A stretch of DNA of 64,000 nucleotides, taken from assembly GCA_949825065.1 (NCBI GenBank), contig OX463849.1, positions 35,173,199 to 35,237,198 of the forward strand. The letters run 5' to 3'. Position 1 is the stretch's first letter. Each line of letters starts with the position of its first letter. This DNA is from Odontocerum albicorne. Taxonomy: Eukaryota > Arthropoda > Insecta > Trichoptera > Odontoceridae. Below, one piece after another: positions 1-64,000 of this stretch. Position numbers and translations under genes: made by a program. The notes beneath the pieces are model-generated. The model was not told the origin of the DNA. It did no database searches and saw nothing but the letters and a program-made list of their open reading frames with translations.

Positions 1-387
1 CAAAATGTATACAATGAAAATTGCTACTAAATATTATATTATTTTAGTATGTTGAGTTAAAAATAGGCAAAATGTAGTTGAGTTAAGAATAGGCATAAAG
101 AAGAAAAAATTAAAATCTTTTAAAATAAGCAAATATGAAGATGAGATGGATGGGCGTGGTAGAAGCGATACATATGTACCAGGAAAAAAATAAGTAAAGA
201 TTTCTACTAACCCCAGTAGGGACATGACGTGATGCTAATGATTTTTTACAGGATTTCTCTTGCATTGATTTACTTTAAATTATTTATGACCTTCCGCACG
301 GAAGTGGAGGGCGTTACAACGTGTCCACACATCTTTCTGCAACGGGTATCGTCGTTTTTAAATTTTAATTTTTTTTTTACTTTGTAA

Positions 388-478
388 ATGTTCCTGATTA
401 ATAAAAAGACATAAAAAGTTCCTGGTTAATAAAAAGACATAAAAAGTTCCTGGTTAATAAAAAGACATAAAAGTTCCT
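388..478. repeat. minisatellite, about 27 bp, three to four copies
   Basis: A short tandem array with unit resembling GTTCCTGGTTAATAAAAAGA plus ACATAAAAA. The flanking 1-387 is AT-rich and holds no gene that I can support. Confidence 0.8.
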
Positions 479-1260
479 GATTTTTTTTTCGCTGTAAAAA
501 TAATTTCCTTTTATTAGCTTGAACATGGCGTGATGGTGATGATAATGATAATAATATTTACAAAAAACTCTCAAGAAAAAAACAATTTATCTCAATTTAA
601 AGAATCCTCTCTTCTTGTACCATTTTGAAGTTGAATAATTTGCTCTGAATAGTTGTGCAGTTTACACGACTCGAGAGTAAATTAACATTTTTAACCTTGC
701 GCCTGAGGAATAATTCCCTCCCCACACAAATAACTTGTCGCGCCACTGTCAACTGTCAGTCCACTTTTGGCGGGAAACATTCTGCCAATCACATTTGACA
801 TTTGTATTTTTAAAAATAGAATGTAATGGTTGATGAACAGGCATTTTTCCATTATTTGATTTTACCAATGGGAGAAATTCTATTTACCCCTCAATTTATT
901 AAAAAAACAAAAATTTTAAACTTCATAGTTGCATAATTATAATATTTAACAATTAATTACTTTTATTTTACTAAACTATCAAACAGCTGAAGAGAGCCTC
1001 GGAATAGGAGGTAGAAAGACGTGTAACGGTGATCAATGGAATAAGAAAATTTATTTTTGATAAATATTCTAATATGGAGTTCCACAAAGTTAAAGCCGAA
1101 ACTTTTACAATTATCATCATAACTACCACGTTCCTATTAGCGTAGACAAAGTTAACTGATATCTACTATTTTCTATCGTGACATACATGTTTTACTTCTA
1201 CTACGTCCACTTTGCTATTGTATCGTATTGAATTACACATTAATTATATAAGAGTATAAC
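479..1260. other. non-coding AT-rich stretch, nothing recognised
   Basis: Both strands show only short, stop-ridden frames. A slightly GC-richer patch near 730-790 has no recognisable motif. Confidence 0.5.
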
Positions 1261-1261
1261 C

Positions 1262-1432
1262 TAGCTAGTTTATTACCATGTGGTGATCTCTTCCAACCAA
1301 CAAAAAAGAAGCCTTAAGTGGGAACAAGATGGCAACTTTTCTTTGAAAAAAACTGGGTATCAACGGGAATTGAACTCGAAACCCCCTACTTGAAAGACAG
1401 TCGTATTATCAACTAAGCTACGAATGCATATT
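1262..1432 (-). mobile_element. tRNA-derived SINE
   Basis: Read on the minus strand it starts with a tRNA-like head containing a B-box-like GAGTTCAATTCCCG (about 1360-1430). It then has the body motifs shared by all copies in this window: the 'TTGGTTGG...CACATGGTAATAAA' block, ending near 1262. The head is degenerate. Family membership rests on the order of these motifs being identical in at least ten other places. Confidence 0.7.
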
Positions 1433-1706
1433 GTATTTATTTAACTAGTTTATAAAAGTACATCAGGCAGATTAATTGGTTTAAAGTGTTTTTTTCTGAC
1501 ATATTTTTTTTATCTTAATTATTGTTGGTATGCATGACCATGTCTTAAACTTAATAAATTTAAATAATATTTGAGTAAATATAACAAAAACTAAAACAAA
1601 AAACAATAAAAAAAAGGTACGGATGGAAGTTGTGTAGGAGTTAGGGATAAAGAATATTTTGAGTTAAATAATGATTTTATTTGTTTTTTCTTAAAAATTT
1701 ATAAGA

Positions 1707-2247
1707 ATGTGGCACATTCAATTCGATCATTCTAAAGTTGAGCCGTATGAACCACAAAAAATAATGGGTATACGTATAATGATGTGTGCGTGTGGTATAC
1801 TCGTACTTAAGATTCTGGTATCACCAGAAAGGAGATCGGAGCTCCACGGTCAGAAAGAAAATTTCATTTTTCACGCAGATACTTCAACACTCCAAAGATG
1901 GTTGGCAAAACGTGGATATCTCACCCTTGTCCTATTTTGATCTAATGGAGTCGAAAACGATATTCACGTACCGTAGTATTTCGAACACTTGCTACGAGTT
2001 CCGAACCTACTGCAGTGATTATAAACCCGAAGTTTTGATCAATGGAGGTGAAAACAATTCCTGGCTACGTTCTTCAATATGCCCACATCACCAATGCTGG
2101 TATATGGAGAGGGTTCATACAAATGAAAAATTACTAGAAAAAATAAATGAAAAATTCACAATTCTGACGATTCATCCCCTATTCTCTCCAACAATCCCTC
2201 TCGTACGCTCTTTCCAAGACAGTCAACGCATTATCCAGGAACTGTAG
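1707..2247 (+). other. unassigned open frames
   Basis: Two overlapping plus-strand frames: 77 codons from 1707, and 153 codons from 1786 to 2247. I recognise no domain. The longer frame is rich in Cys, Tyr and Trp and a little GC-richer than its surroundings, so it could be an exon or a piece of an unrecognised transposon. A TACTCGTA 8-mer lies inside at 1798; removing its six inserted bases keeps the frame. There is no start context, splice evidence or homologue I can point to. Confidence 0.2.
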
Positions 2248-2589
2248 ATATTGTACCGGACGGGTACAAAGACTGCAGATAGGCACGTTGGTTGCCGCGT
2301 AGCGCTCAGAGAATCGAGGTAGCAAATTCCGTAGCGAAGATCCAGCAGAAGAAGAAGAAGAAGAGCAGGGAGAGATTCCTCTCAGGCAGTCGAAGTAGGG
2401 TAGCAGGTCTCAAAGTAAAAACACGGTAAAGTCGGTAGTACTGAGAATATATTTTGAGAAAATAATTGTCTATCACACCTACAAATATTGCCACATGCAA
2501 GTTCTTTCATCAATCACAAGGGGCGACTGTACACGTCCGATACAGATATGGTCTAACAATTGGTCTCCTTTCTGATAGCATAACCTCAA

Positions 2590-2770
2590 AGACACATCCG
2601 TGACGACCTCTGTGATCATTAAGATACCAATTGTTAAGATACCTTTCAAACTGGTAGTAGCGAATTTGATTCCCGATGGCTACAGTTTAGTTTCACAAAA
2701 AATTGGTCCATGGCAATAAAACTAACAGATTACACTGTATACAATGAAAGTGTATGTTAGGTACAAATCC
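2590..2770 (+). mobile_element. tRNA-derived SINE, degraded
   Basis: The head has GACCTCTGTGATC followed by a weak B box (TTTGATTCCCGATGGC). The body is shortened but keeps CCATGGCAATAAAACTA and the 3' motif TGTATACAATGAAAGTGTA that other copies carry. Confidence 0.6.
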
Positions 2771-2836
2771 GTTTACAAGTTTGAAACAGTGGGTACAGAA
2801 ATAATTTACACATTGTTACTAGAAACAGGACGAAAA

Positions 2837-2909
2837 TACTGTGTGGCCTAATTGAGAAGACGTCGGACTTCGGATTCGAAGTTTGCAGGTTCGAGTCCTG
2901 TCACGATCG
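2837..2909 (+). tRNA. tRNA-Arg(TCG)-like fossil
   Basis: The 73-nt block has a TGGCCTAATTG A box, an anticodon arm TCGGA-CTTCGGA-TTCGA that would present TCG, and a B box GGTTCGAGTCC. The anticodon and T stems can pair, with wobbles. The acceptor stem does not close (two mismatches), so this is probably a pseudogene or the head of a SINE rather than a working tRNA. The following 100 bases vaguely resemble the tail of the local SINE family. Confidence 0.55.
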
Positions 2910-3184
2910 ACACAATATGAATGTTTATCTTCCGATGCCTCCTAATTACTGGACGAGCTGATAGGTTGAAAAAACCCTTCATATTATATTTAACCCGTCA
3001 GGTAACATTTTATTCAATGAATGTAAAACATAATAAAAAATAAAATAAGTTATTTAGGTAAATTCATCATAATTTGTTTTCTTCATTTGTTACAGAATAC
3101 GCAGTGTATTTTGTAAGTGTTGACATAAATACAAACGTAAAACCTTATCTCTGAAACAAATCTGAAACGACGTGTGACAAAATT

Positions 3185-3325
3185 ACCCGCCCATACTATA
3201 GACAAAACTGCCTTAAACCTCACCCCCGTAACCCCATGGTGGGACTTGGCAGGCTCGGTCCTCCCCCTTGGTGAGAATCACAATGCTCAGCTTACCCCCC
3301 CATGTCCTCCCCCGAAGCATAAAAA
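3185..3325. other. GC-rich patch, unassigned
   Basis: C-runs (CACCCCC, TACCCCCCC, CTCCCCC) stand out against the AT-rich background. A similar motif (GAGAATCACAATGC versus GATAGTCACCATGC) occurs near 19400, so it may be a dispersed repeat. No coding potential is recognised. Confidence 0.3.
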
Positions 3326-3644
3326 CCTTCATTAACGATATATTTATGTCAATCATTACCATTTATGGTAACACCCAGCTCTGCACTGGCAACCGTCTTG
3401 TTCTTTATTATCTATAAAATAAAACATTTCTTGATTGTTGTACCAACCAAACGTACGATAATGCGAAAAAAAATCCTTATATGATATAGAAATTTGTTCT
3501 GTATAGCACAACTTGGTGGACTTATTAAAATGTGAAAATCATTTTCCACCAGCCACAAATATGTTTTAAAGGCATTAAATGCAATAACAGAATGCGCCTA
3601 TTTTTTACATTTTTAGGGTACCATCTGGACTTGGTTGAAAGACA

Positions 3645-3865
3645 GGAATGACGATCTCTGTGATCTAGTTGGTAAGACACTTGTCGTTTAAATCGGGAGT
3701 TTCGGTTTCGATCTCGATTAGAACCCATTTTTAATAAATAAAAATTCCTATCTGGTATTCACTTAAGGCATAATTTTGTTGGTTGAAGAAATTACCACAT
3801 GTCGATTAACTCTAGCTAGGTTGTAGTATATTTAAGAAAATTATAATGAATACAATATGCGTCTT
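3645..3865 (+). mobile_element. tRNA-derived SINE
   Basis: The tRNA-like head GATCTAGTTGGTAAGACAC is followed by a decayed B box, then AGAACCCA and a T/A-rich linker. The body CTGGTATTCACTTAAGGC and the GTTGGTTGAAGAAATTACC block match the other copies. Confidence 0.7.
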
Positions 3866-4224
3866 ACTATCTAAGCTACGGAGGCCGTCACGTTTATCGA
3901 CCAGCTCTGGGTTCCAGATTCAGTGTATGGATAAATGATTGCTTTTAGGATAGGATAGAAATATGGTAGTTGTATGTCTTCAGATGATGAAATAGTCACG
4001 AGGGATGTTTAATTGCGTGTAGCGAAAGGAAATAAGGTCAATGATATCCTTAAACATACATACTCGAACTGGACAGTCCTGTTTAGTGCTTCCTGAAATA
4101 ATCACCCTGTTGCTTTTATCACCTGGTGACTCCATCAGATAGGTGTTCGCCATCCGTTTGTTTTGCCATTCACACATCTCGCTAGAATTGACCAATAAAA
4201 TATGTCATCTTATCCACGCGTTAT

Positions 4225-4584
4225 GTGTCCGAAGTAGGAGAAGCTTACCTAATAAGAAACAGGCTTAAAGTCTTAGAAAGAAAGAAGTATTTGTTATTGA
4301 CATTCTTATTTTGTATCTTACTCAACCATCTTGTATTTCGCCTATATAGTAGTTGCATAATAATTACAGTTGAAGCAATAAAATTAAGAATACGAGTATA
4401 TATTCATTTCACGTGCAATCATGTCGAAAAACAAATGAAAAAAATACAATTTAAAACATTCGTTACTGAAAACCAAAACTCTTTTACCCCTATTTACAAC
4501 GTCCGTGGCATAGTAAGAAAAACTCTTGACTTCCACCCAGGGGTTTCGGATTCAAATCCCGTTGCTACCCGAAAAAAGGGTTAG
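4225..4584 (+). other. 119-codon open frame, probably chance
   Basis: The frame runs into a tRNA-like SINE head at its 3' end (4497-4580) and contains the dispersed 8-mer TACGAGTA at 4391. The composition is hydrophobic and basic, as expected of translated AT-rich DNA. No domain is recognised. Confidence 0.15.
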
Positions 4585-4600
4585 TCTAGCAAAAGAGCTT
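4497..4600 (+). mobile_element. second tRNA-headed SINE type (head)
   Basis: Head GTCCGTGGCATAGTAAG, then CTTGACTTCCACCC and a B box GGATTCAAATCCC, followed by TACCCGAAAAAA. The same TACCCGAAAAAA junction occurs at 16317-16378, and the same head occurs inverted at 24340-24415. This type therefore differs from the commoner SINE in both head and linker. Confidence 0.6.
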
Positions 4601-5780
4601 GTCTGATAACAATACTTATACGCGTAAGGCGTGTGCGAGTATTATTGCCTCTTAACGTTCAGAGTAGTATTGGCAGCACAGGTGATGATGAACCGTAATT
4701 TCTGTGCTTTCTGAATGGGGTGTAAGCCTGAAGATTCGATTAATGGAGTTAAGAACAATATTGTCTCTCGTCTACGCTCTATATGTATCATATATTCAAA
4801 CCACTAAATACTCGTAATATACTCGCATGTTATAGAGCACCATAACATATGAATGAAAGAACGAATATCAAGAAAACAACTGAAAGGAACATAGTAAAAT
4901 ATATTTGTTACTGAAAAATAAAACACCCTTCAGCCACTATCGCTTTCAGGTTAAATATTGTATAAAAATAGTACGTCCAACTTCGAATAGGGTACCAATT
5001 TTCCAGAACAGTGGATAAACGAAATCAAAGCCAATTACAATTTAAGTCCGTTTTAAGCATCAAGTTAGCCTGCCTATAAGGTTACTGAATTCCTTAATAA
5101 TGGTAACTGGAAGAATAAAATACCTACTTTAGAGAGTATGGTGGGGCCCACAACACCTGAGGCTCTGTTTTAAGTGGCCTTTATTTTATAACCCCGAGGT
5201 CTGAACCACCCTTGCCCAAATTGTCAGTTCAAAGCGAAGATTCAAACCTATGTGAATCGAACCCATTGTCGCAAATGAACCGAAGAATATAATTATATCA
5301 GCAATAAGCCCGCCAGATGTACCATATTTAATCATGTACACAAAATAATTAAAATAAATAAATATATTGTCAATTTCACATCACTCATTTAGAATACTAC
5401 TTTTAAAAACATTTTGGAATAATCGATAAATTTTTAATTGATTGATTAATTAATATGAAAATACATTTTATTTTTCTAATTAAAATGATGATTGATTAAT
5501 TACAGTAGTCAAAAATTTGACTAGTTATTCCTTAAGATTTCATTTTCAAGAAATATTTTGAAATTTCACCAATACTTATCTTATAAAAGCATATTAAATG
5601 CATCCATTAGGTTTGGCTATAGGTATTGTGAATAGTTTGAGGAAATCACTAAAATTATATACAAATATTTTATGAATAGGCTAACCTCTCGTTCTGTATC
5701 CTGGAGAAACACAAAGTAACTTCTGATAAGGATAAATGATTGATAAGTTTGAGACAATTCAAAAACTAATTTTTATTCGT
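4601..5780. other. no gene recognised
   Basis: AT-rich, with only short frames. One TACTCGTA 8-mer lies at 4809. Confidence 0.5.
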
Positions 5781-6075
5781 TTCACGTGCACAAACCATGT
5801 CATAGTGCTCACTTTATCTTACTCAAACCATCTGCCTTAAACTCACGTTCATCCCTAATCACTTAATTCCGTATTTTGAGATTCAATTTCACCCCATGTG
5901 CTCGTCTAAGTACTCGTACATGCGTTTATACACAATTTATTCAACTCTTTGCTGTATTTTTCTACGTTCGCGTTTCACTCCCATACATCAATGCTGGTAC
6001 TAAAATATTGTGGTGGACTATCATCTTAAAAGATTTTGATACTGATCGGTTCGGGTATATATGTTTTAGTAGAAA
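5780..6075 (-). mobile_element. RTE-like LINE fragment
   Basis: The minus strand, read with stops, follows the conserved C-terminal part of the local LINE protein: the segments around LVPALMYGSE, NAVEMRALRIIHGV and ADGLSKI can be traced. It ends near the block corresponding to YSNRTVSK. At 5911 a six-base insertion (the 8-mer TACTCGTA) interrupts the MRAL segment relative to every other copy. It is 5'-truncated, dead and pseudogenic. Confidence 0.75.
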
Positions 6076-7300
6076 TAAAATTTTCTTTCTTGTAATTAAT
6101 TTTAATGTATGATAATATTAAACAAGATAAAATTATTTTATTTTATTTTTGCGAAAACCGAATCAGTAATCTTACCGGTGGAATACTTATATGATTCGGA
6201 TTTCACCCTAACTTCAAAGGGGCCGGAAGTTAGCGTTATGAAAGAGTAAGGGAAAAATAAGATTGCCGACATAAGAAAGGATTACAAGAACTATAAAAAT
6301 GTTGTAAAGTGCATAATCTGGGGAAATATGGCGATTTCTTTTTGTTTACTTCTCTCTCTAAGATGTTTTGCTAAGGTATTATTATTATTATTGCTGACTA
6401 AATTTTACAGCCTGATGAGAATTTTCGTTTTATTGCCACGGTAATAAGGAAAAATTTAAAATATTAAAAGAATATATATAAAAAAAAATTACAATATATT
6501 TTAAATAATTAAATTTTAGTTAAAGTGTCATAATTAATAGTATAGTGTTTTTGAAAAAGATTGAATTGGAGAATTTACTGTCTACAGTTACTTCATTGAC
6601 TTGAATTCCTCCGATAAGTACGAGACTGCAGGATATATTCCGGTGCGAGAGTTGTAAAAGTTTTACATATTACTCGAATTGCCCGATACACAGATTGCAT
6701 CGATTGAGTAATTACTATAAAGCAGTCTTGGACATGTTCAGTGACAGTCTTAATGCCTTTAAAAGTTATCTTACAGAGCGTTTTTGTTTGTTGGAACCAT
6801 AAATCTGACGCCATGGCGTAACTCTCGTTGATATTTTTTTCTTTTTTTCGTAAACTTGGTTTCTCTCAAAATTTTCAAAATCCTGTAAATATGTTCAAGT
6901 TTCGATGTTCATTTGTTTTTTTTTGTGTATATTGGAGGGGTACAATTATATTTCATTATATTTTTGTTAATATTTTCTAAGATTATTTTTTTCATTTTTG
7001 TACGTAAGAGCCTTTGATTACCTGAGCCTTGACCTGTCTCAAGATTTTATTTTATATGTAATGGGTTTTTTGATATATATATTTAAGTATTATTTATGTA
7101 AATGTTTTTTTATTATTTATATTATTTATGTAAATATTTCATATGGCATGTTGTATTTATGTTCATGCCCCAAAAATTCTAATCAAAGTATTATTTTTAT
7201 AACATTTATTGCAATATATTGTAATAAAAAAAAAAAGTTTTCGTACACTAATATTGACAGCATTAGAATGTATCATAATCAAAAAAAAAATTTCGTTGTG
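6076..7300. other. no gene recognised
   Basis: AT-rich DNA with a short ATT run near 6380. The frame at 6998-7303 is translated poly-A/T DNA rich in Ile, Tyr and Phe, with no domain. Confidence 0.5.
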
Positions 7301-7303
7301 TAA

Positions 7304-7962
7304 TGTAGAAGTTGAGCGATTCTGCTCTTAGGGTAGTATTATCTGAAATTATGGAAGAGTTAAGAGGGATATCGAATGGTGTGTAACAACAGTAAACAAA
7401 GTCAATAGGACACAAAAACATATAACTCGAATCCGACAGTATCAAAATCTGCTAAGATAATAAATAGTCCGCAATAATATTTGGGTGCCAACTTGTATCT
7501 ATGGAAGTGAAACGTGGACGCGGAAAATGACTGATAGGAGGCGAATAAATTATATAGAAATGAATGCATTGAGAATAATACATGGGGTAATAATGTATAA
7601 CAGAATACGTGATAAAAGATAATGTGAACTTAAGACTGATTTGTTGAGTAAAATGAAGAGTGCTCTAAAATGGGTTGGGTATGTGGAACGAATAAATGGA
7701 GAAAATCTAACAAAACAGATATATAGTGCAAATGTGAGTCAAAGGTGTGTGAGAAGAGATGAAAGAAATTATGGCTAGATAAAGTGAATGATATTTTGAA
7801 AGAAGGAAACGTAGAAAGTCAGAGAAATCGTAAAAAATGTATGAGAAGGTATATAGATGTGGAGGAGGCTAAGGATGTGTGTCGAGATACGTAAGCCTGG
7901 CGCTCTGTCCTCTCTGCGTACCTTGACAGGAAAATGGCGTGATGGTATGTATAATGTATAAC
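7304..7962 (+). mobile_element. RTE-like LINE 3' end, stop-ridden
   Basis: The plus strand follows the LINE tail in order: VE(R)FCS, SNPTVSK, VPTCIYGSETWT, INYIEMNALRIIHGV, DLLSKMKS, YVERINGENLTKQIYSANVS, VNDILKEGNVESQRNRKKC, then the terminal block equivalent to WRSVLSAYLDRKMAWWYV. The copy ends about 7950 in ATGGTATGTATAATG, the usual short simple tail of this family. Frameshifts and stops are frequent. It sits tail-to-tail with the next copy. Confidence 0.85.
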
Positions 7963-7989
7963 TGCTATATACGTACCATTCATTGTCAT

Positions 7990-8175
7990 GTATTGTAAAA
8001 TAAACTTATGTCGTTACATACTTTAAATATCTTCATGTTCCTTTCAGAGTAGGCAGAGAAAACAAATGTCCACTTCATTACATCCTGGCACACATCTTTC
8101 GTTTCTGTTCCGTCGATACACCTCATCATGCACACTGTCATATTATAAAACCATTTCTTCCTCCCCCTTTTCACA
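7990..8175 (-). mobile_element. diverged RTE-like LINE tail
   Basis: The 62-codon minus frame at 7986-8174 reads RRGRKKWF...MRCIDGTETKDVCQD...FVFSAYSER. It aligns with the extreme C-terminus of the LINE protein (RGRPRKVWLD...RRCIDVEEAKDVCRD...VLSAYPDRE). It is diverged enough to be an older insertion or another subfamily. Confidence 0.65.
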
Positions 8176-8215
8176 AATTTATTTATATGGTTATTGTACG
8201 TTTTTCTAGGTATTC

Positions 8216-8300
8216 CGAGCTAGAACGCTTTTAAGGAGAGTTTGCTCTCTAAACGGCGCTGTATAAATTTTCCTTTTATTATTATTGTATTATTAACGGC
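8216..8300 (+). repeat. 3' end of family C repeat
   Basis: TTCCGAGCTAGAACGC followed by GAGTTTGCTCTCTAAACGGC and TATAAAT plus an ATT-rich tail. The same ending occurs at 22371-22440 and 56649-56725, and inverted at 34015-34078. Confidence 0.65.
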
Positions 8301-8501
8301 GAAAAACTGTAATGTGACAAAGTCTGTTGATGAAATTTCAAGTAAAAATGACATAATATATGCATTTAATTTCAAACAATGGTTAAAATTATTATTATCC
8401 CATTAACGTCGAAAATCTGCTATGTGGCAAAGTCTGTTGATGAAGTTTCAAGTGAAAATGACGTATAATATGCATTTAATTTCAAACAATGGTTAAAATG
8501 A
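8276..8501. repeat. tandem duplication, unit about 112 bp
   Basis: Two copies share TTAACG(G/T)CGAAAA, ACAAAGTCTGTTGATGAA-like blocks and TTTCAAACAATGGTTAAAAT. They differ by scattered substitutions. Confidence 0.8.
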
Positions 8502-11500
8502 AACATTTTCTTTTCTTACTATATATTTTTGATGCCTAAAATCACACACAAAAACGAAATATATTTTTTTCAGAAATATGTATATGCAATCATATAAATC
8601 CCCTTTTCACAGACGCAGTGAAGTGTTTATTCAAGGATAAACCAATCCAGTGAATCCAGCCTCCCTCGGAGTGCAGCAATGGACCTCCACATCCATAGTG
8701 CTACCTCTGATGATGAAGCAAAACATCGGGAAATGCAATAGACGTGTTATCCGACTGATGCAATTAGCCAGTACTACTAAGCTGCATTGCTGGACGAAGT
8801 CACCCCCTATATCGGATGATTCATTCAAGCTAGGCAATGAGGAAGCGTGAAAACGTGATTGAATAAGTATTGTTTTTGATACTTTGAATATTTATAAACT
8901 GAGTTTGTCGCTAACAAAAGTATACGGCTTATAAAATGCTTGAGTTTTTCTAAACCAAGCACATTGAATTGTTCATCCAGACACGTGCGGTTTATAGAAG
9001 CAATTTAAACGTTGCTTGCCTATAAATGAAAAATAAAAAAGAAGACTTACTTAATATTCGTCACGTCTTCAAAACTTTAAAATTGGATTTTTTAAAGCCA
9101 CTGGTATTTTAAATAAAATTAAACAAGATCTGGACACAGATGGGCGTTGAATTGAGATATAAGTAGTGTAAATAAGGGATCTATGTATAAATAAATCCAA
9201 CAATATATCACATTGAAACCATGATTTAATAAAATGAAAATGAACAAGATGGAAGTGTCATGTGTGGACGGGCCACTGCGTGGTGGCTAGTCACCTTTAC
9301 AGAATAGGTATTGTAGAGGATACTGGCCGATTATCCACAATACCCATGAGGATGCTAGTCTAGTCTCGATGATGAAACTATAGATCAAATATTTTTCGGT
9401 TATCCTTAACGGGACTGTTTTGATTCACTAAACGCTATATCTTTGCCGCGTCCAATAAATGTGGCCACTTATAGATCGATCGTTAATTTTTTAAAGCTTA
9501 GCCTGTGAAATATTAAATTGTCTAAAATTGACATTTTTAAATTTATTTTACTATTAATATAAATTGTCTCATAATTTTATAGATACTTTGATATGGTGGC
9601 ACAAATCATCCTAGAGTGGGTGAATTGTCTATTAAAAAAATGGCGCGCTGTCATTGCTGTGGCCAGTAGTTCACTAATTAAAGTCAGTGGCGCTAGGTTC
9701 GCTTTTTCTTATCATTCAACCAATCGCTGTATCTACAATTATGCATTACTTTTGAACTCTTTTACATTTGTGTGCATACACACTTTTGCACACATATGAA
9801 TTAGGAAAACAAACAAATACTCTTAGTATTCTTTTTTCAAATACAAGCAATCATTACAGACACTTCGCCGATAACTTCATGTCAGTACGACGTAGTTAAA
9901 ACGCGCGCTATCAGATTTTGGCGCTGTCCGATTTGTAAACACGGCTATTGAATTTGTTTTTTTTAGGTTATATATTTTTTATAAATAAATTATATTTGTT
10001 ATGCAGAATAACCATGACTTTTATGAACTAATAGTCAATTTCGTGATCATTTATAGTCTGAACTATTATGTTTCTTATCGTTTTTTGTAACTGAAAATGA
10101 TTTTGTGGTTATAAATGATTATAAGTTGTGTGATTCTCAAACCTTTTACAGAAATAGATAATTTCCTTATTCCTGTTTTTAATGTTTGAAAACTTTGACT
10201 GCATTGTCTTGGCATATTCCTAGTTAAATAGCAAATAATTTTATTAAGAGGGTATGATTTCCTTTGACAAGACAATAGTGCGTATTCAATGCAATTGCTT
10301 AGTATCCTTTATTTACTCGTAGTTATATTTTTAGTTACTCGTATTACTGTGCGAAAGTAGTGAAATTGAATTGTGTTTCATGAGGAGAACAGTTCAACGA
10401 AGTTTCAGTTGTAAAAGCATTAAAGTAAAAACTGGCATAATTAATACTAGTTACGCCATGTATTCTAATAAGTTAAGACTGAAAAAAATGTAACTACGAG
10501 AATTATGTATGTACATACATTGATACGTTGATAACTGTATGGGACACCTGTTTTAGATTTTATCTCGACCTTTATTGCTTTCCTATGGTAGCATCTGAAC
10601 GCACGCCACTGTTATTATATTATATCACAAATATTGTATGTCGTATTAATGTAGATATCTAGCCAACGATAAGAAGTACTTTTACAGGTGACAAATGTCT
10701 GTTGAATAATCCTTGGTATTCAAGAGTCATTCTACTTGATCGAGGATACAACACATTTGCACATATCATTTAATTTGAATGTATTTCGTTACACTTACAA
10801 CCCGCCTTTTATAGATTAAAAATCAAATCAACATTGAGGGGATATTTTAGTACAAAACATCGCTACAAATGTCATATTTTGGTGTTAGTGGGGCTATCCC
10901 TTTTGAATAAGGCCTCGAATATTGACATCTTCAACATTAACGAAAATGTTATTATTGGAGTATTTTTAACTTTCTTAGTAATGGGAGTTAGTTGTTTCGG
11001 ATAAACTAATATTTCTTTTTCACTATTTTTTTTCTAACAGCTGTGTATAATATATCTTTAAGCTTTGCATATTATTTTTCTTTCTTATTGCTATAAATAA
11101 TTTATATTTAAGCTTTGTATGTTATTGGGTTTAACTTGTGTATTTAACTTTATAAAATAATGGCATTTGATTGAGGTGTCGAAACAAGTCGAGCATGAAA
11201 ACAATATAAGTTTTCAACTAATACAAAACCTTTATTTCAAATTAATATTATTCCAAATAAGCATCTAACCCAAAAATACAATGAAATTGTATAAATATTT
11301 GCTTAATGAAATCAAAGCAAACAGTTTAACCCCACAGCATGATGTTATGGTGGAGTGGACGGGCACTTCAACAGGCATAATACCATGTCAATACGTTATC
11401 GAAATGTAACTCTATTTACAATCTATCAATGTTTGGTTAGTGGGATCAAAGCATTAGCATAAAAAGTATTACTTATGCATTATACCACTAGAGTATTCAG

Positions 11501-11955
11501 GTGGGTATACAGTTGTGCTCTTAACTTTCTATCTAAACAGGGCTCAAGTTATTTTATCAATTATGTGTAGTATATTTTAAACATAGTTGATAAAATGAAA
11601 TATACTGTTTATTATTTACTTTATAATATATCATTTTAGTTATTTTTACCTTATTAAATTAAAAATATACATAATATCACGCCATTTTCCATTCGGAGTA
11701 GGTGAGGGGTATATCGCCAGGTGCCAATATTTTCCAACTAACCAGACAAAAGTAAATCAAAAGTTACATAGTGGCCATAAAATATTCAAATAACTATTCA
11801 CCCTTACAAAATTCATGAACAATATGTAATACAAAGTTAAAATAATAGTGATATATCATCAATCTAAAAAAAAAGTAAGGGGATAGTGAAGAAAAATCAA
11901 GAATGAAACACGTTATATTACTGACTTGAAATTAAGAGTGTTTCAGTCACTTTGT
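8502..11955. other. long stretch without recognised genes
   Basis: Only short frames (up to about 68 codons) are seen, and none has recognisable protein motifs. Two TACTCGTA 8-mers lie 22 bases apart at 10314 and 10336. Slightly GC-richer spots near 9240-9330, 9640-9690 and 9900-9950 carry no motif I can name. Confidence 0.5.
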
Positions 11956-11959
11956 GTAA

Positions 11960-12125
11960 CATGTCAATGATGGATCGAGTATATCATTAGTTTTTATTTT
12001 AACAACTGGTTCCAAAGTTTCACCATATGGACAGTACAGGACGACGTAAAAAAATAAGAACAGTGAACTGGCATAGCCAATATACAATATCTGTTTGAGC
12101 GTATCGCAAGTCCGTGATCACACTG
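11960..12125 (+). repeat. family G interspersed repeat
   Basis: It shares ATGGACAGTACAGGACGACG and TTGAGCGTAT(C/T)GCAAGTCC with 52735-52910, and more weakly with 25295-25430. It is probably a piece of a LINE, but no diagnostic domain is visible. Confidence 0.5.
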
Positions 12126-12139
12126 AATATTTTCGGCGT

Positions 12140-12525
12140 TTACTTATCTCGACACCCAAACTTTCTTATCTCGACACACATATTTCGTCTCCTCCAAAAC
12201 TTCTAAGACAAATCCTACAATTTCTACGTTTTCTTCTTTCAAAATATCCCAATGGAGTTTACATTTGTTTTGTTAGTCTTTCTTAATTTAGTCATTCTTC
12301 GTGCCCAAAACATTTCTAAACGCTCTTCTTAATCTTACTCAACAGTTAAGTTCGCATTCGTTCTTAATCACTTCATTCTATAAACTGTCAAAATTGTCAC
12401 ATCGTGTGTTCTTCTCAGTGCACGCATTTCATCAGCATTTATTTGGCCTCTTTCTGAGCCTTTTTTTCTACGCCCACGATTCACTCTCATATATCAAAGT
12501 TATTTACACCCGAGAACCTACATTT
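12140..12525 (-). mobile_element. RTE-like LINE fragment
   Basis: On the minus strand the blocks equivalent to GSETWT, INADEMRAL, RNEVIK, KEERLTKQM and EEAKDVCRD follow in order with many stops. It is head-to-head with the next copy, about 115 bases away. Confidence 0.75.
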
Positions 12526-12639
12526 ACATTTTTTTTTCAATTTTCAATTCAATAATACTTAAATCTACCCTTAACACACAAAGCACGTGAACAAAATCTA
12601 GATATTCTCAGCGTCTTTACTACTTTTTAGCATTTTGAT

Positions 12640-13415
12640 TGTGAGAGATGAGAAGAGAAAGACCTGAGAAGGAATGTTGTGAAGTTCAAAATCGTGGTGA
12701 TAGAAAAGTGCAAAAGAAAGAGTGAATGCGATTTATAGGTGAATAATGCAAGATTGAAGAAAGTTGAGGAATTTTGCTATTTGTATAGTATTTTCTCAGA
12801 TGATGGGAAAGTTACTAAAGATATTGATCGGCTTGTAACGATAGGAAACTAAGTCAATGAGGCACTAAAATATATATACTCGAACGCATCGTATCAAAAT
12901 CTGTTAAGATTATAGTTCATGACAGTATTGTAGTTTGACCAACTTCGATGTATGAGAGTGAAACGTGGATGTAGAAAATACTAAAAGGAGCCAAACGAGG
13001 GTTGTAAAAATACGTGTACTGAGAATAATACCTAAACTGACACTGTATGATAGAATAAGGGATGAAGTGATTAAGGATGAACGTGAACGTAAAAATAATG
13101 TACTGAGTAAGATGAAGCAGAGCACTCTGAGATGGTTTGGGCATGTAGCACGACACAATGAAGAAAAACTATCAAAAAAAGTGTAATGAAAATGTGAGAA
13201 AGTAACCTTGCTAAGGAAGACCAAGGAAAGTATGGTTGGATCAAGAAAATTATATTTTGAAAGAAACAAACGGAAAAAGATAGAGAAATCATAGGAGCTA
13301 TGTAAGAAGGTGTGTATAGACGTAGAAGGAGTTAAGGATGTATATTGAGATATGAATGTCTAGCGCTCTGTCATCTCTGCATAACCCGACAGGAAAGTGG
13401 CGTGATGGTATGTAA
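12640..13415 (+). mobile_element. RTE-like LINE 3' end, long copy
   Basis: The copy covers from the region just after the RT domain (VNNARLKKVEEFC) to the terminus. The 73-codon frame at 12965-13186 retains VVKIRVLRIIPKLTLYDRIRDEVIK and STLRWFGHVARHNEEKL-type blocks in one frame. Elsewhere there are stops and frameshifts. The 3' end is at the GGCGTGATGGTATGTA block near 13400. The antisense frames at 12910-13292 are shadows of this copy. Confidence 0.88.
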
Positions 13416-13526
13416 AAAAATTTTGAAACCTGAATACTACAAATTATTTTGACTTTTTCATTTTGGTATTGGGAAGTCAAAAGTCTTAAATTTTCGCAGA
13501 ACAATTATGGATACCCTTGTGATACA

Positions 13527-14150
13527 TCACACTTTTGCTGGTATATAATGTAATATACTGTTCAAGAATTTAGATTTTACTAATATGTATGTATATTCCA
13601 AACTATTTGAAATGAGGGCGATCTCCAGCCCGATGGACCAAGTTAAAAACACGAAAGAGTCTTCTAAGACAACAGCGCTCAGAAATGTACATAAAAATAT
13701 TGATTCAATGTTGAGTTCAAAGAGATCATAACCCCCAATCAATAAGATGCTGTCTTCAGAGATAAATAAATTCTTGTAACTGTAAACAAATAAGTTGTAA
13801 AGAACCAAAAGGATTTTAATATACTCGTACCTTTTTGAATAACCGCTAACTCTAAAACAGTGGATGGCATTTGTACATAAAGCGATAGAATTCCCCAGTG
13901 GGGCATGTGAATCACCTTTCAATAAATCGAACCGGGTCCTGTAGAGAAATGCAAATAACCGACTGAATGTGCCGTACCTCTCGCTACGAGCTGTTTGCCC
14001 AAGAGATTGAATCGGTTTGAAAGTAACCATTAAATGTGCAACCACCGTCATGCATCCAAACCATGAATATACTCGTAGCATATGATATACTGTATGCATA
14101 GATAGATTGTAAACATATCGTCGTGAGGTGCCTTTTGGAATCGATTTCAT
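13527..14150 (-). other. 207-codon open frame, unassigned
   Basis: This is the longest single frame in the window. It has three or four hydrophobic stretches in its C-terminal half and no catalytic or fold motif that I recognise. Two TACTCGTA 8-mers (13822, 14070) lie inside; each contributes two codons. There is no evidence for splicing, polyadenylation or homologues in the window. It could be a chance frame, a piece of an unrecognised transposon or a real exon. Confidence 0.25.
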
Positions 14151-14180
14151 TGGTATGAATATGAGAACTTGGAAATTTCC

Positions 14181-14372
14181 TTTTACAATATAAATGTATC
14201 AATAGTAATTCATTTTACAATATAAATGCATCAATAGTAATTCCTTTTACAATATAAATGTATCAATAGTAATTACTTTTACAATATAAATGTATCAATA
14301 GTAATTCATTTTACAATATAAATGTATCAATAGTAATTCCTTTTACAATATAACATAAATGTATCAATAGCC
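14181..14372. repeat. minisatellite, about 32 bp, six copies
   Basis: The unit is TTTTACAATATAAATG plus TATCAATAGTAATTC. The last copy carries a small internal duplication (ATATAACATAAATG). Confidence 0.9.
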
Positions 14373-14374
14373 AA

Positions 14375-15040
14375 AGACAGTTTTGTGTAGATTTTTTGGA
14401 AGTTGTCGACGCTTTACTCTTGTGTAAATGTTGCTATGATTTATAAATGATACTTAAGTGTCGTATATTACGAGCATTTTCAACAAAATATAACTAGAGA
14501 ATCATATTTGACTCCTTCACAAGATAAATTGAATATAGAGAAATATTAAAAGACATATTTTTTTGTATTATATAAAGCTTTCATTATACAAGCAATTTCT
14601 TACAAGAAAACAGAAAATTATTAAATCGATCTGAATTGAAAGCCGGGCTAATACTTTTTTTTTTTTTTTTAATTAGGTTCTGAATCAAAAAAAATGTGTC
14701 TTGCCAACTAAGCCTCGTTGATAAAATACCTGAATGATTTGTTGCTGAAATGTTTTTGTGTAGTTTTAAATTTGCTCACAGAAAAAAAATCACTCTGGTC
14801 CATTAAATACTGCGAAAATCTAGCGAAAATATGTGATGTGTCAATGCATGACGATATTCGTAGAATAGTTAATAAGACTGTCTGTCTTTAAACACAGCGT
14901 TATCGGTTCCTTACCCAATTTAGTTTAAAAATAGGGCTATCAGTTTGGTTATTACTTAGATTATTTATAAATAATAATAATATTAATAAATATAATAAAT
15001 TAATATCAATATTCAATAGTACGTACATATATAAATATCC
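14375..15040. other. no gene recognised
   Basis: AT-rich, with a T18-type run near 14657 and otherwise featureless. Confidence 0.5.
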
Positions 15041-15125
15041 TCATAGTCTAGATTCACCCCAATAGAGGACGAGCCCGGCTGCGAAGACATCGGATGTTTT
15101 TCAACCCACGCCCTTTGATATAGCG
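15040..15125 (-). repeat. family E repeat fragment
   Basis: The minus strand carries GGGCGTGGGTTGAAAAACATC, the GAAGACAT/GGGCTCG-like block and a GGGGTGAATC segment shared with 58018-58440 and 63650-63885. Confidence 0.55.
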
Positions 15126-15814
15126 CTGTTTTCCAACCATTTAAATCACTTTCAGAGTGCTTCCCAACTAGTTTAACTTATTAATTCACAGAAGATGTAC
15201 AGAAAACAAGTGACTTTTCAAGTCTACCGAGAAATTTGTTAATTTGGAGATTTGCTTCATGAATGACGTTAGAAATAATATAAATAATAAAAGGTAATTT
15301 TACAGTACCACTTAGTAAACCAATTCATATCAATGAAACTTTAGTTAATCTAAGCTTCTTCTAGTTTAAAAATTGAACCCATGGTTAAAAAAATGCAAAA
15401 TCTTATATTTTGCCAGAATAATCTTATTGTAAAACAATATAAATAGAATCGTAAATAAAGAAAAAAGTATTGTACATTCTGTCAGCGAGAAGGCTGGAAG
15501 GTATCGACTGAAGTATTTAATAAGGAATGTCCCTGCGTAAAAAAATACATGAAATTTATATAACGCTATTTGTTTACACCAAGTGTATATAATGAATTTG
15601 TGTTACATGTCTAATAAGGGACAAATTATCAACTCATTCTGCTAAAAATAATATTTACAAGTAAGATCGCTGAGATTCAAACCACTTAAATTTTAACCAC
15701 GGCCTACGGCGCTGGCAAATAATTTGCTTATTTTTTTGTTTCACTTTGACATATACGCGAGCGATACAACCTGACGAATATATTGCCTTGTGAAAACCAA
15801 ATTTAACCGTTTAT
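15126..15814. other. no gene recognised
   Basis: AT-rich, with no supported feature. Confidence 0.45.
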
Positions 15815-15900
15815 AATAAAATTTAGAACTAACGGTAATCGAACCCGCAACTCACGAGTCAAACAGACGTCTTATCAGCTAGGACACAGGAGTCATTCAA
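15815..15900 (-). mobile_element. tRNA-like SINE head
   Basis: On the minus strand there is a TAGCTGATAAGACGTCTG A-box region and a B box GGGTTCGATTACCG, the head architecture of the common SINE. The body beyond it is not recognisable. Confidence 0.6.
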
Positions 15901-16316
15901 TTATAATTTGCCGACCTCTTATTTTAGGTATTTGGTAAAAAAAAAACACGCCGAAATATTCTTTTCCGCAAAAAAGTGTTACTAATAAAAATATATTTAT
16001 CTAAAATTATTGGTATTTTAAAAAATCTGTTGTACGACATTATTCTAGTTTGCATTTTTAGTACTTCTCTTTCAAGTGTTGTTATGCAAATAACTAACGG
16101 GAGTACCAAGAGAAAGGGAAATTAGAAGGAAATGCGTAAAAGCCTCTACTGTACCCCGGAAACATCACCGGGAATTTCACACATCGTTCCGGAAGTGGAA
16201 AGAGGTTATCTACTCGAACTGTAAGCACTACATGCAGGTGGCGCTATTCAAATAAGATATTTTCCAAGCTACCTCAAACTTTGTCCCAGAACACATACAT
16301 ATCATATATACACATT

Positions 16317-16378
16317 AATTGATTTCCACTCGGGGGGTTCGCATTCGAATCCCGACGATACCCGAAAAAATAAATCAG
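16317..16378 (+). mobile_element. second SINE type, partial head
   Basis: GATTTCCACTCGGGGG, the B-box-like GCATTCGAATCCCG and TACCCGAAAAAATAAA repeat the arrangement at 4497-4600. Confidence 0.55.
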
Positions 16379-16659
16379 TTTGATAATGTTGATCTACTCG
16401 TAGTAGCAATACAGTCATGCGCTAATCGTTAGCAAGTGTTTATGCCCCTTCATGCGCGGTACCATTGTCAATCCGCACCCTGATAAACTGCTAGTTGTAT
16501 TCCAGTCATGCTCTTAATTTTTTCCGTATCACCAATTATTTAATAATAATATGTCAGAGGGTAACATACAAATAAATAAAATCGTTCTTTTGTTACTTAT
16601 AACGATTTGCTCTAATGTTTATATGATACATTCGTTTCTAAACAGTTCAATTAATCGTT

Positions 16660-17035
16660 AAAAATATTGTAATTTGTTTTATCAATCACTGTTTATTTCA
16701 CTTTTTGTAACGATATAACCCTACTGCTTTCAAGGCTTTCACCTCATCATCAGAGGAGTACAAACAAGACTGATGCCCTGATGATGATGTGAAAGGCTTG
16801 AAACCGGTAGGGTTATACCGTTACAAATAGTGGAATAAACAGTGTTTGATAAAACAAATTACAATGTCTTTAAACCTCCACAATGTTAATGCCTTAACTA
16901 TAAATAATACATTGTTAAATATGTTTAAATATTGTAATTTGTTTTATCAAACACTGTTTATTCCATTTTTGTAACGGTTTAACCCTACCGGATTCAAATA
17001 TTTCACCTCATCATCAGGGAACACAAACAAGACTG
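16660..17035. mobile_element. family F inverted module, possibly Penelope-like terminus
   Basis: Three arms of about 90 bases alternate in orientation: minus (16669-16760), plus (16780-16868) and minus (16930-17030). Each arm contains TGTTTGATAAAACAAATTAC, a GGTAGGGTTATACCG hairpin, GAAAC and CTGATGATGATG. Penelope-like elements are known to have terminal repeats in direct or inverted orientation and hammerhead-like ribozyme motifs (CTGATGA...GAAA). Both words are present here, but I cannot draw a convincing stem II, so the assignment is tentative. No Penelope RT or GIY-YIG sequence is present. Confidence 0.45.
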
Positions 17036-17924
17036 AATTATGTTCGAACTGGTACCGACATACACACTTCTAACGTTAAATATTCGGGTTGGGAAATGTG
17101 GGTGGAGGGAGGGAGGAGACAACCTCAGCGAGCAGCGCCACATACTATTTATTTTACGGAGTTTTGATTTTAAATAATAGGTTTTTTTTGTGTCATACGT
17201 AGATTTTAATCATATAATTTATTTTCATGGCGTTCACAAAATTTAAACACATGAAAATTAATTATCGTTATAAATGCATTTTACACAATAAAAAATACCC
17301 AAAAGTTGTGGAATCATACGTGTGTAATAATCTAATAAAATATTCAACGAACTCAGCAATACGCAGAGTGAAAGACACAAATAAACGATAATTGTTTCAC
17401 AAACGCCATCACCTCTCTCTAAGAGCTTTCAGCACTATTTAAAGTTGAGATGTGCAGAATGGGGGTAATTCAGTTAGTAGCTCCACACACTCCTGGCTCC
17501 AGCCAGCTTCCGGCAATCCTGGTGATAAGGGGCTTAGAGCAGGAATAGCTAATCAAGCTGAGTGTTTGTTTCTGTGATTGCCCCTTGTATTGGTTAACTT
17601 CATTTCCTGACAGTCACTCTATTTCCAGGTAAACTTCCCCGAAAGCTATTCTGAAAGGAATAAATATCATATTTCATCTGGTTTTATATACTAATAAAAT
17701 CTCAAGCGAGTCTGATACTGAAGTTTTAAATGGAGTTATGAAACGTAACGTGAAGCAACCTTTTATACATGAAAGTGTAACTATAAAATTATATTTAACT
17801 AAATTATGCACGAAAGTTAGAGTATGTAAGCGAGATAAATCCAATTAACAAAAAACATTTCAGTTTGCTAAAAATTAAGCAAAGTCGTTTTAACGTGAGT
17901 TTATATAGATATATTGTACGGTGT
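17036..17924. other. no gene recognised
   Basis: Mixed composition. A slightly GC-richer part lies at 17450-17640. No supported gene. Confidence 0.45.
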
Positions 17925-18375
17925 GGAGTGATAAGGAACAAAGTCAATGGGTTACTAAAACATATATACTCGAACCGCCGAGTATCAAAATCTGCTAAAA
18001 TGAAAGTTAAAAACAGTATTTAAGTACCAACATGTATGGAAGTAAAACATTGACGTAAATAAAGACTGTTGAGAACCAAATAAATGTAGAAATGCATGTA
18101 CTTAGAATAATGCATGAGGTGACAATGTATAACAGAATACGGAATTCAGTGATTAAGGATGAATGTGAAAGTTGATGTGTTGAGTAGGATGAAGAAGAGC
18201 ACTCTGAGATAGTTCGGACATGTGTAATGAATAAACGAAGGAAAATTAACATTACAAATATATAATGGAAATGTGAGTAGAACCCGTGGTAGAGAAAGAA
18301 CAATGAAAGTAGGGTTGGATAAAGTGAATAATATTGTTTAAGAAGAAAAGTTAGCAGTAAGATAAATCGTATAGA
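17925..18375 (+). mobile_element. RTE-like LINE 3' portion
   Basis: The blocks KVNGLLKHIYSN, the GVPTCMEVKH region, INVEMHVLRIMHEV, MYNRIRNSVIKDEC, DVLSRMKKSTLR and RTRGRERTMKVGLDKVNNI are traceable across frames. Stops and indels are common. It ends near 18372, 40 bases from an inverted copy. Confidence 0.8.
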
Positions 18376-18411
18376 TAGTATTATATATTCTTAGATAGTA
18401 TTATATATTAC

Positions 18412-18964
<553 letters not shown>

Positions 18965-18965
18965 A

Positions 18966-19110
18966 CGACTAGTTTTCTGCGGTTTTCTCACCGAATATGT
19001 CTTCAATACATATGCAAATGCGGTGAAGCTCCAATCACACAGGCCGCAGCCTATACCTTCCCATCCCTACACTCTACACCTACACCTGATCTTATAAATG
19101 TATGTATTTA
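18966..19110 (+). repeat. family C repeat
   Basis: TAGTTTTCTGCGGTTTTCTC, then TATGCAAATGCGGTGAAG and the later ACACTCTACACC block are shared with the other family C copies. Confidence 0.65.
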
Positions 19111-19111
19111 T

Positions 19112-20864
19112 TTCCCAGTTACGTTTGTTTGTTGTCGCTGCTGTCTATACTCTACGGTCATCAGTCTACAGTCCCTCAGATGGTGGACAAGTAAAATATA
19201 AAGAGCTAAGAAAGCTCATGAAGCCTTGCCGCTCTACGTCTTTGCACCTTCTTTACCGTCTTCTCCAGCATTGTCACCTCATATTCACCGTCTTCACCAT
19301 CGTCGCTACACTGAGGCCCCCGGGATGAGCAGGACGCCTAATCAGAACTGCGCCACCAGGGCCGCTGACATGAGCGTTTGAGCGCCCTTGGAGATAGTCA
19401 CCATGCCCAACTATGGTTGATACAAATGAAAAGCAGAGATCCAGAGAGCGTTAAAATTATTGATAAATTCATACACAAAATACTTAACAAAAGTATACAT
19501 AGATAGATAACAGATACGACACAACAGTGAAAAAGGTATTCCCTCAAATCACTGACAAAAGATCAACGGTGCAGAAAAATGCACATGGTTTTAAAAATTC
19601 AATATAAGCCATAGAACTTGTTTCGTTTCGTCGTTAAAATAAATCACTTTCTCAGTTCACCCTGCCTACTGTGTTTTACATGCGACCATCTAGTACCTGC
19701 CTAAGAGAAATCTCTTCACCCTGCTACCTTTTCACCGATCTACGCCTCTGAACGTGAACTGAATTATCCAAGCATTGCGCAGCAGCCATCCACCTATGTT
19801 ACAGTTCTTTGTACCGGTGCCGTACATATATAATACTATCTAAGAAGCATAATTCCGTAACTATTATTATTATTATTCATACGATTATTATTTATGTTTC
19901 ATGATTAATATTATATATCTCATGGAATATATGGCTCACCTTTAATGCACTAAACACAAACAATAACGATAAAGAAATAAATCGTTACCAAAGCTCATAA
20001 AATTGCAGTTAATTAATGCGAAGGTGGCAATAAATTCATTTGACAGACAGTAATTGGACATAATGACAATTAGCACAGTGGATTAACGTTAAATTGACAT
20101 TCGATACTGAAAAGAAGATGTTTGCGATTAAAATGTTATTTGATCAGTTTACAGAATCCAACAGTAAAACGAATATAACCGCGTTGAAATATATTTGCAA
20201 AAGCTAGTTAAAATTTATATTATTATCTTACATAAATGGATACATGCGAAAATTACCCACACACTAAATTTATAACTGAACATTAACTTTCTTACAATCA
20301 TAACGCTGCCATAATTTATTTATTTATTTCATTCACAGTACAGACTTACGCCAATTACATGAGAATTTTATGTACAAATAGTATTTTTTTTTAATATTTT
20401 TATCCTGGCAGAATTATTGCTATAAACCAGTTTCTTCGTATCAACCAGCTTACCGCCCTATTAACCAGCTTGCCTTACTCGTAAAATTGTTTTTAATATC
20501 TCAGATTTTATATAATATTTAAAAAATCTAGTAAAACACTTATATTATCTTGAAATAATAATGATTGGATTATAGGAAAAGAATTTGTTCAAAGATAAAG
20601 AAGGGAGATAAATGAAAAATTGGGATGAAAGGGTATTATGAGTTATGTTATATAATTTCAATTATTTCTTGAACGTGTAAACAATGGTGTACATCTGCTA
20701 ACTCTTGGAATTTAGTTCTATAACCATGCTCAAAACAGATAGAATGTTGATAGAAACTTTTTTGTATGTAAACATAAAAATTGCTTCAAAGCAAGAAGTT
20801 TTTAAGATTATATTTTGTTATATAAAGTAAAACAACAAAAATATTATGCTGGTATCGATTTATA
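19112..20864. other. no gene recognised
   Basis: The interval holds a GC-richer patch at about 19300-19420 (with CCCCCGGGATGAGCAGGACG) and otherwise AT-rich DNA. The frame at 19098-19328 has no domain. TACTCGTA lies at 20476. Confidence 0.4.
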
Positions 20865-21040
20865 ATAAAACATCGAGATGGTTCGACCACTTAGAAAGAA
20901 TGGATGATGAAACATTTACAAAAAATAACTTTACGAGTTATATGAAATGAACATGTAGTTCGCCAAACGCAGAAAAACGTGACATGATCAAATTCTGAAA
21001 GAGATAAGAGTGAACGCCTTACAATAGGAGGTATGATGGT
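20865..21040 (+). mobile_element. LINE C-terminal fragment, other subfamily
   Basis: The translation gives RWFDHLERMDDETFTK, resembling the RW(F/Y)GHVxRM motif of RTE/CR1-type C-termini, followed by degraded sequence ending in GGTATGATGGTGATGATCAT. Confidence 0.5.
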
Positions 21041-21079
21041 GATGATCATAATGATTTATGATAAAACTTTGCAAAAATC

Positions 21080-21265
21080 AACCTTAAAACTACGTTTATA
21101 AGACTGTTTTTTATAAAGTTTTACTATATAAAACAGTCTTAAAATCAGGTTATACTGTTGTCAAAGTTTTATTATAAAAAAACAGTCTTAAAACTACTAT
21201 TGTAAAACTGTTTTTTGAAAAGTTTTATTACAAAATACAGTCTTAAAACTACTTTAGTAAGATTT
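21080..21265. repeat. tandem repeat with internal inverted segments
   Basis: About 2.5 copies of a roughly 70-75-base unit. In each unit AAGACTGTTTTTTATAAAG is followed by the inverted ATAAAACAGTCTTAAAA, so each copy could fold back. Confidence 0.7.
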
Positions 21266-21274
21266 TTTATTCAA

Positions 21275-21495
21275 AGTTAGTTTGTTGATAAGACGCCTGT
21301 CTTCTAGCCCTGGGGTTGCGGACTCGATTCCCGTTTAAGCCCAGATTTTTTTCAAAAATGATTCCAGTCTGGATTCCAGTCTGGTTTTCACTAAAGGCCT
21401 CTTTAACACATTTCTGGTTTGTTGGAAGAATTTGTCACATTACAATAAGCCCATCAAGTTGTATTGTTTAATGTAAAGTTCAATACAATATAATA
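21275..21495 (+). mobile_element. tRNA-derived SINE, well preserved
   Basis: The head has TTGATAAGACGCCTGTCTTC and the B box GACTCGATTCCCG, then AGCCCAGATTTTTTTC. GATTCCAGTCTGG is duplicated here. The body has TTTTCACTAAAGGCCTC, TTTGTTGGAAGAATTTG, AATAAGCCCATCAAGTTG and the tail TACAATATAATAC. Confidence 0.85.
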
Positions 21496-22079
21496 CAAAA
21501 CTAAACCGGAACCATTCGAAAGGGAAATCACCCACCGTTTGGGAAATATTGAAATAATGCAAGAAAGAAATAGAGGGATTTGATGTTTCTCATTTACATA
21601 TCAAACATGTGACGGCAAAAATCAATCATGGATTGCAACTATAAAATATATTTTGATGTGATTGAGAGAATGTAGCGAGGTAATAAAAAGTAAATTCTCT
21701 TCCTTATCGACACCGTTTTCCTTGATTCACTCTCGAGACGCGTGAAGGAACAATAAATTATTCCTTTTTATTGACTGATTTATCTCAAATGTTTTATTCA
21801 AACGTAAACAAAAATAAAGTATTGAATTATTTAAAAATGTACATTTTATTTTCAATGCAAGAGTGTGTAAATTCACTGAGCCAAACTTGTATCCACCATA
21901 TTATTATTGCTTAATATAATATTTAATGAATTTCAGGATCTTTATTTTTGGTTAATGTTCGTTTTCTCTAATAATATAACAATTGGATTGATCATTGTCT
22001 GCCACAAAGCTGAAAAAATATGGATGGCTTGTGCAACTGTATAAATCACTTAAAGATAACCCTTTTCTGGGGGGTTTTT

Positions 22080-22440
22080 ATTAAAATTTATGGTTATACG
22101 AGTATATACTCAACACAACACTCCACCTAAAACCAAATTTGAAACTCTCACATGCCAAAAGGACTATAGAGGTTTCTTCGTAGTCAGTCTTCCCTTAGTA
22201 AGTTTTCTGCGGTTTTCTTACAAAATATGTTTTTCTTAATGTATACATATGCGAAGAAGTTCATAATCTAATGGCTGCAGTTACCGTCTTTCTATCGTTA
22301 TATTCAAATTGTGTTTTTTGTATTGTAACATGTTTAACCTGTCAATAAAAGTAGTTTAAGTCCCGAGTTGGGCCACTGTCAATGAGAGTCTGATCTCTAA
22401 ACGGCGCTATATAAATTGTATTTTTATTATTATTAAAGCA
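22080..22440 (+). repeat. family C repeat
   Basis: It carries CTCTCACATGCCAAAAGG, TAGTAAGTTTTCTGCGGTTT, ATGCGAAGAAGTTC and a CTGCAGTTACCGTCTTTC block. It ends in GATCTCTAAACGGCGC plus TATATAAATTG and an ATT-rich tail. TACGAGTA lies at 22097. Confidence 0.7.
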
Positions 22441-23005
22441 ATGGTAATTTATTGATGAACAAGTATGAACGAATTCGATTGAAAAATAATTGATTTCATA
22501 ATAATATTAATTAGTATAGCAACAGACAGAAAATAAGGGTCTATCTAAATCTATATAACATCGACATACCATATATTATTTTCAATTCAAGCAATTTCTC
22601 CGTACTAACTTGGCTCCTTTCCACGTCTATGTTTCACTCCATTCAAGCAAACGATTGGCTTTGTTTCATATTGCAACTCACCGTTCAATATACGTTTCCA
22701 CCTATCTTATATCAACATTTGCGTTAAATATATTTATTTATTCATTCATTTGCAGTCGATTCCAATCATTAATAATATACACAAAACAATCCAATTTCAG
22801 AGTTCGAGTGAATACAGCAAAACAAGATTCTAAAATAAAATACATATATAACAAAACACCAAATGTTTTCATGCAATCTGCTATTAAAAAAAGTACATAC
22901 GTCTTACTACATACAACAAACCAGGGTCCAGGAGGGCCAGGGACGTGTGACGTGCAAGGAAAATGACAACTTATTTTATACTTCATTAAAACATTTAATG
23001 ACACG
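22441..23005. other. no gene recognised
   Basis: The 118-codon frame at 22610-22966 shows no domain and is probably fortuitous. Confidence 0.4.
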
Positions 23006-23007
23006 TA

Positions 23008-23949
23008 CGAGGCATATCCAGAAAGTAAGTGTACTGAATATTTGTAGGTTACAATTTTTTTTATTTAAACAAAAAAATTACGTGGTTACCGTAGTACATA
23101 TGTAAGCTATTTTTCGACATAGTCGCCATTCCTCTCAATGCAGGTGGTGAAGCGGGGTATCAACTTTTTGATGCCTTCCTCGAAGTAGTTTCCCGCCAAC
23201 CCCTCCGTCCACTTCTCCACCTCCTCCTTTACCTCCTCGTCGGTTGAAAACCTTTTTCCACCCATGTGCAGCTTTAGGGATGTAAAGAGATAGTAATCTG
23301 AAGGTGCTAGGCCAGGGGAATGCGCGGGATGGTTCAGGACATCCCATTTCAACGAGGCGAGCAGTTCCTTTGTGGCGTCTGGCATTGTCGTGCAGCAGGC
23401 AGACACCCTTTGTCAGCATGCCTCTCCTCTTGTTCTGAATCGCCTTCCGCAATTTTTTTAGGGTCTCACAGTATCTTGCAGAGTTGATGGTCTCTCCTTG
23501 AGGCATATATTCAATTAAAATTATGCCTTGACAGTCCCAAAACACGGATGCCATGATTTTCTTGGCTGAAATTGTGGTTCTGAACTTTTTGGCGGAGGGT
23601 GAAGAGGTGTGACGCCACTGTTGAGACTGCCTTTTGGTTTCAGGCGTGTAGTGTGTAACCCAAGTTTCATCTCCAGTAACGATGGAGCGGAGAAATTCAT
23701 CTCCATGGAGTTTGCAGCGCCTCAAAAACTCTTGCCCGGCATTATTTATTTCGCACTTGGCGGGAGATTGGATTGACATTTTTCACAAAACGTGTTGTCG
23801 CGTCGACACTTCTCAACGTACTGACCTCGAACCGGTCTCGTTGCGGAGGGGAAGGGTCAGGCTACACGGAAGTGTAGCCAACATGTCGAAAATAAAATCC
23901 ATCCGGTTGTGAGAGCCTCAGCACATACTTACTTTCTGGATACGCCTAG
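23008..23949 (-). mobile_element. shortened mariner-family transposon
   Basis: It has terminal inverted repeats of about 24 bases: left CGAGGCATATCCAGAAAG, right (reverse complement) CTAGGCGTATCCAGAAAG. TA dinucleotides at 23006-23007 and 23950-23951 fit the mariner target duplication. The length, 942 bp, is below the usual 1.3 kb because the DNA-binding N-terminal half of the transposase is missing. It has a transposase fragment on the minus strand (separate entry). It is not mobile by itself. Confidence 0.92.
23107..23779 (-). pseudogene. mariner transposase, N-truncated and frameshifted
   Basis: Mariner transposases bind their terminal repeats through an N-terminal paired-type domain and cut DNA with a DD34D catalytic triad. 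Seen here: VTGDETW (first Asp, about 23670) and LHDNARRH (second Asp, about 23390) in the frame 23135-23779. SPGLAPSDYYLF (third Asp, about 23300) lies in the frame 23107-23406. The switch of frame falls just after the second Asp, where the usual spacing is also shortened, so a small deletion is the likely cause. The conserved SPD of the last motif is SPG. The residues before KCEINNAGQ, roughly the first 130 to 150 of a normal transposase, are absent. All three catalytic Asp codons survive, but no single intact frame does. Confidence 0.9.
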
Positions 23950-24339
23950 TATATATAAACACACTCATCCTTGCTCTTCATCGACCAAAAATATCATAGC
24001 ATCTACACAAATAAAAACATTGTCTCGACAGCATAAATTGAAATCTCAATTATGCATAAAAATATCAATAGTATTTTTTTCTAGTATTGAAACCTTCAAC
24101 ATATCCGATTTATTGATTCAGACATATTGAAAAAGTGATCGGGAGACTTTATTGTCTTACCAACGGGTGGCACTAGAACCACTGGAGAAGGGACAAATCC
24201 GCAGTTCGTCATTGCACGTTTTGGTTACACTACCATACGTAAAGTTACAACTCTCGCACACGTACTTGACGCGTGCCATTATTATTACTTGTCGAAATCG
24301 TTTGCCAAACTGAGGCCCTTTTTTATTTTATTTTTATAC

Positions 24340-24415
24340 CACAAAGAATCAAATCCAAAACCCCCGGGTGGAAGTCAAGAGTTTTATAAACTATGCCACG
24401 GAGGTTGTCAATTAA
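24340..24415 (-). mobile_element. second SINE type, head
   Basis: The minus strand reads CCTCCGTGGCATAGTTTATA and CTTGACTTCCACCCGGGGG, as at 4497-4600. Confidence 0.6.
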
Positions 24416-24429
24416 TGAAATAAAAACGG

Positions 24430-24535
24430 AAAGGTTAAAACTATATTTGGTTAGAAAACCGCAGAAAATTTATCAAGGGGTCACAAAGAGGAAAGTATAA
24501 AATTCCGATCTGTGATTTCTGACTCGTGAAGTTCT
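24430..24535 (-). repeat. family C repeat fragment
   Basis: The minus strand carries TTTCTGCGGTTTTCTAACC and the neighbouring CACAGATCGGAA block. Confidence 0.55.
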
Positions 24536-24733
24536 CGCAACCGTCAAACAAATAGTCTAAGACGTTAAACATTACATCTATATCTGACGATGCCAAGAAG
24601 GTGAAACCCGTAAAGGGTGGAAATTAGGGTACATCCCCCCTTATCCATCCCCTTATCATAAAGATAAACAATTTCAATTCCGATTTATGAATGCGCCGCC
24701 TTATTTATTGCTCGCTCCGAGAGCATTTATTTA

Positions 24734-24836
24734 TTTTGCAACGAATGCCTTACATTATTATCTTCGCAACACTGTTACACAATTTTGCAACGAATGCTTT
24801 ATATTATTATCTTCGCAACACTGTTACACAATTTTA
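24734..24836. repeat. tandem duplication, period 49 bp
   Basis: Two copies of TTTTGCAACGAATGC...ATTATTATCTTCGCAACACT differ at two or three bases. Confidence 0.85.
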
Positions 24837-25294
24837 TTAAGTTTGTTTATTTTATCTCAGATTATTACGACTTACTTCGTTTAAAATTTACGGATATTCA
24901 ATGCTAAAGAAAAACAAAAAAACGGATATTCAAAAGTAAAAAAAAATACTTCAAAATAAAATGTTGAAATTAATGCTACTTAAGGAAAAGCTTCAAAAAT
25001 GTTAAATTAGCACATGCAACTCTAAAAGTAAATTTTATTGAATTGTCTTATTTAGCAAGGTACCCTTCAATATATCTCAATTTGTAATACGAATATATTA
25101 AAGAGCGTGACTGAGAGAAACAGTAATAGCGTGACCTTATGAATAGGGTGAGCAGAGACACACTCCAATACGTAGCGACACAAGAGATACCCACAAATAT
25201 GCCAAGAAGACAGCTGGTGCTCTACCTTCCATGTATGATTCTTGAAACATGACAGATCCAAGATATAAATAAAAAATAAGCTATTAAAAGCAGG

Positions 25295-25430
25295 TATATG
25301 AGGATGGGAGTCTTACAGCAGCCGGTAACTGCTTCAAGAGTCTAACGGTATGGACAGTAAAAGGACAATATGAAGAAAAGAGAAGCGATGGACTAGAAAT
25401 GCCAAAAGGCAATCTCTACTTCAGCATTTC
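25295..25430 (+). repeat. family G repeat
   Basis: GGATGGGAGTCTTACAGCAG, GTAACTGCTTCAAGA, TATGGACAGTAAAAGGAC and CCAAAAGGCAATCTCT correspond in order to 52740-52875. Confidence 0.55.
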
Positions 25431-25884
25431 GAATAAAAATTCGAGATGATTTGCGATCCATAAATATGTGCAGTTGACAAAAGTTGTGAAAATCCGTAAA
25501 TTTTGTTACAAAATTTAATCTACAAATTACCGTTTTTGAAACTTTATCGGAAGTCATTTTTCAAAAAATAATATTCTCCCTTTGACATTTTAATATCTAG
25601 CCATACATTTCTGTTATTCCACCTTCAGTCCTTTGTCCTGAAACACGGGAATTTCATTTGCTACAATTGCCATGAAATAATAACATTGTAGTTTCAGGAA
25701 CATCTTTAGTTTCAACATTTCCGTAAACCGTCAGCATATAGTTAGCATGCACCAAGTCGAAACTTTGTTACTTTAGTTTTATTGACACTAAAAAAATCAT
25801 TTTCTTTTGAATGTGTTCATGTGGTAATCCTCAACTGATCCGCATTGGTGTTGAAGGCATTAAAATGCGTGGCCGAGAGATTTC
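25431..25884. other. no gene recognised
   Basis: AT-rich, with no supported feature. Confidence 0.45.
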
Positions 25885-26065
25885 ACATGTTGCCAAGTCG
25901 GTAAGGCCTGTCTTCCAGCTCAAGACACAGGTCGATTCCCGTAGGCTGCCAGATTTTTGTTAAAAAGATTCCAATGTGGTTGTTTGGAAGATATTACTAT
26001 ATAAAAATAAATCATTCAGGTTGTTCGATAAACAATGAAACTAATATAATGATGTGTAACAAGAT
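25885..26065 (+). mobile_element. tRNA-derived SINE, decayed
   Basis: The head has GTCGGTAAGGCCTGTCTTCC and the B box CAGGTCGATTCCCG. GCCAGATTTTTGTTAAAAAG and a shortened body with TCAGGTTGTTCGATAAACAA follow. Confidence 0.65.
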
Positions 26066-26104
26066 ACGTAAAATTATCAATTTTTTTATCTTGAACACTT
26101 ATCA

Positions 26105-26395
26105 AAATCAAAAAGAGTACTCTAAGATGATTTGAACATGCAGAACGAATTAATTATAAAATTCTAATAAAACAAATGCAGTGCAAACGTGAATGGAAGG
26201 CGTGATAAAGAAAAATATCAAGGAAATGATGGTTTAGTGAAGTGTATGATATTTTGAAAGAAGGAAATTTAAAAAAATCTGCGAAATCGTTGGAGTTGTA
26301 TGAGAGCTGTATGAATGTGAAAGAGGTGAAATATGTTTGTTTGGTAGGAAAATCTGGCGGTTTTTCCTCGTTGCCTACCCCAACAAAGAAATAGT
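26105..26395 (+). mobile_element. RTE-like LINE 3' end
   Basis: ST(L)R(W)FEHAERIN, LIKQMQCKREWKA, VYDILKEGNL, RNRWSCMRAV and the terminal LPTPTKK-like block are traceable over several frames. Confidence 0.7.
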
Positions 26396-26399
26396 TATT

Positions 26400-27040
26400 G
26401 TTTAAAAAAATAAAATGCTTTAATTTATTGAGCAAATTCAACCTCGATTTTTTCAATCTACTGCTATTTTTACATGGTCAATTCTCGCAGTATGCTGTCA
26501 TACGCTGTTTCAGCGTATTTCCGGAAAGAATTCCAGCAGACGCCAAACACAAGATTTAATTTCCTCCCCAGGAGAGGTTTTCTCTATTTTATTTTCTTAA
26601 AAAACTATGAATGGGTTGTAAAACAAGCATTATTTCTATCTTGAAGCTCGATAATCTTTTCTTTGCCCCATTCAACAATATGTATTAAAAACTCAAATGA
26701 ATAAAGGTATCTGCTAAGTGAACTTTTATGCCTCATTCAGCAATACGTTTTAAAAGATGGAATGTTTATGAGAAAATTAAGAAATATATTCTACAAACAT
26801 TTGCATCATTTATCTTGAAATATATTAAAACTTAAAAGAAAAATATATTAAGTGGTTTGCTAAATAAGCGTTTATTGGCCTCATTCAACAGTACTTGTAT
26901 GTATGAAAGGCTTAAATGCAATTGATTAAATCAAAAGATTTGATGATTAAGTTTTTTTTTTTGAGTCATTCAATATGAGGAACATTCTAAATGCAAATTT
27001 ATCACACGAAACTGCGAATAAAATATGTTGACATGTTTTT
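26400..27040. other. no gene recognised
   Basis: AT-rich, with some loosely repeated 'AATATATTAA' and 'CATTCAACAATA' words. No clear unit. Confidence 0.4.
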
Positions 27041-27044
27041 ATAC

Positions 27045-27200
27045 ATACATATGTTACATACCGTCGCGCATTTTCCGTGTTGGAATAGGCATAAAGGACT
27101 TATTATATTTCCTTCCTTTAAAATATAATTCACTTGATTCAACCATACTTTCCTTGATTTCTTCTTCCATGCAATCAACTCACATTTACACTGATATGGT
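27045..27200 (-). mobile_element. RTE-like LINE fragment
   Basis: The minus strand includes the terminal CAC(G)GAAAATGCGCGACGG block, then the equivalents of QVN(Y)ILKEG and RRNQGKYGWIK. About 150 bases remain. Confidence 0.6.
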
Positions 27201-27227
27201 ATTGTATTACATTTTCGCTATATAAAG

Positions 27228-27300
27228 TATAACCGTGCCGGCTTATTGCCATGTAAGAATCACTTACAATCAACCAGAAAGATTTTAAAGAGACTTTAAA
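27228..27300 (-). mobile_element. SINE body fragment
   Basis: GCCGGCTTATTGCCATGTAA and CAATCAACCAGAAAG are the reverse of the SINE body. Confidence 0.55.
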
Positions 27301-27499
27301 GAGATTTTTTACTATACTTTCCTCATTTATCTGTTTTATTATGTATTTATATAATAATTGCTATACGAACTCATCAAATAGGTGTATTATTATGTTACAA
27401 TGCATTTCCCTGAACCCCATTAAGTAAAATGCGCTATCCAAGTATGATACCATGAAATAGACTAACTAATATTTTGAAAAAAAAACAAACCATCTTCAA

Positions 27500-27757
27500 G
27501 CGGGCTCTAATTCAGGATACGAACCCATTATTACTGACAGATTAAAAATAGAACAAAACAAATTTAAATATAGTGTAAGGATAGGAAGGAAGTGGCTGCG
27601 ACCATTCGAATAGGAACGTTCTGCATATGTTTAGAAAAATATATTTGGTAAGAAATCGCAGAAAACTTACCATGGGAAGAGGAACTACAAAGGAACCTTT
27701 CTAAATCTTCTGATGTGTGATAGCAACACATTTGGCTTTAGATGGAGTGATCATATA
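27500..27757 (-). repeat. family C repeat, left part, split by mariner
   Basis: Same order as 50110-50410: ATACGAACCCATTATTACTG, TAGGAAGGAAGTGGCTG, TTGGTAAGAAATCGCAGAAA, CTTACCATGGGAAGA and TCTTCTGATGTGTGATAGC. The repeat resumes at 29019 with TAGTCGTATGTGTAGTGTTC, which matches 50380-50402. The mariner therefore sits inside it at a TA. Confidence 0.8.
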
Positions 27758-29018
27758 CCAGGTCTGTAAATATGAAACCGGAATTTGCGCATAGATGGCT
27801 CTAGTTGTCAATGTAGTGACGGCCAAACCGCGTCATTGGCGCCTTTTTCTTGTGTTTACATTTGTCAAAGACTTTTGACTCACAACAATAAAAGTTTAAT
27901 ACAACTACATATATTTTAATAGCGTTGAATATGTCGGTTTTTGTGCCTGAAAACTACGATTTGCGAACAGCATTGATTTTCTGTTATTATTTGAAGAAAA
28001 CTGCTGCAAAACCGCATCGAATGCTTGTCGAAGCTTACGGTGAGCATGCTCTTGGTAAATCACAGTGCTTTGAGTGGTTTAAAAAATTCAAAAGTGGTGA
28101 TTTTGACGTGAGAAACGAAGAACGTGGAAGACCACCGAGAAAGTTTGAAGACGCCGAATCGCAAGCATTGTTGGATGAGGATGACGCTCAAACGCAACAA
28201 CAACTCGCGGATCAATTAAATGTGACACGAGAAACCGTCTCCGTACGTTTGAAAGCCTTGGGAAAGATCCAGAAGGTGGGTAAATGGGTTCCACATGAAC
28301 TGAATGAAAGACAGCAGGAAAAGCGAAAAACCACCTGCGAAATGCTGCTCGCCAGGTACAAAAGAAAATAATTGCTCCATCGAATTGTGACTGGCGATGA
28401 AAAATGGATATACTCGTATTTCGAGTATCCTAAGCGTAAAAGATCATGGGTAACTCCAAGCAAACCAGCGACATCGACAACAAGGCCAAATCGCTATGGA
28501 CGGAAGACAATGCTCTGTAATTGTTGGGATCAGAAGGGTGTTATCTATTGTGAGCTGCTAAAATCTGGCAAAACCGTTAATGCTGAACCCTACCGACAAC
28601 AAATGATGGATTTGAACCAAGCATTGCGTGAAAAACGACCAGAATATCAAAAGAGGCAACACAAAGTGATTTTGCTTCATGATAATGCACCATCGCACAC
28701 AGCAAAACCGGTCAAGGAAACGATTGAGGCGTTTATTTGGCACTACTTATTATAGCACTACTTATTTGCATCGATGGGACACGCACTTGCTGAGCAGCGC
28801 TTCACTTCTTACGAAAATGTACGAAAATGGCTCGATGACTGGTTTGCCTCAAAAGAGCAACAGTTTCTTTGGTGTGGCATCCACAAATTGCCAGAGAGAT
28901 GGGGAAAATGTGTAGCTAGCGATGGGCAATACTTTGAATAAAATATTTTTTACCATTTTCATACAATAAATGTGTATTCTCTATAAAAAAAATCCGGTAT
29001 TATATTTACAGACCTATG
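27758..29018 (+). mobile_element. mariner element, rosa-like, nested
   Basis: The terminal repeats share AGGTCTGTAAATAT-A-ACCGGA. TA is present at 27756-27757 and 29019-29020. The total of 1,261 bp is close to the 1.3 kb of complete mariners. The flanks are the two halves of one family C repeat, which fixes the insertion point. The transposase is in one orientation and broken (next entry). Confidence 0.95.
27931..28941 (+). pseudogene. mariner transposase with two stops and a lost third Asp
   Basis: One continuous frame of 336 codons from ATG (MSVFVPENY) to TAA, against about 345 in Mos1. Seen in order: helix-turn-helix region with CFEWFKKFKSG, a second HTH near LADQLNVTRETVSVRL, WVPHEL at residue 119, VTGDEKW (Asp 156, the same number as the catalytic D156 of Mos1) and LLHDNAPSHTA (Asp 251; Mos1 has 249). 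In-frame stops are at 28369-28371 and 28753-28755. Between EAF and ASMGHALAEQRF about 11 codons are gone, removing the SPDLAPSD motif with the third catalytic Asp; CACTACTTAT flanks the junction on both sides. The two-residue excess before Asp 251 is the TACTCGTA insertion at 28411. Rosa-subfamily similarity is from memory of the family. The element is inactive. Confidence 0.95.
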
Positions 29019-29045
29019 TAGTCGTATGTGTAGTGTTCATTTAAT
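29019..29045 (-). repeat. family C repeat, right part
   Basis: Continuation of the copy interrupted by the mariner; TAGTGTTCAT matches CAGTGTTCAT at 50392. Confidence 0.7.
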
Positions 29046-29639
29046 ATATTATGATAAATTGTTTATATTATTTATTTATTTTATAATATATTTAACTTCC
29101 AGTTCCAGATACTTCACAATCTCTAACTGAATAAATAAGACATCAAGTTTGTAGTTAACTGTATTGTTTTCATTCAATATGTTTTTCCTTCCAACTACAA
29201 AAGTAATAACTTGTCAAATAATACTATTTACGGTTCAATAATATTAAAATTATAAATATATTGGAACAATAAGTATGCAATCTTATCTTTTGCGTTTACA
29301 TTCAAGTATATAATTATAGCTAACCGGAGAAAATTGGATACTTTTCTTATAATTTACGGATATTGGTTACCGTTTATTTAGTTATTTTATTATATTATTA
29401 AGAATTGTCCAACAAAAAGGAAATCAGAACCAAATTAAATGAGATTCCGCAGTAACAAATTTAATTTGCAACAATTATTTGAATATATATTACTTTCGCA
29501 ATTGAATAATTAAATTATTGACAAAGTTTACTGGAAAAGTATAATATTTAGTTTTACAATTCGAAGGCATATCCATAGTCAAAAATATATCAATGGTTTA
29601 ATTTCAAATATTATTTATGTGATTCTAACAAAAACTCTT
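29046..29639. other. no gene recognised
   Basis: Very AT-rich, with no feature supported. Confidence 0.5.
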
Positions 29640-30620
29640 GTTTAATTTTATTTTTTTTTATTTATTTATTATTACACATGACCAGAAATATACATAATTT
29701 GCGAAAAAACAACAGGTAATTTAATTTAGACATACATTATTTTAATGGATCTGGGTTTGTCGCCTTTCATTTGTCGTATCCCCAGTAAACTAGGCTTTTG
29801 CCTGTATCTCACTGAGGATATTTAGTATGAAAAAATAAATCGATACTTCTTTCCGATTTTTGATTACACAAAAACAAACCCCCGTTGCACGTTCTCATCA
29901 ACCTGACAAACAGTGACACTCAATTACAACTGGAAACATCATGCGGATCAAACTCTTCACACATCATCACTCCAGAAAGACCAAACTTGTTCATTCCATA
30001 ATACACCGGACACAATCACAAGAATAAAAATATACAGAAACACAAATACAAAACAACAAAAATCAAAACAACAAGAAGAAACCCACACTCAAGAGCTCAT
30101 ACAAATCTTTTCCACACGTCACTTCCACATGTCATTCATCCTGAAAGCCCAAGTATTCAAAATCCTGCCGCGATAACAACCACGCTCCGATCGACTGTCT
30201 AAATGGTTTTCCTTCCTTTATCTTTATTGAATTCGGCACGCCATTGTACGTCATGGGAGCCAAATAAGCATATTGCCTTTGGGCAAAAGAGGTTTTAGCT
30301 CTAGGGATGGTGAACATTTCATTAGTTGCCATGCGTGTCATGTGTCTCTGCTGAGTCTGCATCTTCCCTTCCTCTCGATGGTAGTGCCAGAGAATGGATT
30401 TGAGATGCAAATTGGCTATGTTCAGGACTCGATACTCTTTGAAAAGCTCCGTCGTGGGATACCGGGCAGGAAGTTTATTAATTATTTTCACAATCAATTT
30501 TTGGGAAACCAGCAATATGTGTTTTTGGGTTAAGGTGCATCCCCCCCAAACTGATATACCGTAAGAAAGTGCTGACTTAATCAATCCTGTCTTTTGCGAG
30601 TGCATAGCTCATAGATCATT
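29640..30620 (-). mobile_element. CR1/Jockey-like LINE 3' end
   Basis: A minus-strand reading frame (30132-30605) is followed by about 490 bases of 3' UTR, ending in an AATAAATAAATAA-type tail near 29650. The UTR block ACAAATGAAAGGCGACAAAC plus CCCAGATCCATTAAAAT recurs at 38790-38890 and 61975-62140. The element is 5'-truncated within the C-terminal region of ORF2. Confidence 0.85.
30132..30605 (-). pseudogene. LINE ORF2 C-terminus (CR1/Jockey-like)
   Basis: In a complete element this protein is an endonuclease and reverse transcriptase that copies its own RNA at a nicked target. Only the region downstream of the RT domain is left, 157 codons without internal stops: GLIKSALSYGISVWGG near the start, then QKLIVKIINKLPARYPTTEL, LFKEYRVLNIANLHLKSIL and SFAQRQYAYLAPMTYNGVP. 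The YG(I/L)xVWGG motif and the 'QK..IKII...RYPT..LF' block are characteristic of this group. The first Met is just the first one after truncation; there is no reason to think it is used. It is relatively young because the frame is still open. Confidence 0.85.
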
Positions 30621-30654
30621 AAATTCAATAGTCCGTATATATAAAGTCCTGAGG

Positions 30655-30805
30655 AATTATCCATCTACAATTGCCAATTTATTTTTAATTGGTATGAAGC
30701 ATGTCTTCCAATCCTGGGTAGCAGATTCGATTTCTGTTGGAACCAATTTTATTTAAAAAAGAATTATAGTCTAGTTCTCAGTTACGTCACCTTTCACATA
30801 TTTTT
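30655..30805 (+). mobile_element. tRNA-derived SINE, partial
   Basis: The B box CAGATTCGATTTCTG and TTGGAACCAATTTTATTTAA lead into AATTATAGTCTAGTTCTCAG. The body is cut near 30805. Confidence 0.6.
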
Positions 30806-30819
30806 AACACTTATGCATA

Positions 30820-31480
30820 CATATTATCACTCTGTCTCCCTATCGGGGTAGGCAGAAAGTAGAGAGCGATATACTATCATATCGCGATACACATCTTTCG
30901 CCTCTTCCTCAGCCTTTATATACCTTCCATACAGCTCACACGATTCCTCCGACTTTTTACATTCCCTTCTTTCAAAATACCGTACACTTGATTCAAACAT
31001 ACTTTTCTTGGTCTTCTTCTACCACGCCTTCTACTCACATTTGCACTTTATATTTGATTTGATAGTCTTTTCTCATTCATTCTCACGTGCCCAAACCATC
31101 TCAGTGTGGTCTTTTTCATCTTCATCTCAACACACCAGCCTTGAGTTCACATTCATCCCTAGTCATTTTATTCCTTATTCTGTCATACATAATCACCTCA
31201 CATTTTCTTCCAAGTGCACGTATTTGTACAGCATATATTTATTTATTTCAGTCTTGATCCATTTCCACGTTTCACTCCCATACATCAAAGTTGAAAATAA
31301 AATAATGGTGTAGTCTATCATCTTGGTAGGTTTTAATACTGTCCCGTTCGAATGTGTATGTTTTGTGCTACATTGACTTTGTTCCCTATCGCTATACACC
31401 ATTCAATATCCCTCATAACTTTTCCATCATCTAATAAAATACTACCTAAATAACAGAATTCTTCAATCCGCTCTAATATT
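30820..31480 (-). mobile_element. RTE-like LINE 3' end, long copy
   Basis: The minus strand begins at the terminal TCCCTATCGGGGTAGGCAG block. It passes through equivalents of RKRRGRRRPRKVCLN, DLRW(F)GHVRE, the MKLL(G)RRMRLKVQ region, LMYGSETWKWIKTEINKY (in 31193-31402), KPTKMIDYTI and SVFY(L)DDGKVMRDIEWC. Stops and shifts are frequent. The plus-strand 101-codon frame at 31008-31313 is its shadow. Confidence 0.85.
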
Positions 31481-31484
31481 TCAC

Positions 31485-32460
31485 TACTCACGACCTCTTT
31501 AAAAGCCGCACAAGTAGATCTTGAAAAAGTAGGGCGAATAAATTAACCCATTTCTGGAAAAAAATTGTTTAAACTTGTAAAATATTAAAGTGGACTTGAA
31601 AGAATTACACCAAAATAGAAAGGGGTCGAAATCTATTATTTCTGCCCAATTAGAATATAGTGTGATGACGTTGATGAAAAATATGCTTTGTTTTATGACA
31701 CTAATTATTAGACCGTAAGTGAAAATAAAAACAGATAAAACAACTTTTCACTTAAGCATTTACTATAAATGCGCTGATCAAACAATGTTTTCTCTTAAGA
31801 AAAAGTGTAGGTTAACAAATCAATTAAATACATCATTTTATTTTACAACAGTTAAGGTCTTTGTTTATTTAATATCCTATTTTAATAAAAAATTATAAAA
31901 TGGCGGATATTACAAAAATCATCATAACAAAGCCTTCTTTCTAGACTAATGCCGACACAGTCAAACCAATAAAATGACACACTTTGTCGCTATATTGTAT
32001 CTCGGTAATAACTTCTCCGCCTGCTTTTATTATCGCTTTTATGTACATTTCGGGTGTAATATTACTTTTGTAATGTTTTACTGCCATCGCGACGTTTGCC
32101 GTGGGCTGACTGTTTTATATACCAAAACGTGAAAAAAATATCTATTACTGCAAACACTCCTTGAAAATATACTAAATCCTCTATTTTGATGCTCTCGATT
32201 GTAACTTTATGCGTTCTTATGACAAAAGGTGTTCGAGCGATCGTCAGCATATTTTAATATGTTTGCTATTTGTGTTTCAACACCGGTTGAAAAATACCTA
32301 AGATATAATACTTTAAAAAAAGTATTTTTAACTGATACATATTACCCGTACTTAGACGCGGTATTGAAACTACAACTTTGTATAAATGGCATATGTAAAA
32401 GTTAAGAATAATACAACGAGTAATGAAAAAGAAAATCGTAGTACGAATTATATATAATAC
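31485..32460. other. no gene recognised
   Basis: AT-rich, with short frames only. Confidence 0.45.
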
Positions 32461-32461
32461 G

Positions 32462-32590
32462 ACCTCGCGGATCTATTGTCATGCGAAATTTCTCTCACAA
32501 CCAACCATAAAGTTAGTCAAGAGGTCCTAAAAGAGAATCAGACTTGAAGCCTTTTAGAAAAAGACTTTGGTATCAGTGGATATTGGCTAT
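32462..32590 (-). mobile_element. SINE body, inverted
   Basis: GATCTATTGTCATGCG, CACAACCAACCATAAAG and AATCAGACTTGAAGCC are the reverse of the body blocks of the common SINE. Confidence 0.55.
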
Positions 32591-32639
32591 TCAGCCCCTG
32601 CATTGCACTTACCATCGAGTTCTCCAACGACTGAACAAC

Positions 32640-33290
32640 TAATTATTAAGGTCTCCAACGGAAGATTCCGTAACTTATCCTCGAGGTGTACAATGAAAGA
32701 TTAAACAGCTTACCCTTGAGGTATCTAACAGAAGATTCTACAACTTATCCTCGTGGTCTCCAATGGAACAGACACGATCAAATTAAACTTATTAAAAAAA
32801 TTCCTTGAAGTATCCGACAGAAGATTCTACAACTTATGCTCGAGGTTCCCAACAGAAGACTCTACAACATACTCTCGAGGTGTCCAACAACAGATTCTAC
32901 ATCTTATCTTCGAGTGTCCAACAAAACATTCTACAACCTATCCTCGTGATCTCCAATGGAAGACACAATCAAATTAAACAAATTAAAAAAATTCCTTGAT
33001 ATATCCAACTGAAGATTCTTAAAGTTATCCTTGAGGTGTCCAACGGAACATTCTACACCTTACCCTTCAACTGTCCAACGGAACATTCTACACCTTACCC
33101 TTCAACTGTCCAACGGAACATTCTACACCTTACCCTTCAACTGTCCAACGTAACAGCCTACACCTTACCCTTCAACTGTCCAACAGGACATTCTATGTAC
33201 AACTTATCATCGAGGTTTCTAACAAAATACTCTATAACATTTTCTTGAGGTGTGCAACGTTCCACAGCTTATCTTCGAGGTATCGAATGA
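32640..33290. repeat. minisatellite field, about 36 bp with higher-order repeat
   Basis: About 15 to 18 diverged copies of a unit like TGTCCAACGGAACATTCTAC plus ACCTTACCCTTCAAC. The block containing CAAATTAAAC and AAAAAATTCCTTGA appears twice about 190 bases apart, which indicates a higher-order unit. The copies at 33040-33200 are the most homogeneous. Confidence 0.9.
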
Positions 33291-33294
33291 AATA

Positions 33295-33919
33295 TAATAT
33301 TAACTTTAAAAAGACATAGTGTGACCTTGTGTTCCTCACTAAATGGGATAATAACACTTTGTTAGGAGTAATAAACACTGTAAAATACTTGAATAATTGT
33401 AACTAGTGATTTAATGGTACATTTTCCTCTCCGAATGCACACGTTAAGCTATTAAAACCGGAAATAAACGTTCATTGTTGAGTGTAAAAAGTGATTAATA
33501 TATTTAATGCGTTGTCCCGGGTTCGAGACTTGATTTATTGCTGGATTTAATGTATTTATGATACGACGACATTGTAACATTAGGTAAAGGGGCATAACTT
33601 TTGCATCTTGGGACTCTTTAAGATTTTATTAACAGTAAAGTAAACATACACCATTTGTCACATTCACAATTTTATAGGTATGATCATAAGAAAAGAAAAT
33701 GTTTGCAATTTACAAAATTTTATGTAAACAATAAATTAACTTAATACTTTGTATAGTAACCGTTTATGGATTGCCTGCTGGACAGGACCCAAAAATTATT
33801 TGTAATTTTTCATACAATTTATATATTTTTGGAGACCTAAAAATAATGTTATTCAATTTTCTATGCGATAAGCCAATGAAATCAGAGCTGTCAAATTAAA
33901 AAAATGTTGGGAATACAAC
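33295..33919. other. no gene recognised
   Basis: AT-rich. A GTCCCGGGTTCGAGAC B-box-like word at about 33514 stands alone. Confidence 0.4.
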
Positions 33920-34012
33920 ACCATGTCTTCTTCCTAGTTTGTATGATGTCTGTCTTCCCACTAGGGAGTTACGGGTTCGATTCCTATTGGTACTATACTA
34001 TTTTAATAGGTT
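33920..34012 (+). mobile_element. SINE head
   Basis: GATGTCTGTCTTCCCACTAG and the B box CGGGTTCGATTCCTATTGG, with a truncated body. Confidence 0.6.
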
Positions 34013-34014
34013 TT

Positions 34015-34078
34015 AATAATAGTAGTAAAGGACAGTTTATATAACACCGTTTAGAGAGCAAACTCCCTTCAAGGGCGC
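34015..34078 (-). repeat. family C 3' end, inverted
   Basis: ATATAACACCGTTTAGAGAG and AAACTCCCTTCAAGGGCGC are the reverse of the family C ending. Confidence 0.6.
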
Positions 34079-34222
34079 TTTATGCTGATGACATTGTAGT
34101 GTTAACGGAGAATGAAGATAAATTACAACGTTTGTATAGGTAAATTGTATGACAGTATAAGTAAATTGTTAAGAGAACGATCTGAGAATGAATCTGAGAA
34201 AGTATGAAAGGAAAAGAAAATA

Positions 34223-34302
34223 CGATATACAGGTGAACAATGCGATATACAGGTGAACAATACGATATACAGGTGAACAATGCGATATACAGGTGAACAA
34301 TG
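34223..34302. repeat. 20-bp tandem repeat, four copies, in LINE
   Basis: Unit CGATATACAGGTGAACAATG. Other LINE copies have this segment once, so the array expanded after insertion; 20 is not a multiple of three. Confidence 0.92.
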
Positions 34303-34638
34303 GAAGATTGAAAAAAGTTGAGGAATTCTGCTACATGGGTAGTTTTTTTCTCAGATAGTGAAAGGGTTACGAGAGATATCGAACGGCGTGTAGCAATGTA
34401 AAACCATGTCTAGTGCGCACTAAAACATATATACTCAAACCGGACAGTACCAAAATCAGCTAAGATGATAGTCCACAATTATATTTTAATACCAGCTTTA
34501 ATGTATGGGCGTGAAACGTGGACATGGAAAAGTATTGAAAGCAGCCAAATAAATGCTGAAGAAATGGGTGCACTAAAAATACTATATCAGGGGACAATAA
34601 ATAACAGAATACGGGATGAAGTGATCAAATATAATAGA

Positions 34639-35216
34639 AAAAGTAATGCTGATGTGACGAGTAAGATGAAGGACACTCAGAGATAGTAGGCATGTAGAAC
34701 AAATCAATCATGAAAGTAATGCTGATATGACGAGTAAGATGGACACTCAGAGATAGTAGACATGTAGAACAAATCAATCTTGAAAGTAATGCTGATGTGA
34801 CGAGTAAGATGGACACTCAGAGATAGTAGACATGTAGAACAAATCAATCATGAAAGTAATGCTGATATTACGAGTAAGATGAAGGACACTCAGAGATAGT
34901 AGGCATGTAGAACAAATCAATCATGAAAGTAATGCTGATATGACGAGTAAGATGAAGGACACTCAGAGATAGTAGACATGTAGAACAAATCAATCATGAA
35001 AGTAATGCTGATATGACGAGTAAGATGAAGGACACTCAGAGATAGTAGACATGTAGAACAAATCAATCATGAAAGTAATACTGATGTGACGAGTAAGATG
35101 AAGGACACTCAGAGATAGTAGACATGTAGAACAAATCAATCATGAAAGTAATACTGATGTGACGAGTAAGATGAAGGACACTCAGAGATAGTAGACATGT
35201 AGAACAAATCAATCAT
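34639..35216. repeat. 73-bp (70-bp variant) minisatellite, eight copies, in LINE
   Basis: The unit corresponds to the LINE segment encoding DVLSKMK-STLR...HVEQINHE, with landmarks GACGAGTAAGATGAAGGACA and CATGTAGAACAAATCAATC. The period is 73, but units 2 and 3 lack three bases. The array arose by duplication of a stretch of dead coding DNA. Confidence 0.95.
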
Positions 35217-35238
35217 GAAAGACTAACAAAACAATATA

Positions 35239-35770
35239 AAGGCTCTTTCAAATTGAGCGGTTTTTTAAATTCTTGAATAAAATAATTTGCTTTGATTTCA
35301 AAAAACTTTTTATTGGTCATTGAAGTGTAATGTATGAAATTTAAACACAATAAACAATATCCGCAAAGTGTCCACCTCTTGCAGCTCCACAGATGTCCAC
35401 TCTTTTGATAAAATTTTCGATGACATTTTGACATAATTGCGGTTCTAACTCACCAATAACGCGAATAATTTCGTCCTTCAGCAGAGAAATTGGTTGGGGG
35501 TCATTCTTATAGACCTGGCTTTTCACGTAACCCCAGAGAAAATAGTCCAACGGTGTCAGATCACATGATCTTGGTGGCCAATTAACATCACCGTTTCCGG
35601 AGATTACAACACATAAAACAATTCAACAATTTGAACGCGTTGTTGTATTGTATACGACTCCATTTTTATAAATGTTATACATTCCACTTGTCACAAGACC
35701 CAGAGAAGTTCGCGACGCCATCTGTGTTTTATCCAAGAATTAAACAACCCGCTCAATTTGAAAGACCCTT
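35239..35770 (-). mobile_element. deletion derivative of a DDE (mariner/Tc1-type) transposon
   Basis: The terminal inverted repeats are AAGG(C/G)TCTTTCAAATTGAGCGG, flanked by TA at 35237-35238 and 35771-35772. Of 532 bp, only the 3' part of the transposase frame is left on the minus strand. The host sequence on each side belongs to one RTE-like LINE copy (GACTAACAAAACAAT to the left, GTGAGTGGAAAGGATGGTAG to the right), so the boundary call is well supported. Confidence 0.92.
35338..35605 (-). pseudogene. transposase C-terminal fragment
   Basis: It reads WPPRSCDLTPLDYFLWGYVK, then SQVYKNDPQPISLLKDEIIR and FIKRVDICGAARGGHFADI. TPLDYFLWG carries the last acidic catalytic residue of the DDE triad in this transposase group. 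The first two acidic residues and the whole DNA-binding part are missing, so it cannot act. I do not assign a named subfamily. Confidence 0.8.
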
Positions 35771-35772
35771 TA

Positions 35773-35985
35773 CGTTTATAGTTCGTATGTGAGTGGAAAG
35801 GATGGTAGACAAAACTAACTAAAGTATGTTTGGCTCAAGTGAATGATAATTTAAAGGAAATGTAAAAAGTAGGAGAAATCTTAGGATTCGTATGAGAAGG
35901 TGTACGAACGTAGAATACACGAATAGATTTATTATCTCTGCCTACTCCAACAGGGAAACGGCGGGATGGTCGTATGTTGTAACAT
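35773..35985 (+). mobile_element. RTE-like LINE, continuation
   Basis: The copy interrupted at 35238 resumes: VSGKDGRQN, the SLAQVNDNLKEM block, GEILGFV(E)KVYE and a terminal LPTPTGKRRDGRM-like end at about 35965. Confidence 0.75.
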
Positions 35986-36039
35986 CTTGAATTTCGAATT
36001 GACTCGGACTTGAATTTTAACTATATTTAATAAAAAAAA

Positions 36040-36480
36040 TAATAAATTTAAGGTTTCGTTATGAATTTTGAAGTGGCATAGTTACTCTGTAATTTTTATC
36101 GTATCGTACTTATATACATTTTGAACAGTATTTTATGAAAAATCAATAAATTTGAGGCTCACTTCGTTATGGATTTTAAATCGAAGTGGCATAAGCTAAT
36201 CTGTAATTTTTATCTTATCGTACTACTTATATACATTTTAAACTGTATTTAATGAAAAATCAATAAATTCGAGATTCACTCCGATATAGATTTCAAAACA
36301 AAGTGGCATAAGTTACTCTGTAATTTTTATCTCATCGTACTTATGTACATTTTAAACTATATTTAATGAAAAATCAATAAATTTGAGGTTCACTTCGTTA
36401 TGGATTTCAAAGCAAAGTGACATAAGTTACTCTGTAATTTTTATCTTATCGTACTAATTAATGTATGTACATTTTAAATG
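36040..36480. repeat. tandem repeat, about 110-120 bp, four copies
   Basis: The shared blocks are AAATTTGAGGTTCACTTCGT, AGTGGCATAAGTTACTCTG, TAATTTTTATCTTATCGTAC and ATTTAATGAAAAATCAATAA. Confidence 0.9.
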
Positions 36481-36649
36481 CCAATGAATTTTTTTTCGAG
36501 AACCCATTAAACAAGTGCGTTCTCTTAAATATTTCTCTTGAATTAAATAATTATGTACCGAAATGTTTTTCTTATTACATAAACTAACTTGCCGTAATAG
36601 TCACAGTCACAGAGGATAAAACACCAGACTTTAAGGGACAAAAATATTT

Positions 36650-36915
36650 CGACTCCTACACATTCATGCACCTTCTCGGATGATTTCTCTTACTTTTTTA
36701 AAATTGTCTTCTTTCAAAAAAATCACTTGAGCCCACCGTAATTTCCTCTACTCCATCATTCCCTGTTTATTTATTTTACTCGTCTTTCTTCTCTCATTCA
36801 TTCTACATGCTCGAACCATATCTTAGTAATCTTCTCCATCCTACTTAACATATCAGTTTTAAAATCACATTTATCCCTAATCACTTAATTTCATCAATGT
36901 CTCCTCGTGTATCCT
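36650..36915 (-). mobile_element. RTE-like LINE fragment, inverted
   Basis: The minus strand covers the equivalents of KCDFKTDMLSRMEKIT, RYGSSM and HEGAC...REIIR. It abuts the next, oppositely oriented fragment with no spacer. Confidence 0.7.
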
Positions 36916-36916
36916 T

Positions 36917-37110
36917 TTGGAACGAATGTATGAAGAGAGACTAACAAAACAAATATGAGTCGAAAGCGTGGTAGAGGAAGACTAAGGATAGTATCGTAGG
37001 AGCTATGGATGTAGAAGAAGCGAAATATGTGTGTCGCGATCGGAAAGTCTGACCCTCTCTCCTTTCTGCAAACCCCGATAAGAAGATAACGTGATGGTAT
37101 GTATGTACAT
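36917..37110 (+). mobile_element. RTE-like LINE 3' end
   Basis: ERMYEERLTKQI, SRKRGRGRLRI, MDVEEAKYVCRDRKV and the ATGGTATGTATGTACATG tail. About 50 codons are deleted relative to complete tails. Confidence 0.75.
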
Positions 37111-37779
37111 GAATGTTATTAAAATCACGCATAATAATCGTCATATATCCCAAGAATTAAAGTGATTTCTTAGAATTGCCGTTTATTACGGTCGGTGTAC
37201 TTTTGCAAATAATATTGGCATATTATCACGTACTCCGTTTGCAAATCATCCAAATCGCCGCCATTCCAACTGATTTACGACAAAAGCATTCGAGGAACGG
37301 ACAATGGACGGACTCGAGCGGTGGACCAATAATGTCTTCAAGTGTGATCCCATTGTGGGGGTCATAGTTGTCCTAAGGTCACGTGCTTTGGAGGTCCATT
37401 AAGACATTTATAGGGGTTTTATCGTTTCGAGAGAAAAAATACCCCATAAAGCGTTTATTTTCATTTTCTTGACAACAATATTAATGGGTTTTTATCGAGA
37501 AAAAAACAAATAAAATTATTTGAACGATTCTAATCAATACTAAGGATTTTAATTTTATTTTTCGCTCTTACTGATAGTAATGGCTTTAAAAACTGCCCAG
37601 AGTTGACCAAACCAGAGCCATCGAACTTATATAGGGTGTTCTAAATATTATTTTAAAACTTATGTATCTACCCATATATTGCAGCACCGGCACCAAGGTT
37701 TGGTGGATGGACGATTTGCTATTGATTTGTTATATCCTAGTGATTGTCTATCCTGTAATTGTTTTAGTTTATAATTGTC
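37111..37779. other. no gene recognised
   Basis: The frames at 37176 and 37660 have no domain. Confidence 0.4.
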
Positions 37780-38215
37780 TTCATCTTCTTTCCTTTGCCT
37801 TTTTCCATACATTTGGGGTCGGCTGCTTGGGGTATTTTCCTCCATCTCTCTCGATCTGGTAAATCACTCGTTGATAGTCCAAATCTCGTCATGTACTCCT
37901 CCACTTTCTTATATAGGCTTCCTGGATCTTTCTCTGCGTTTATTTGGGAGTTCCCAATTCGTGAATGTCTTTAGCGTATACCCCTAATCCCACCGTTGCA
38001 CATACCCACACCAACGTAGTTGTACTTCCCGGACTTTATCTAATATTAGCGCTATTCTAATTGTGCTATGAATTCGTTTATTTTGTATATTTTCAAAACT
38101 AGTGACGCCCAGTGACCACTGTATCATACGTACGAGTATCTCCGCAACGTGAACCAATTGTTCCTCTTTTTTCTTTAAGACCAACACTCGGCTCCATGTA
38201 GCACAGAGATCCTGA
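37780..38215 (-). pseudogene. second LINE (RTE-type) C-terminus
   Basis: The frame 37984-38187 reads EEQLVHVAEI, an extra LV, then RMIQWSLGVTSFENIQNKRI and DKVREVQLRWCGYVQRWD. A related frame in this window (39897-40097) has SEMRMLKWSAGV, which shows that the canonical form lacks the two extra residues. Those six bases are the dispersed 8-mer TACGAGTA at 38131. The remainder (37780-37980) has lost its frame. Confidence 0.75.
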
Positions 38216-38239
38216 TGACTGTCCTGTAGATTTTAGTTT

Positions 38240-38545
38240 ATATTTAACTAAGTTCATGATGTTTGGCCGGCAGGATCACGCAGGAGCAGGAGGTTGCTGA
38301 CTAATATTAAAATCCGAAAGGTGTCCTACTTGGATCATGTACTTAGGGGAGCAAATTACAAATTACTACACCTGATCATCCAAGGCAAAATAGAGGGTCG
38401 AAGAGGTGTTGGCAGGAGGCAAATCTTCTGGTTCCACAATATACGTGATTGGACTGGCATAAGGGGCGCTGGAGATCTTTTACGGGCTGCCGGGGACAAA
38501 GATGTCTACTCTCAAGTGATATTCAACGTTGGAGGGATCTGACAT
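38240..38545 (+). pseudogene. LINE C-terminus, third type, fairly intact
   Basis: The 82-codon frame from 38294 reads KIRKVSYLDHVLRGANYKLL, LIIQGKIEGRRGVGRR, FWFHNIRDWTGIR and LLRAAGDK. This is a well-known insect LINE C-terminal pattern (LGHxxRGxxYxLLQLIIQGKIEGKRGxGRR). No stop occurs before the natural end. The RT domain is absent, so it is 5'-truncated. It lies head-to-head with the preceding LINE fragment. Confidence 0.82.
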
Positions 38546-38789
38546 GACACTGGGAAGAAGAATTATATTACATCATGTGTAATTTTTTAGTGATAATGTT
38601 AAATATTTATAATAGGTTAGTTTGTCGAATTTATATTTGTTTGGGTCGGGGTGTAGGAGCAATCACAATGATTTTTTTACATTTTGACGGACTGAATTTG
38701 ATTTATACTTACCTAGCTTTATATTTATTCTGAATTTATTTACGAGTATATATTGCAATAATTTTTGTAAATACATCATTTGTGAAAAA

Positions 38790-38895
38790 AACAGTAGGAC
38801 ACACGTTTTTAATGGTGGACACACGTTTTTAATGGATCTGGGTTTGTTGCCTTTTATTTGTCGTATGTCCAGTAAACTGTGTCTTACTAAGACGT
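38790..38895 (-). repeat. 3' UTR piece of the CR1/Jockey-like LINE
   Basis: The minus strand carries CATACGACAAATAAAAGGCA, ACAAACCCAGATCCATTAAA and a 22-bp local duplication around ACACGTTTTTAATGG. Same block as 29740-29830. Confidence 0.75.
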
Positions 38896-39514
38896 TGAAT
38901 TTTTTTTTTTTAATTTTGAATATGTTGATATTTCATATCTTGTTTTACAAATATTATTGAACATACTCGTAAATGTGGTTTATTTCTTTCATAAAAAAAT
39001 ATGCTCCCTAATATTATGTTATATTTTGTTGCCTGACTAGCCCACCTACAGTATTAGCAGAGAAGACCAAGGTATGAGTGAATGTGATGGAATGCAAGTA
39101 GCCTGGACGAGTGGACATGTAGTGCTAAATAATTAGTATTAAAATAATTAGTTGTGAGAATTGTTATCTAGTTATATGTTAGTATGTAAGTGCTTACTGT
39201 TTCAAAGAAATTAAGCATGAAGATTATTAAATATAAAATTACACGTAGGAAATTAAAATTAAGTTAGTTCATAGTAGTTATATATAAATTAGATTAGTTC
39301 TTAAGATATAAATTTGTTTGCGTTACAATTTTCTTTATTAAATAAAAAATATATATTGTGTAACCTCGTGGTCGCATCGTTTTTTGAAGTAATAAATACA
39401 GGTTTTCAGTATAATTGACAGATGTCAATAAATCCTCCCATTGTCATTATAAACAGATAATAGTTGACAACATATTATGACAAAACTAATCATTATAACA
39501 TCACAGGGCTGAAA
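38896..39514. other. no gene recognised
   Basis: AT-rich; TACTCGTA at 38964. Confidence 0.45.
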
Positions 39515-39715
39515 AAAGCAAAGCTGCCAGGGCAATTAAATTACCCCTAACCTCAATAACACAATACCACCCCCCTCTCCCCCGCAGGGTTGGACACACC
39601 GTAGGTTGCCATGGCTATAAGAGGGATGGTTGCGGTTGCCACATGACGGTGAGATGCTTCGATGCTCCGGTAACCATGGATGGTCACCGGAGCATCGCAT
39701 GAGTTACATCATTCA
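39515..39715. other. GC-rich patch with hairpin
   Basis: C-rich runs and a 38-base inverted repeat at 39660-39697 (18-base arms starting CGATGCTCCGGTAACCAT, one mismatch, two-base loop). It is unlike its surroundings, and no coding potential is recognised. Confidence 0.55.
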
Positions 39716-39964
39716 ATGAATACAGGTACATTAAGCCGGATTCTGATAAGATCAACATGATCTTTGCAAATACAGTTTAATTGTGATGGATTCTATATGG
39801 ATGTATTAATAAAAAGTTGTTTTACTTGTACGAGCATTTAATATAAACGCTGTTTAACTACGGGTGGAATAAGGAAAGGAGATAAAAAGTTAAATCTCAA
39901 TTCTTCCTCATCCAGATCTCATATCGGAGTCTGGTTTCATTAATTAATATGGTACTTCTTCCGT

Positions 39965-40195
39965 GATGATGATTTCCGTAGCTTAGTTGATAAGACGCAT
40001 CTCTTCTTTTTATTTTGTCTCTTAGGAACACACCAGCTGACCATTTTAGCATGCGCATTTCAGAGGTTAATCCAACCATACTTTCCTTGATTTTCACTTA
40101 AGGCCTCCTGACTATATTCCTAGTTGGTTGGAAAAGATGGCCATATGGTAATAAGCCCACCAGGTTCTATTCTAACTATATACAAAGAAGTGTTA
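39965..40195 (+). mobile_element. SINE with LINE-derived middle (chimera)
   Basis: The SINE head (CCGTAGCTTAGTTGATAAGA) ends at about 40004. About 85 bases follow whose minus strand encodes KESMVGLTSEMRMLKWSAGV, a LINE C-terminal segment. Then the SINE body resumes with TTTTCACTTAAGGCCTCC, TAGTTGGTTGG and AATAAGCCCACCAGGTTC. Confidence 0.7.
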
Positions 40196-40469
40196 TACAA
40201 TACAATGGAAGAAAAAAATTAAAAATATTTGTTCAATTCTGTAGATACAAAAAAAAACAACAGAGGTTCTCGAAATGAAACAAAAAGACAGTTGAAAAAG
40301 GTTTTATGATTAATGATTAAATATAAACTGGCGAGTAATAAGGTACGATCATATTGTATACAACAAAAATTTAATACCCCTCAACATATGCGGATTTGTA
40401 ATGCGAACATGTTGAAGAGCGTGGCCTGGAAACAATATTGTCAAGCCTTGGTCATCGAATCTTTGGGGT

Positions 40470-40590
40470 TTTCAAAAAGAAGAGTCTGGTTTTCACTTAA
40501 GGCGTCTGTAACATATGTTTGGTTGAAAGTTATTACCGCATAGCGATAACTCAGCCAGGTTGTACTGTTTACAACAAAAGAGTTAAAAAA
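40470..40590 (+). mobile_element. SINE body
   Basis: AGTCTGGTTTTCACTTAAGG, TTTGGTTGAAAGTTATTACC and TCAGCCAGGTTGTACTG with TTTACAACAAAAGAG. The head upstream is unrecognisable. Confidence 0.65.
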
Positions 40591-40639
40591 CTGAAGTAAG
40601 CAATATGGGGAATTCGGGATTTATTACCGTTGATGCCAT

Positions 40640-40755
40640 ATTACAATATGTTTTTCCTTAAAGTCTCGTTAACACTTATCTGGTAGACATTTCTACATGG
40701 CAATAAACACGTCAGACTGTTCTGTATACGATGAAAGTGTAACGCAGTACAATCA
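40640..40755 (+). mobile_element. SINE body
   Basis: CTTAAAGTCTCGTTAACAC, TACATGGCAATAAACACG, TCAGACTGTTCTGTATACG and GAAAGTGTAACGC. Confidence 0.6.
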
Positions 40756-40784
40756 ATCGGAATGATTTTATAATCCTGAAATGA

Positions 40785-40930
40785 AAACCAGGCTAGATCA
40801 GGTGTTAGTGGAAATCAAACCTTCAACTTTCGAATCGGAAGACAGGGGTCTTACCAACTAGGCTACTGAGATACTAATAAAGTCACCAGATCGTACTGCA
40901 TATAGGAAAAGTATAAAAATACATTTATCG
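40785..40930 (-). mobile_element. SINE copy, inverted
   Basis: The minus strand reads a CTAGTTGGTAAGACCCCTG head with a decayed B box. Next to it, CAGATCGTACTGCATATAGG of the tail lies on the wrong side, so two fragments may be joined. Confidence 0.5.
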
Positions 40931-41334
40931 AATGAAATTCAATATAAATTGAATTATTTCATGTCTGACGGCCTTTTTATTAGTTTATCTTAAGATCCAT
41001 GTCACCTTTATTGTATTTCTAACAATTTGACAACCTTCATAGTGTGTCTTTTCTTCTTTTGATGAATTTATCAAAAATATCCAAAGAGCACACGATACCC
41101 GAGGAGGTATTCAGTGACCACTTATTGCAATAACGATGCCTATACCATATACGCCGCTTGTAACCTAATATTGGGACGGTTACTGTGAGTAGTAACGGGA
41201 CGCGCGGTTTCTTTGATCAATCAAATCATCGGGCAGGTTTCTCTCTCTGTGGTTGCTGTGTCAACATCCCCATCACAGGGTATTCCAGTAAAAACATACA
41301 TAAATTATAATATTTTTTAAATTTAAATAAAGTC

Positions 41335-42085
41335 GGGACGTGTAGCGATAGGAAACAATCTTAATAGGGATAGGAAACAATCTTAACAATTCGAAATCTA
41401 CTAAGATGCTAATAGCCCACAACATTATTTAAGAACCAACTATAATGAATGGAAGTGAAACGTTGACGTGGAAAAAGACTGCAAACAAGCTATTAAATAC
41501 TATATTAATGTATGTTACATACACTTAGAAGAAGACGACCTCCGTGGCCTGGTGGTAAGACACTTGTCTGCCGATCCGGAGGTTGCGGGTTCGATCCCCG
41601 CTGGAACCCAGATTTTTTTAAAAAAGGATTCCAGTCTGGTTAACACTTAGGGTCTATAAAAAAATCTTTGTGGTTGGTTGAAAGAGAATGCCACATGGCA
41701 ATAAACTCGCCTGGTTAAAAAATTAATATATGGAGAAACAATTTATAACAGAATATAGAATAATGAAGTAAGGGTTGAATGTAAAAAGGCCGATTGGTTG
41801 AATAAGGATAAAGAAGAGAACTCTTATATGGTTTGGATACGTGGAACAAATTAATTGAGAAAGACTAACAAAACAAATATGCAATGCAAATATAAGAAGA
41901 AGGCATAGTAGAAGAAAGTATGGTTGGATCAAGTGAATGATAGTTTGAAAGAAGGGAATGTAAAAGTAAGAAAAAATCATGGAAGATGTATAGATGTGGA
42001 CGACTTGAAATATGTGTATCGAAATGGGGAAAAAAGTCTGGCACTTTGTTCTCTCTGCCTACCCCAGCACGGAAACGGCATGTTA
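41335..42085 (+). mobile_element. RTE-like LINE 3' end, split by a SINE
   Basis: Left part 41335-41526 (RDRKQS, MEVKR(W)TWKKT). Right part 41728-42085 (TIYNRI(N)NEVRVEC, GYVEQIN*ERLTKQICNANI, EESMVGSSE, RCIDVDDLKYVYRNG, LCSLCLPQHGNGM). A repeated GATAGGAAACAATCTTAA sits at 41347-41388. Confidence 0.82.
41527..41727 (+). mobile_element. best preserved tRNA-derived SINE
   Basis: A 200-bp element. Head GACCTCCGTGGCCTGGTGGT (A box), GTCTGCCGATCCGGAGG, B box GGTTCGATCCCCG matching the GGTTCGANNCC consensus exactly, GGAACCCAGATTTTTT, body ATTCCAGTCTGGTTAACAC, GTTGGTTGAAAGAGAATGCC and ACATGGCAATAAACTCGCC. It is inserted in an RTE-like LINE copy. Such SINEs are transcribed by RNA polymerase III from the internal A and B boxes and depend on a LINE for mobility. 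Confidence 0.93.
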
Positions 42086-42530
42086 ATAGTAGGTAAGATG
42101 TTGGTCTTCCTCTCAGTGTTTCGGTTTGATTTCCGATGGTTTTCTTCCTTCATTTCTTAGGATTGTGATCACCATGGTCATCAACTATCCCTCATCAGTT
42201 CAAGCGATCTCTTGCATTGTGTAGCGCCTTCCGAAACGAACACTCTGCTGCTTTTTTTATCGGGTCACTGCATCTTTTGACATTCACATTTCCAGCAAGA
42301 GTTGACCAGTCAAGTCCCAAAAGTATAAATAAAAAACGGATAACAAGTGGTTCAACAGTCGTTTACAATAATCAAAGGCGTTAGATATTTGTATGTGTTA
42401 TTGCATGTGCACGTGCAGTAGTTGATCCAACACGTATGATGGCAAATCGTAAGTTGCTTACCTAGTCCGGTGGCTCTCAACACAAAAGGTACCAAAATAA
42501 TATTGGCGAAGATCTTCAACATGTCCGCAT
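42085..42530. other. no gene recognised
   Basis: It contains a weak SINE-head-like segment (42088-42150) and nothing else that I can support. Confidence 0.35.
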
Positions 42531-42538
42531 CAAAAAAT

Positions 42539-42828
42539 CGTAGCAGTGTGCCATACGAATACCTATCAGTGTGTTATGCGAATACGTAGCAGTGTGCTAT
42601 ACGAATACGTAGCAGTGTGCTATACGAATACGTAGCAGTGTGCTATACGAATACGTAGCAGTCTGCTATACGAATACCTAGCAGTGTGTTATGCGAATAC
42701 GTAGCAGTGTGCTATACGAATACGTAGCAGTGTGCTATACGAATTGCAGTGTGCTATACGAATACGTAGCAGTGTGCTATACGAATAGCAGTGTGATATA
42801 CGAATACGTAGCAGTGTGCTATAAGAAT
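42539..42828. repeat. 23-bp minisatellite, 13 copies
   Basis: Unit CGAATACGTAGCAGTGTGCT plus ATA. Two units lack five or six bases. Variants with CCTA and GTTATG recur at copies 2 and 7. Confidence 0.95.
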
Positions 42829-42867
42829 AAATTAATATGATAGAATGTAGAATGTAGTCCTATACAC

Positions 42868-43206
42868 CAGTGCTCCGCAACCGGTGTGCCGTGGCACACT
42901 GGTGTGCCGTGAGCCGGATACAGGTGTGCCGCGGTCAAATTCAATGTACGAGTATTTGACATTTTACAATTTTTCATTATGTATTTAATACACAATAACT
43001 GGTGCCAACTGTTGAAAACTGCGTAGTGTGCTTTGTACACACCATGGCCGCACCAAATTAGTCATAGACAAAGAAAAATGACCCTTATGCGCGTCGCTGA
43101 AGACTCATGCCTAATTTAATACCTATATATTTTAGCTTTTGGTGTGCCGCGGAATTCTAGGAAGAATTTTGGTGTGTCGTAGGTGAGAAAAGGTTGCAGA
43201 GCACTG
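42868..43206. mobile_element. non-autonomous hAT element (MITE)
   Basis: 339 bp. The terminal inverted repeats are CAGTGCTC(C/T)GCAACC. An exact 8-bp target duplication, CTATACAC, lies at 42860-42867 and 43207-43214. Internal GGTGTGCCG(T/C)GG motifs occur near both ends, as in many hAT MITEs. It codes for nothing; it would depend on a transposase elsewhere. TACGAGTA lies inside at 42947. Confidence 0.96.
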
Positions 43207-43509
43207 CTATACACGTATTATAAAATTCTTTTAAAAACTTAGCCATCTTTGGAAAATTTAACAAGCGCGTGACTTTTTAAATTTCTTGTAGCGATTCAGG
43301 ACCTGTAAAGAAGAAAGTCCAGTGAAATAAATACGGTATACACGCTCTCGTATGTGTATGTATTATATCTAGCGAAGGGGACACACACGAGTCATGGGCA
43401 CATTAAGTTATCAAAACTTTAGGAGTCAAACTAATATTTCAATTTATATAAACTATCCACTACTTAGGTAAGAGATATAGGTGGTTTATGCAACTTTAGG
43501 AAGTACTTA

Positions 43510-43690
43510 AAAACCTTCCTTTCTGGTAGGTTTTAACAAAATGTATGATTCTATATGAATACTATACACGAACGTCATACTCCACCTACAACTTTCACAT
43601 GTCGGAAGATTTACAAATCTTTCTTTTTAGTTTGTCTTCCTTTGGTAAGTTTTTTTGGGATTTTCTAACCAAATATATTTTTGGACATAT
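43510..43690 (+). repeat. family C repeat
   Basis: ACAACTTTCACATGTCGGAA, TTTGTCTTCCTTTGGTAAG, GGGATTTTCTAACC and AAATATATTTTTGGAC. Confidence 0.65.
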
Positions 43691-43907
43691 CATTTATTAT
43701 TTGTATTTATTCAAGTCTTTTGCACATTACAGATTTCTCTAATTCGTACTATGAACAAATACGAGTATATCAACAAGTATAAAGATCGTATAAAAAACAA
43801 AAATAAAAAAATTAAGACATTTGATCAAATTTATAACAAAACTGTATATGAATAGTAAGAAAAAAATATATGAAATGTTATAATTAACATTAAAAAATTT
43901 AATATTT

Positions 43908-44578
43908 GCATGATTATACTATATTTAGTTTACCTGAAGTAGTTGCTTGATTATACTACATTAGTTTACCTGAAGTAGTTGCATGATTATACTACATTAG
44001 TTTACCTGAAGTAGTTGCATGATTATACTACATTAGTTCACCTGAAGTAGTTGCATAATTATAATACATTTAGTTTACCTGTATTAGTTGCATGATTATA
44101 CTACATTTAGTTTACCTGAAGTTGTTGCATGATTATACTGCGTTTAGTTTACTTGAAGTAGTTACATGATTATACTACATTTATTTTACCTGAAGTAGTT
44201 GCATGATTAAACTATCATACATTAGTTTACTTGAAGTAGTTGCTTGATTATACTACATTAGTTTACCTGAAGTAGTTGCATGATTATACTACATAAGTTT
44301 ACCTGAAGTAGTTACATGATTATACTGCATATAGTTTACTTGAAGTAGTTCCATGATTATACTACATTTAGTTTACCTGAAGTAGTTGCATGATTAAACT
44401 ATCATACATTAGTTTACTTGAAGTAGTTGCTTGATTATACTACATTAGTTTACCTGAAGTAGTTGCATGATTATACTACATTAGTTTACCTGAAGTAGTT
44501 ACATGATTATACTGCATAAAGTTTACTTGAAGTAGTTCCATGATTATACTACATTTAGTTTACCTGAAGTAGTTGAGC
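43908..44578. repeat. 37-bp minisatellite, 18 copies, with 187-bp higher-order unit
   Basis: Unit TTGCATGATTATACTACATT plus TAGTTTACCTGAAGTAG. The five-unit block beginning GATTAAACTATCATAC occurs at 44205 and again at 44392, nearly identical over 187 bases. Confidence 0.95.
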
Positions 44579-44829
44579 AACATATAAAAAAAATCCCGTA
44601 CGAGTATATGTGTATGTAGGCATAAACAATTTAAAAATGTGATTATTCTACCTACTAGCATTTCGAAATACAGGTTGATTCGGCATAAAGGTTGGTAGAA
44701 CAATGTATGGGTGCGTTGCCTTAGATAATTATCCGCAACATACAAATCAAGACTGACTATTCAGGACGGATGGGTAACTAGATTACCCCTTAGCAAACAA
44801 AAAAGTAGACACCTAATCGAAGAGTTCTT

Positions 44830-44947
44830 TATCTCACTAATGGTTTATAGTTCAGCATCCCAGATAATGGAAAGTATCAAATTAATGACCGCAGACGTCA
44901 CTTTCCTATCCTTATACTCAACTTATATATTTTTTATAATATTGTAA
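44830..44947 (+). repeat. family C repeat tail
   Basis: GACCGCAGACGTCACTTTCC and TATACTCAACTTATATATTT match the second half of 56380-56725. Confidence 0.5.
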
Positions 44948-45020
44948 TAAATACACTTTAACTCGGGTATCCAACCCACATATAATATGTGGGTTGGATA
45001 CCCGAGTTAAAGTGTATTTA
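44948..45020. repeat. 73-base perfect palindrome
   Basis: Two 36-base arms are exactly complementary around a single central A at 44984. The left arm starts TAAATACACTTTAACTCGGG. No tolerated mismatch is present. Confidence 0.98.
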
Positions 45021-45536
45021 AGGACAAGATCTAAACAGCATTATTTACGAATAAATTATACTTCTTTCAAACTAGTGTTTAATGCGAATATGGTTGATTT
45101 TACAAATAATTTTATAATTTCAAGCTTCAAGGTGTCTTATTTACAATATCTTTCTCAAACATTGGTAGAAATACAGATGCATAAAAGAACGCAAATTTGT
45201 CACTGCATCATTATATTTGTTCGCTTAAAGAAGGTAGATTTCCAAGAGGGCGCAGAGTATTTTTTTTCTGAAAAGGTAGGCCAAATAAGTTTGGAAACCT
45301 TTGGCTTAGACTGTTTAGAGAATAGCTGAAATATGTAATGAAATATTGTTTGAAAAGATTGAGAAGATCTAGTAATAAATTGGACAGGATTATTTGATAA
45401 TATCCCTTCGATAGCTCTCTACCAAATTGCGAGTTCCACATTATTGAGTAGACAAAGGATACAGATAATCGGGGTGAAAACACTCTTTCTGAGGGGAACA
45501 CTCATTATACGTGACCAAAATATCCAACAACTATGG
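45021..45536. other. no gene recognised
   Basis: The 111-codon frame 44994-45329 begins inside the palindrome and has no recognised domain. Confidence 0.35.
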
Positions 45537-45797
45537 CAGCGTTCCTCAACCTTTTTGTTAAGAGAAACCCTTGAAGTTTCGTGAAATCTCAGCGAACCCT
45601 TATCGGCTGAAACGTGAGATTTGAAAGGGGAAAATACAAAAATAAATGTAAAGCGTAAGGTTATACAGCTTATTGATATTTTCAATCATTTTTTTACTGA
45701 TTCCAAACATTTTGTTCTAAATATTAATTTTCTATTTTTTGCAAATTCTTTCAGAAACGCAAGTGCTGGCTCGCGAAACCATGTTTGGAAATTACTG
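45537..45797. mobile_element. decayed non-autonomous hAT element
   Basis: The left end CAGCGTTCCTCAACCTTTTT and the right end CTCGCGAAACC...TTACTG fit the common hAT termini (CAGxGxTTCTCAACC). The flanking 8-mers AACTATGG and AACTGTGT agree at six of eight positions, as expected for an aged target duplication. The internal 100 bases are AT-rich and non-coding. Confidence 0.7.
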
Positions 45798-45941
45798 AAC
45801 TGTGTAATACAGAAAAACTTATCCATATGGATGGAACTTTTCAAACAAAAACAACCTATCATTACCTCTTCCAAGATATTGATGTAGAAACGAGCATTGC
45901 CAAAGAAAAGTTCAAAACTGACAGCGAAGTTGATAACTCAC

Positions 45942-46262
45942 AAGCTGAGTAAGATGAAGAAGAAGACTCTGAGACGGTTTGAGCATGTAGAACGAATGAA
46001 TGAGGAAAGACTAACAAAACAAATAAACAGTGCAAATATGAGTGGAAGGCATGATGAGAAAGGCCAATGAAAACATGATTGGATCAAGTGAATGACATTT
46101 TGAAAGAAGAAAATATAAAATAAATTGAGAAATCGTAGGAGTTGTATGAAAAGGTGTATGGAGTAAAAAAGGCAAGGGATGTGTGTTGAGATAGGTAATT
46201 CTGGTGATTTGTCCTCTCTGCCTACCCTGATAGAGAAATGGCTTAACAACATGTATGGATTA
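45942..46262 (+). mobile_element. RTE-like LINE 3' end
   Basis: LSKMKKKTLRRF, EHVERMNEERLTKQINSANM, VNDILKEENIK, RNRRSCMKRCME and LPTLIEKWLNNMYG. The end is directly joined to the next tandem array. Confidence 0.82.
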
Positions 46263-46785
46263 GTAGGCAATGCTTTGCGATAAAGTTGCTACTCTATGAA
46301 TATATAACCCACACACCTATATTATATATGGATTAATAAGCAATACCTTGCGATCAATTCACTATTCTATGGATGTACGCGTATAACCCATACGCAAGTT
46401 TATGTATAGATTAATAAGCAATGCCTTGCAATCAATTCGCTATTCTATGAATGGATAACCCATTCACGTGTATTATTTATGGATTAATAGGCAATACCTT
46501 GCGATCAATTCGCTAATCTATTAATGGATAACCCATATGCGTATATTATGTATGTTATGGATAACCCATATGCGTATATTATGTATGTTATGGATTAATC
46601 GGCAATGCCTTGCAATCAAGTCACTTATCTATGAGTGGATAACCTATGTGCGTATATCATGGATGAATTGATTGGCAGTGACTTGCGATCAAATCGCTAT
46701 TTTATGAATGGATAACCCATGTGCGTATATTATGTATGGATTAATAGGCAATGCCTTGCGATCAAGTCGCTATTGTATGAAAGCT
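46255..46785. repeat. minisatellite, about 73 bp, seven copies
   Basis: The shared blocks are GGATTAATAGGCAATGCC, TTGCGATCAATTCGCTATTC and ATGAATGGATAACCCATATG. One copy holds an internal 36-base duplication (46553-46590). Confidence 0.92.
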
Positions 46786-46789
46786 TAAA

Positions 46790-47578
<789 letters not shown>

Positions 47579-47689
47579 CATTTCATATTTTTTTCAAAAT
47601 GAAATAAGTAATACGTTTTATAGCATAAAATATTTTTTTTTAAATGTTTTTAAATTTATTTTGTATTGTATTGCTCTTTCGTTAACAAC

Positions 47690-47885
47690 AATATAATTTG
47701 GTGGGTTTATTGCCATGCGAGAACCTCTACCTATCGACCAAAAAGTTGTTAAGACCTTAAATAAAAACCAAAAAGGAACCATTTTTTTAAAACTGGAAAC
47801 CAATGGAAATCGAACTCGCATACTCTGAGTTCAAATATAGATGTGTAACCACCTAGTAAACCATGAAATTCGTATCAAACTCAAT
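47690..47885 (-). mobile_element. tRNA-derived SINE
   Basis: On the minus strand: a TACTAGGTGGTTACACATC head, a B box GAGTTCGATTTCC, then GGTTTTTATTTAAGGTC, the TCGATAGGTAGAGGTTCTC block and GCATGGCAATAAACCCACC. Confidence 0.8.
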
Positions 47886-47972
47886 CTGCTGTTTGTAAAT
47901 TTTACGTATTGTTTAATTTAAATGGAAGGGTTCATAACTTTTGGTTGATAATATAATATATTTTTGTATTTT

Positions 47973-48143
47973 TTTTCACAAATAATCCAGGATACTTTAA
48001 GCAAATCAGGATTTTTTCACAAATAATCCAGGATACTAGAAGCAAATCAGGATTTTTTCACAATTAATCCAGGATACTAGAAGCAAATCAGGATTTTTTT
48101 CACAAATAATCCAGGATACTAGAAGCAAATCAGGATTTTTTTT
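47973..48143. repeat. 42-bp tandem repeat, four copies
   Basis: Unit CACAAATAATCCAGGATACT plus AGAAGCAAATCAGGATTTTT. Confidence 0.95.
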
Positions 48144-48157
48144 TAATTAGACAAATA

Positions 48158-48350
48158 GATGACCTCCGTGCTCTCTAAGTGGTAACTTCTAGCCCGGAGG
48201 TTACAAGTTGGATTCCCGTTGACACACATTTTATTTAAAAGTCATCGGTCTGGTTTTCACTTCTGGCCTCTTTAAGCTCCTGATTAGTTGTAAGAGCTTG
48301 GCACATGGTAATACACTCGCCAGGTTGTACTGTAAACAGCGAAAACCGAA
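48158..48350 (+). mobile_element. tRNA-derived SINE
   Basis: GACCTCCGTGCTCTCTAAG, a B box AGTTGGATTCCCG, TCGGTCTGGTTTTCACTTC, GGCACATGGTAATACACTCG and CCAGGTTGTACTGTAAAC. Confidence 0.85.
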
Positions 48351-48761
48351 TTCGATACAATAAATATGATTTCCTTGTTATCAGATTACATTCTTTTAAA
48401 AACCCGATAAAAATCATTTATTTTACTACAATATAATAAATATTTAATAAAAAACATTATAAACTTAAAAGTATCGTACCGTTCCTACTGCGAAATAGCA
48501 CATACCTGTAACAAATAAAACAGAAAGTTATTAATTTGTTGCACTTATATACTCGTATACGAAAATAATGATATTCTAAATTAATGATATGAAAACCACG
48601 TTAATTTAACTTTCACAAAGACTTTTGCGAGTATACTCATTTCCTACTTTACTGATGAGCGTAAGAAATCTGTTGTGAAAAGAAACTGATGCTTTTCCCT
48701 CGCTGTTTATCTTGACAGAGAAACCTTCATCGTTCTAAATATACATTTTTTGCACATATTG

Positions 48762-48985
48762 ACAGCCTCCGAAGTCTAGTGGGTAAGGCACCTGCCTTCC
48801 ATCCCGGGGGTTCCTGATTAGATTCCCTTCGTTACTAATTAAAAAAAAGGATATCAGTCTGGTTATCATTAGACATCTGTAACATCTTTCTGATTGGTTG
48901 AAAGAGATTGCCACATGGCAGTATTACCGGCAAGTTGTTTTATATACAACAAAAGTGTAATACATTACAATATAACTGTAAATAA
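48762..48985 (+). mobile_element. tRNA-derived SINE, well preserved
   Basis: GCCTCCGAAGTCTAGTGGGT, CACCTGCCTTCCATCCCGGG, B box GATTAGATTCCC, ATATCAGTCTGGTTATCATT, GATTGGTTGAAAGAGATTGC and TACAACAAAAGTGTAATACA. Confidence 0.88.
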
Positions 48986-49194
48986 AATCAATTGTTCATA
49001 TTCAATAAAATTAAACCAGTCGGTCGTACATCTCAAATTAAATAAAAACAGTCGTAAATCTCTTATTGAATGAAAGCAGTCGAAACAATTAGAATATAGA
49101 TTACAATATATGTATGTGTTACAAATAAAGTTTGTCAATAATTTATTTTTTACCCTGTACCTTTCAAATAAAATTTTAAAGCAACTAATAAATA

Positions 49195-49395
49195 TAAATT
49201 CAGAACAAAAAATATTGAGACCCCACTGCAAAACGAAGTCCAACTTTAACAAACACAATCCCAATCCACCTGGCTTTGTGCCCAAAGAGACTGGATAATG
49301 GGGCAATACCTCGGGGCGGGCGGAGGCTGGGCCGAGATGAAAGCCCGAGACGGCGCACCCCCACTCCCGACCCACCCTCTGTGGACACATTATTA
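49195..49395. other. GC-rich island, unassigned
   Basis: Strongly GC-rich (GGGGCGGGCGGAGGCTGGGC within 49312-49331) against an AT-rich background. The 141-codon minus frame 48965-49390 and an alternative frame overlap it; neither shows a domain. It may be the 5' region of a transposon or a retrocopy fragment. Confidence 0.35.
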
Positions 49396-49754
49396 TAAAA
49401 TGTTTACCCTACAAATATCAACGATAGTCGGATTAAAATGATGCCTTGATACCCCCTGTCAATCTCTCAACCTCTGTTACGAAACATTTTATACAAAGCT
49501 TTTTTGATATGTAAAATGCATTTTAACATTGAGCAAAAATCAATAAATATTGTCATTTTATTGAAAATATATTTATGGTATTTAGTTAAACGTTCAAATG
49601 AATTTTAAATGCAAAAATATTGCAAAATAACAATTCAAAATTAAGATATGTAAGCTGTATTTTAAAATAGAAATAAGGCAAATCCAGAATATGACAAACC
49701 CAACGCAATAAAAAAAACATTGATTCGTAACATTGATTGTTATGTTGAGTTACG

Positions 49755-50010
49755 TAATGAAAAGAGAGTGACAGACTTTCATATCGCGACATATGTCTTT
49801 TGCCTCTCCTACACCCATACGCCGTCTCATTAGACTTCTCTCACTTTCTACATTTCTTTCATTCAAATAATCATACACTTGATCCAACCATACTTTCCTT
49901 TGTCTTGTTCTACCACACCTTCCACTCACATTTGCACTGTATATTTATAAGTCTATTTTCATTCATTCGTTCTACTTGTCCAAATCGTCTCAGAGTGCTC
50001 TATGTAGTCG
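49755..50010 (-). mobile_element. RTE-like LINE fragment
   Basis: The minus strand gives equivalents of STLRRFGQVERMNE, NTQCKCEWKVW, TRQRKVWLDQVYDYL and RRRMGVGEAKDICRDMKV. Confidence 0.78.
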
Positions 50011-50109
50011 TGGTACTTGGTCTTGGTATAATAGGCACATACTTTAATGTGCCCGATAATTACACTTGATGTATACCATATACTCGTATATAGAGCCATT
50101 TAGACTCCA

Positions 50110-50480
50110 GACTCTCATAAAGAGCGTAAAACTCGGAATTGAACCCACTCTTACTAACAAATTAAAAATATTACAAAAAAATAAGTCGAGTGGTGTAAGG
50201 GTAGGAAGGTGGCTGTGCCATTAGATTGAGAACCCCCGATATCTGGAAATGTTTAGTAAAACATACGAGTATATTGGTAAGAAACACACAGAAATCTTAC
50301 CAAGGGAAAACGAACAACAAAGAAAACTTCCTAGATCTTCCGATATGTGATTGTAACGCATTCGGGTTTCGGTGGATGTAGTCTAGGTGTGCAGTGTTCA
50401 TATTCATATAGTGCGAAGAATAACTCATACGGGTTTAGGTGGTTGTAGTGTACGTGTGCAGTGTCCATATTTATATAATG
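50110..50480 (-). repeat. family C repeat, long copy
   Basis: GAATTGAACCCACTCTTACT, AAGGGTAGGAAGGTGGCTG, TTGGTAAGAAACACACAG, ATCTTCCGATATGTGATTG and a partial 70-base duplication of the outer end (50365-50400 and 50430-50465). The 8-mer TACGAGTA at 50264 is an insertion relative to 27640. Confidence 0.75.
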
Positions 50481-50484
50481 TGAA

Positions 50485-51120
50485 GAATAACTAAAAGAAT
50501 AACACTAAGCCATTAGATTCTGAAGATGACTTAAAGATTATACTTGGATTAACGTCACGGAAGAATAATAATAACTCTATACCGTTGTTACATATTTCAA
50601 AGTTTAAATACAGTGAAAGTTTTCTTATCTATTCTTAAATGATCAATAATCGTCAATGACAACTATCAGGTTGTCAAAACAGAATTTAAAATCGTATGAA
50701 TTGACCCTTAACCCAAGGCAACGCGCACATATCCTATTGAAGCTTTGTAACTGTAGATCCTAGATTGTGAAGTCCGCCACACAACCGAAACGCAAGCTCT
50801 CTTCCCTTGCTTTGATTGATTAGGGTATTAGATATAGTATTATGTTTTGGGCTTTTGACATAAGAAACTGTATGGCTTTGTAAAGACGAGTTAATGGCAG
50901 TAGTGGACTGGTATAGTATTTATTTATTTTACCTTAATAAAGAAATTGTAAGTGCTTAATTACATTACTACAAATAAATACATTATTACAATGAAAAATA
51001 ATCTTAAAAAATATGTATAATAATTTAATAAAGACAATAAAACAATTTAAATAGTACATATGTTGAGTAAACAAATCAAAATGATTTCAAAAATATAAAT
51101 GTATTACAACATACACAGTT
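50485..51120. other. no gene recognised
   Basis: AT-rich, with no supported feature. Confidence 0.45.
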
Positions 51121-51129
51121 GAATATACA

Positions 51130-51500
51130 TGTATGTTGTGTAATACACACATTTTTTGTAGCCAAGGTGCTCTGTCACTATTTCATGTAGGAGCGATCGT
51201 GAAATTTGTGGGAAAGTTTCATGTACTGTGCTTAAAGTTGCCTATAAATTTCGATAGGGTGAAAATTTTATGCATTCAGAAAACGAATGACACTACGCAC
51301 TTCCCATTTGGCGGGATTTTCGATGGGCGCAGCCATTTTGAAAGGTTTCAGAACAAAGACGCACGACCGTTCAGCAACAAAACTCGGCTCGCACTGAAGC
51401 GAGGGAAGGAACTAACTGGCGCGCATACGATCGCAGTGGTGAGGGATCGGCGCAGGGCGTGGTGCGCAATCGTTCTTTACTTTCTGGACGCGCCTATACT
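51130..51500 (-). mobile_element. possible mariner end fragment
   Basis: At 51475-51497 TTTACTTTCTGGACGCGCCTA resembles the right terminal repeat of the mariner at 23949 (TTACTTTCTGGATACGCCTA). The 300 bases to its left are GC-richer and include a 139-codon frame with no transposase motifs. No left terminal repeat is visible, so this would be a solo 5' end. Confidence 0.45.
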
Positions 51501-51504
51501 GGAC

Positions 51505-52158
51505 CGTCTCGAGCCAATTGCCCACTCTCCCCACACAGAGTATCACTCTTGACATTCATGCGGAAAGAATACTACAGTACAAATTTAACACTTAAATGAA
51601 TTCTGTATTCTGATGAATTCTACAATCAGCTTTCTTTTACAGCTTAAAATACTATGGTTAAATATATAATATGAGTAGAATACTTGTACGTTTATATACG
51701 AGTAGATTAGAAATATATATTTTTACAATAAGATTATCATAGACAGTTAACATCTATAATTCGATAGACAATGCTTCTTGTTCAAGTATGATTGTTAGCC
51801 ATCTTGTAGATGGAAGACGGATTGATGCGCATTAATGTATTGTGTGAAAACTGTTGCACTTTAGCTAGCACAGTCCTAACTAGCCTATATAATTTACTTT
51901 GTTATTTTTTTTTAAACAATACTATGATTAGTAGGCTTTTGACGTATTTTTTATTCGAATTTCTCATTTTTCTTGCAGCATAGTGATATAAAACTCTTAT
52001 GTCGCCTAGATATGATTTAGTTCACAATTTGCGGATAGTTCTTTGAACGATCTATTGTCAATCACCTTCTCAGTGCGGACAAGGATAAAAATCTGAGAAC
52101 AAATAGAAATCTAATCGAAACTCTTCTGTACAAACTTCGGTGAAAGACATTCTTTGAA
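51505..52158. other. no gene recognised
   Basis: AT-rich; TACGAGTA at 51697. Confidence 0.45.
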
Positions 52159-52159
52159 A

Positions 52160-52410
52160 ATTCTTTATGTTTATTGTAATTTGTTTTATCAAACACTGTT
52201 TATTCCATTTTATGTAACGGTGTAACCCTACTGGTTTCAGGGGAGCACAAACAAGACTTGTTTGTGATCTCCTGATGATGATGTGAAAACCTTGAAACCA
52301 GTAGGGTTATACCGTTACATAAAGCGGAATAAACAGTGTTTGACAAAACAAATTACAATGTCTTGAAACCTTCACAATGTTAATGCTTTAACTATAAATA
52401 ATATATCTTT
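52160..52410. mobile_element. family F inverted module
   Basis: The minus arm (52177-52250) and plus arm (52258-52357) carry the same TGTTTGA(C/T)AAAACAAATTAC, GTAGGGTTATACCG, GAAAC and CTGATGATGATG words as 16660-17035. The centre CAAACAAGACTTGTTTG is itself palindromic. Confidence 0.5.
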
Positions 52411-52734
52411 ACGCTTAATTTTCCAATTGTGTCATACTTATTCATCAAGTCAATTTAATGAAAATTATACCCATTACAAATTTATTTTCTACACGGCTAG
52501 CTCTTCCTATCAACCGGGCAAAAATTACACAAATTTGTACCAATTGCACGTTGAAAATTTACAAAAATTATTTGTAAAAAGATTTAAACATACTAAAGGT
52601 GTTAAAAAATTATAAAAATATATTTTCGAACATCACCAAAGGCTGCGAAAGGAGAAAACATGGGAAATGAGAAGAAAATAGGGGTAATGGAGAAACATAT
52701 TTCGTCAATGAAGAGAGATGTAATATTTTTTAAG

Positions 52735-52910
52735 TCCCTGTTTGATACAATCCAATGAGGATGAGTCTTACGGTATCTGGTAACTGATTCTAGAATATTT
52801 CGGCATGGGCAATAAAGGACGACGTAAAGAAGTAGGAGAGATAAGCTGGAAATTCCAAAAGGGAATCTCTGCTTGAGCGTATTGCAAGTCCATGATCGAA
52901 GTCTTCTAAT
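52735..52910 (+). repeat. family G repeat
   Basis: GAGTCTTACGGTATCTGGTA, GCATGGGCAATAAAGGACG, CCAAAAGGGAATCTCTGC and TTGAGCGTATTGCAAGTCC. Confidence 0.55.
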
Positions 52911-52914
52911 ATTC

Positions 52915-53620
52915 GTACCTATGAAAATTTACAATCTCTTAGAAAAACAAATGTTGAGCCAAGAAAACAAAAAAAATCTTCGAAAGAGATAAAAATAAAA
53001 ATTGTTTTTTGCCCCGATCCCTCCCTGGTAAATAGACAAGTTCTCTTTTCTGATCAGATGTCATCGTTGAAGATTAATCCTTGGTATATATTAATGCACA
53101 ACACTTCTGAAAAGATGATCCAGCCATTATTAATTGCCCGAGTTTTGAAAGTTTAATAAAGGACACGGTGAATCAAGATGGATTCTCGACTATTGTGACC
53201 AGGTTCCATAATGACCGCGCTACACACCGAAACAGATTGATGTAATTAAAAAAAAATACAGATATTAGTAATATGTTAAATACAAGATAACATTTTGTTA
53301 AGATGGGGCTTTAATAAATTAGATATAGTCATTAATTATAACGCAGGACAATGCTTTTTAAGTTATACATGAATAAAATAACCAACGTCTCCCTCTAATG
53401 GTTCTGTCTTTTAAATTAAGGTGAAATCTATATCTCCACAATTTATACGTTTAGAAAGAGGGCCATAAAGTTTCATGGACTAAGAAACTAACTTAATTTG
53501 AAAGGAAAATGAAATATTTATAATGTTGCAACATTTTAGTCGTAAATATTATTCTCGTTTATATTGCATTGAAAAGAACAAGCTGTTTAATTATGCGAAC
53601 TGTCAAAATTTATTTATTAA
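52915..53620. other. no gene recognised
   Basis: AT-rich, with no supported feature. Confidence 0.4.
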
Positions 53621-53629
53621 TGTCAACAT

Positions 53630-53970
53630 ATACCATCGCGCCATTTCTCTATCGGGCTATGCAGATAGGAAAGAAGGCCAGACTTTACTATTCCCACATA
53701 CATCCTTCACTTCTTCATACAACTCCAACGATGTATCTGACTTTTCACGTTTCGTTATTTTAAAATACCATTCATTTGATCCAACAGTACTTTCCTTTAT
53801 ATTCCTCTACCATACCTTCTACTCAAATTTGCACTGTATATTTATGTTGTAAGTATTTCTTCATTAATGTTTTCTACATGTCCAAACTATCTCAGAATGC
53901 TCTTCTTCATTTTACTCAACACATCAGTCTTAAGTTTACATTCATTCCGTATTCTATCATACATTGGCAT
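53630..53970 (-). mobile_element. RTE-like LINE 3' end
   Basis: The minus strand runs from the terminal GAGAAATGGCGCGATGGTAT block through equivalents of EEVKDVCG, KVRYIVGVV, GRRYGRGI, VLLDQMNGILK and NECKLKTDVLSKMKKSILR(Y)FGHVEN. The plus frames at 53523-54081 are its shadows. Confidence 0.82.
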
Positions 53971-53984
53971 GCCGCTTTTATAAC

Positions 53985-54185
53985 ACGTTTTTATTGTATT
54001 GTATTACAATTTTGTTGTATACGTACAACATGGCGGGCTTATTTTATATTATCTTCCAGTAAGATGTCAAAGAGGTCTTAAGTGAAAACCAGACTTGAAT
54101 CCTTTTTTTAAATATTTGGGTTCCAGCGGGAATTAAATTCGCAACCTCCGGGTTCGGAGACAACCGTCTTACCAAAGGAGTTATA
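53985..54185 (-). mobile_element. tRNA-derived SINE
   Basis: On the minus strand: CCTTTGGTAAGACGGTTGTC, B-box region GCGAATTTAATTCCCGC, TGGAACCCAAATATTT, AAGTCTGGTTTTCACTTAAG and AATAAGCCCGCCATGTTG. It is directly joined to the preceding LINE copy. Confidence 0.85.
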
Positions 54186-54189
54186 AAAA

Positions 54190-55035
54190 GCACAACATAT
54201 TGAAGTATTTTTATATTTAAATCGAAGAAAAAGAGGACTTTAAAAAAGCCCTTTATTTTGAGTGATATTTTTTTACAAATTTCAATATAAATCGTTTTTA
54301 TGTGTGGAATATAAATCACATATTTTCACGTAGCTATAAGAAGGGATTATAATACTCGTATATGATATTTGACAAGAAGTTATGGCCAATACTGATATCG
54401 GGATTAAAGAAAAACACCGCAAAGACGACATTTGAAAGCTCTCCGTCAAACGTCCCAATAATCCCTCTCCATCAAACGAAGGCTACACAAGGCGGATATA
54501 TCGTACAATAATACAATCATACCTCTGTGGCGTGCACTTTGTGCTGTGTATAGGGCTGCACGGATGACCATTGTTAGTTTTTATCTATGGGATTTAAACG
54601 TCAAATTTTGAACCATAATTCGACAAAAGATTAACATAGAAAGAAATTAATCAAACACCAATGATCAGCAAATTTCTCGAATGAATTTAATACATATTGC
54701 AAAATATCATATTTTTAATGAAAAAAATATGCATTTTTTTTGTAAAAAGTTCCCTTATTATCATGTATTCCTCGAATTAATCTCTGAGATCATTCAGGCA
54801 TTTTTATAACTAAAATTATCTTTCAATATATTTTTTATTTCAACACCAGCATGACTGAGAGATTACTCTGTTTTCAGCTCTCTTATAAAAAATATTATTA
54901 CCAGATGAAATGTTAAACTAGACTGGAACCTTTTTCAATAAAATAAACATGTATCTTCAAACAATAATATTAGAGGAAAATAATGCGTGTAAGGATAACG
55001 AAGGGAAACAAAGAAAAATAAGAACAAAAGGGAAG
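54190..55035. other. no gene recognised
   Basis: AT-rich; TACTCGTA at 54353. Confidence 0.4.
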
Positions 55036-55039
55036 TCTA

Positions 55040-55338
55040 TACACATACCATCACGCCATTTCTCTGTCAGGGTAGGTAAAGAGAATAGAGCGTCAGACTT
55101 TCCTATCTCGACATGCATCCTTAACCTATTCTACATCTATACACCTTATTTGACTCCTACAATTTTTCTGACTTAATAGTTTTCCTTCTTACAAAAATTC
55201 ACTTAATCCAACCATACGTTTCTTGGACTTCCTTTACCACGTCTTCCACTCACATTTGCACTACATTTGTTTTGTTAGTCTTTATTCTTTCATTCGTTCT
55301 ACATGCTCAAATCATTTCATAAAATTCTTCTACAAAGG
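55040..55338 (-). mobile_element. RTE-like LINE 3' end
   Basis: The minus strand runs from the terminal GAGAAATGGCGTGATGGTAT block, through SDALFSLPTLT, GVDVE, VWLD and VSGRRGKGSPRNVWLD, to KNFMK(*)FEHVERMK. Confidence 0.82.
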
Positions 55339-55344
55339 GTAATG

Positions 55345-56375
55345 TACTCGTATTTTATAAAGTTTCGAATCATGATTTTTTTTATATTTTCTCTCGAACG
55401 GGATTAAGAATAGTACATATCTGATTACTCTTGGAAGTGTTTTCCACATTCAAGATGTGTATAATAAAATATATATTTCATTAAATGAATTATAAAAACG
55501 TTATATTTATATGTTTCGTTGCTTCTCAATATTCCTGTAACATGTCGCAATAATGGATACCCTACAAATCAAATCAAAATTCGACCAGCATATTGTCCAT
55601 TGCTTCTTACTTTTATCAAATGATGTTTCATAGTAAAAAAATACCCCACGTTTTGTATTTTGATATGTGGATTTAATACTTTAGAAAAACACGTAACTCG
55701 AATCATGCAGCCGCAGCTGATACAAGTGAAATATAAAACCCAATTTGCTTGCAAGGTTGTTTGTTAGCTTTACAGGCATGGGAGACACTTGTTAGGATTG
55801 GGAACAGATGAAGTGTCTCAAAGGGTGACAATCCATTATTAAAAGACGAGAAGAAAAGTTTATAAAATATTGTTTTAGGATTTAATTGTACAAAGGCACA
55901 ATCGACGGGTTTTTCTTGCATGGCAATCATTTCTAGCCAACAGAGCCGGACGTGGTATTTTGGCGCTTAAGGCACTTATTTGATAATGCCTCCCACCCAC
56001 CCCCCTATAAAGTAATTTTTTTTTCTAAAGACTCGAAAACGAGTAAAATTGTTGTTACATTTTCCGTTATTTTAAAATGGTAAATATCAAACATAGAATT
56101 TTATTTTTCAAGCTTTTAGGGTGGCAAAATTATCAAAATGTTTATCGAAATGTATTTTATTCGAAATCAAACATTCACTATAGAAATTCCAAAACTAGAT
56201 CTCAATATTTTTTGATTTTTTCTATAATATGTTAAACCTTTCTCATGATCTCAAATTATTTTAATTACTATAATATTCTTTTTATGCCTGCCGATTTTGA
56301 CACCTTTCTGATATCGCGCCTGGAGCTAGTGCCCCGGTTGATCCACACTTATATTGGTTCTGCAAACCAACCAAA
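55345..56375. other. no gene recognised
   Basis: The two short minus frames at 55569-55930 have no domain. TACTCGTA is at 55345. Confidence 0.4.
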
Positions 56376-56379
56376 TAGA

Positions 56380-56725
56380 GTTTTACTTCACACATACACT
56401 ACACTACACCTAAAGCCGAATGTGTTACTATCATATATCGGAAGTTCTTCAAAGGTTTATTTGAAGTCCGTCTTACCTTGGTAAGTGTATGCGGTTTTCT
56501 TACCAAATACGTTTTTCTGAATATATGCAGATGCGGTGAAGTACCAAATCTAATTACCGCAGTGACTACCTTCCAAACCTTACACTCAACTGATATATGT
56601 TTATTTATTAAGGTCTTAAATCTGTCACTAATAACGGGTTCGAATTCCGAGCTAGAGCGCTCGTGAGGAGGGCCAGCTTTCATAAAGGGTCTATACAAAT
56701 TGTTATTTTGTTATTATATTGCACA
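56380..56725 (+). repeat. family C repeat, most complete copy
   Basis: In order: AAAGCCGAATGTGTTACTAT, CATATATCGGAAG, TACCTTGGTAAGTGTATGCG, GTTTTCTTACCAAATACG, AGATGCGGTGAAGTACC, TTACCGCAGTGACTACC, ACTAATAACGGGTTCGAAT, TCCGAGCTAGAGCGC and a TATACAAATTGTTATTTTG end. The GGGTTCGAATTCC word resembles a pol III B box, but it lies near the 3' end. Confidence 0.75.
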
Positions 56726-56733
56726 GGTTGTGC

Positions 56734-57050
56734 CAATTGTTGGTGCATAGTCCACAATTGCTGGTGGATAGCTTACAATTGCTGGTGGATAGCTTACAAT
56801 TGCTGGTGCATAGCTTACAATTGCTGGTGGATAACTTACAATTGCTGGTGGATAGCTTACAATTGCTGATGAATAGTTTACAATTGCTGATGGATAGCTT
56901 ACAATTGCTGATGGATAGCTTACAATTGCTGGTGGATAGCTTACAATTGCTAGTGCATATCTTACAATTGCTGGTGGATAGCTTACAATTGCTGATGAAT
57001 AGCTTACAATTGCTGATGGATAGCTTACAATTGCTGGTAGATAGCTTACA
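56734..57050. repeat. 21-bp minisatellite, 15 copies
   Basis: Unit TACAATTGCTGGTGGATAGCT. Two variants (GATGAATAG, GGTGCATAG) recur at seven-unit spacing. The 127-codon frame through it (QLLVDSL repeats) is a read-through. Confidence 0.97.
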
Positions 57051-57284
57051 AAGTTTAAAGTTACAAAACGAGATAACAGTGAAATGTCAGAAAAGACGTT
57101 GAATCAAAATAGAAAATAAAGAATTGGAATGAAAACATATAAAACCTTTTTTTTAATATGACTAATAATTTGGAAAAGGTAAGGGATGGAGAACGAGTAT
57201 TTTAATGGGGAATAGAGAAAAACACACTGTATAATCGAACAATGATGTAATGATTTTTACATAGCTATAATTTGCAAATATACA

Positions 57285-57400
57285 GTGTTATGTGAGTGGA
57301 AGGTAATTGAGTGTAAGTGATAGAGGAAGACTTAGAAAATTAGGGTTGAATCAAGTGAATAATATTTTATAAGACGAAAATCCAAAACATCAGCCTGAAC
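57285..57400 (+). mobile_element. RTE-like LINE fragment
   Basis: GTGAGTGGAAGG, GATAGAGGAAGACTTAG, ATCAAGTGAATAATATTTTA: the RGRPRKVWLDQVNDIL segment in degraded form. Confidence 0.65.
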
Positions 57401-57404
57401 TTTG

Positions 57405-58015
57405 TATGATTTTTATTATGTATCGAATTTTCCAGATTTATTCTCATGTGTACATTTTTATTTCTAATATAAATTGCAATATTTTTTTACAAAATTAGTG
57501 ATACCCTATCATTGCGAGTGAATTTCAAAAAAAATACGAGGGAAAAATGTAAGCAATAACGAAGTTAATTTCTAGGGAACATATCGAATGTCACGGTCAG
57601 CAAGTAAGGTTTGTTTATTTAAAAAATATATATATTTCGACTAAAGAGGGGCAGTCAATATGGTGGGCCCTGTCCACTAATTCGGTTATCGATTATTCTC
57701 AGTTAGCAGAGAGGGATTAGAAAACTCTTCACTAAGTAGATTTAAATGGTTAATGGGTTTCTTAGTGGTTAATAGGTCTCTTATTTACTTTTTTTTCATT
57801 CTTATATTACTGCTTAACTATTTCAATGCAACATATTGTGTCGTGGTTTTTTTTATGTGTGAACATCATTTCTCATTTGTCATTTTACTTTCGTAAAATT
57901 TGGACTCCTTTTTTTCGATCTTGCTGACAGTTAACCTGAGGTGGTATATGTGGGTTTACTTTTTATTTTGTTTTCTGCCATACGTTTTTGTTTTTCTATT
58001 TATCCTTTAATCTAG
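57405..58015. other. no gene recognised
   Basis: AT-rich, with no supported feature. Confidence 0.4.
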
Positions 58016-58017
58016 AT

Positions 58018-58440
58018 ATGCGAGGGTATGGGATGGAAGCCCCCCGATGCCCTTGCGGTTGGGCTCGCTCTACATTGGTGGGGTGTATCTCGGCCGGGGG
58101 AATGTTTGTGTGATAAGCCCGGACCTTTTAATGTCTTCTCTCTTGAATGTATTTTTTTTTGTCATCTATTTATTTTCTGTGTTTTTTTATCTTCTTATTC
58201 TACATGTTCAAGGGTGTGGGCTGAAAAACATCTGGTGTCCCCGTGGCTGGGCTCGCCCTATATTGTTGGGGTGTAACTCGGCCGGGAGGATGTTATTAGA
58301 TGAGGCCAGACCTTTTGATAGCTTCTGTTTTTTTATGTATTATCTTTTTAATGTGTTCTTGAAATATATCTAAATGTATTATGTACATACTATGTTGCTA
58401 TCAATAAACCTGTATTTTTTATTATTATTTATTATTATTA
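58018..58440 (+). repeat. family E repeat, two tandem copies of a 3' end
   Basis: Copy 1 (58018-58160) and copy 2 (58205-58440) share GGGCTCGC(T/C)CTA, ATTGGTGGGGTGTATCTCGG, CCGGG and GGACCTTTT. Copy 2 ends ATGTTGCTATCAATAAACC, with an AATAAA signal, and an ATT-rich tail. This is the form expected of the 3' ends of a retrotransposon; no coding part is present. Confidence 0.75.
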
Positions 58441-58444
58441 TTAT

Positions 58445-60390
58445 TTTTAAATATTTTTATATAGCAGATTTATTATTTCGTAGTATTTCTTATAGCTTTT
58501 GTTCCTGAAGATGGTGTTGAGTACCCATTAACGTGTCTACTGGGTGATGATAAAAAGTAACAATTTAGTTTTAATTGTAACAAAATCTTAAACAGTAAGA
58601 AGGAACATAACGATATTATTGGGAATCGTATGGGTGTTAATGATTAGAAATATTTTGAGCAGTAATAACTGTTTATTTTTTCTTAAACGACAATAAGAAT
58701 TGAGCACATCTGAATGAACCAGGAAGATCGCTCTAAATTCGAACCGAATGAGTGAAATCTTATAAAATATTGAAATAATTTAGAAAAAAAACGTAATTTA
58801 AATATTTTAACAAAGAGTTGAATATCTTTTGAATCATTTTGTTGAGGTAAATTGGCCAAACATGCCCTTTTATCTTGAATGAGCTTTAACAGTAGCTGGT
58901 CTTAGCAATGTTATAGATAGATTTCTTCTGAAATTTTGGAAGGTTGAAAATTTACATAACTGTGAGATATTTTTTAAATGTATATTTTTTAAATATTTAC
59001 ATTATATTGTAAGTTAACAGCCTAATGAGTAATTTCGACCACTAAATGATGGTATAGTAATATTTTTGAGTAATACGGTAGTCAAATTTAACTAACTGAC
59101 TTGGTGACTTTGTTGAACAAAACTTCTATTCAACAAACACCCAATTCAATCAATAAGTCATGGTGCAAAAGTTAAAAAAAGGTTATATTATGTTAATGTT
59201 TTAATCAAATAATCTTTTTAACTGAAAAATGCTTTTAATTAAAACGAATCAGTTTCGTCTTACAAAAGAATTAACAAAATTTTAAGTTTTTTAGGGGCTT
59301 AATTTTAAATATTAAATTTGATAAATTTGTATTATTCATATTATCGTTTAAAACGATAAAACAAAAGTTTTCTTACGAAAAAATCTAATCAATTTTACTA
59401 TCCATTTCTTTCATTCCATAAGCGAATATGTTATGTGGTGATTAGTTGAAAGAATTCGTATATTAACATCTACTTTTTATATTTTTGTATAATTTGGATA
59501 GTACCATCTTACCTTAATGAAATTGAATCCAATGATTGAAACTGTCAATCATCTGTCAGTCACTGCATCTCGATTATACCAGCGTTATATTTTTTCACAT
59601 TAATTACTTATCACATTTTTTTTATTTTCTTAACTAATGTTTTTAGAAACGTTTCGTGTATAACATTAGAAGGATCAAAGCTATTTACAAATCTTAGAAC
59701 TTTTGTAACATAGTCCAAATCTTTGGATTCATATCTACAAATATATTGTTAAATGCGCTCTTCATTTACACTTTACTCGAGAGAGAGAGAGAGAGAGAAA
59801 GAGAAGAAAGTTCTATAAGTGATTTTCAATGTGTTTACGTGTGTACCAAGTATGCATTTTATGTCAGGAAATACATTGTTCACTGTTGTGTCATCTATGG
59901 ACATCTGATTCTTGGCGTTGCAATCGCTAATTATTTGTTTTTATTGTTCAAGACAAACATAATTAATTTTTATTTTTATTTTATTATATAATATACATAG
60001 TTACATAACGAAACAGAACTATGACAGATTAAATAAAATCGCGTTGCGAAATCGTTTCTTAAAATGACTAATACGCTTCTGTTTTCCTATTACACATATG
60101 TTGAGAACTGAGAGAGAATATCGAATCACCAATCAATTTTCTGTATTATTTGTTGTTTGATTTTATAATGATGACCATGATATGGACTTCATATCTTGTT
60201 ATTGATGATATTTTTTCATCTCAATAATCATTTTTTTCAAATCTGTACGAAAAATGTAACACGAGAATACGGAAAATATTAATTGCATTGTTTTAAAATA
60301 AAAACCTCGGCATGTAATAAGAAAAACGCGTACCTGTGATTGGTCATTTAAATGTATTTTACAAGTGAGTTTTGTATCATTATATTTAAT
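58445..60390. other. no gene recognised
   Basis: AT-rich. A (GA)n run of about 25 bases lies at 59777-59805. Confidence 0.45.
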
Positions 60391-60394
60391 GTAG

Positions 60395-61060
60395 AAAAAC
60401 TGGAGCAGACTGATGAGTAATGTTGTATGGGCAGTTTGTTAACGTGGGATGGGCGAGATGAAAGGGATATTGAAAGAAGGGTAGCGACAGGAAACAAGGT
60501 AAACGAAGCACTTAATGTTATAAACAACCACTGTGCAATATCAACAGTAGCAAAAATTACAATAGATAATAGTATGTTAGTGTCCACCTCAACGTATGGA
60601 AGAGAAACTTGGACTTGGTCGAAGGAAAATATTAATGCTGTGAAGATGCGTGCACTAAGGAAAACGTATGTAGTTTCAATGTGTAAAAGAAGGTGAAATT
60701 AAGAAATCAGAAATTAATGTATGGATAAAATGGGTGTTTTAAGTAAGATGAAAAAAAGAGCTTTAATATAGTTTAACCGTGTGAATAAAATGAACGATGA
60801 AATAAACTATTAAAAATTATAAACGTATGGAAGTGAAATTGGTCTTGACAGAGAATGAATAAAAGTAAATATATGTAAGGTTGAATGAAGACATCAGAAA
60901 AGCTAAAGTGAGAATATGAATCATAGAAAATTGTGCATGACGAAATGTGTGAATGTGGAAAAGGCGAAAGTTGTATGCTTGGATAGGAAAGTTTGGAGAT
61001 ATGTCATAGCCTACCCCTCCCCCACCCCCAAGGGACACGGCCTGATGATACGTATGTATG
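60395..61060 (+). mobile_element. RTE-like LINE, older copy
   Basis: The 89-codon frame 60427-60696 keeps GSLLTWDGRDERDIERRVAT (GSVFSDDGRVxRDIERRVAI in the family), GNKVNEALNVINN and YGRETWTWSKENINAVKMRAL. The rest is degraded to a CATAGCCTACCCCTCCCCCA end with a CGTATGTATGTACATG tail. Confidence 0.85.
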
Positions 61061-61128
61061 TACATGTATCTTTTTGAGCTTTCCGAGTATTAGGTTTGTT
61101 GTAACTTATGCTCACTTTGAGTATTTTT

Positions 61129-61394
61129 GAGTCAATTATACCATCATGTTTTTTTGAGTCAATTATACTATCATGTTTTTTTGTGTCAATTATACCATCA
61201 TGTTTTTTTGTGTCAATTATACCATCATTTTTTTTTTTTGAGTCAATTATACCATCATGTTTTTTTGAGTCAATTATACCGTCATGTTTTTTTGAGTCAA
61301 TTATACCGTCATGTTTTTTTGAGTCAATTATACCGTCATGTTTTTTTGAGTCAATTATACCGTCATGTTTTTTTGAGTCAATTATACCGTCAGG
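61129..61394. repeat. 27-bp minisatellite, ten copies
   Basis: Unit TTTTTTTGAGTCAATTATAC plus C(A/G)TCATG. The first copies have CCATC and the later ones CCGTC. The open frames across it are read-throughs. Confidence 0.97.
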
Positions 61395-61624
61395 TTTTTT
61401 TATAAAAATTGTAGTTTAAAAGTCGTCTAATCTCAAAACTCATACATTAGTGCTGGTAATTTGTTTTTATATTTTAAACCACTTTGTTGAAGTAAATTGA
61501 CCAAACATGCCCTGCAATCTTCGTTCACAATTTCAACATAATAATTTATATAAGTATGTTTGCTGTATTTAAATAAATAAAACATACAAACTCAAATCAA
61601 AATATTGCAACTTTTAATCTATTG

Positions 61625-61815
61625 TTTCAGACCAGGCAGTACACTCACTCAACCTAAACTCTAATGCGTTACTTGTTACATATCGAAAGATCTACAAAAA
61701 AATGTATGTTAGTTCGTTTTCCTTTAGTAAGTTTTATGTGGTTTTCTTATCAAATATGTTTTTTTCTAAACATATGCCGATGCGGGGAAGTTTCTAATAT
61801 ATTGGGGTTAGATAC
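61625..61815 (+). repeat. family C repeat
   Basis: CTCTAATGCGTTACTTGTTA, TTTCCTTTAGTAAGTTTTA, TGTGGTTTTCTTATC and CATATGCCGATGCGGGGAAG. Confidence 0.7.
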
Positions 61816-61837
61816 TAACTTCCGATCTTTTTTTTTT

Positions 61838-61940
61838 TTTTACCTGGCGAGTGTATTGCCATGTGGCAATCTTTTCCAACCAACCAAAAAGATGTTTTTA
61901 TAGGCTTTAAGTGTTAACCAGACTGAAATCTTTACACTGA
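61838..61940 (-). mobile_element. SINE body
   Basis: TACCTGGCGAGTGTATTGCC, ACCAACCAAAAAGATG and TTAAGTGTTAACCAGACTG are the reverse of the SINE body. Confidence 0.8.
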
Positions 61941-61974
61941 ACTTAAATATATAACTCAACTTAAATATGGTACA

Positions 61975-62140
61975 TGTCCTCAGTGAGATACAGGAAAAAG
62001 CCTAGTTTACTGGGAACACGACAAATGAAAGGCAACAAACCCAGATCCATTAAAATGGTGTGTCCCAATTAAATTACCTTTAGTTTTTTTCGCAAATTGT
62101 GTATATTTCTTGTCACGTGTAAATAAAATAAAATATTTAT
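61975..62140 (+). repeat. 3' UTR piece of the CR1/Jockey-like LINE
   Basis: CTCAGTGAGATACAGGAAAA, GCCTAGTTTACTGGGAAC, AAACCCAGATCCATTAAAAT, TCGCAAATTGTGTATATTTC and a TAAATAAAATAAAA tail, collinear with 29640-29830. Confidence 0.85.
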
Positions 62141-62144
62141 TTTG

Positions 62145-62668
62145 CAATATTTTTAATGTCTTCAAAAGTGGATTCAACTCCCAAGTTAGAAAAAGGTCTT
62201 GAAAAGAATCTGCACTCTAAATGCATTGTATATTATTTTGTATGTTATTTTCTTAATTGTTCTGAATGTCTTAACTTGAAAAAATATCACTCTTTATATA
62301 ACAGAAGTGTAGCCAACCTGAAAAAAAGACTTTAAATTAAAAATATTTTTTCCATTATTTTTTTAAACAAAAACTTCGTAAATCGAGTTATTTTATTTAC
62401 TATGAAATCTAATAACGAAAATTAAGTTAATGAAAAAGGTTTCGGACAGTGGAAGGGAGTTTGAAAAATATAAAAGGAATAACCCCGATGCTGGGAACCC
62501 TAAGGGAGGTAGAGAGTATGTATGTCTGCATGTAGGACTAATGAGATAGTGATACACGGTTTCAAATTTCAAATATACTCGTACAAGTGATTTGTCCTTT
62601 ACATAGTTTTGCAGTAAATTTAACTTTCAAATACTCGTATGTACATACGTTTATTTAAATTGTTATTT
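62145..62668. other. no gene recognised
   Basis: AT-rich; TACTCGTA at 62576 and 62632. Confidence 0.4.
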
Positions 62669-62669
62669 T

Positions 62670-62885
62670 ACAAAGGGGTAAAGCAAGGTTGTGTTGTCAC
62701 CCTGGTTGTTTAATATTTACATCATGTGTAAATGAACTACAGAGGTCAATAAGTGGCATACAAATGTGGAATGGGAATGTGTGTATATTGGTGTATGCTG
62801 ATATGACATGATAGTGTTAGCAGAGTATGATAACTAAACGAGAGATGCGAAGAGAAAGATCTAAGAATGAATGGTGCGAAATTCA
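62670..62885 (+). mobile_element. RT core fragment of the RTE-like LINE
   Basis: KGVKQGCVVTL (equivalent to RQGCVLSP), VNELQRSISGI-like, MWNGNVCILVYAD followed by a small deletion in the second D of YADD, then IVLAEYDN and a KREDLRMN-like block. This shows that the dispersed tails belong to an element with a conventional reverse transcriptase. Confidence 0.8.
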
Positions 62886-62887
62886 AA

Positions 62888-63648
62888 GATCTATTAGATT
62901 TCATCCAGCAAAATGCTCGAAAAACTTGAATAATTTTTGTTAAATTTACAAACTATGTAATACGCAAATATAAATTCTGCTATGAAAATGGAAACACATG
63001 TTAAGACAGTGGAAAATAAATACTGTATTTATGTATCGCAGAATATACCTTTTGGCTTATTTTGCATTTATAAACTTACACATACAGCTCATTCAATTTG
63101 AAGGGTTTTTATTTAAATTACATTTTTTTTAATCTTCCCAAATATGTATTCCACTAACTTTTTCATTGTACATGTTGGATGATATTTCATCGTTTGTCCT
63201 TGTATTTGCTCAGTTCTCTCTATCAAAATATTATTTCTAAATCCCAAAAAAAACATGTTTACTATAATCTGTTTTACTATTAAAAATGGTATCATCTATG
63301 TTTCAATATAGATATATGTTTCAATATGTCTCAATATAGAGATATGTTTCAATATAGAGATACATATTTTATTTCAAAAAGTTGTTGACTTATATTGTAC
63401 TTCGAACATTTTTTTTTGATTTGCGATATAATAAAGCTGTAATATTTTACCACCATTCTCCTATTTCCCTTTATTTTATTCGGGGTTTGCGTGACGAGTC
63501 GCCTGTCTCCATAGATATATTCAGAATATCTCCGGAGACACGTTTATATCACTCAAGTCTTTGTTGATGATATACTTCCACAGCTTTTTTGGATGATTTT
63601 ATTCTCTATTTTCAGAAACTTTATTTTCTAGTTTCTGATTTCCCATAA
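62888..63648. other. no gene recognised
   Basis: A weak resemblance to the TTCAAATTGAG terminal repeat occurs at 63088-63110. A short GATATGTTTCAATATA repeat lies at 63310-63360. Confidence 0.35.
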
Positions 63649-63649
63649 A

Positions 63650-63885
63650 TAAATAAATAAAATAAATAATAGGTTTATTGATAGCAACATAGTGTGTACA
63701 GATTATATTTTAAATAACACTTCTAAAACACATAAATTGCAGATAATACATTAAATACAGAAGCTATCAAAAGGTCTGGGCTCATCTAATAACATCCCCT
63801 CGGCCAAGATACACCCCACCAATATAGGGCGAACCCAGCCACGGGGACACCAGATGTTTTTCAGCCCACACCCTAAACTAAATAC
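63650..63885 (-). repeat. family E repeat
   Basis: On the minus strand: GGGTGTGGGCTGAAAAACAT, TGGTGTCCCCGTGGCTGGGT, the ATATTGGTGGGGTGTATCTT block, GAGCCCAGACCTTTTGATAG and GTTGCTATCAATAAACC with an ATTT-rich tail. It is complete compared with 58205-58440. Confidence 0.8.
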
Positions 63886-64000
63886 AGCTGGTTCCTTTTG
63901 TACAGTTTCACCGAAGTTTAGTATCTTTCAATGTTAGTGAGATTGGACTAACTGTCAGTGTTACTTTCAATCCTTATTTTGCATTTCTTGCTCACTCCTA

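Follow-up and report, generated by a model that had tools for sequence, protein, structure and literature searches.

The 8-mers TACTCGTA and TACGAGTA, dispersed through the genome of the trichopteran Odontocerum albicorne, are most probably excision footprints (scars) of a resident cut-and-paste mariner of the Tc1/mariner superfamily, a reading to which we assign a probability of about 0.9 from sequence comparison. The initial annotation had proposed either the excision of a very active TA-specific transposon or an undescribed micro-insertion process. The former is supported by more than 10,000 mariner copies in the genome, with ends mostly TA-CGAG, and by one TA that is found empty, occupied, and scarred; the latter is not needed, given the mariner source. 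The excision mechanism is already known, and what is new is the scale, the four-base mariner residue, and the stop-free in-frame scar.

The window (the whole 64-kb stretch analysed) contains 27 exact TACTCGTA/TACGAGTA sites, with 17 TACTCGTA and 10 TACGAGTA on the plus strand. The chance level is a mean of 1.64 and a maximum of 5 in 100 dinucleotide shuffles, and 2.1 under an order-3 Markov model. The enrichment first claimed thus stands at 27 vs 1.64, whereas the claimed number of 26 does not, since the site at 34869 had been missed. Under the order-3 Markov model, no other window 8-mer that contains G or C is as strongly enriched. Other mixed TA-NNNN-TA words in the window are not equally frequent, which bears out the initial annotation on this point, and only TATATATA is more enriched. 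Among the top eight words of other lengths, the single comparable non-AT word is TACCTGAAGTA (10 vs 0.04), which comes from a tandem array at 43906-44575. The whole genome (1.287 Gb) has 381,502 copies of TACTCGTA/TACGAGTA vs 30,151 of the reversed word, or roughly 0.27 extra copies per kb. No enrichment was found in the window for the three-base footprint TACGATA, the five-base footprint TACGAGGTA, or an 8-base double footprint. As a coarse test of decay, single-substitution neighbours of TACTCGTA were counted, and no excess was found in the window outside tandem arrays (41 vs 40.4) or in 204 kb of unmasked DNA (152 vs 149.7). The accumulation of the word looks like the result of one fairly recent mariner wave.

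On the plus strand, exact matches assigned as scars lie at 1798..1805 and 4809..4816 (both without a spanning homologue), 5911..5918, 10314..10321 and, 22 bp away, 10336..10343, 13822..13829, 14070..14077, 20476..20483, 28411..28418, 38964..38971, 48550..48557, 54353..54360, 55345..55352, 62576..62583, and 62632..62639, with a putative scar at 50081..50088 and a possible one in a tRNA-like repeat at 16395..16402. On the minus strand, scars lie at 4391..4398, 38131..38138, 38741..38748, 42947..42954, 43760..43767, 44599..44606, and 50264..50271, with a putative scar at 51697..51704 and two sites, 22097..22104 and 34869..34876, that are probably not scars. Of the 26 coordinates listed originally, 24 are exact, and two had to be corrected (38751 to 38741 and 50091 to 50081). 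A putative pair of inverted ends lies at 38741-38971.

Comparison with homologues shows that a scar is flanked by a duplicated TA, with a single TA in empty copies and two in scarred ones. At 5911, within an old repeat, exactly 6 bp are missing from all six aligned copies (11 alignments empty vs 0 filled). At 50264, also in a repeat, the gap is 7 bp (6+1) in four of four copies (8 empty vs 0 filled). The scar at 28411 lies in frame in a Mos1-like mariner transposase reading frame with one stop (27931..28752, plus strand; PF17906 and PF01359; Mos1 E=6e-55) and adds two residues relative to the Mos1 transposase. An exact gain of six bases had been claimed for four comparable sites; it holds at these three, with 50264 read as 6+1. 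Homologues of 22097 lack the 6-bp gap, one copy having a 4-bp gap, and 34869 is a unit of a 73-bp tandem repeat whose remaining units read GACGAGTA, so that the word there probably arose by substitution. These two sites are probably not insertions, and their number is about that expected by chance. The length difference to homologues at 16395 is +3, filled and empty alignments tie at 51697, and 4391 has one weak empty match.

Beyond the window, the comparison took in 14 randomly chosen stretches of 10 kb and a single small locus, giving 87 sites in all (27+50+10). Spanning homologues exist at 15 of these, of which nine favour the empty form, five the filled form, and one is a tie. Two of the nine are 10 bp apart and have their homologues in common, and the alignments at three of the nine (L028:8282, L026:4002, and L036:5782) are not clean. 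Four of the five filled-favouring sites lie in tandem arrays, three of them in a single array. The choice between a 6-bp gap and substitution, raised by the initial annotation as a check, thus falls to the gap at most comparable sites, and the six-bp differences support the reading of the words as probable excision footprints.

The resident mariner has the terminal repeat TA-CGAGGC(A/G)TATCCAGAAAGTAAG. One copy in the window extends from TA to TA at 23006..23951 (minus strand), with terminal inverted repeats and the ends TACGAGGCATATCC and TACTAGGCGTATCC, and contains a Transposase_1 domain (PF01359, 23135-23779, E=1.4e-24). Genome-wide, TACKAGGCRTATCCAGAAAGTAAG has 21,369 matches with at most two mismatches, compared with 0 for the control. 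Among the 100 ends listed of these 21,369, 89 start with CGAG and 11 with CTAG, most of the 100 reading CGAG-GC, the search pattern having admitted only G or T at the variable place. CGAG, the residue between the two TAs of a scar, is thus identical to the terminal bases of this mariner in 89 of the 100. When ends were read with their flanks, 39 of 40 started with TA, under a pattern that included the TA and allowed four substitutions. The copies thus sit at TA targets, and the TA is duplicated around them. Most sampled copies are 958 bp long, and from their sequence the sampled copies look like deletion derivatives. Counting against the excision reading, 0 scars were found within 19 mariner copies, vs 2.9 expected by TA content (P=0.06) and 5.4 by length.

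The most telling evidence comes from one TA of a repeat family, in the target site TTAGGTAAATA-CATTACAT, which connects the three states. Two loci have it empty, and in two others mariner occupies it, in opposite orientations; single-TA empty copies exist at the L038 and L051 sites. At 245 further places, vs 0 for the control, a CNNG scar occurs at this TA. Of the 100 scars listed, 49 read CGAG, 46 CTCG, and 5 are one transition off, although independent scar events are uncountable here because amplification of the repeat may have copied scars.

In the proposed mechanism, the transposase would cut the non-transferred strands four bases in from either end of the mariner, and both flanks would then carry the 3' overhang TACGAG. 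The CGAG overhangs could pair by their outer C:G, leaving two inner mismatches; after joining of the break, repair or replication would fix either CGAG or CTCG. The predicted product is TA-CGAG-TA or TA-CTCG-TA, in either orientation, which would keep the four terminal bases and the duplicated TA for a net gain of 6 bp. Most mariners with measured footprints leave two or three bases, and hence four retained bases must be assumed here.

Scars and mariner insertions have a target preference in common. TAT lies outside the TA at 19 of the 89 listed CGAG mariner ends and, genome-wide, at 20.2% of scars on one side and 16.3% on the other, vs a background of 4.5% of TAs in the sampled DNA and 6.2% in the window. 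With 34869 left aside, ANNTANNT occurs at 14 of the other 26 sites of the window vs 13.9%. In samples, the flanks also appear strongly polar, at 24:5 in a first sample of 73 sites (77 less four, namely 34869 and repeats from a single L029 array) and 11:2 in a second sample of 71, with 2:1 in 13 further sites; a second measure on the same 71 sites was not significant (26:17, p=0.22). Genome-wide, the polarity is weak (76,939 vs 62,174), and the samples differ from this ratio (p=0.0002); tandem arrays may blur the counts. The flank polarity of the samples is not predicted by identical mariner ends and counts against the excision reading.

Other sources of the word were weighed against mariner excision. 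Abortive or one-ended mariner reactions, in which the transposase nicks or joins a single end at TA and repair leaves four terminal bases where a full copy never sat, would fit the roughly 33 excess word copies per two counted mariner ends and the polarity of the two samples. However, the orientations are about equal at the one fixed site (49:46 of the 100 listed), full mariner copies occupy that site as well, and polarity is weak genome-wide. Furthermore, the CTAG-ended copies have no matching word, as TACTAGTA is absent from 204 kb (0 vs about 3 sites expected, or 6.3 counting both strands), an absence expected if such copies cannot excise. This origin is very unlikely for the scars as a whole. 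A spontaneous or replication-linked micro-insertion, or an assembly artefact, could be imagined for the 18 of 27 window sites that have no homologue for comparison, but the inserted letters match a high-copy TA transposon at its ends, mariner has a similar TAT preference, and both scar forms are about equal at one occupied site. This reading is largely refuted, and its likelihood is close to nil.

A Minos-type Tc1-like element with the TIR start TACGAGCCCCAACC, since lost, is extremely unlikely as the source, even though the four terminal bases of the Minos TIR are identical to those of the scar in the primer given in the excerpt of PMC3680223, and the Minos footprint in Drosophila is six bp in that of PMC3386967. 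The TIR start TACGAGCCCC has 266 genomic matches vs 274 for the reversed control, and a good match to a Minos end was not found in the window, while the resident mariner explains the same four bases and has its target site in common with the scars. Minos had been the first candidate source and was rejected when its TIR CGAGCCCC proved not to be enriched (266 vs 274). In public collections, scans for Minos ends hit 12 genome-contig records and 2 from viral contigs; in one of these 14, L001, the match does not extend as a Minos end.

Scars attributed to the resident mariner may be compared with known footprints. Mos1, whose Transposase_1 family is also that of the window mariners, inserts at TA and leaves footprints of three bases, adding 5 bp and shifting the frame, whereas 6 bp are gained here. 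From the first four bases of the Minos TIR, from which its footprint letters were deduced, TA-CGAG-TA or TA-CTCG-TA would likewise be expected, but this genome shows no enrichment of the Minos TIR start, and the source here is probably mariner. Excision footprints are 2-4 bp in the Tc1/mariner superfamily (excerpt of PMC7913693) and 0-4 bp for Passer (excerpt of PMC9976928). In these as well, terminal bases of the element stay between two TAs after end joining, although the residue in the present case is four bases long, a single product dominates, and one genome holds the word several hundred thousand times. Mariner-type excision of Stowaway MITEs in grasses leaves small insertions with TIR bases, which the excerpts of PMC4561436 and the listing entry of PMC1925063 do not describe as a genome-wide dominant word. 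In the titles and abstract openings searched, no report appeared of a single footprint accumulating across a genome, although this does not prove that there is none.

Tentatively, the mariner wave may have left scars that outnumber its survivors by about thirty to one and acted genome-wide as a largely tolerated 6-bp mutagen, stop-free in all frames, with some scars perhaps being one-ended. The two-codon insertions would be stop-free in every frame because the four-base stagger adds 6 bp; footprints of three-base cutters shift the frame, unlike the scar of this mariner. Transposon activity is usually judged from the remaining copies, and a scar word could record the departed ones. With a fixed word, a single assembly could suffice to measure how often the element excised, how far it hopped locally, how breaks were repaired, and how old the events are. 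As the scar is exactly two codons with no stop, its effect on proteins is testable over the gene set, for example in the Mos1-like transposase with two additional residues at 28411.

The word TA-CGAG-TA or TA-CTCG-TA has 27 copies in the 64-kb window, which read TACTCGTA in 17 cases and TACGAGTA in 10 on the plus strand, against a mean of 1.64 and a maximum of 5 in dinucleotide shuffles of the window. Of the window's 8-mers with at least one G or C, the word ranks first in enrichment over an order-3 Markov expectation (27 vs 2.1). The initial annotation had listed 26 copies; the one at 34869 was overlooked and two positions were 10 off, while the remaining coordinates hold. Other mixed TA-NNNN-TA words are not equally frequent in the window, where TATATATA alone exceeds the word in enrichment, and the sole comparable non-AT word in the top-8 lists for TA-N2..7-TA is part of a tandem array. 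Short-period tandem arrays are numerous in the window, including 34595-35294, 43889-44669, 56671-57111, and 61067-61455, among others. Throughout the 1.287-Gb assembly (1,241 contigs, with the window at 35173199-35237198 of contig C17), the word is counted 381,502 times and its reversed control 30,151 times, which puts the excess at ~351,000 or 0.27 per kb. Since tandem arrays and repeats have multiplied some of these copies, the independent events are fewer in number. Fourteen random 10-kb stretches contain 50 copies (0.36 per kb), and of the 15 parts sampled, one being the window, 14 contain the word. At the start of contig C1 (1-150000), the first 100 forward-strand sites listed fall within ~149 kb, ~4.5x the genome average, some of them in evenly spaced arrays.

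Homologous sequences indicate that at most testable sites the word arose by insertion rather than substitution. Exactly six bases are absent from all six aligned homologous copies of the site at 5911, and at 28411 a Mos1-like transposase frame has gained exactly two residues compared with solved Mos1 sequences. The survey of the window, the 14 random stretches, and one small locus covered 87 sites, and spanning homologues were found at 15, favouring the empty form at nine and the filled form at five, with one tie. The cleanest of the nine is L030:547, a locus from the same genome, with six bases exactly missing in the five alignments shown; its comparison copies look like other registers of an ~80-bp tandem array. 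The gap is six bases in two of three copies at L026:1788 and a net six in three pieces at L029:5266, and alignment is poor at L028:8282, L026:4002, and L036:5782, also among the nine. The filled-favouring five comprise three units of one tandem array, 34869, which lies in a tandem array with GACGAGTA in the adjacent units, and 22097, whose homologues show no 6-bp gap. By chance alone, one or two matches would be expected in the window. In the window, the earlier claim of a six-base gain at TA is borne out cleanly at 5911 and 28411 and is opposed by 34869 and 22097; the gap at 50264 is seven bases (six plus one) in four of four copies. Other features of the window are a Mos1-like mariner transposase frame at 27931-28752, broken by one stop and with an in-frame scar inside, a dispersed repeat with an apparent tRNA-type box (4524-4701, 16310-16500, and 24181-24387), and a predicted tRNA-Arg gene at 2837-2909.

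Minos was taken as the first candidate source because its end is given as TACGAGCCCCAACC in an excerpt of PMC3680223 and a six-bp footprint is ascribed to it in an excerpt of PMC3386967. This source is unsupported, since TACGAGCCCC occurs 266 times in the genome vs 274 for the control. The scars are best explained as excision footprints of a resident Tc1/mariner element, whose window copy (23006-23951) has the ends TACGAGGCATATCCAGAAAGTAAG and TACTAGGCGTATCCAGAAAGTAAG and a Transposase_1 domain. Allowing up to two mismatches, its end has 21,369 matches in the genome and none in the control, which leaves at least 10,684 mariner copies. Among 100 ends listed, the first bases are CGAG in 89 and CTAG in 11. 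Twenty mariner loci (L037-L056) were fetched, and 40 ends were read, 38 there and two in the window; 39 of these start with TA, and three have CTAT in place of CGAG. The 19 aligned bodies have a majority length of 958 bp and diverge from the majority sequence by 1.5-3.4% in 13, 5.9% in one, and 9-13% in five. The sampled copies are probably deletion derivatives, given this body length and the longest frame of the window copy, which has no helix-turn-helix match.

A single target TA was seen in three states, empty, occupied, and scarred. At the loci L038 (C1:923386-924753) and L042 (C1:4006191-4007373), which have one repeat in common, the mariner occupies the identical TA, in opposite orientations as judged by its distinguishable ends; this TA must have taken at least two insertions. 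In L026 and L027, the same repeat has a single TA and no insert, and the pattern TTAGGTAAATACNNGTACATTACAT, which detects CNNG-shaped scars alone, finds scars at this TA in 245 places, with a control of 0. These scars may have been copied by repeat amplification, and 245 places do not equal a count of excisions. A hand tally of 100 matches listed gives CGAG 49, CTCG 46, CTTG 4, and CAAG 1; CGAG and CTCG are about equally common (p=0.84), the two variants are each one transition away from a scar, and the other twelve NN combinations were not found among the 100.

In the proposed mechanism, each non-transferred strand would be cut by the transposase four bases into the mariner, the two CGAG overhangs would pair through the outer C:G with two mismatches inside, and the joined product would then be converted to either CGAG or CTCG. 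The window holds few or no mosaic products (TACTAGTA, 0 vs 1.1 expected; TACGCGTA, 2 vs 0.4). The scar of a CTAG end, TACTAGTA, was also not found in 204 kb, where ~3 sites were expected (6.3 counting both strands), as if CTAG-ended copies were unable to excise. Mariner footprints are usually two or three bases, and this mariner appears to leave four. The mechanism itself is known; its scale here is unusual. Excerpts of two papers give footprints of 2-4 bp across the superfamily (PMC7913693) and 0-4 bp for Passer (PMC9976928).

The target choice of scars and mariner insertions is similar. Scars favour ANNTANNT in the window (14/26 vs 13.9% of TAs) and in 204 kb (27/73 vs 13.3%), and an excerpt of PMC2756404 names this consensus for Sleeping Beauty as well. 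An outer TAT is present at 19 of 89 listed CGAG mariner ends (8/41 and 11/48 in cross-read lists). Genome-wide, 20.2% of scars have it on one side and 16.3% on the other (controls 1,295 and 787); the background rate among TAs is 4.5% in the sampled DNA and 6.2% within the window. The polarity of scar flanks is strong in samples, at 24:5 (73 sites) and 11:2 (71 sites), or 41:13 and a non-significant 26:17 by a second measure; it is 2:1 in 13 further sites and 55:45 in whole-genome counts. One fairly recent wave, with scars of about the same age as the surviving copies, fits two lines of evidence, neither strong: outside tandem arrays, words one substitution away from the scar word are no commoner than expected (41 vs 40.4), and none of the 19 mariner copies has a scar inside it, against an expectation of 2.9 from TA content (P=0.06) or 5.4 from length. 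Four pairs of scars lie 10-27 bp apart in 204 kb, and this short-range clustering could come from local hopping; within the window by itself, spacings below 300 bp show no significant excess (5 vs 3.1, P=0.19). Scars 6-27 bp apart or overlapping are seen at the fetched loci L059, L086, L071, and L082 and at 10314/10336 in the window, and at L059 a scar is inserted within a scar.

Translation of the six added bases gives YE, TS, or RV for the CGAG form and YS, TR, or LV for the CTCG form, depending on frame. A six-base scar of either form therefore keeps the reading frame and never adds a stop, whereas a footprint of three bases would add five and shift the frame.
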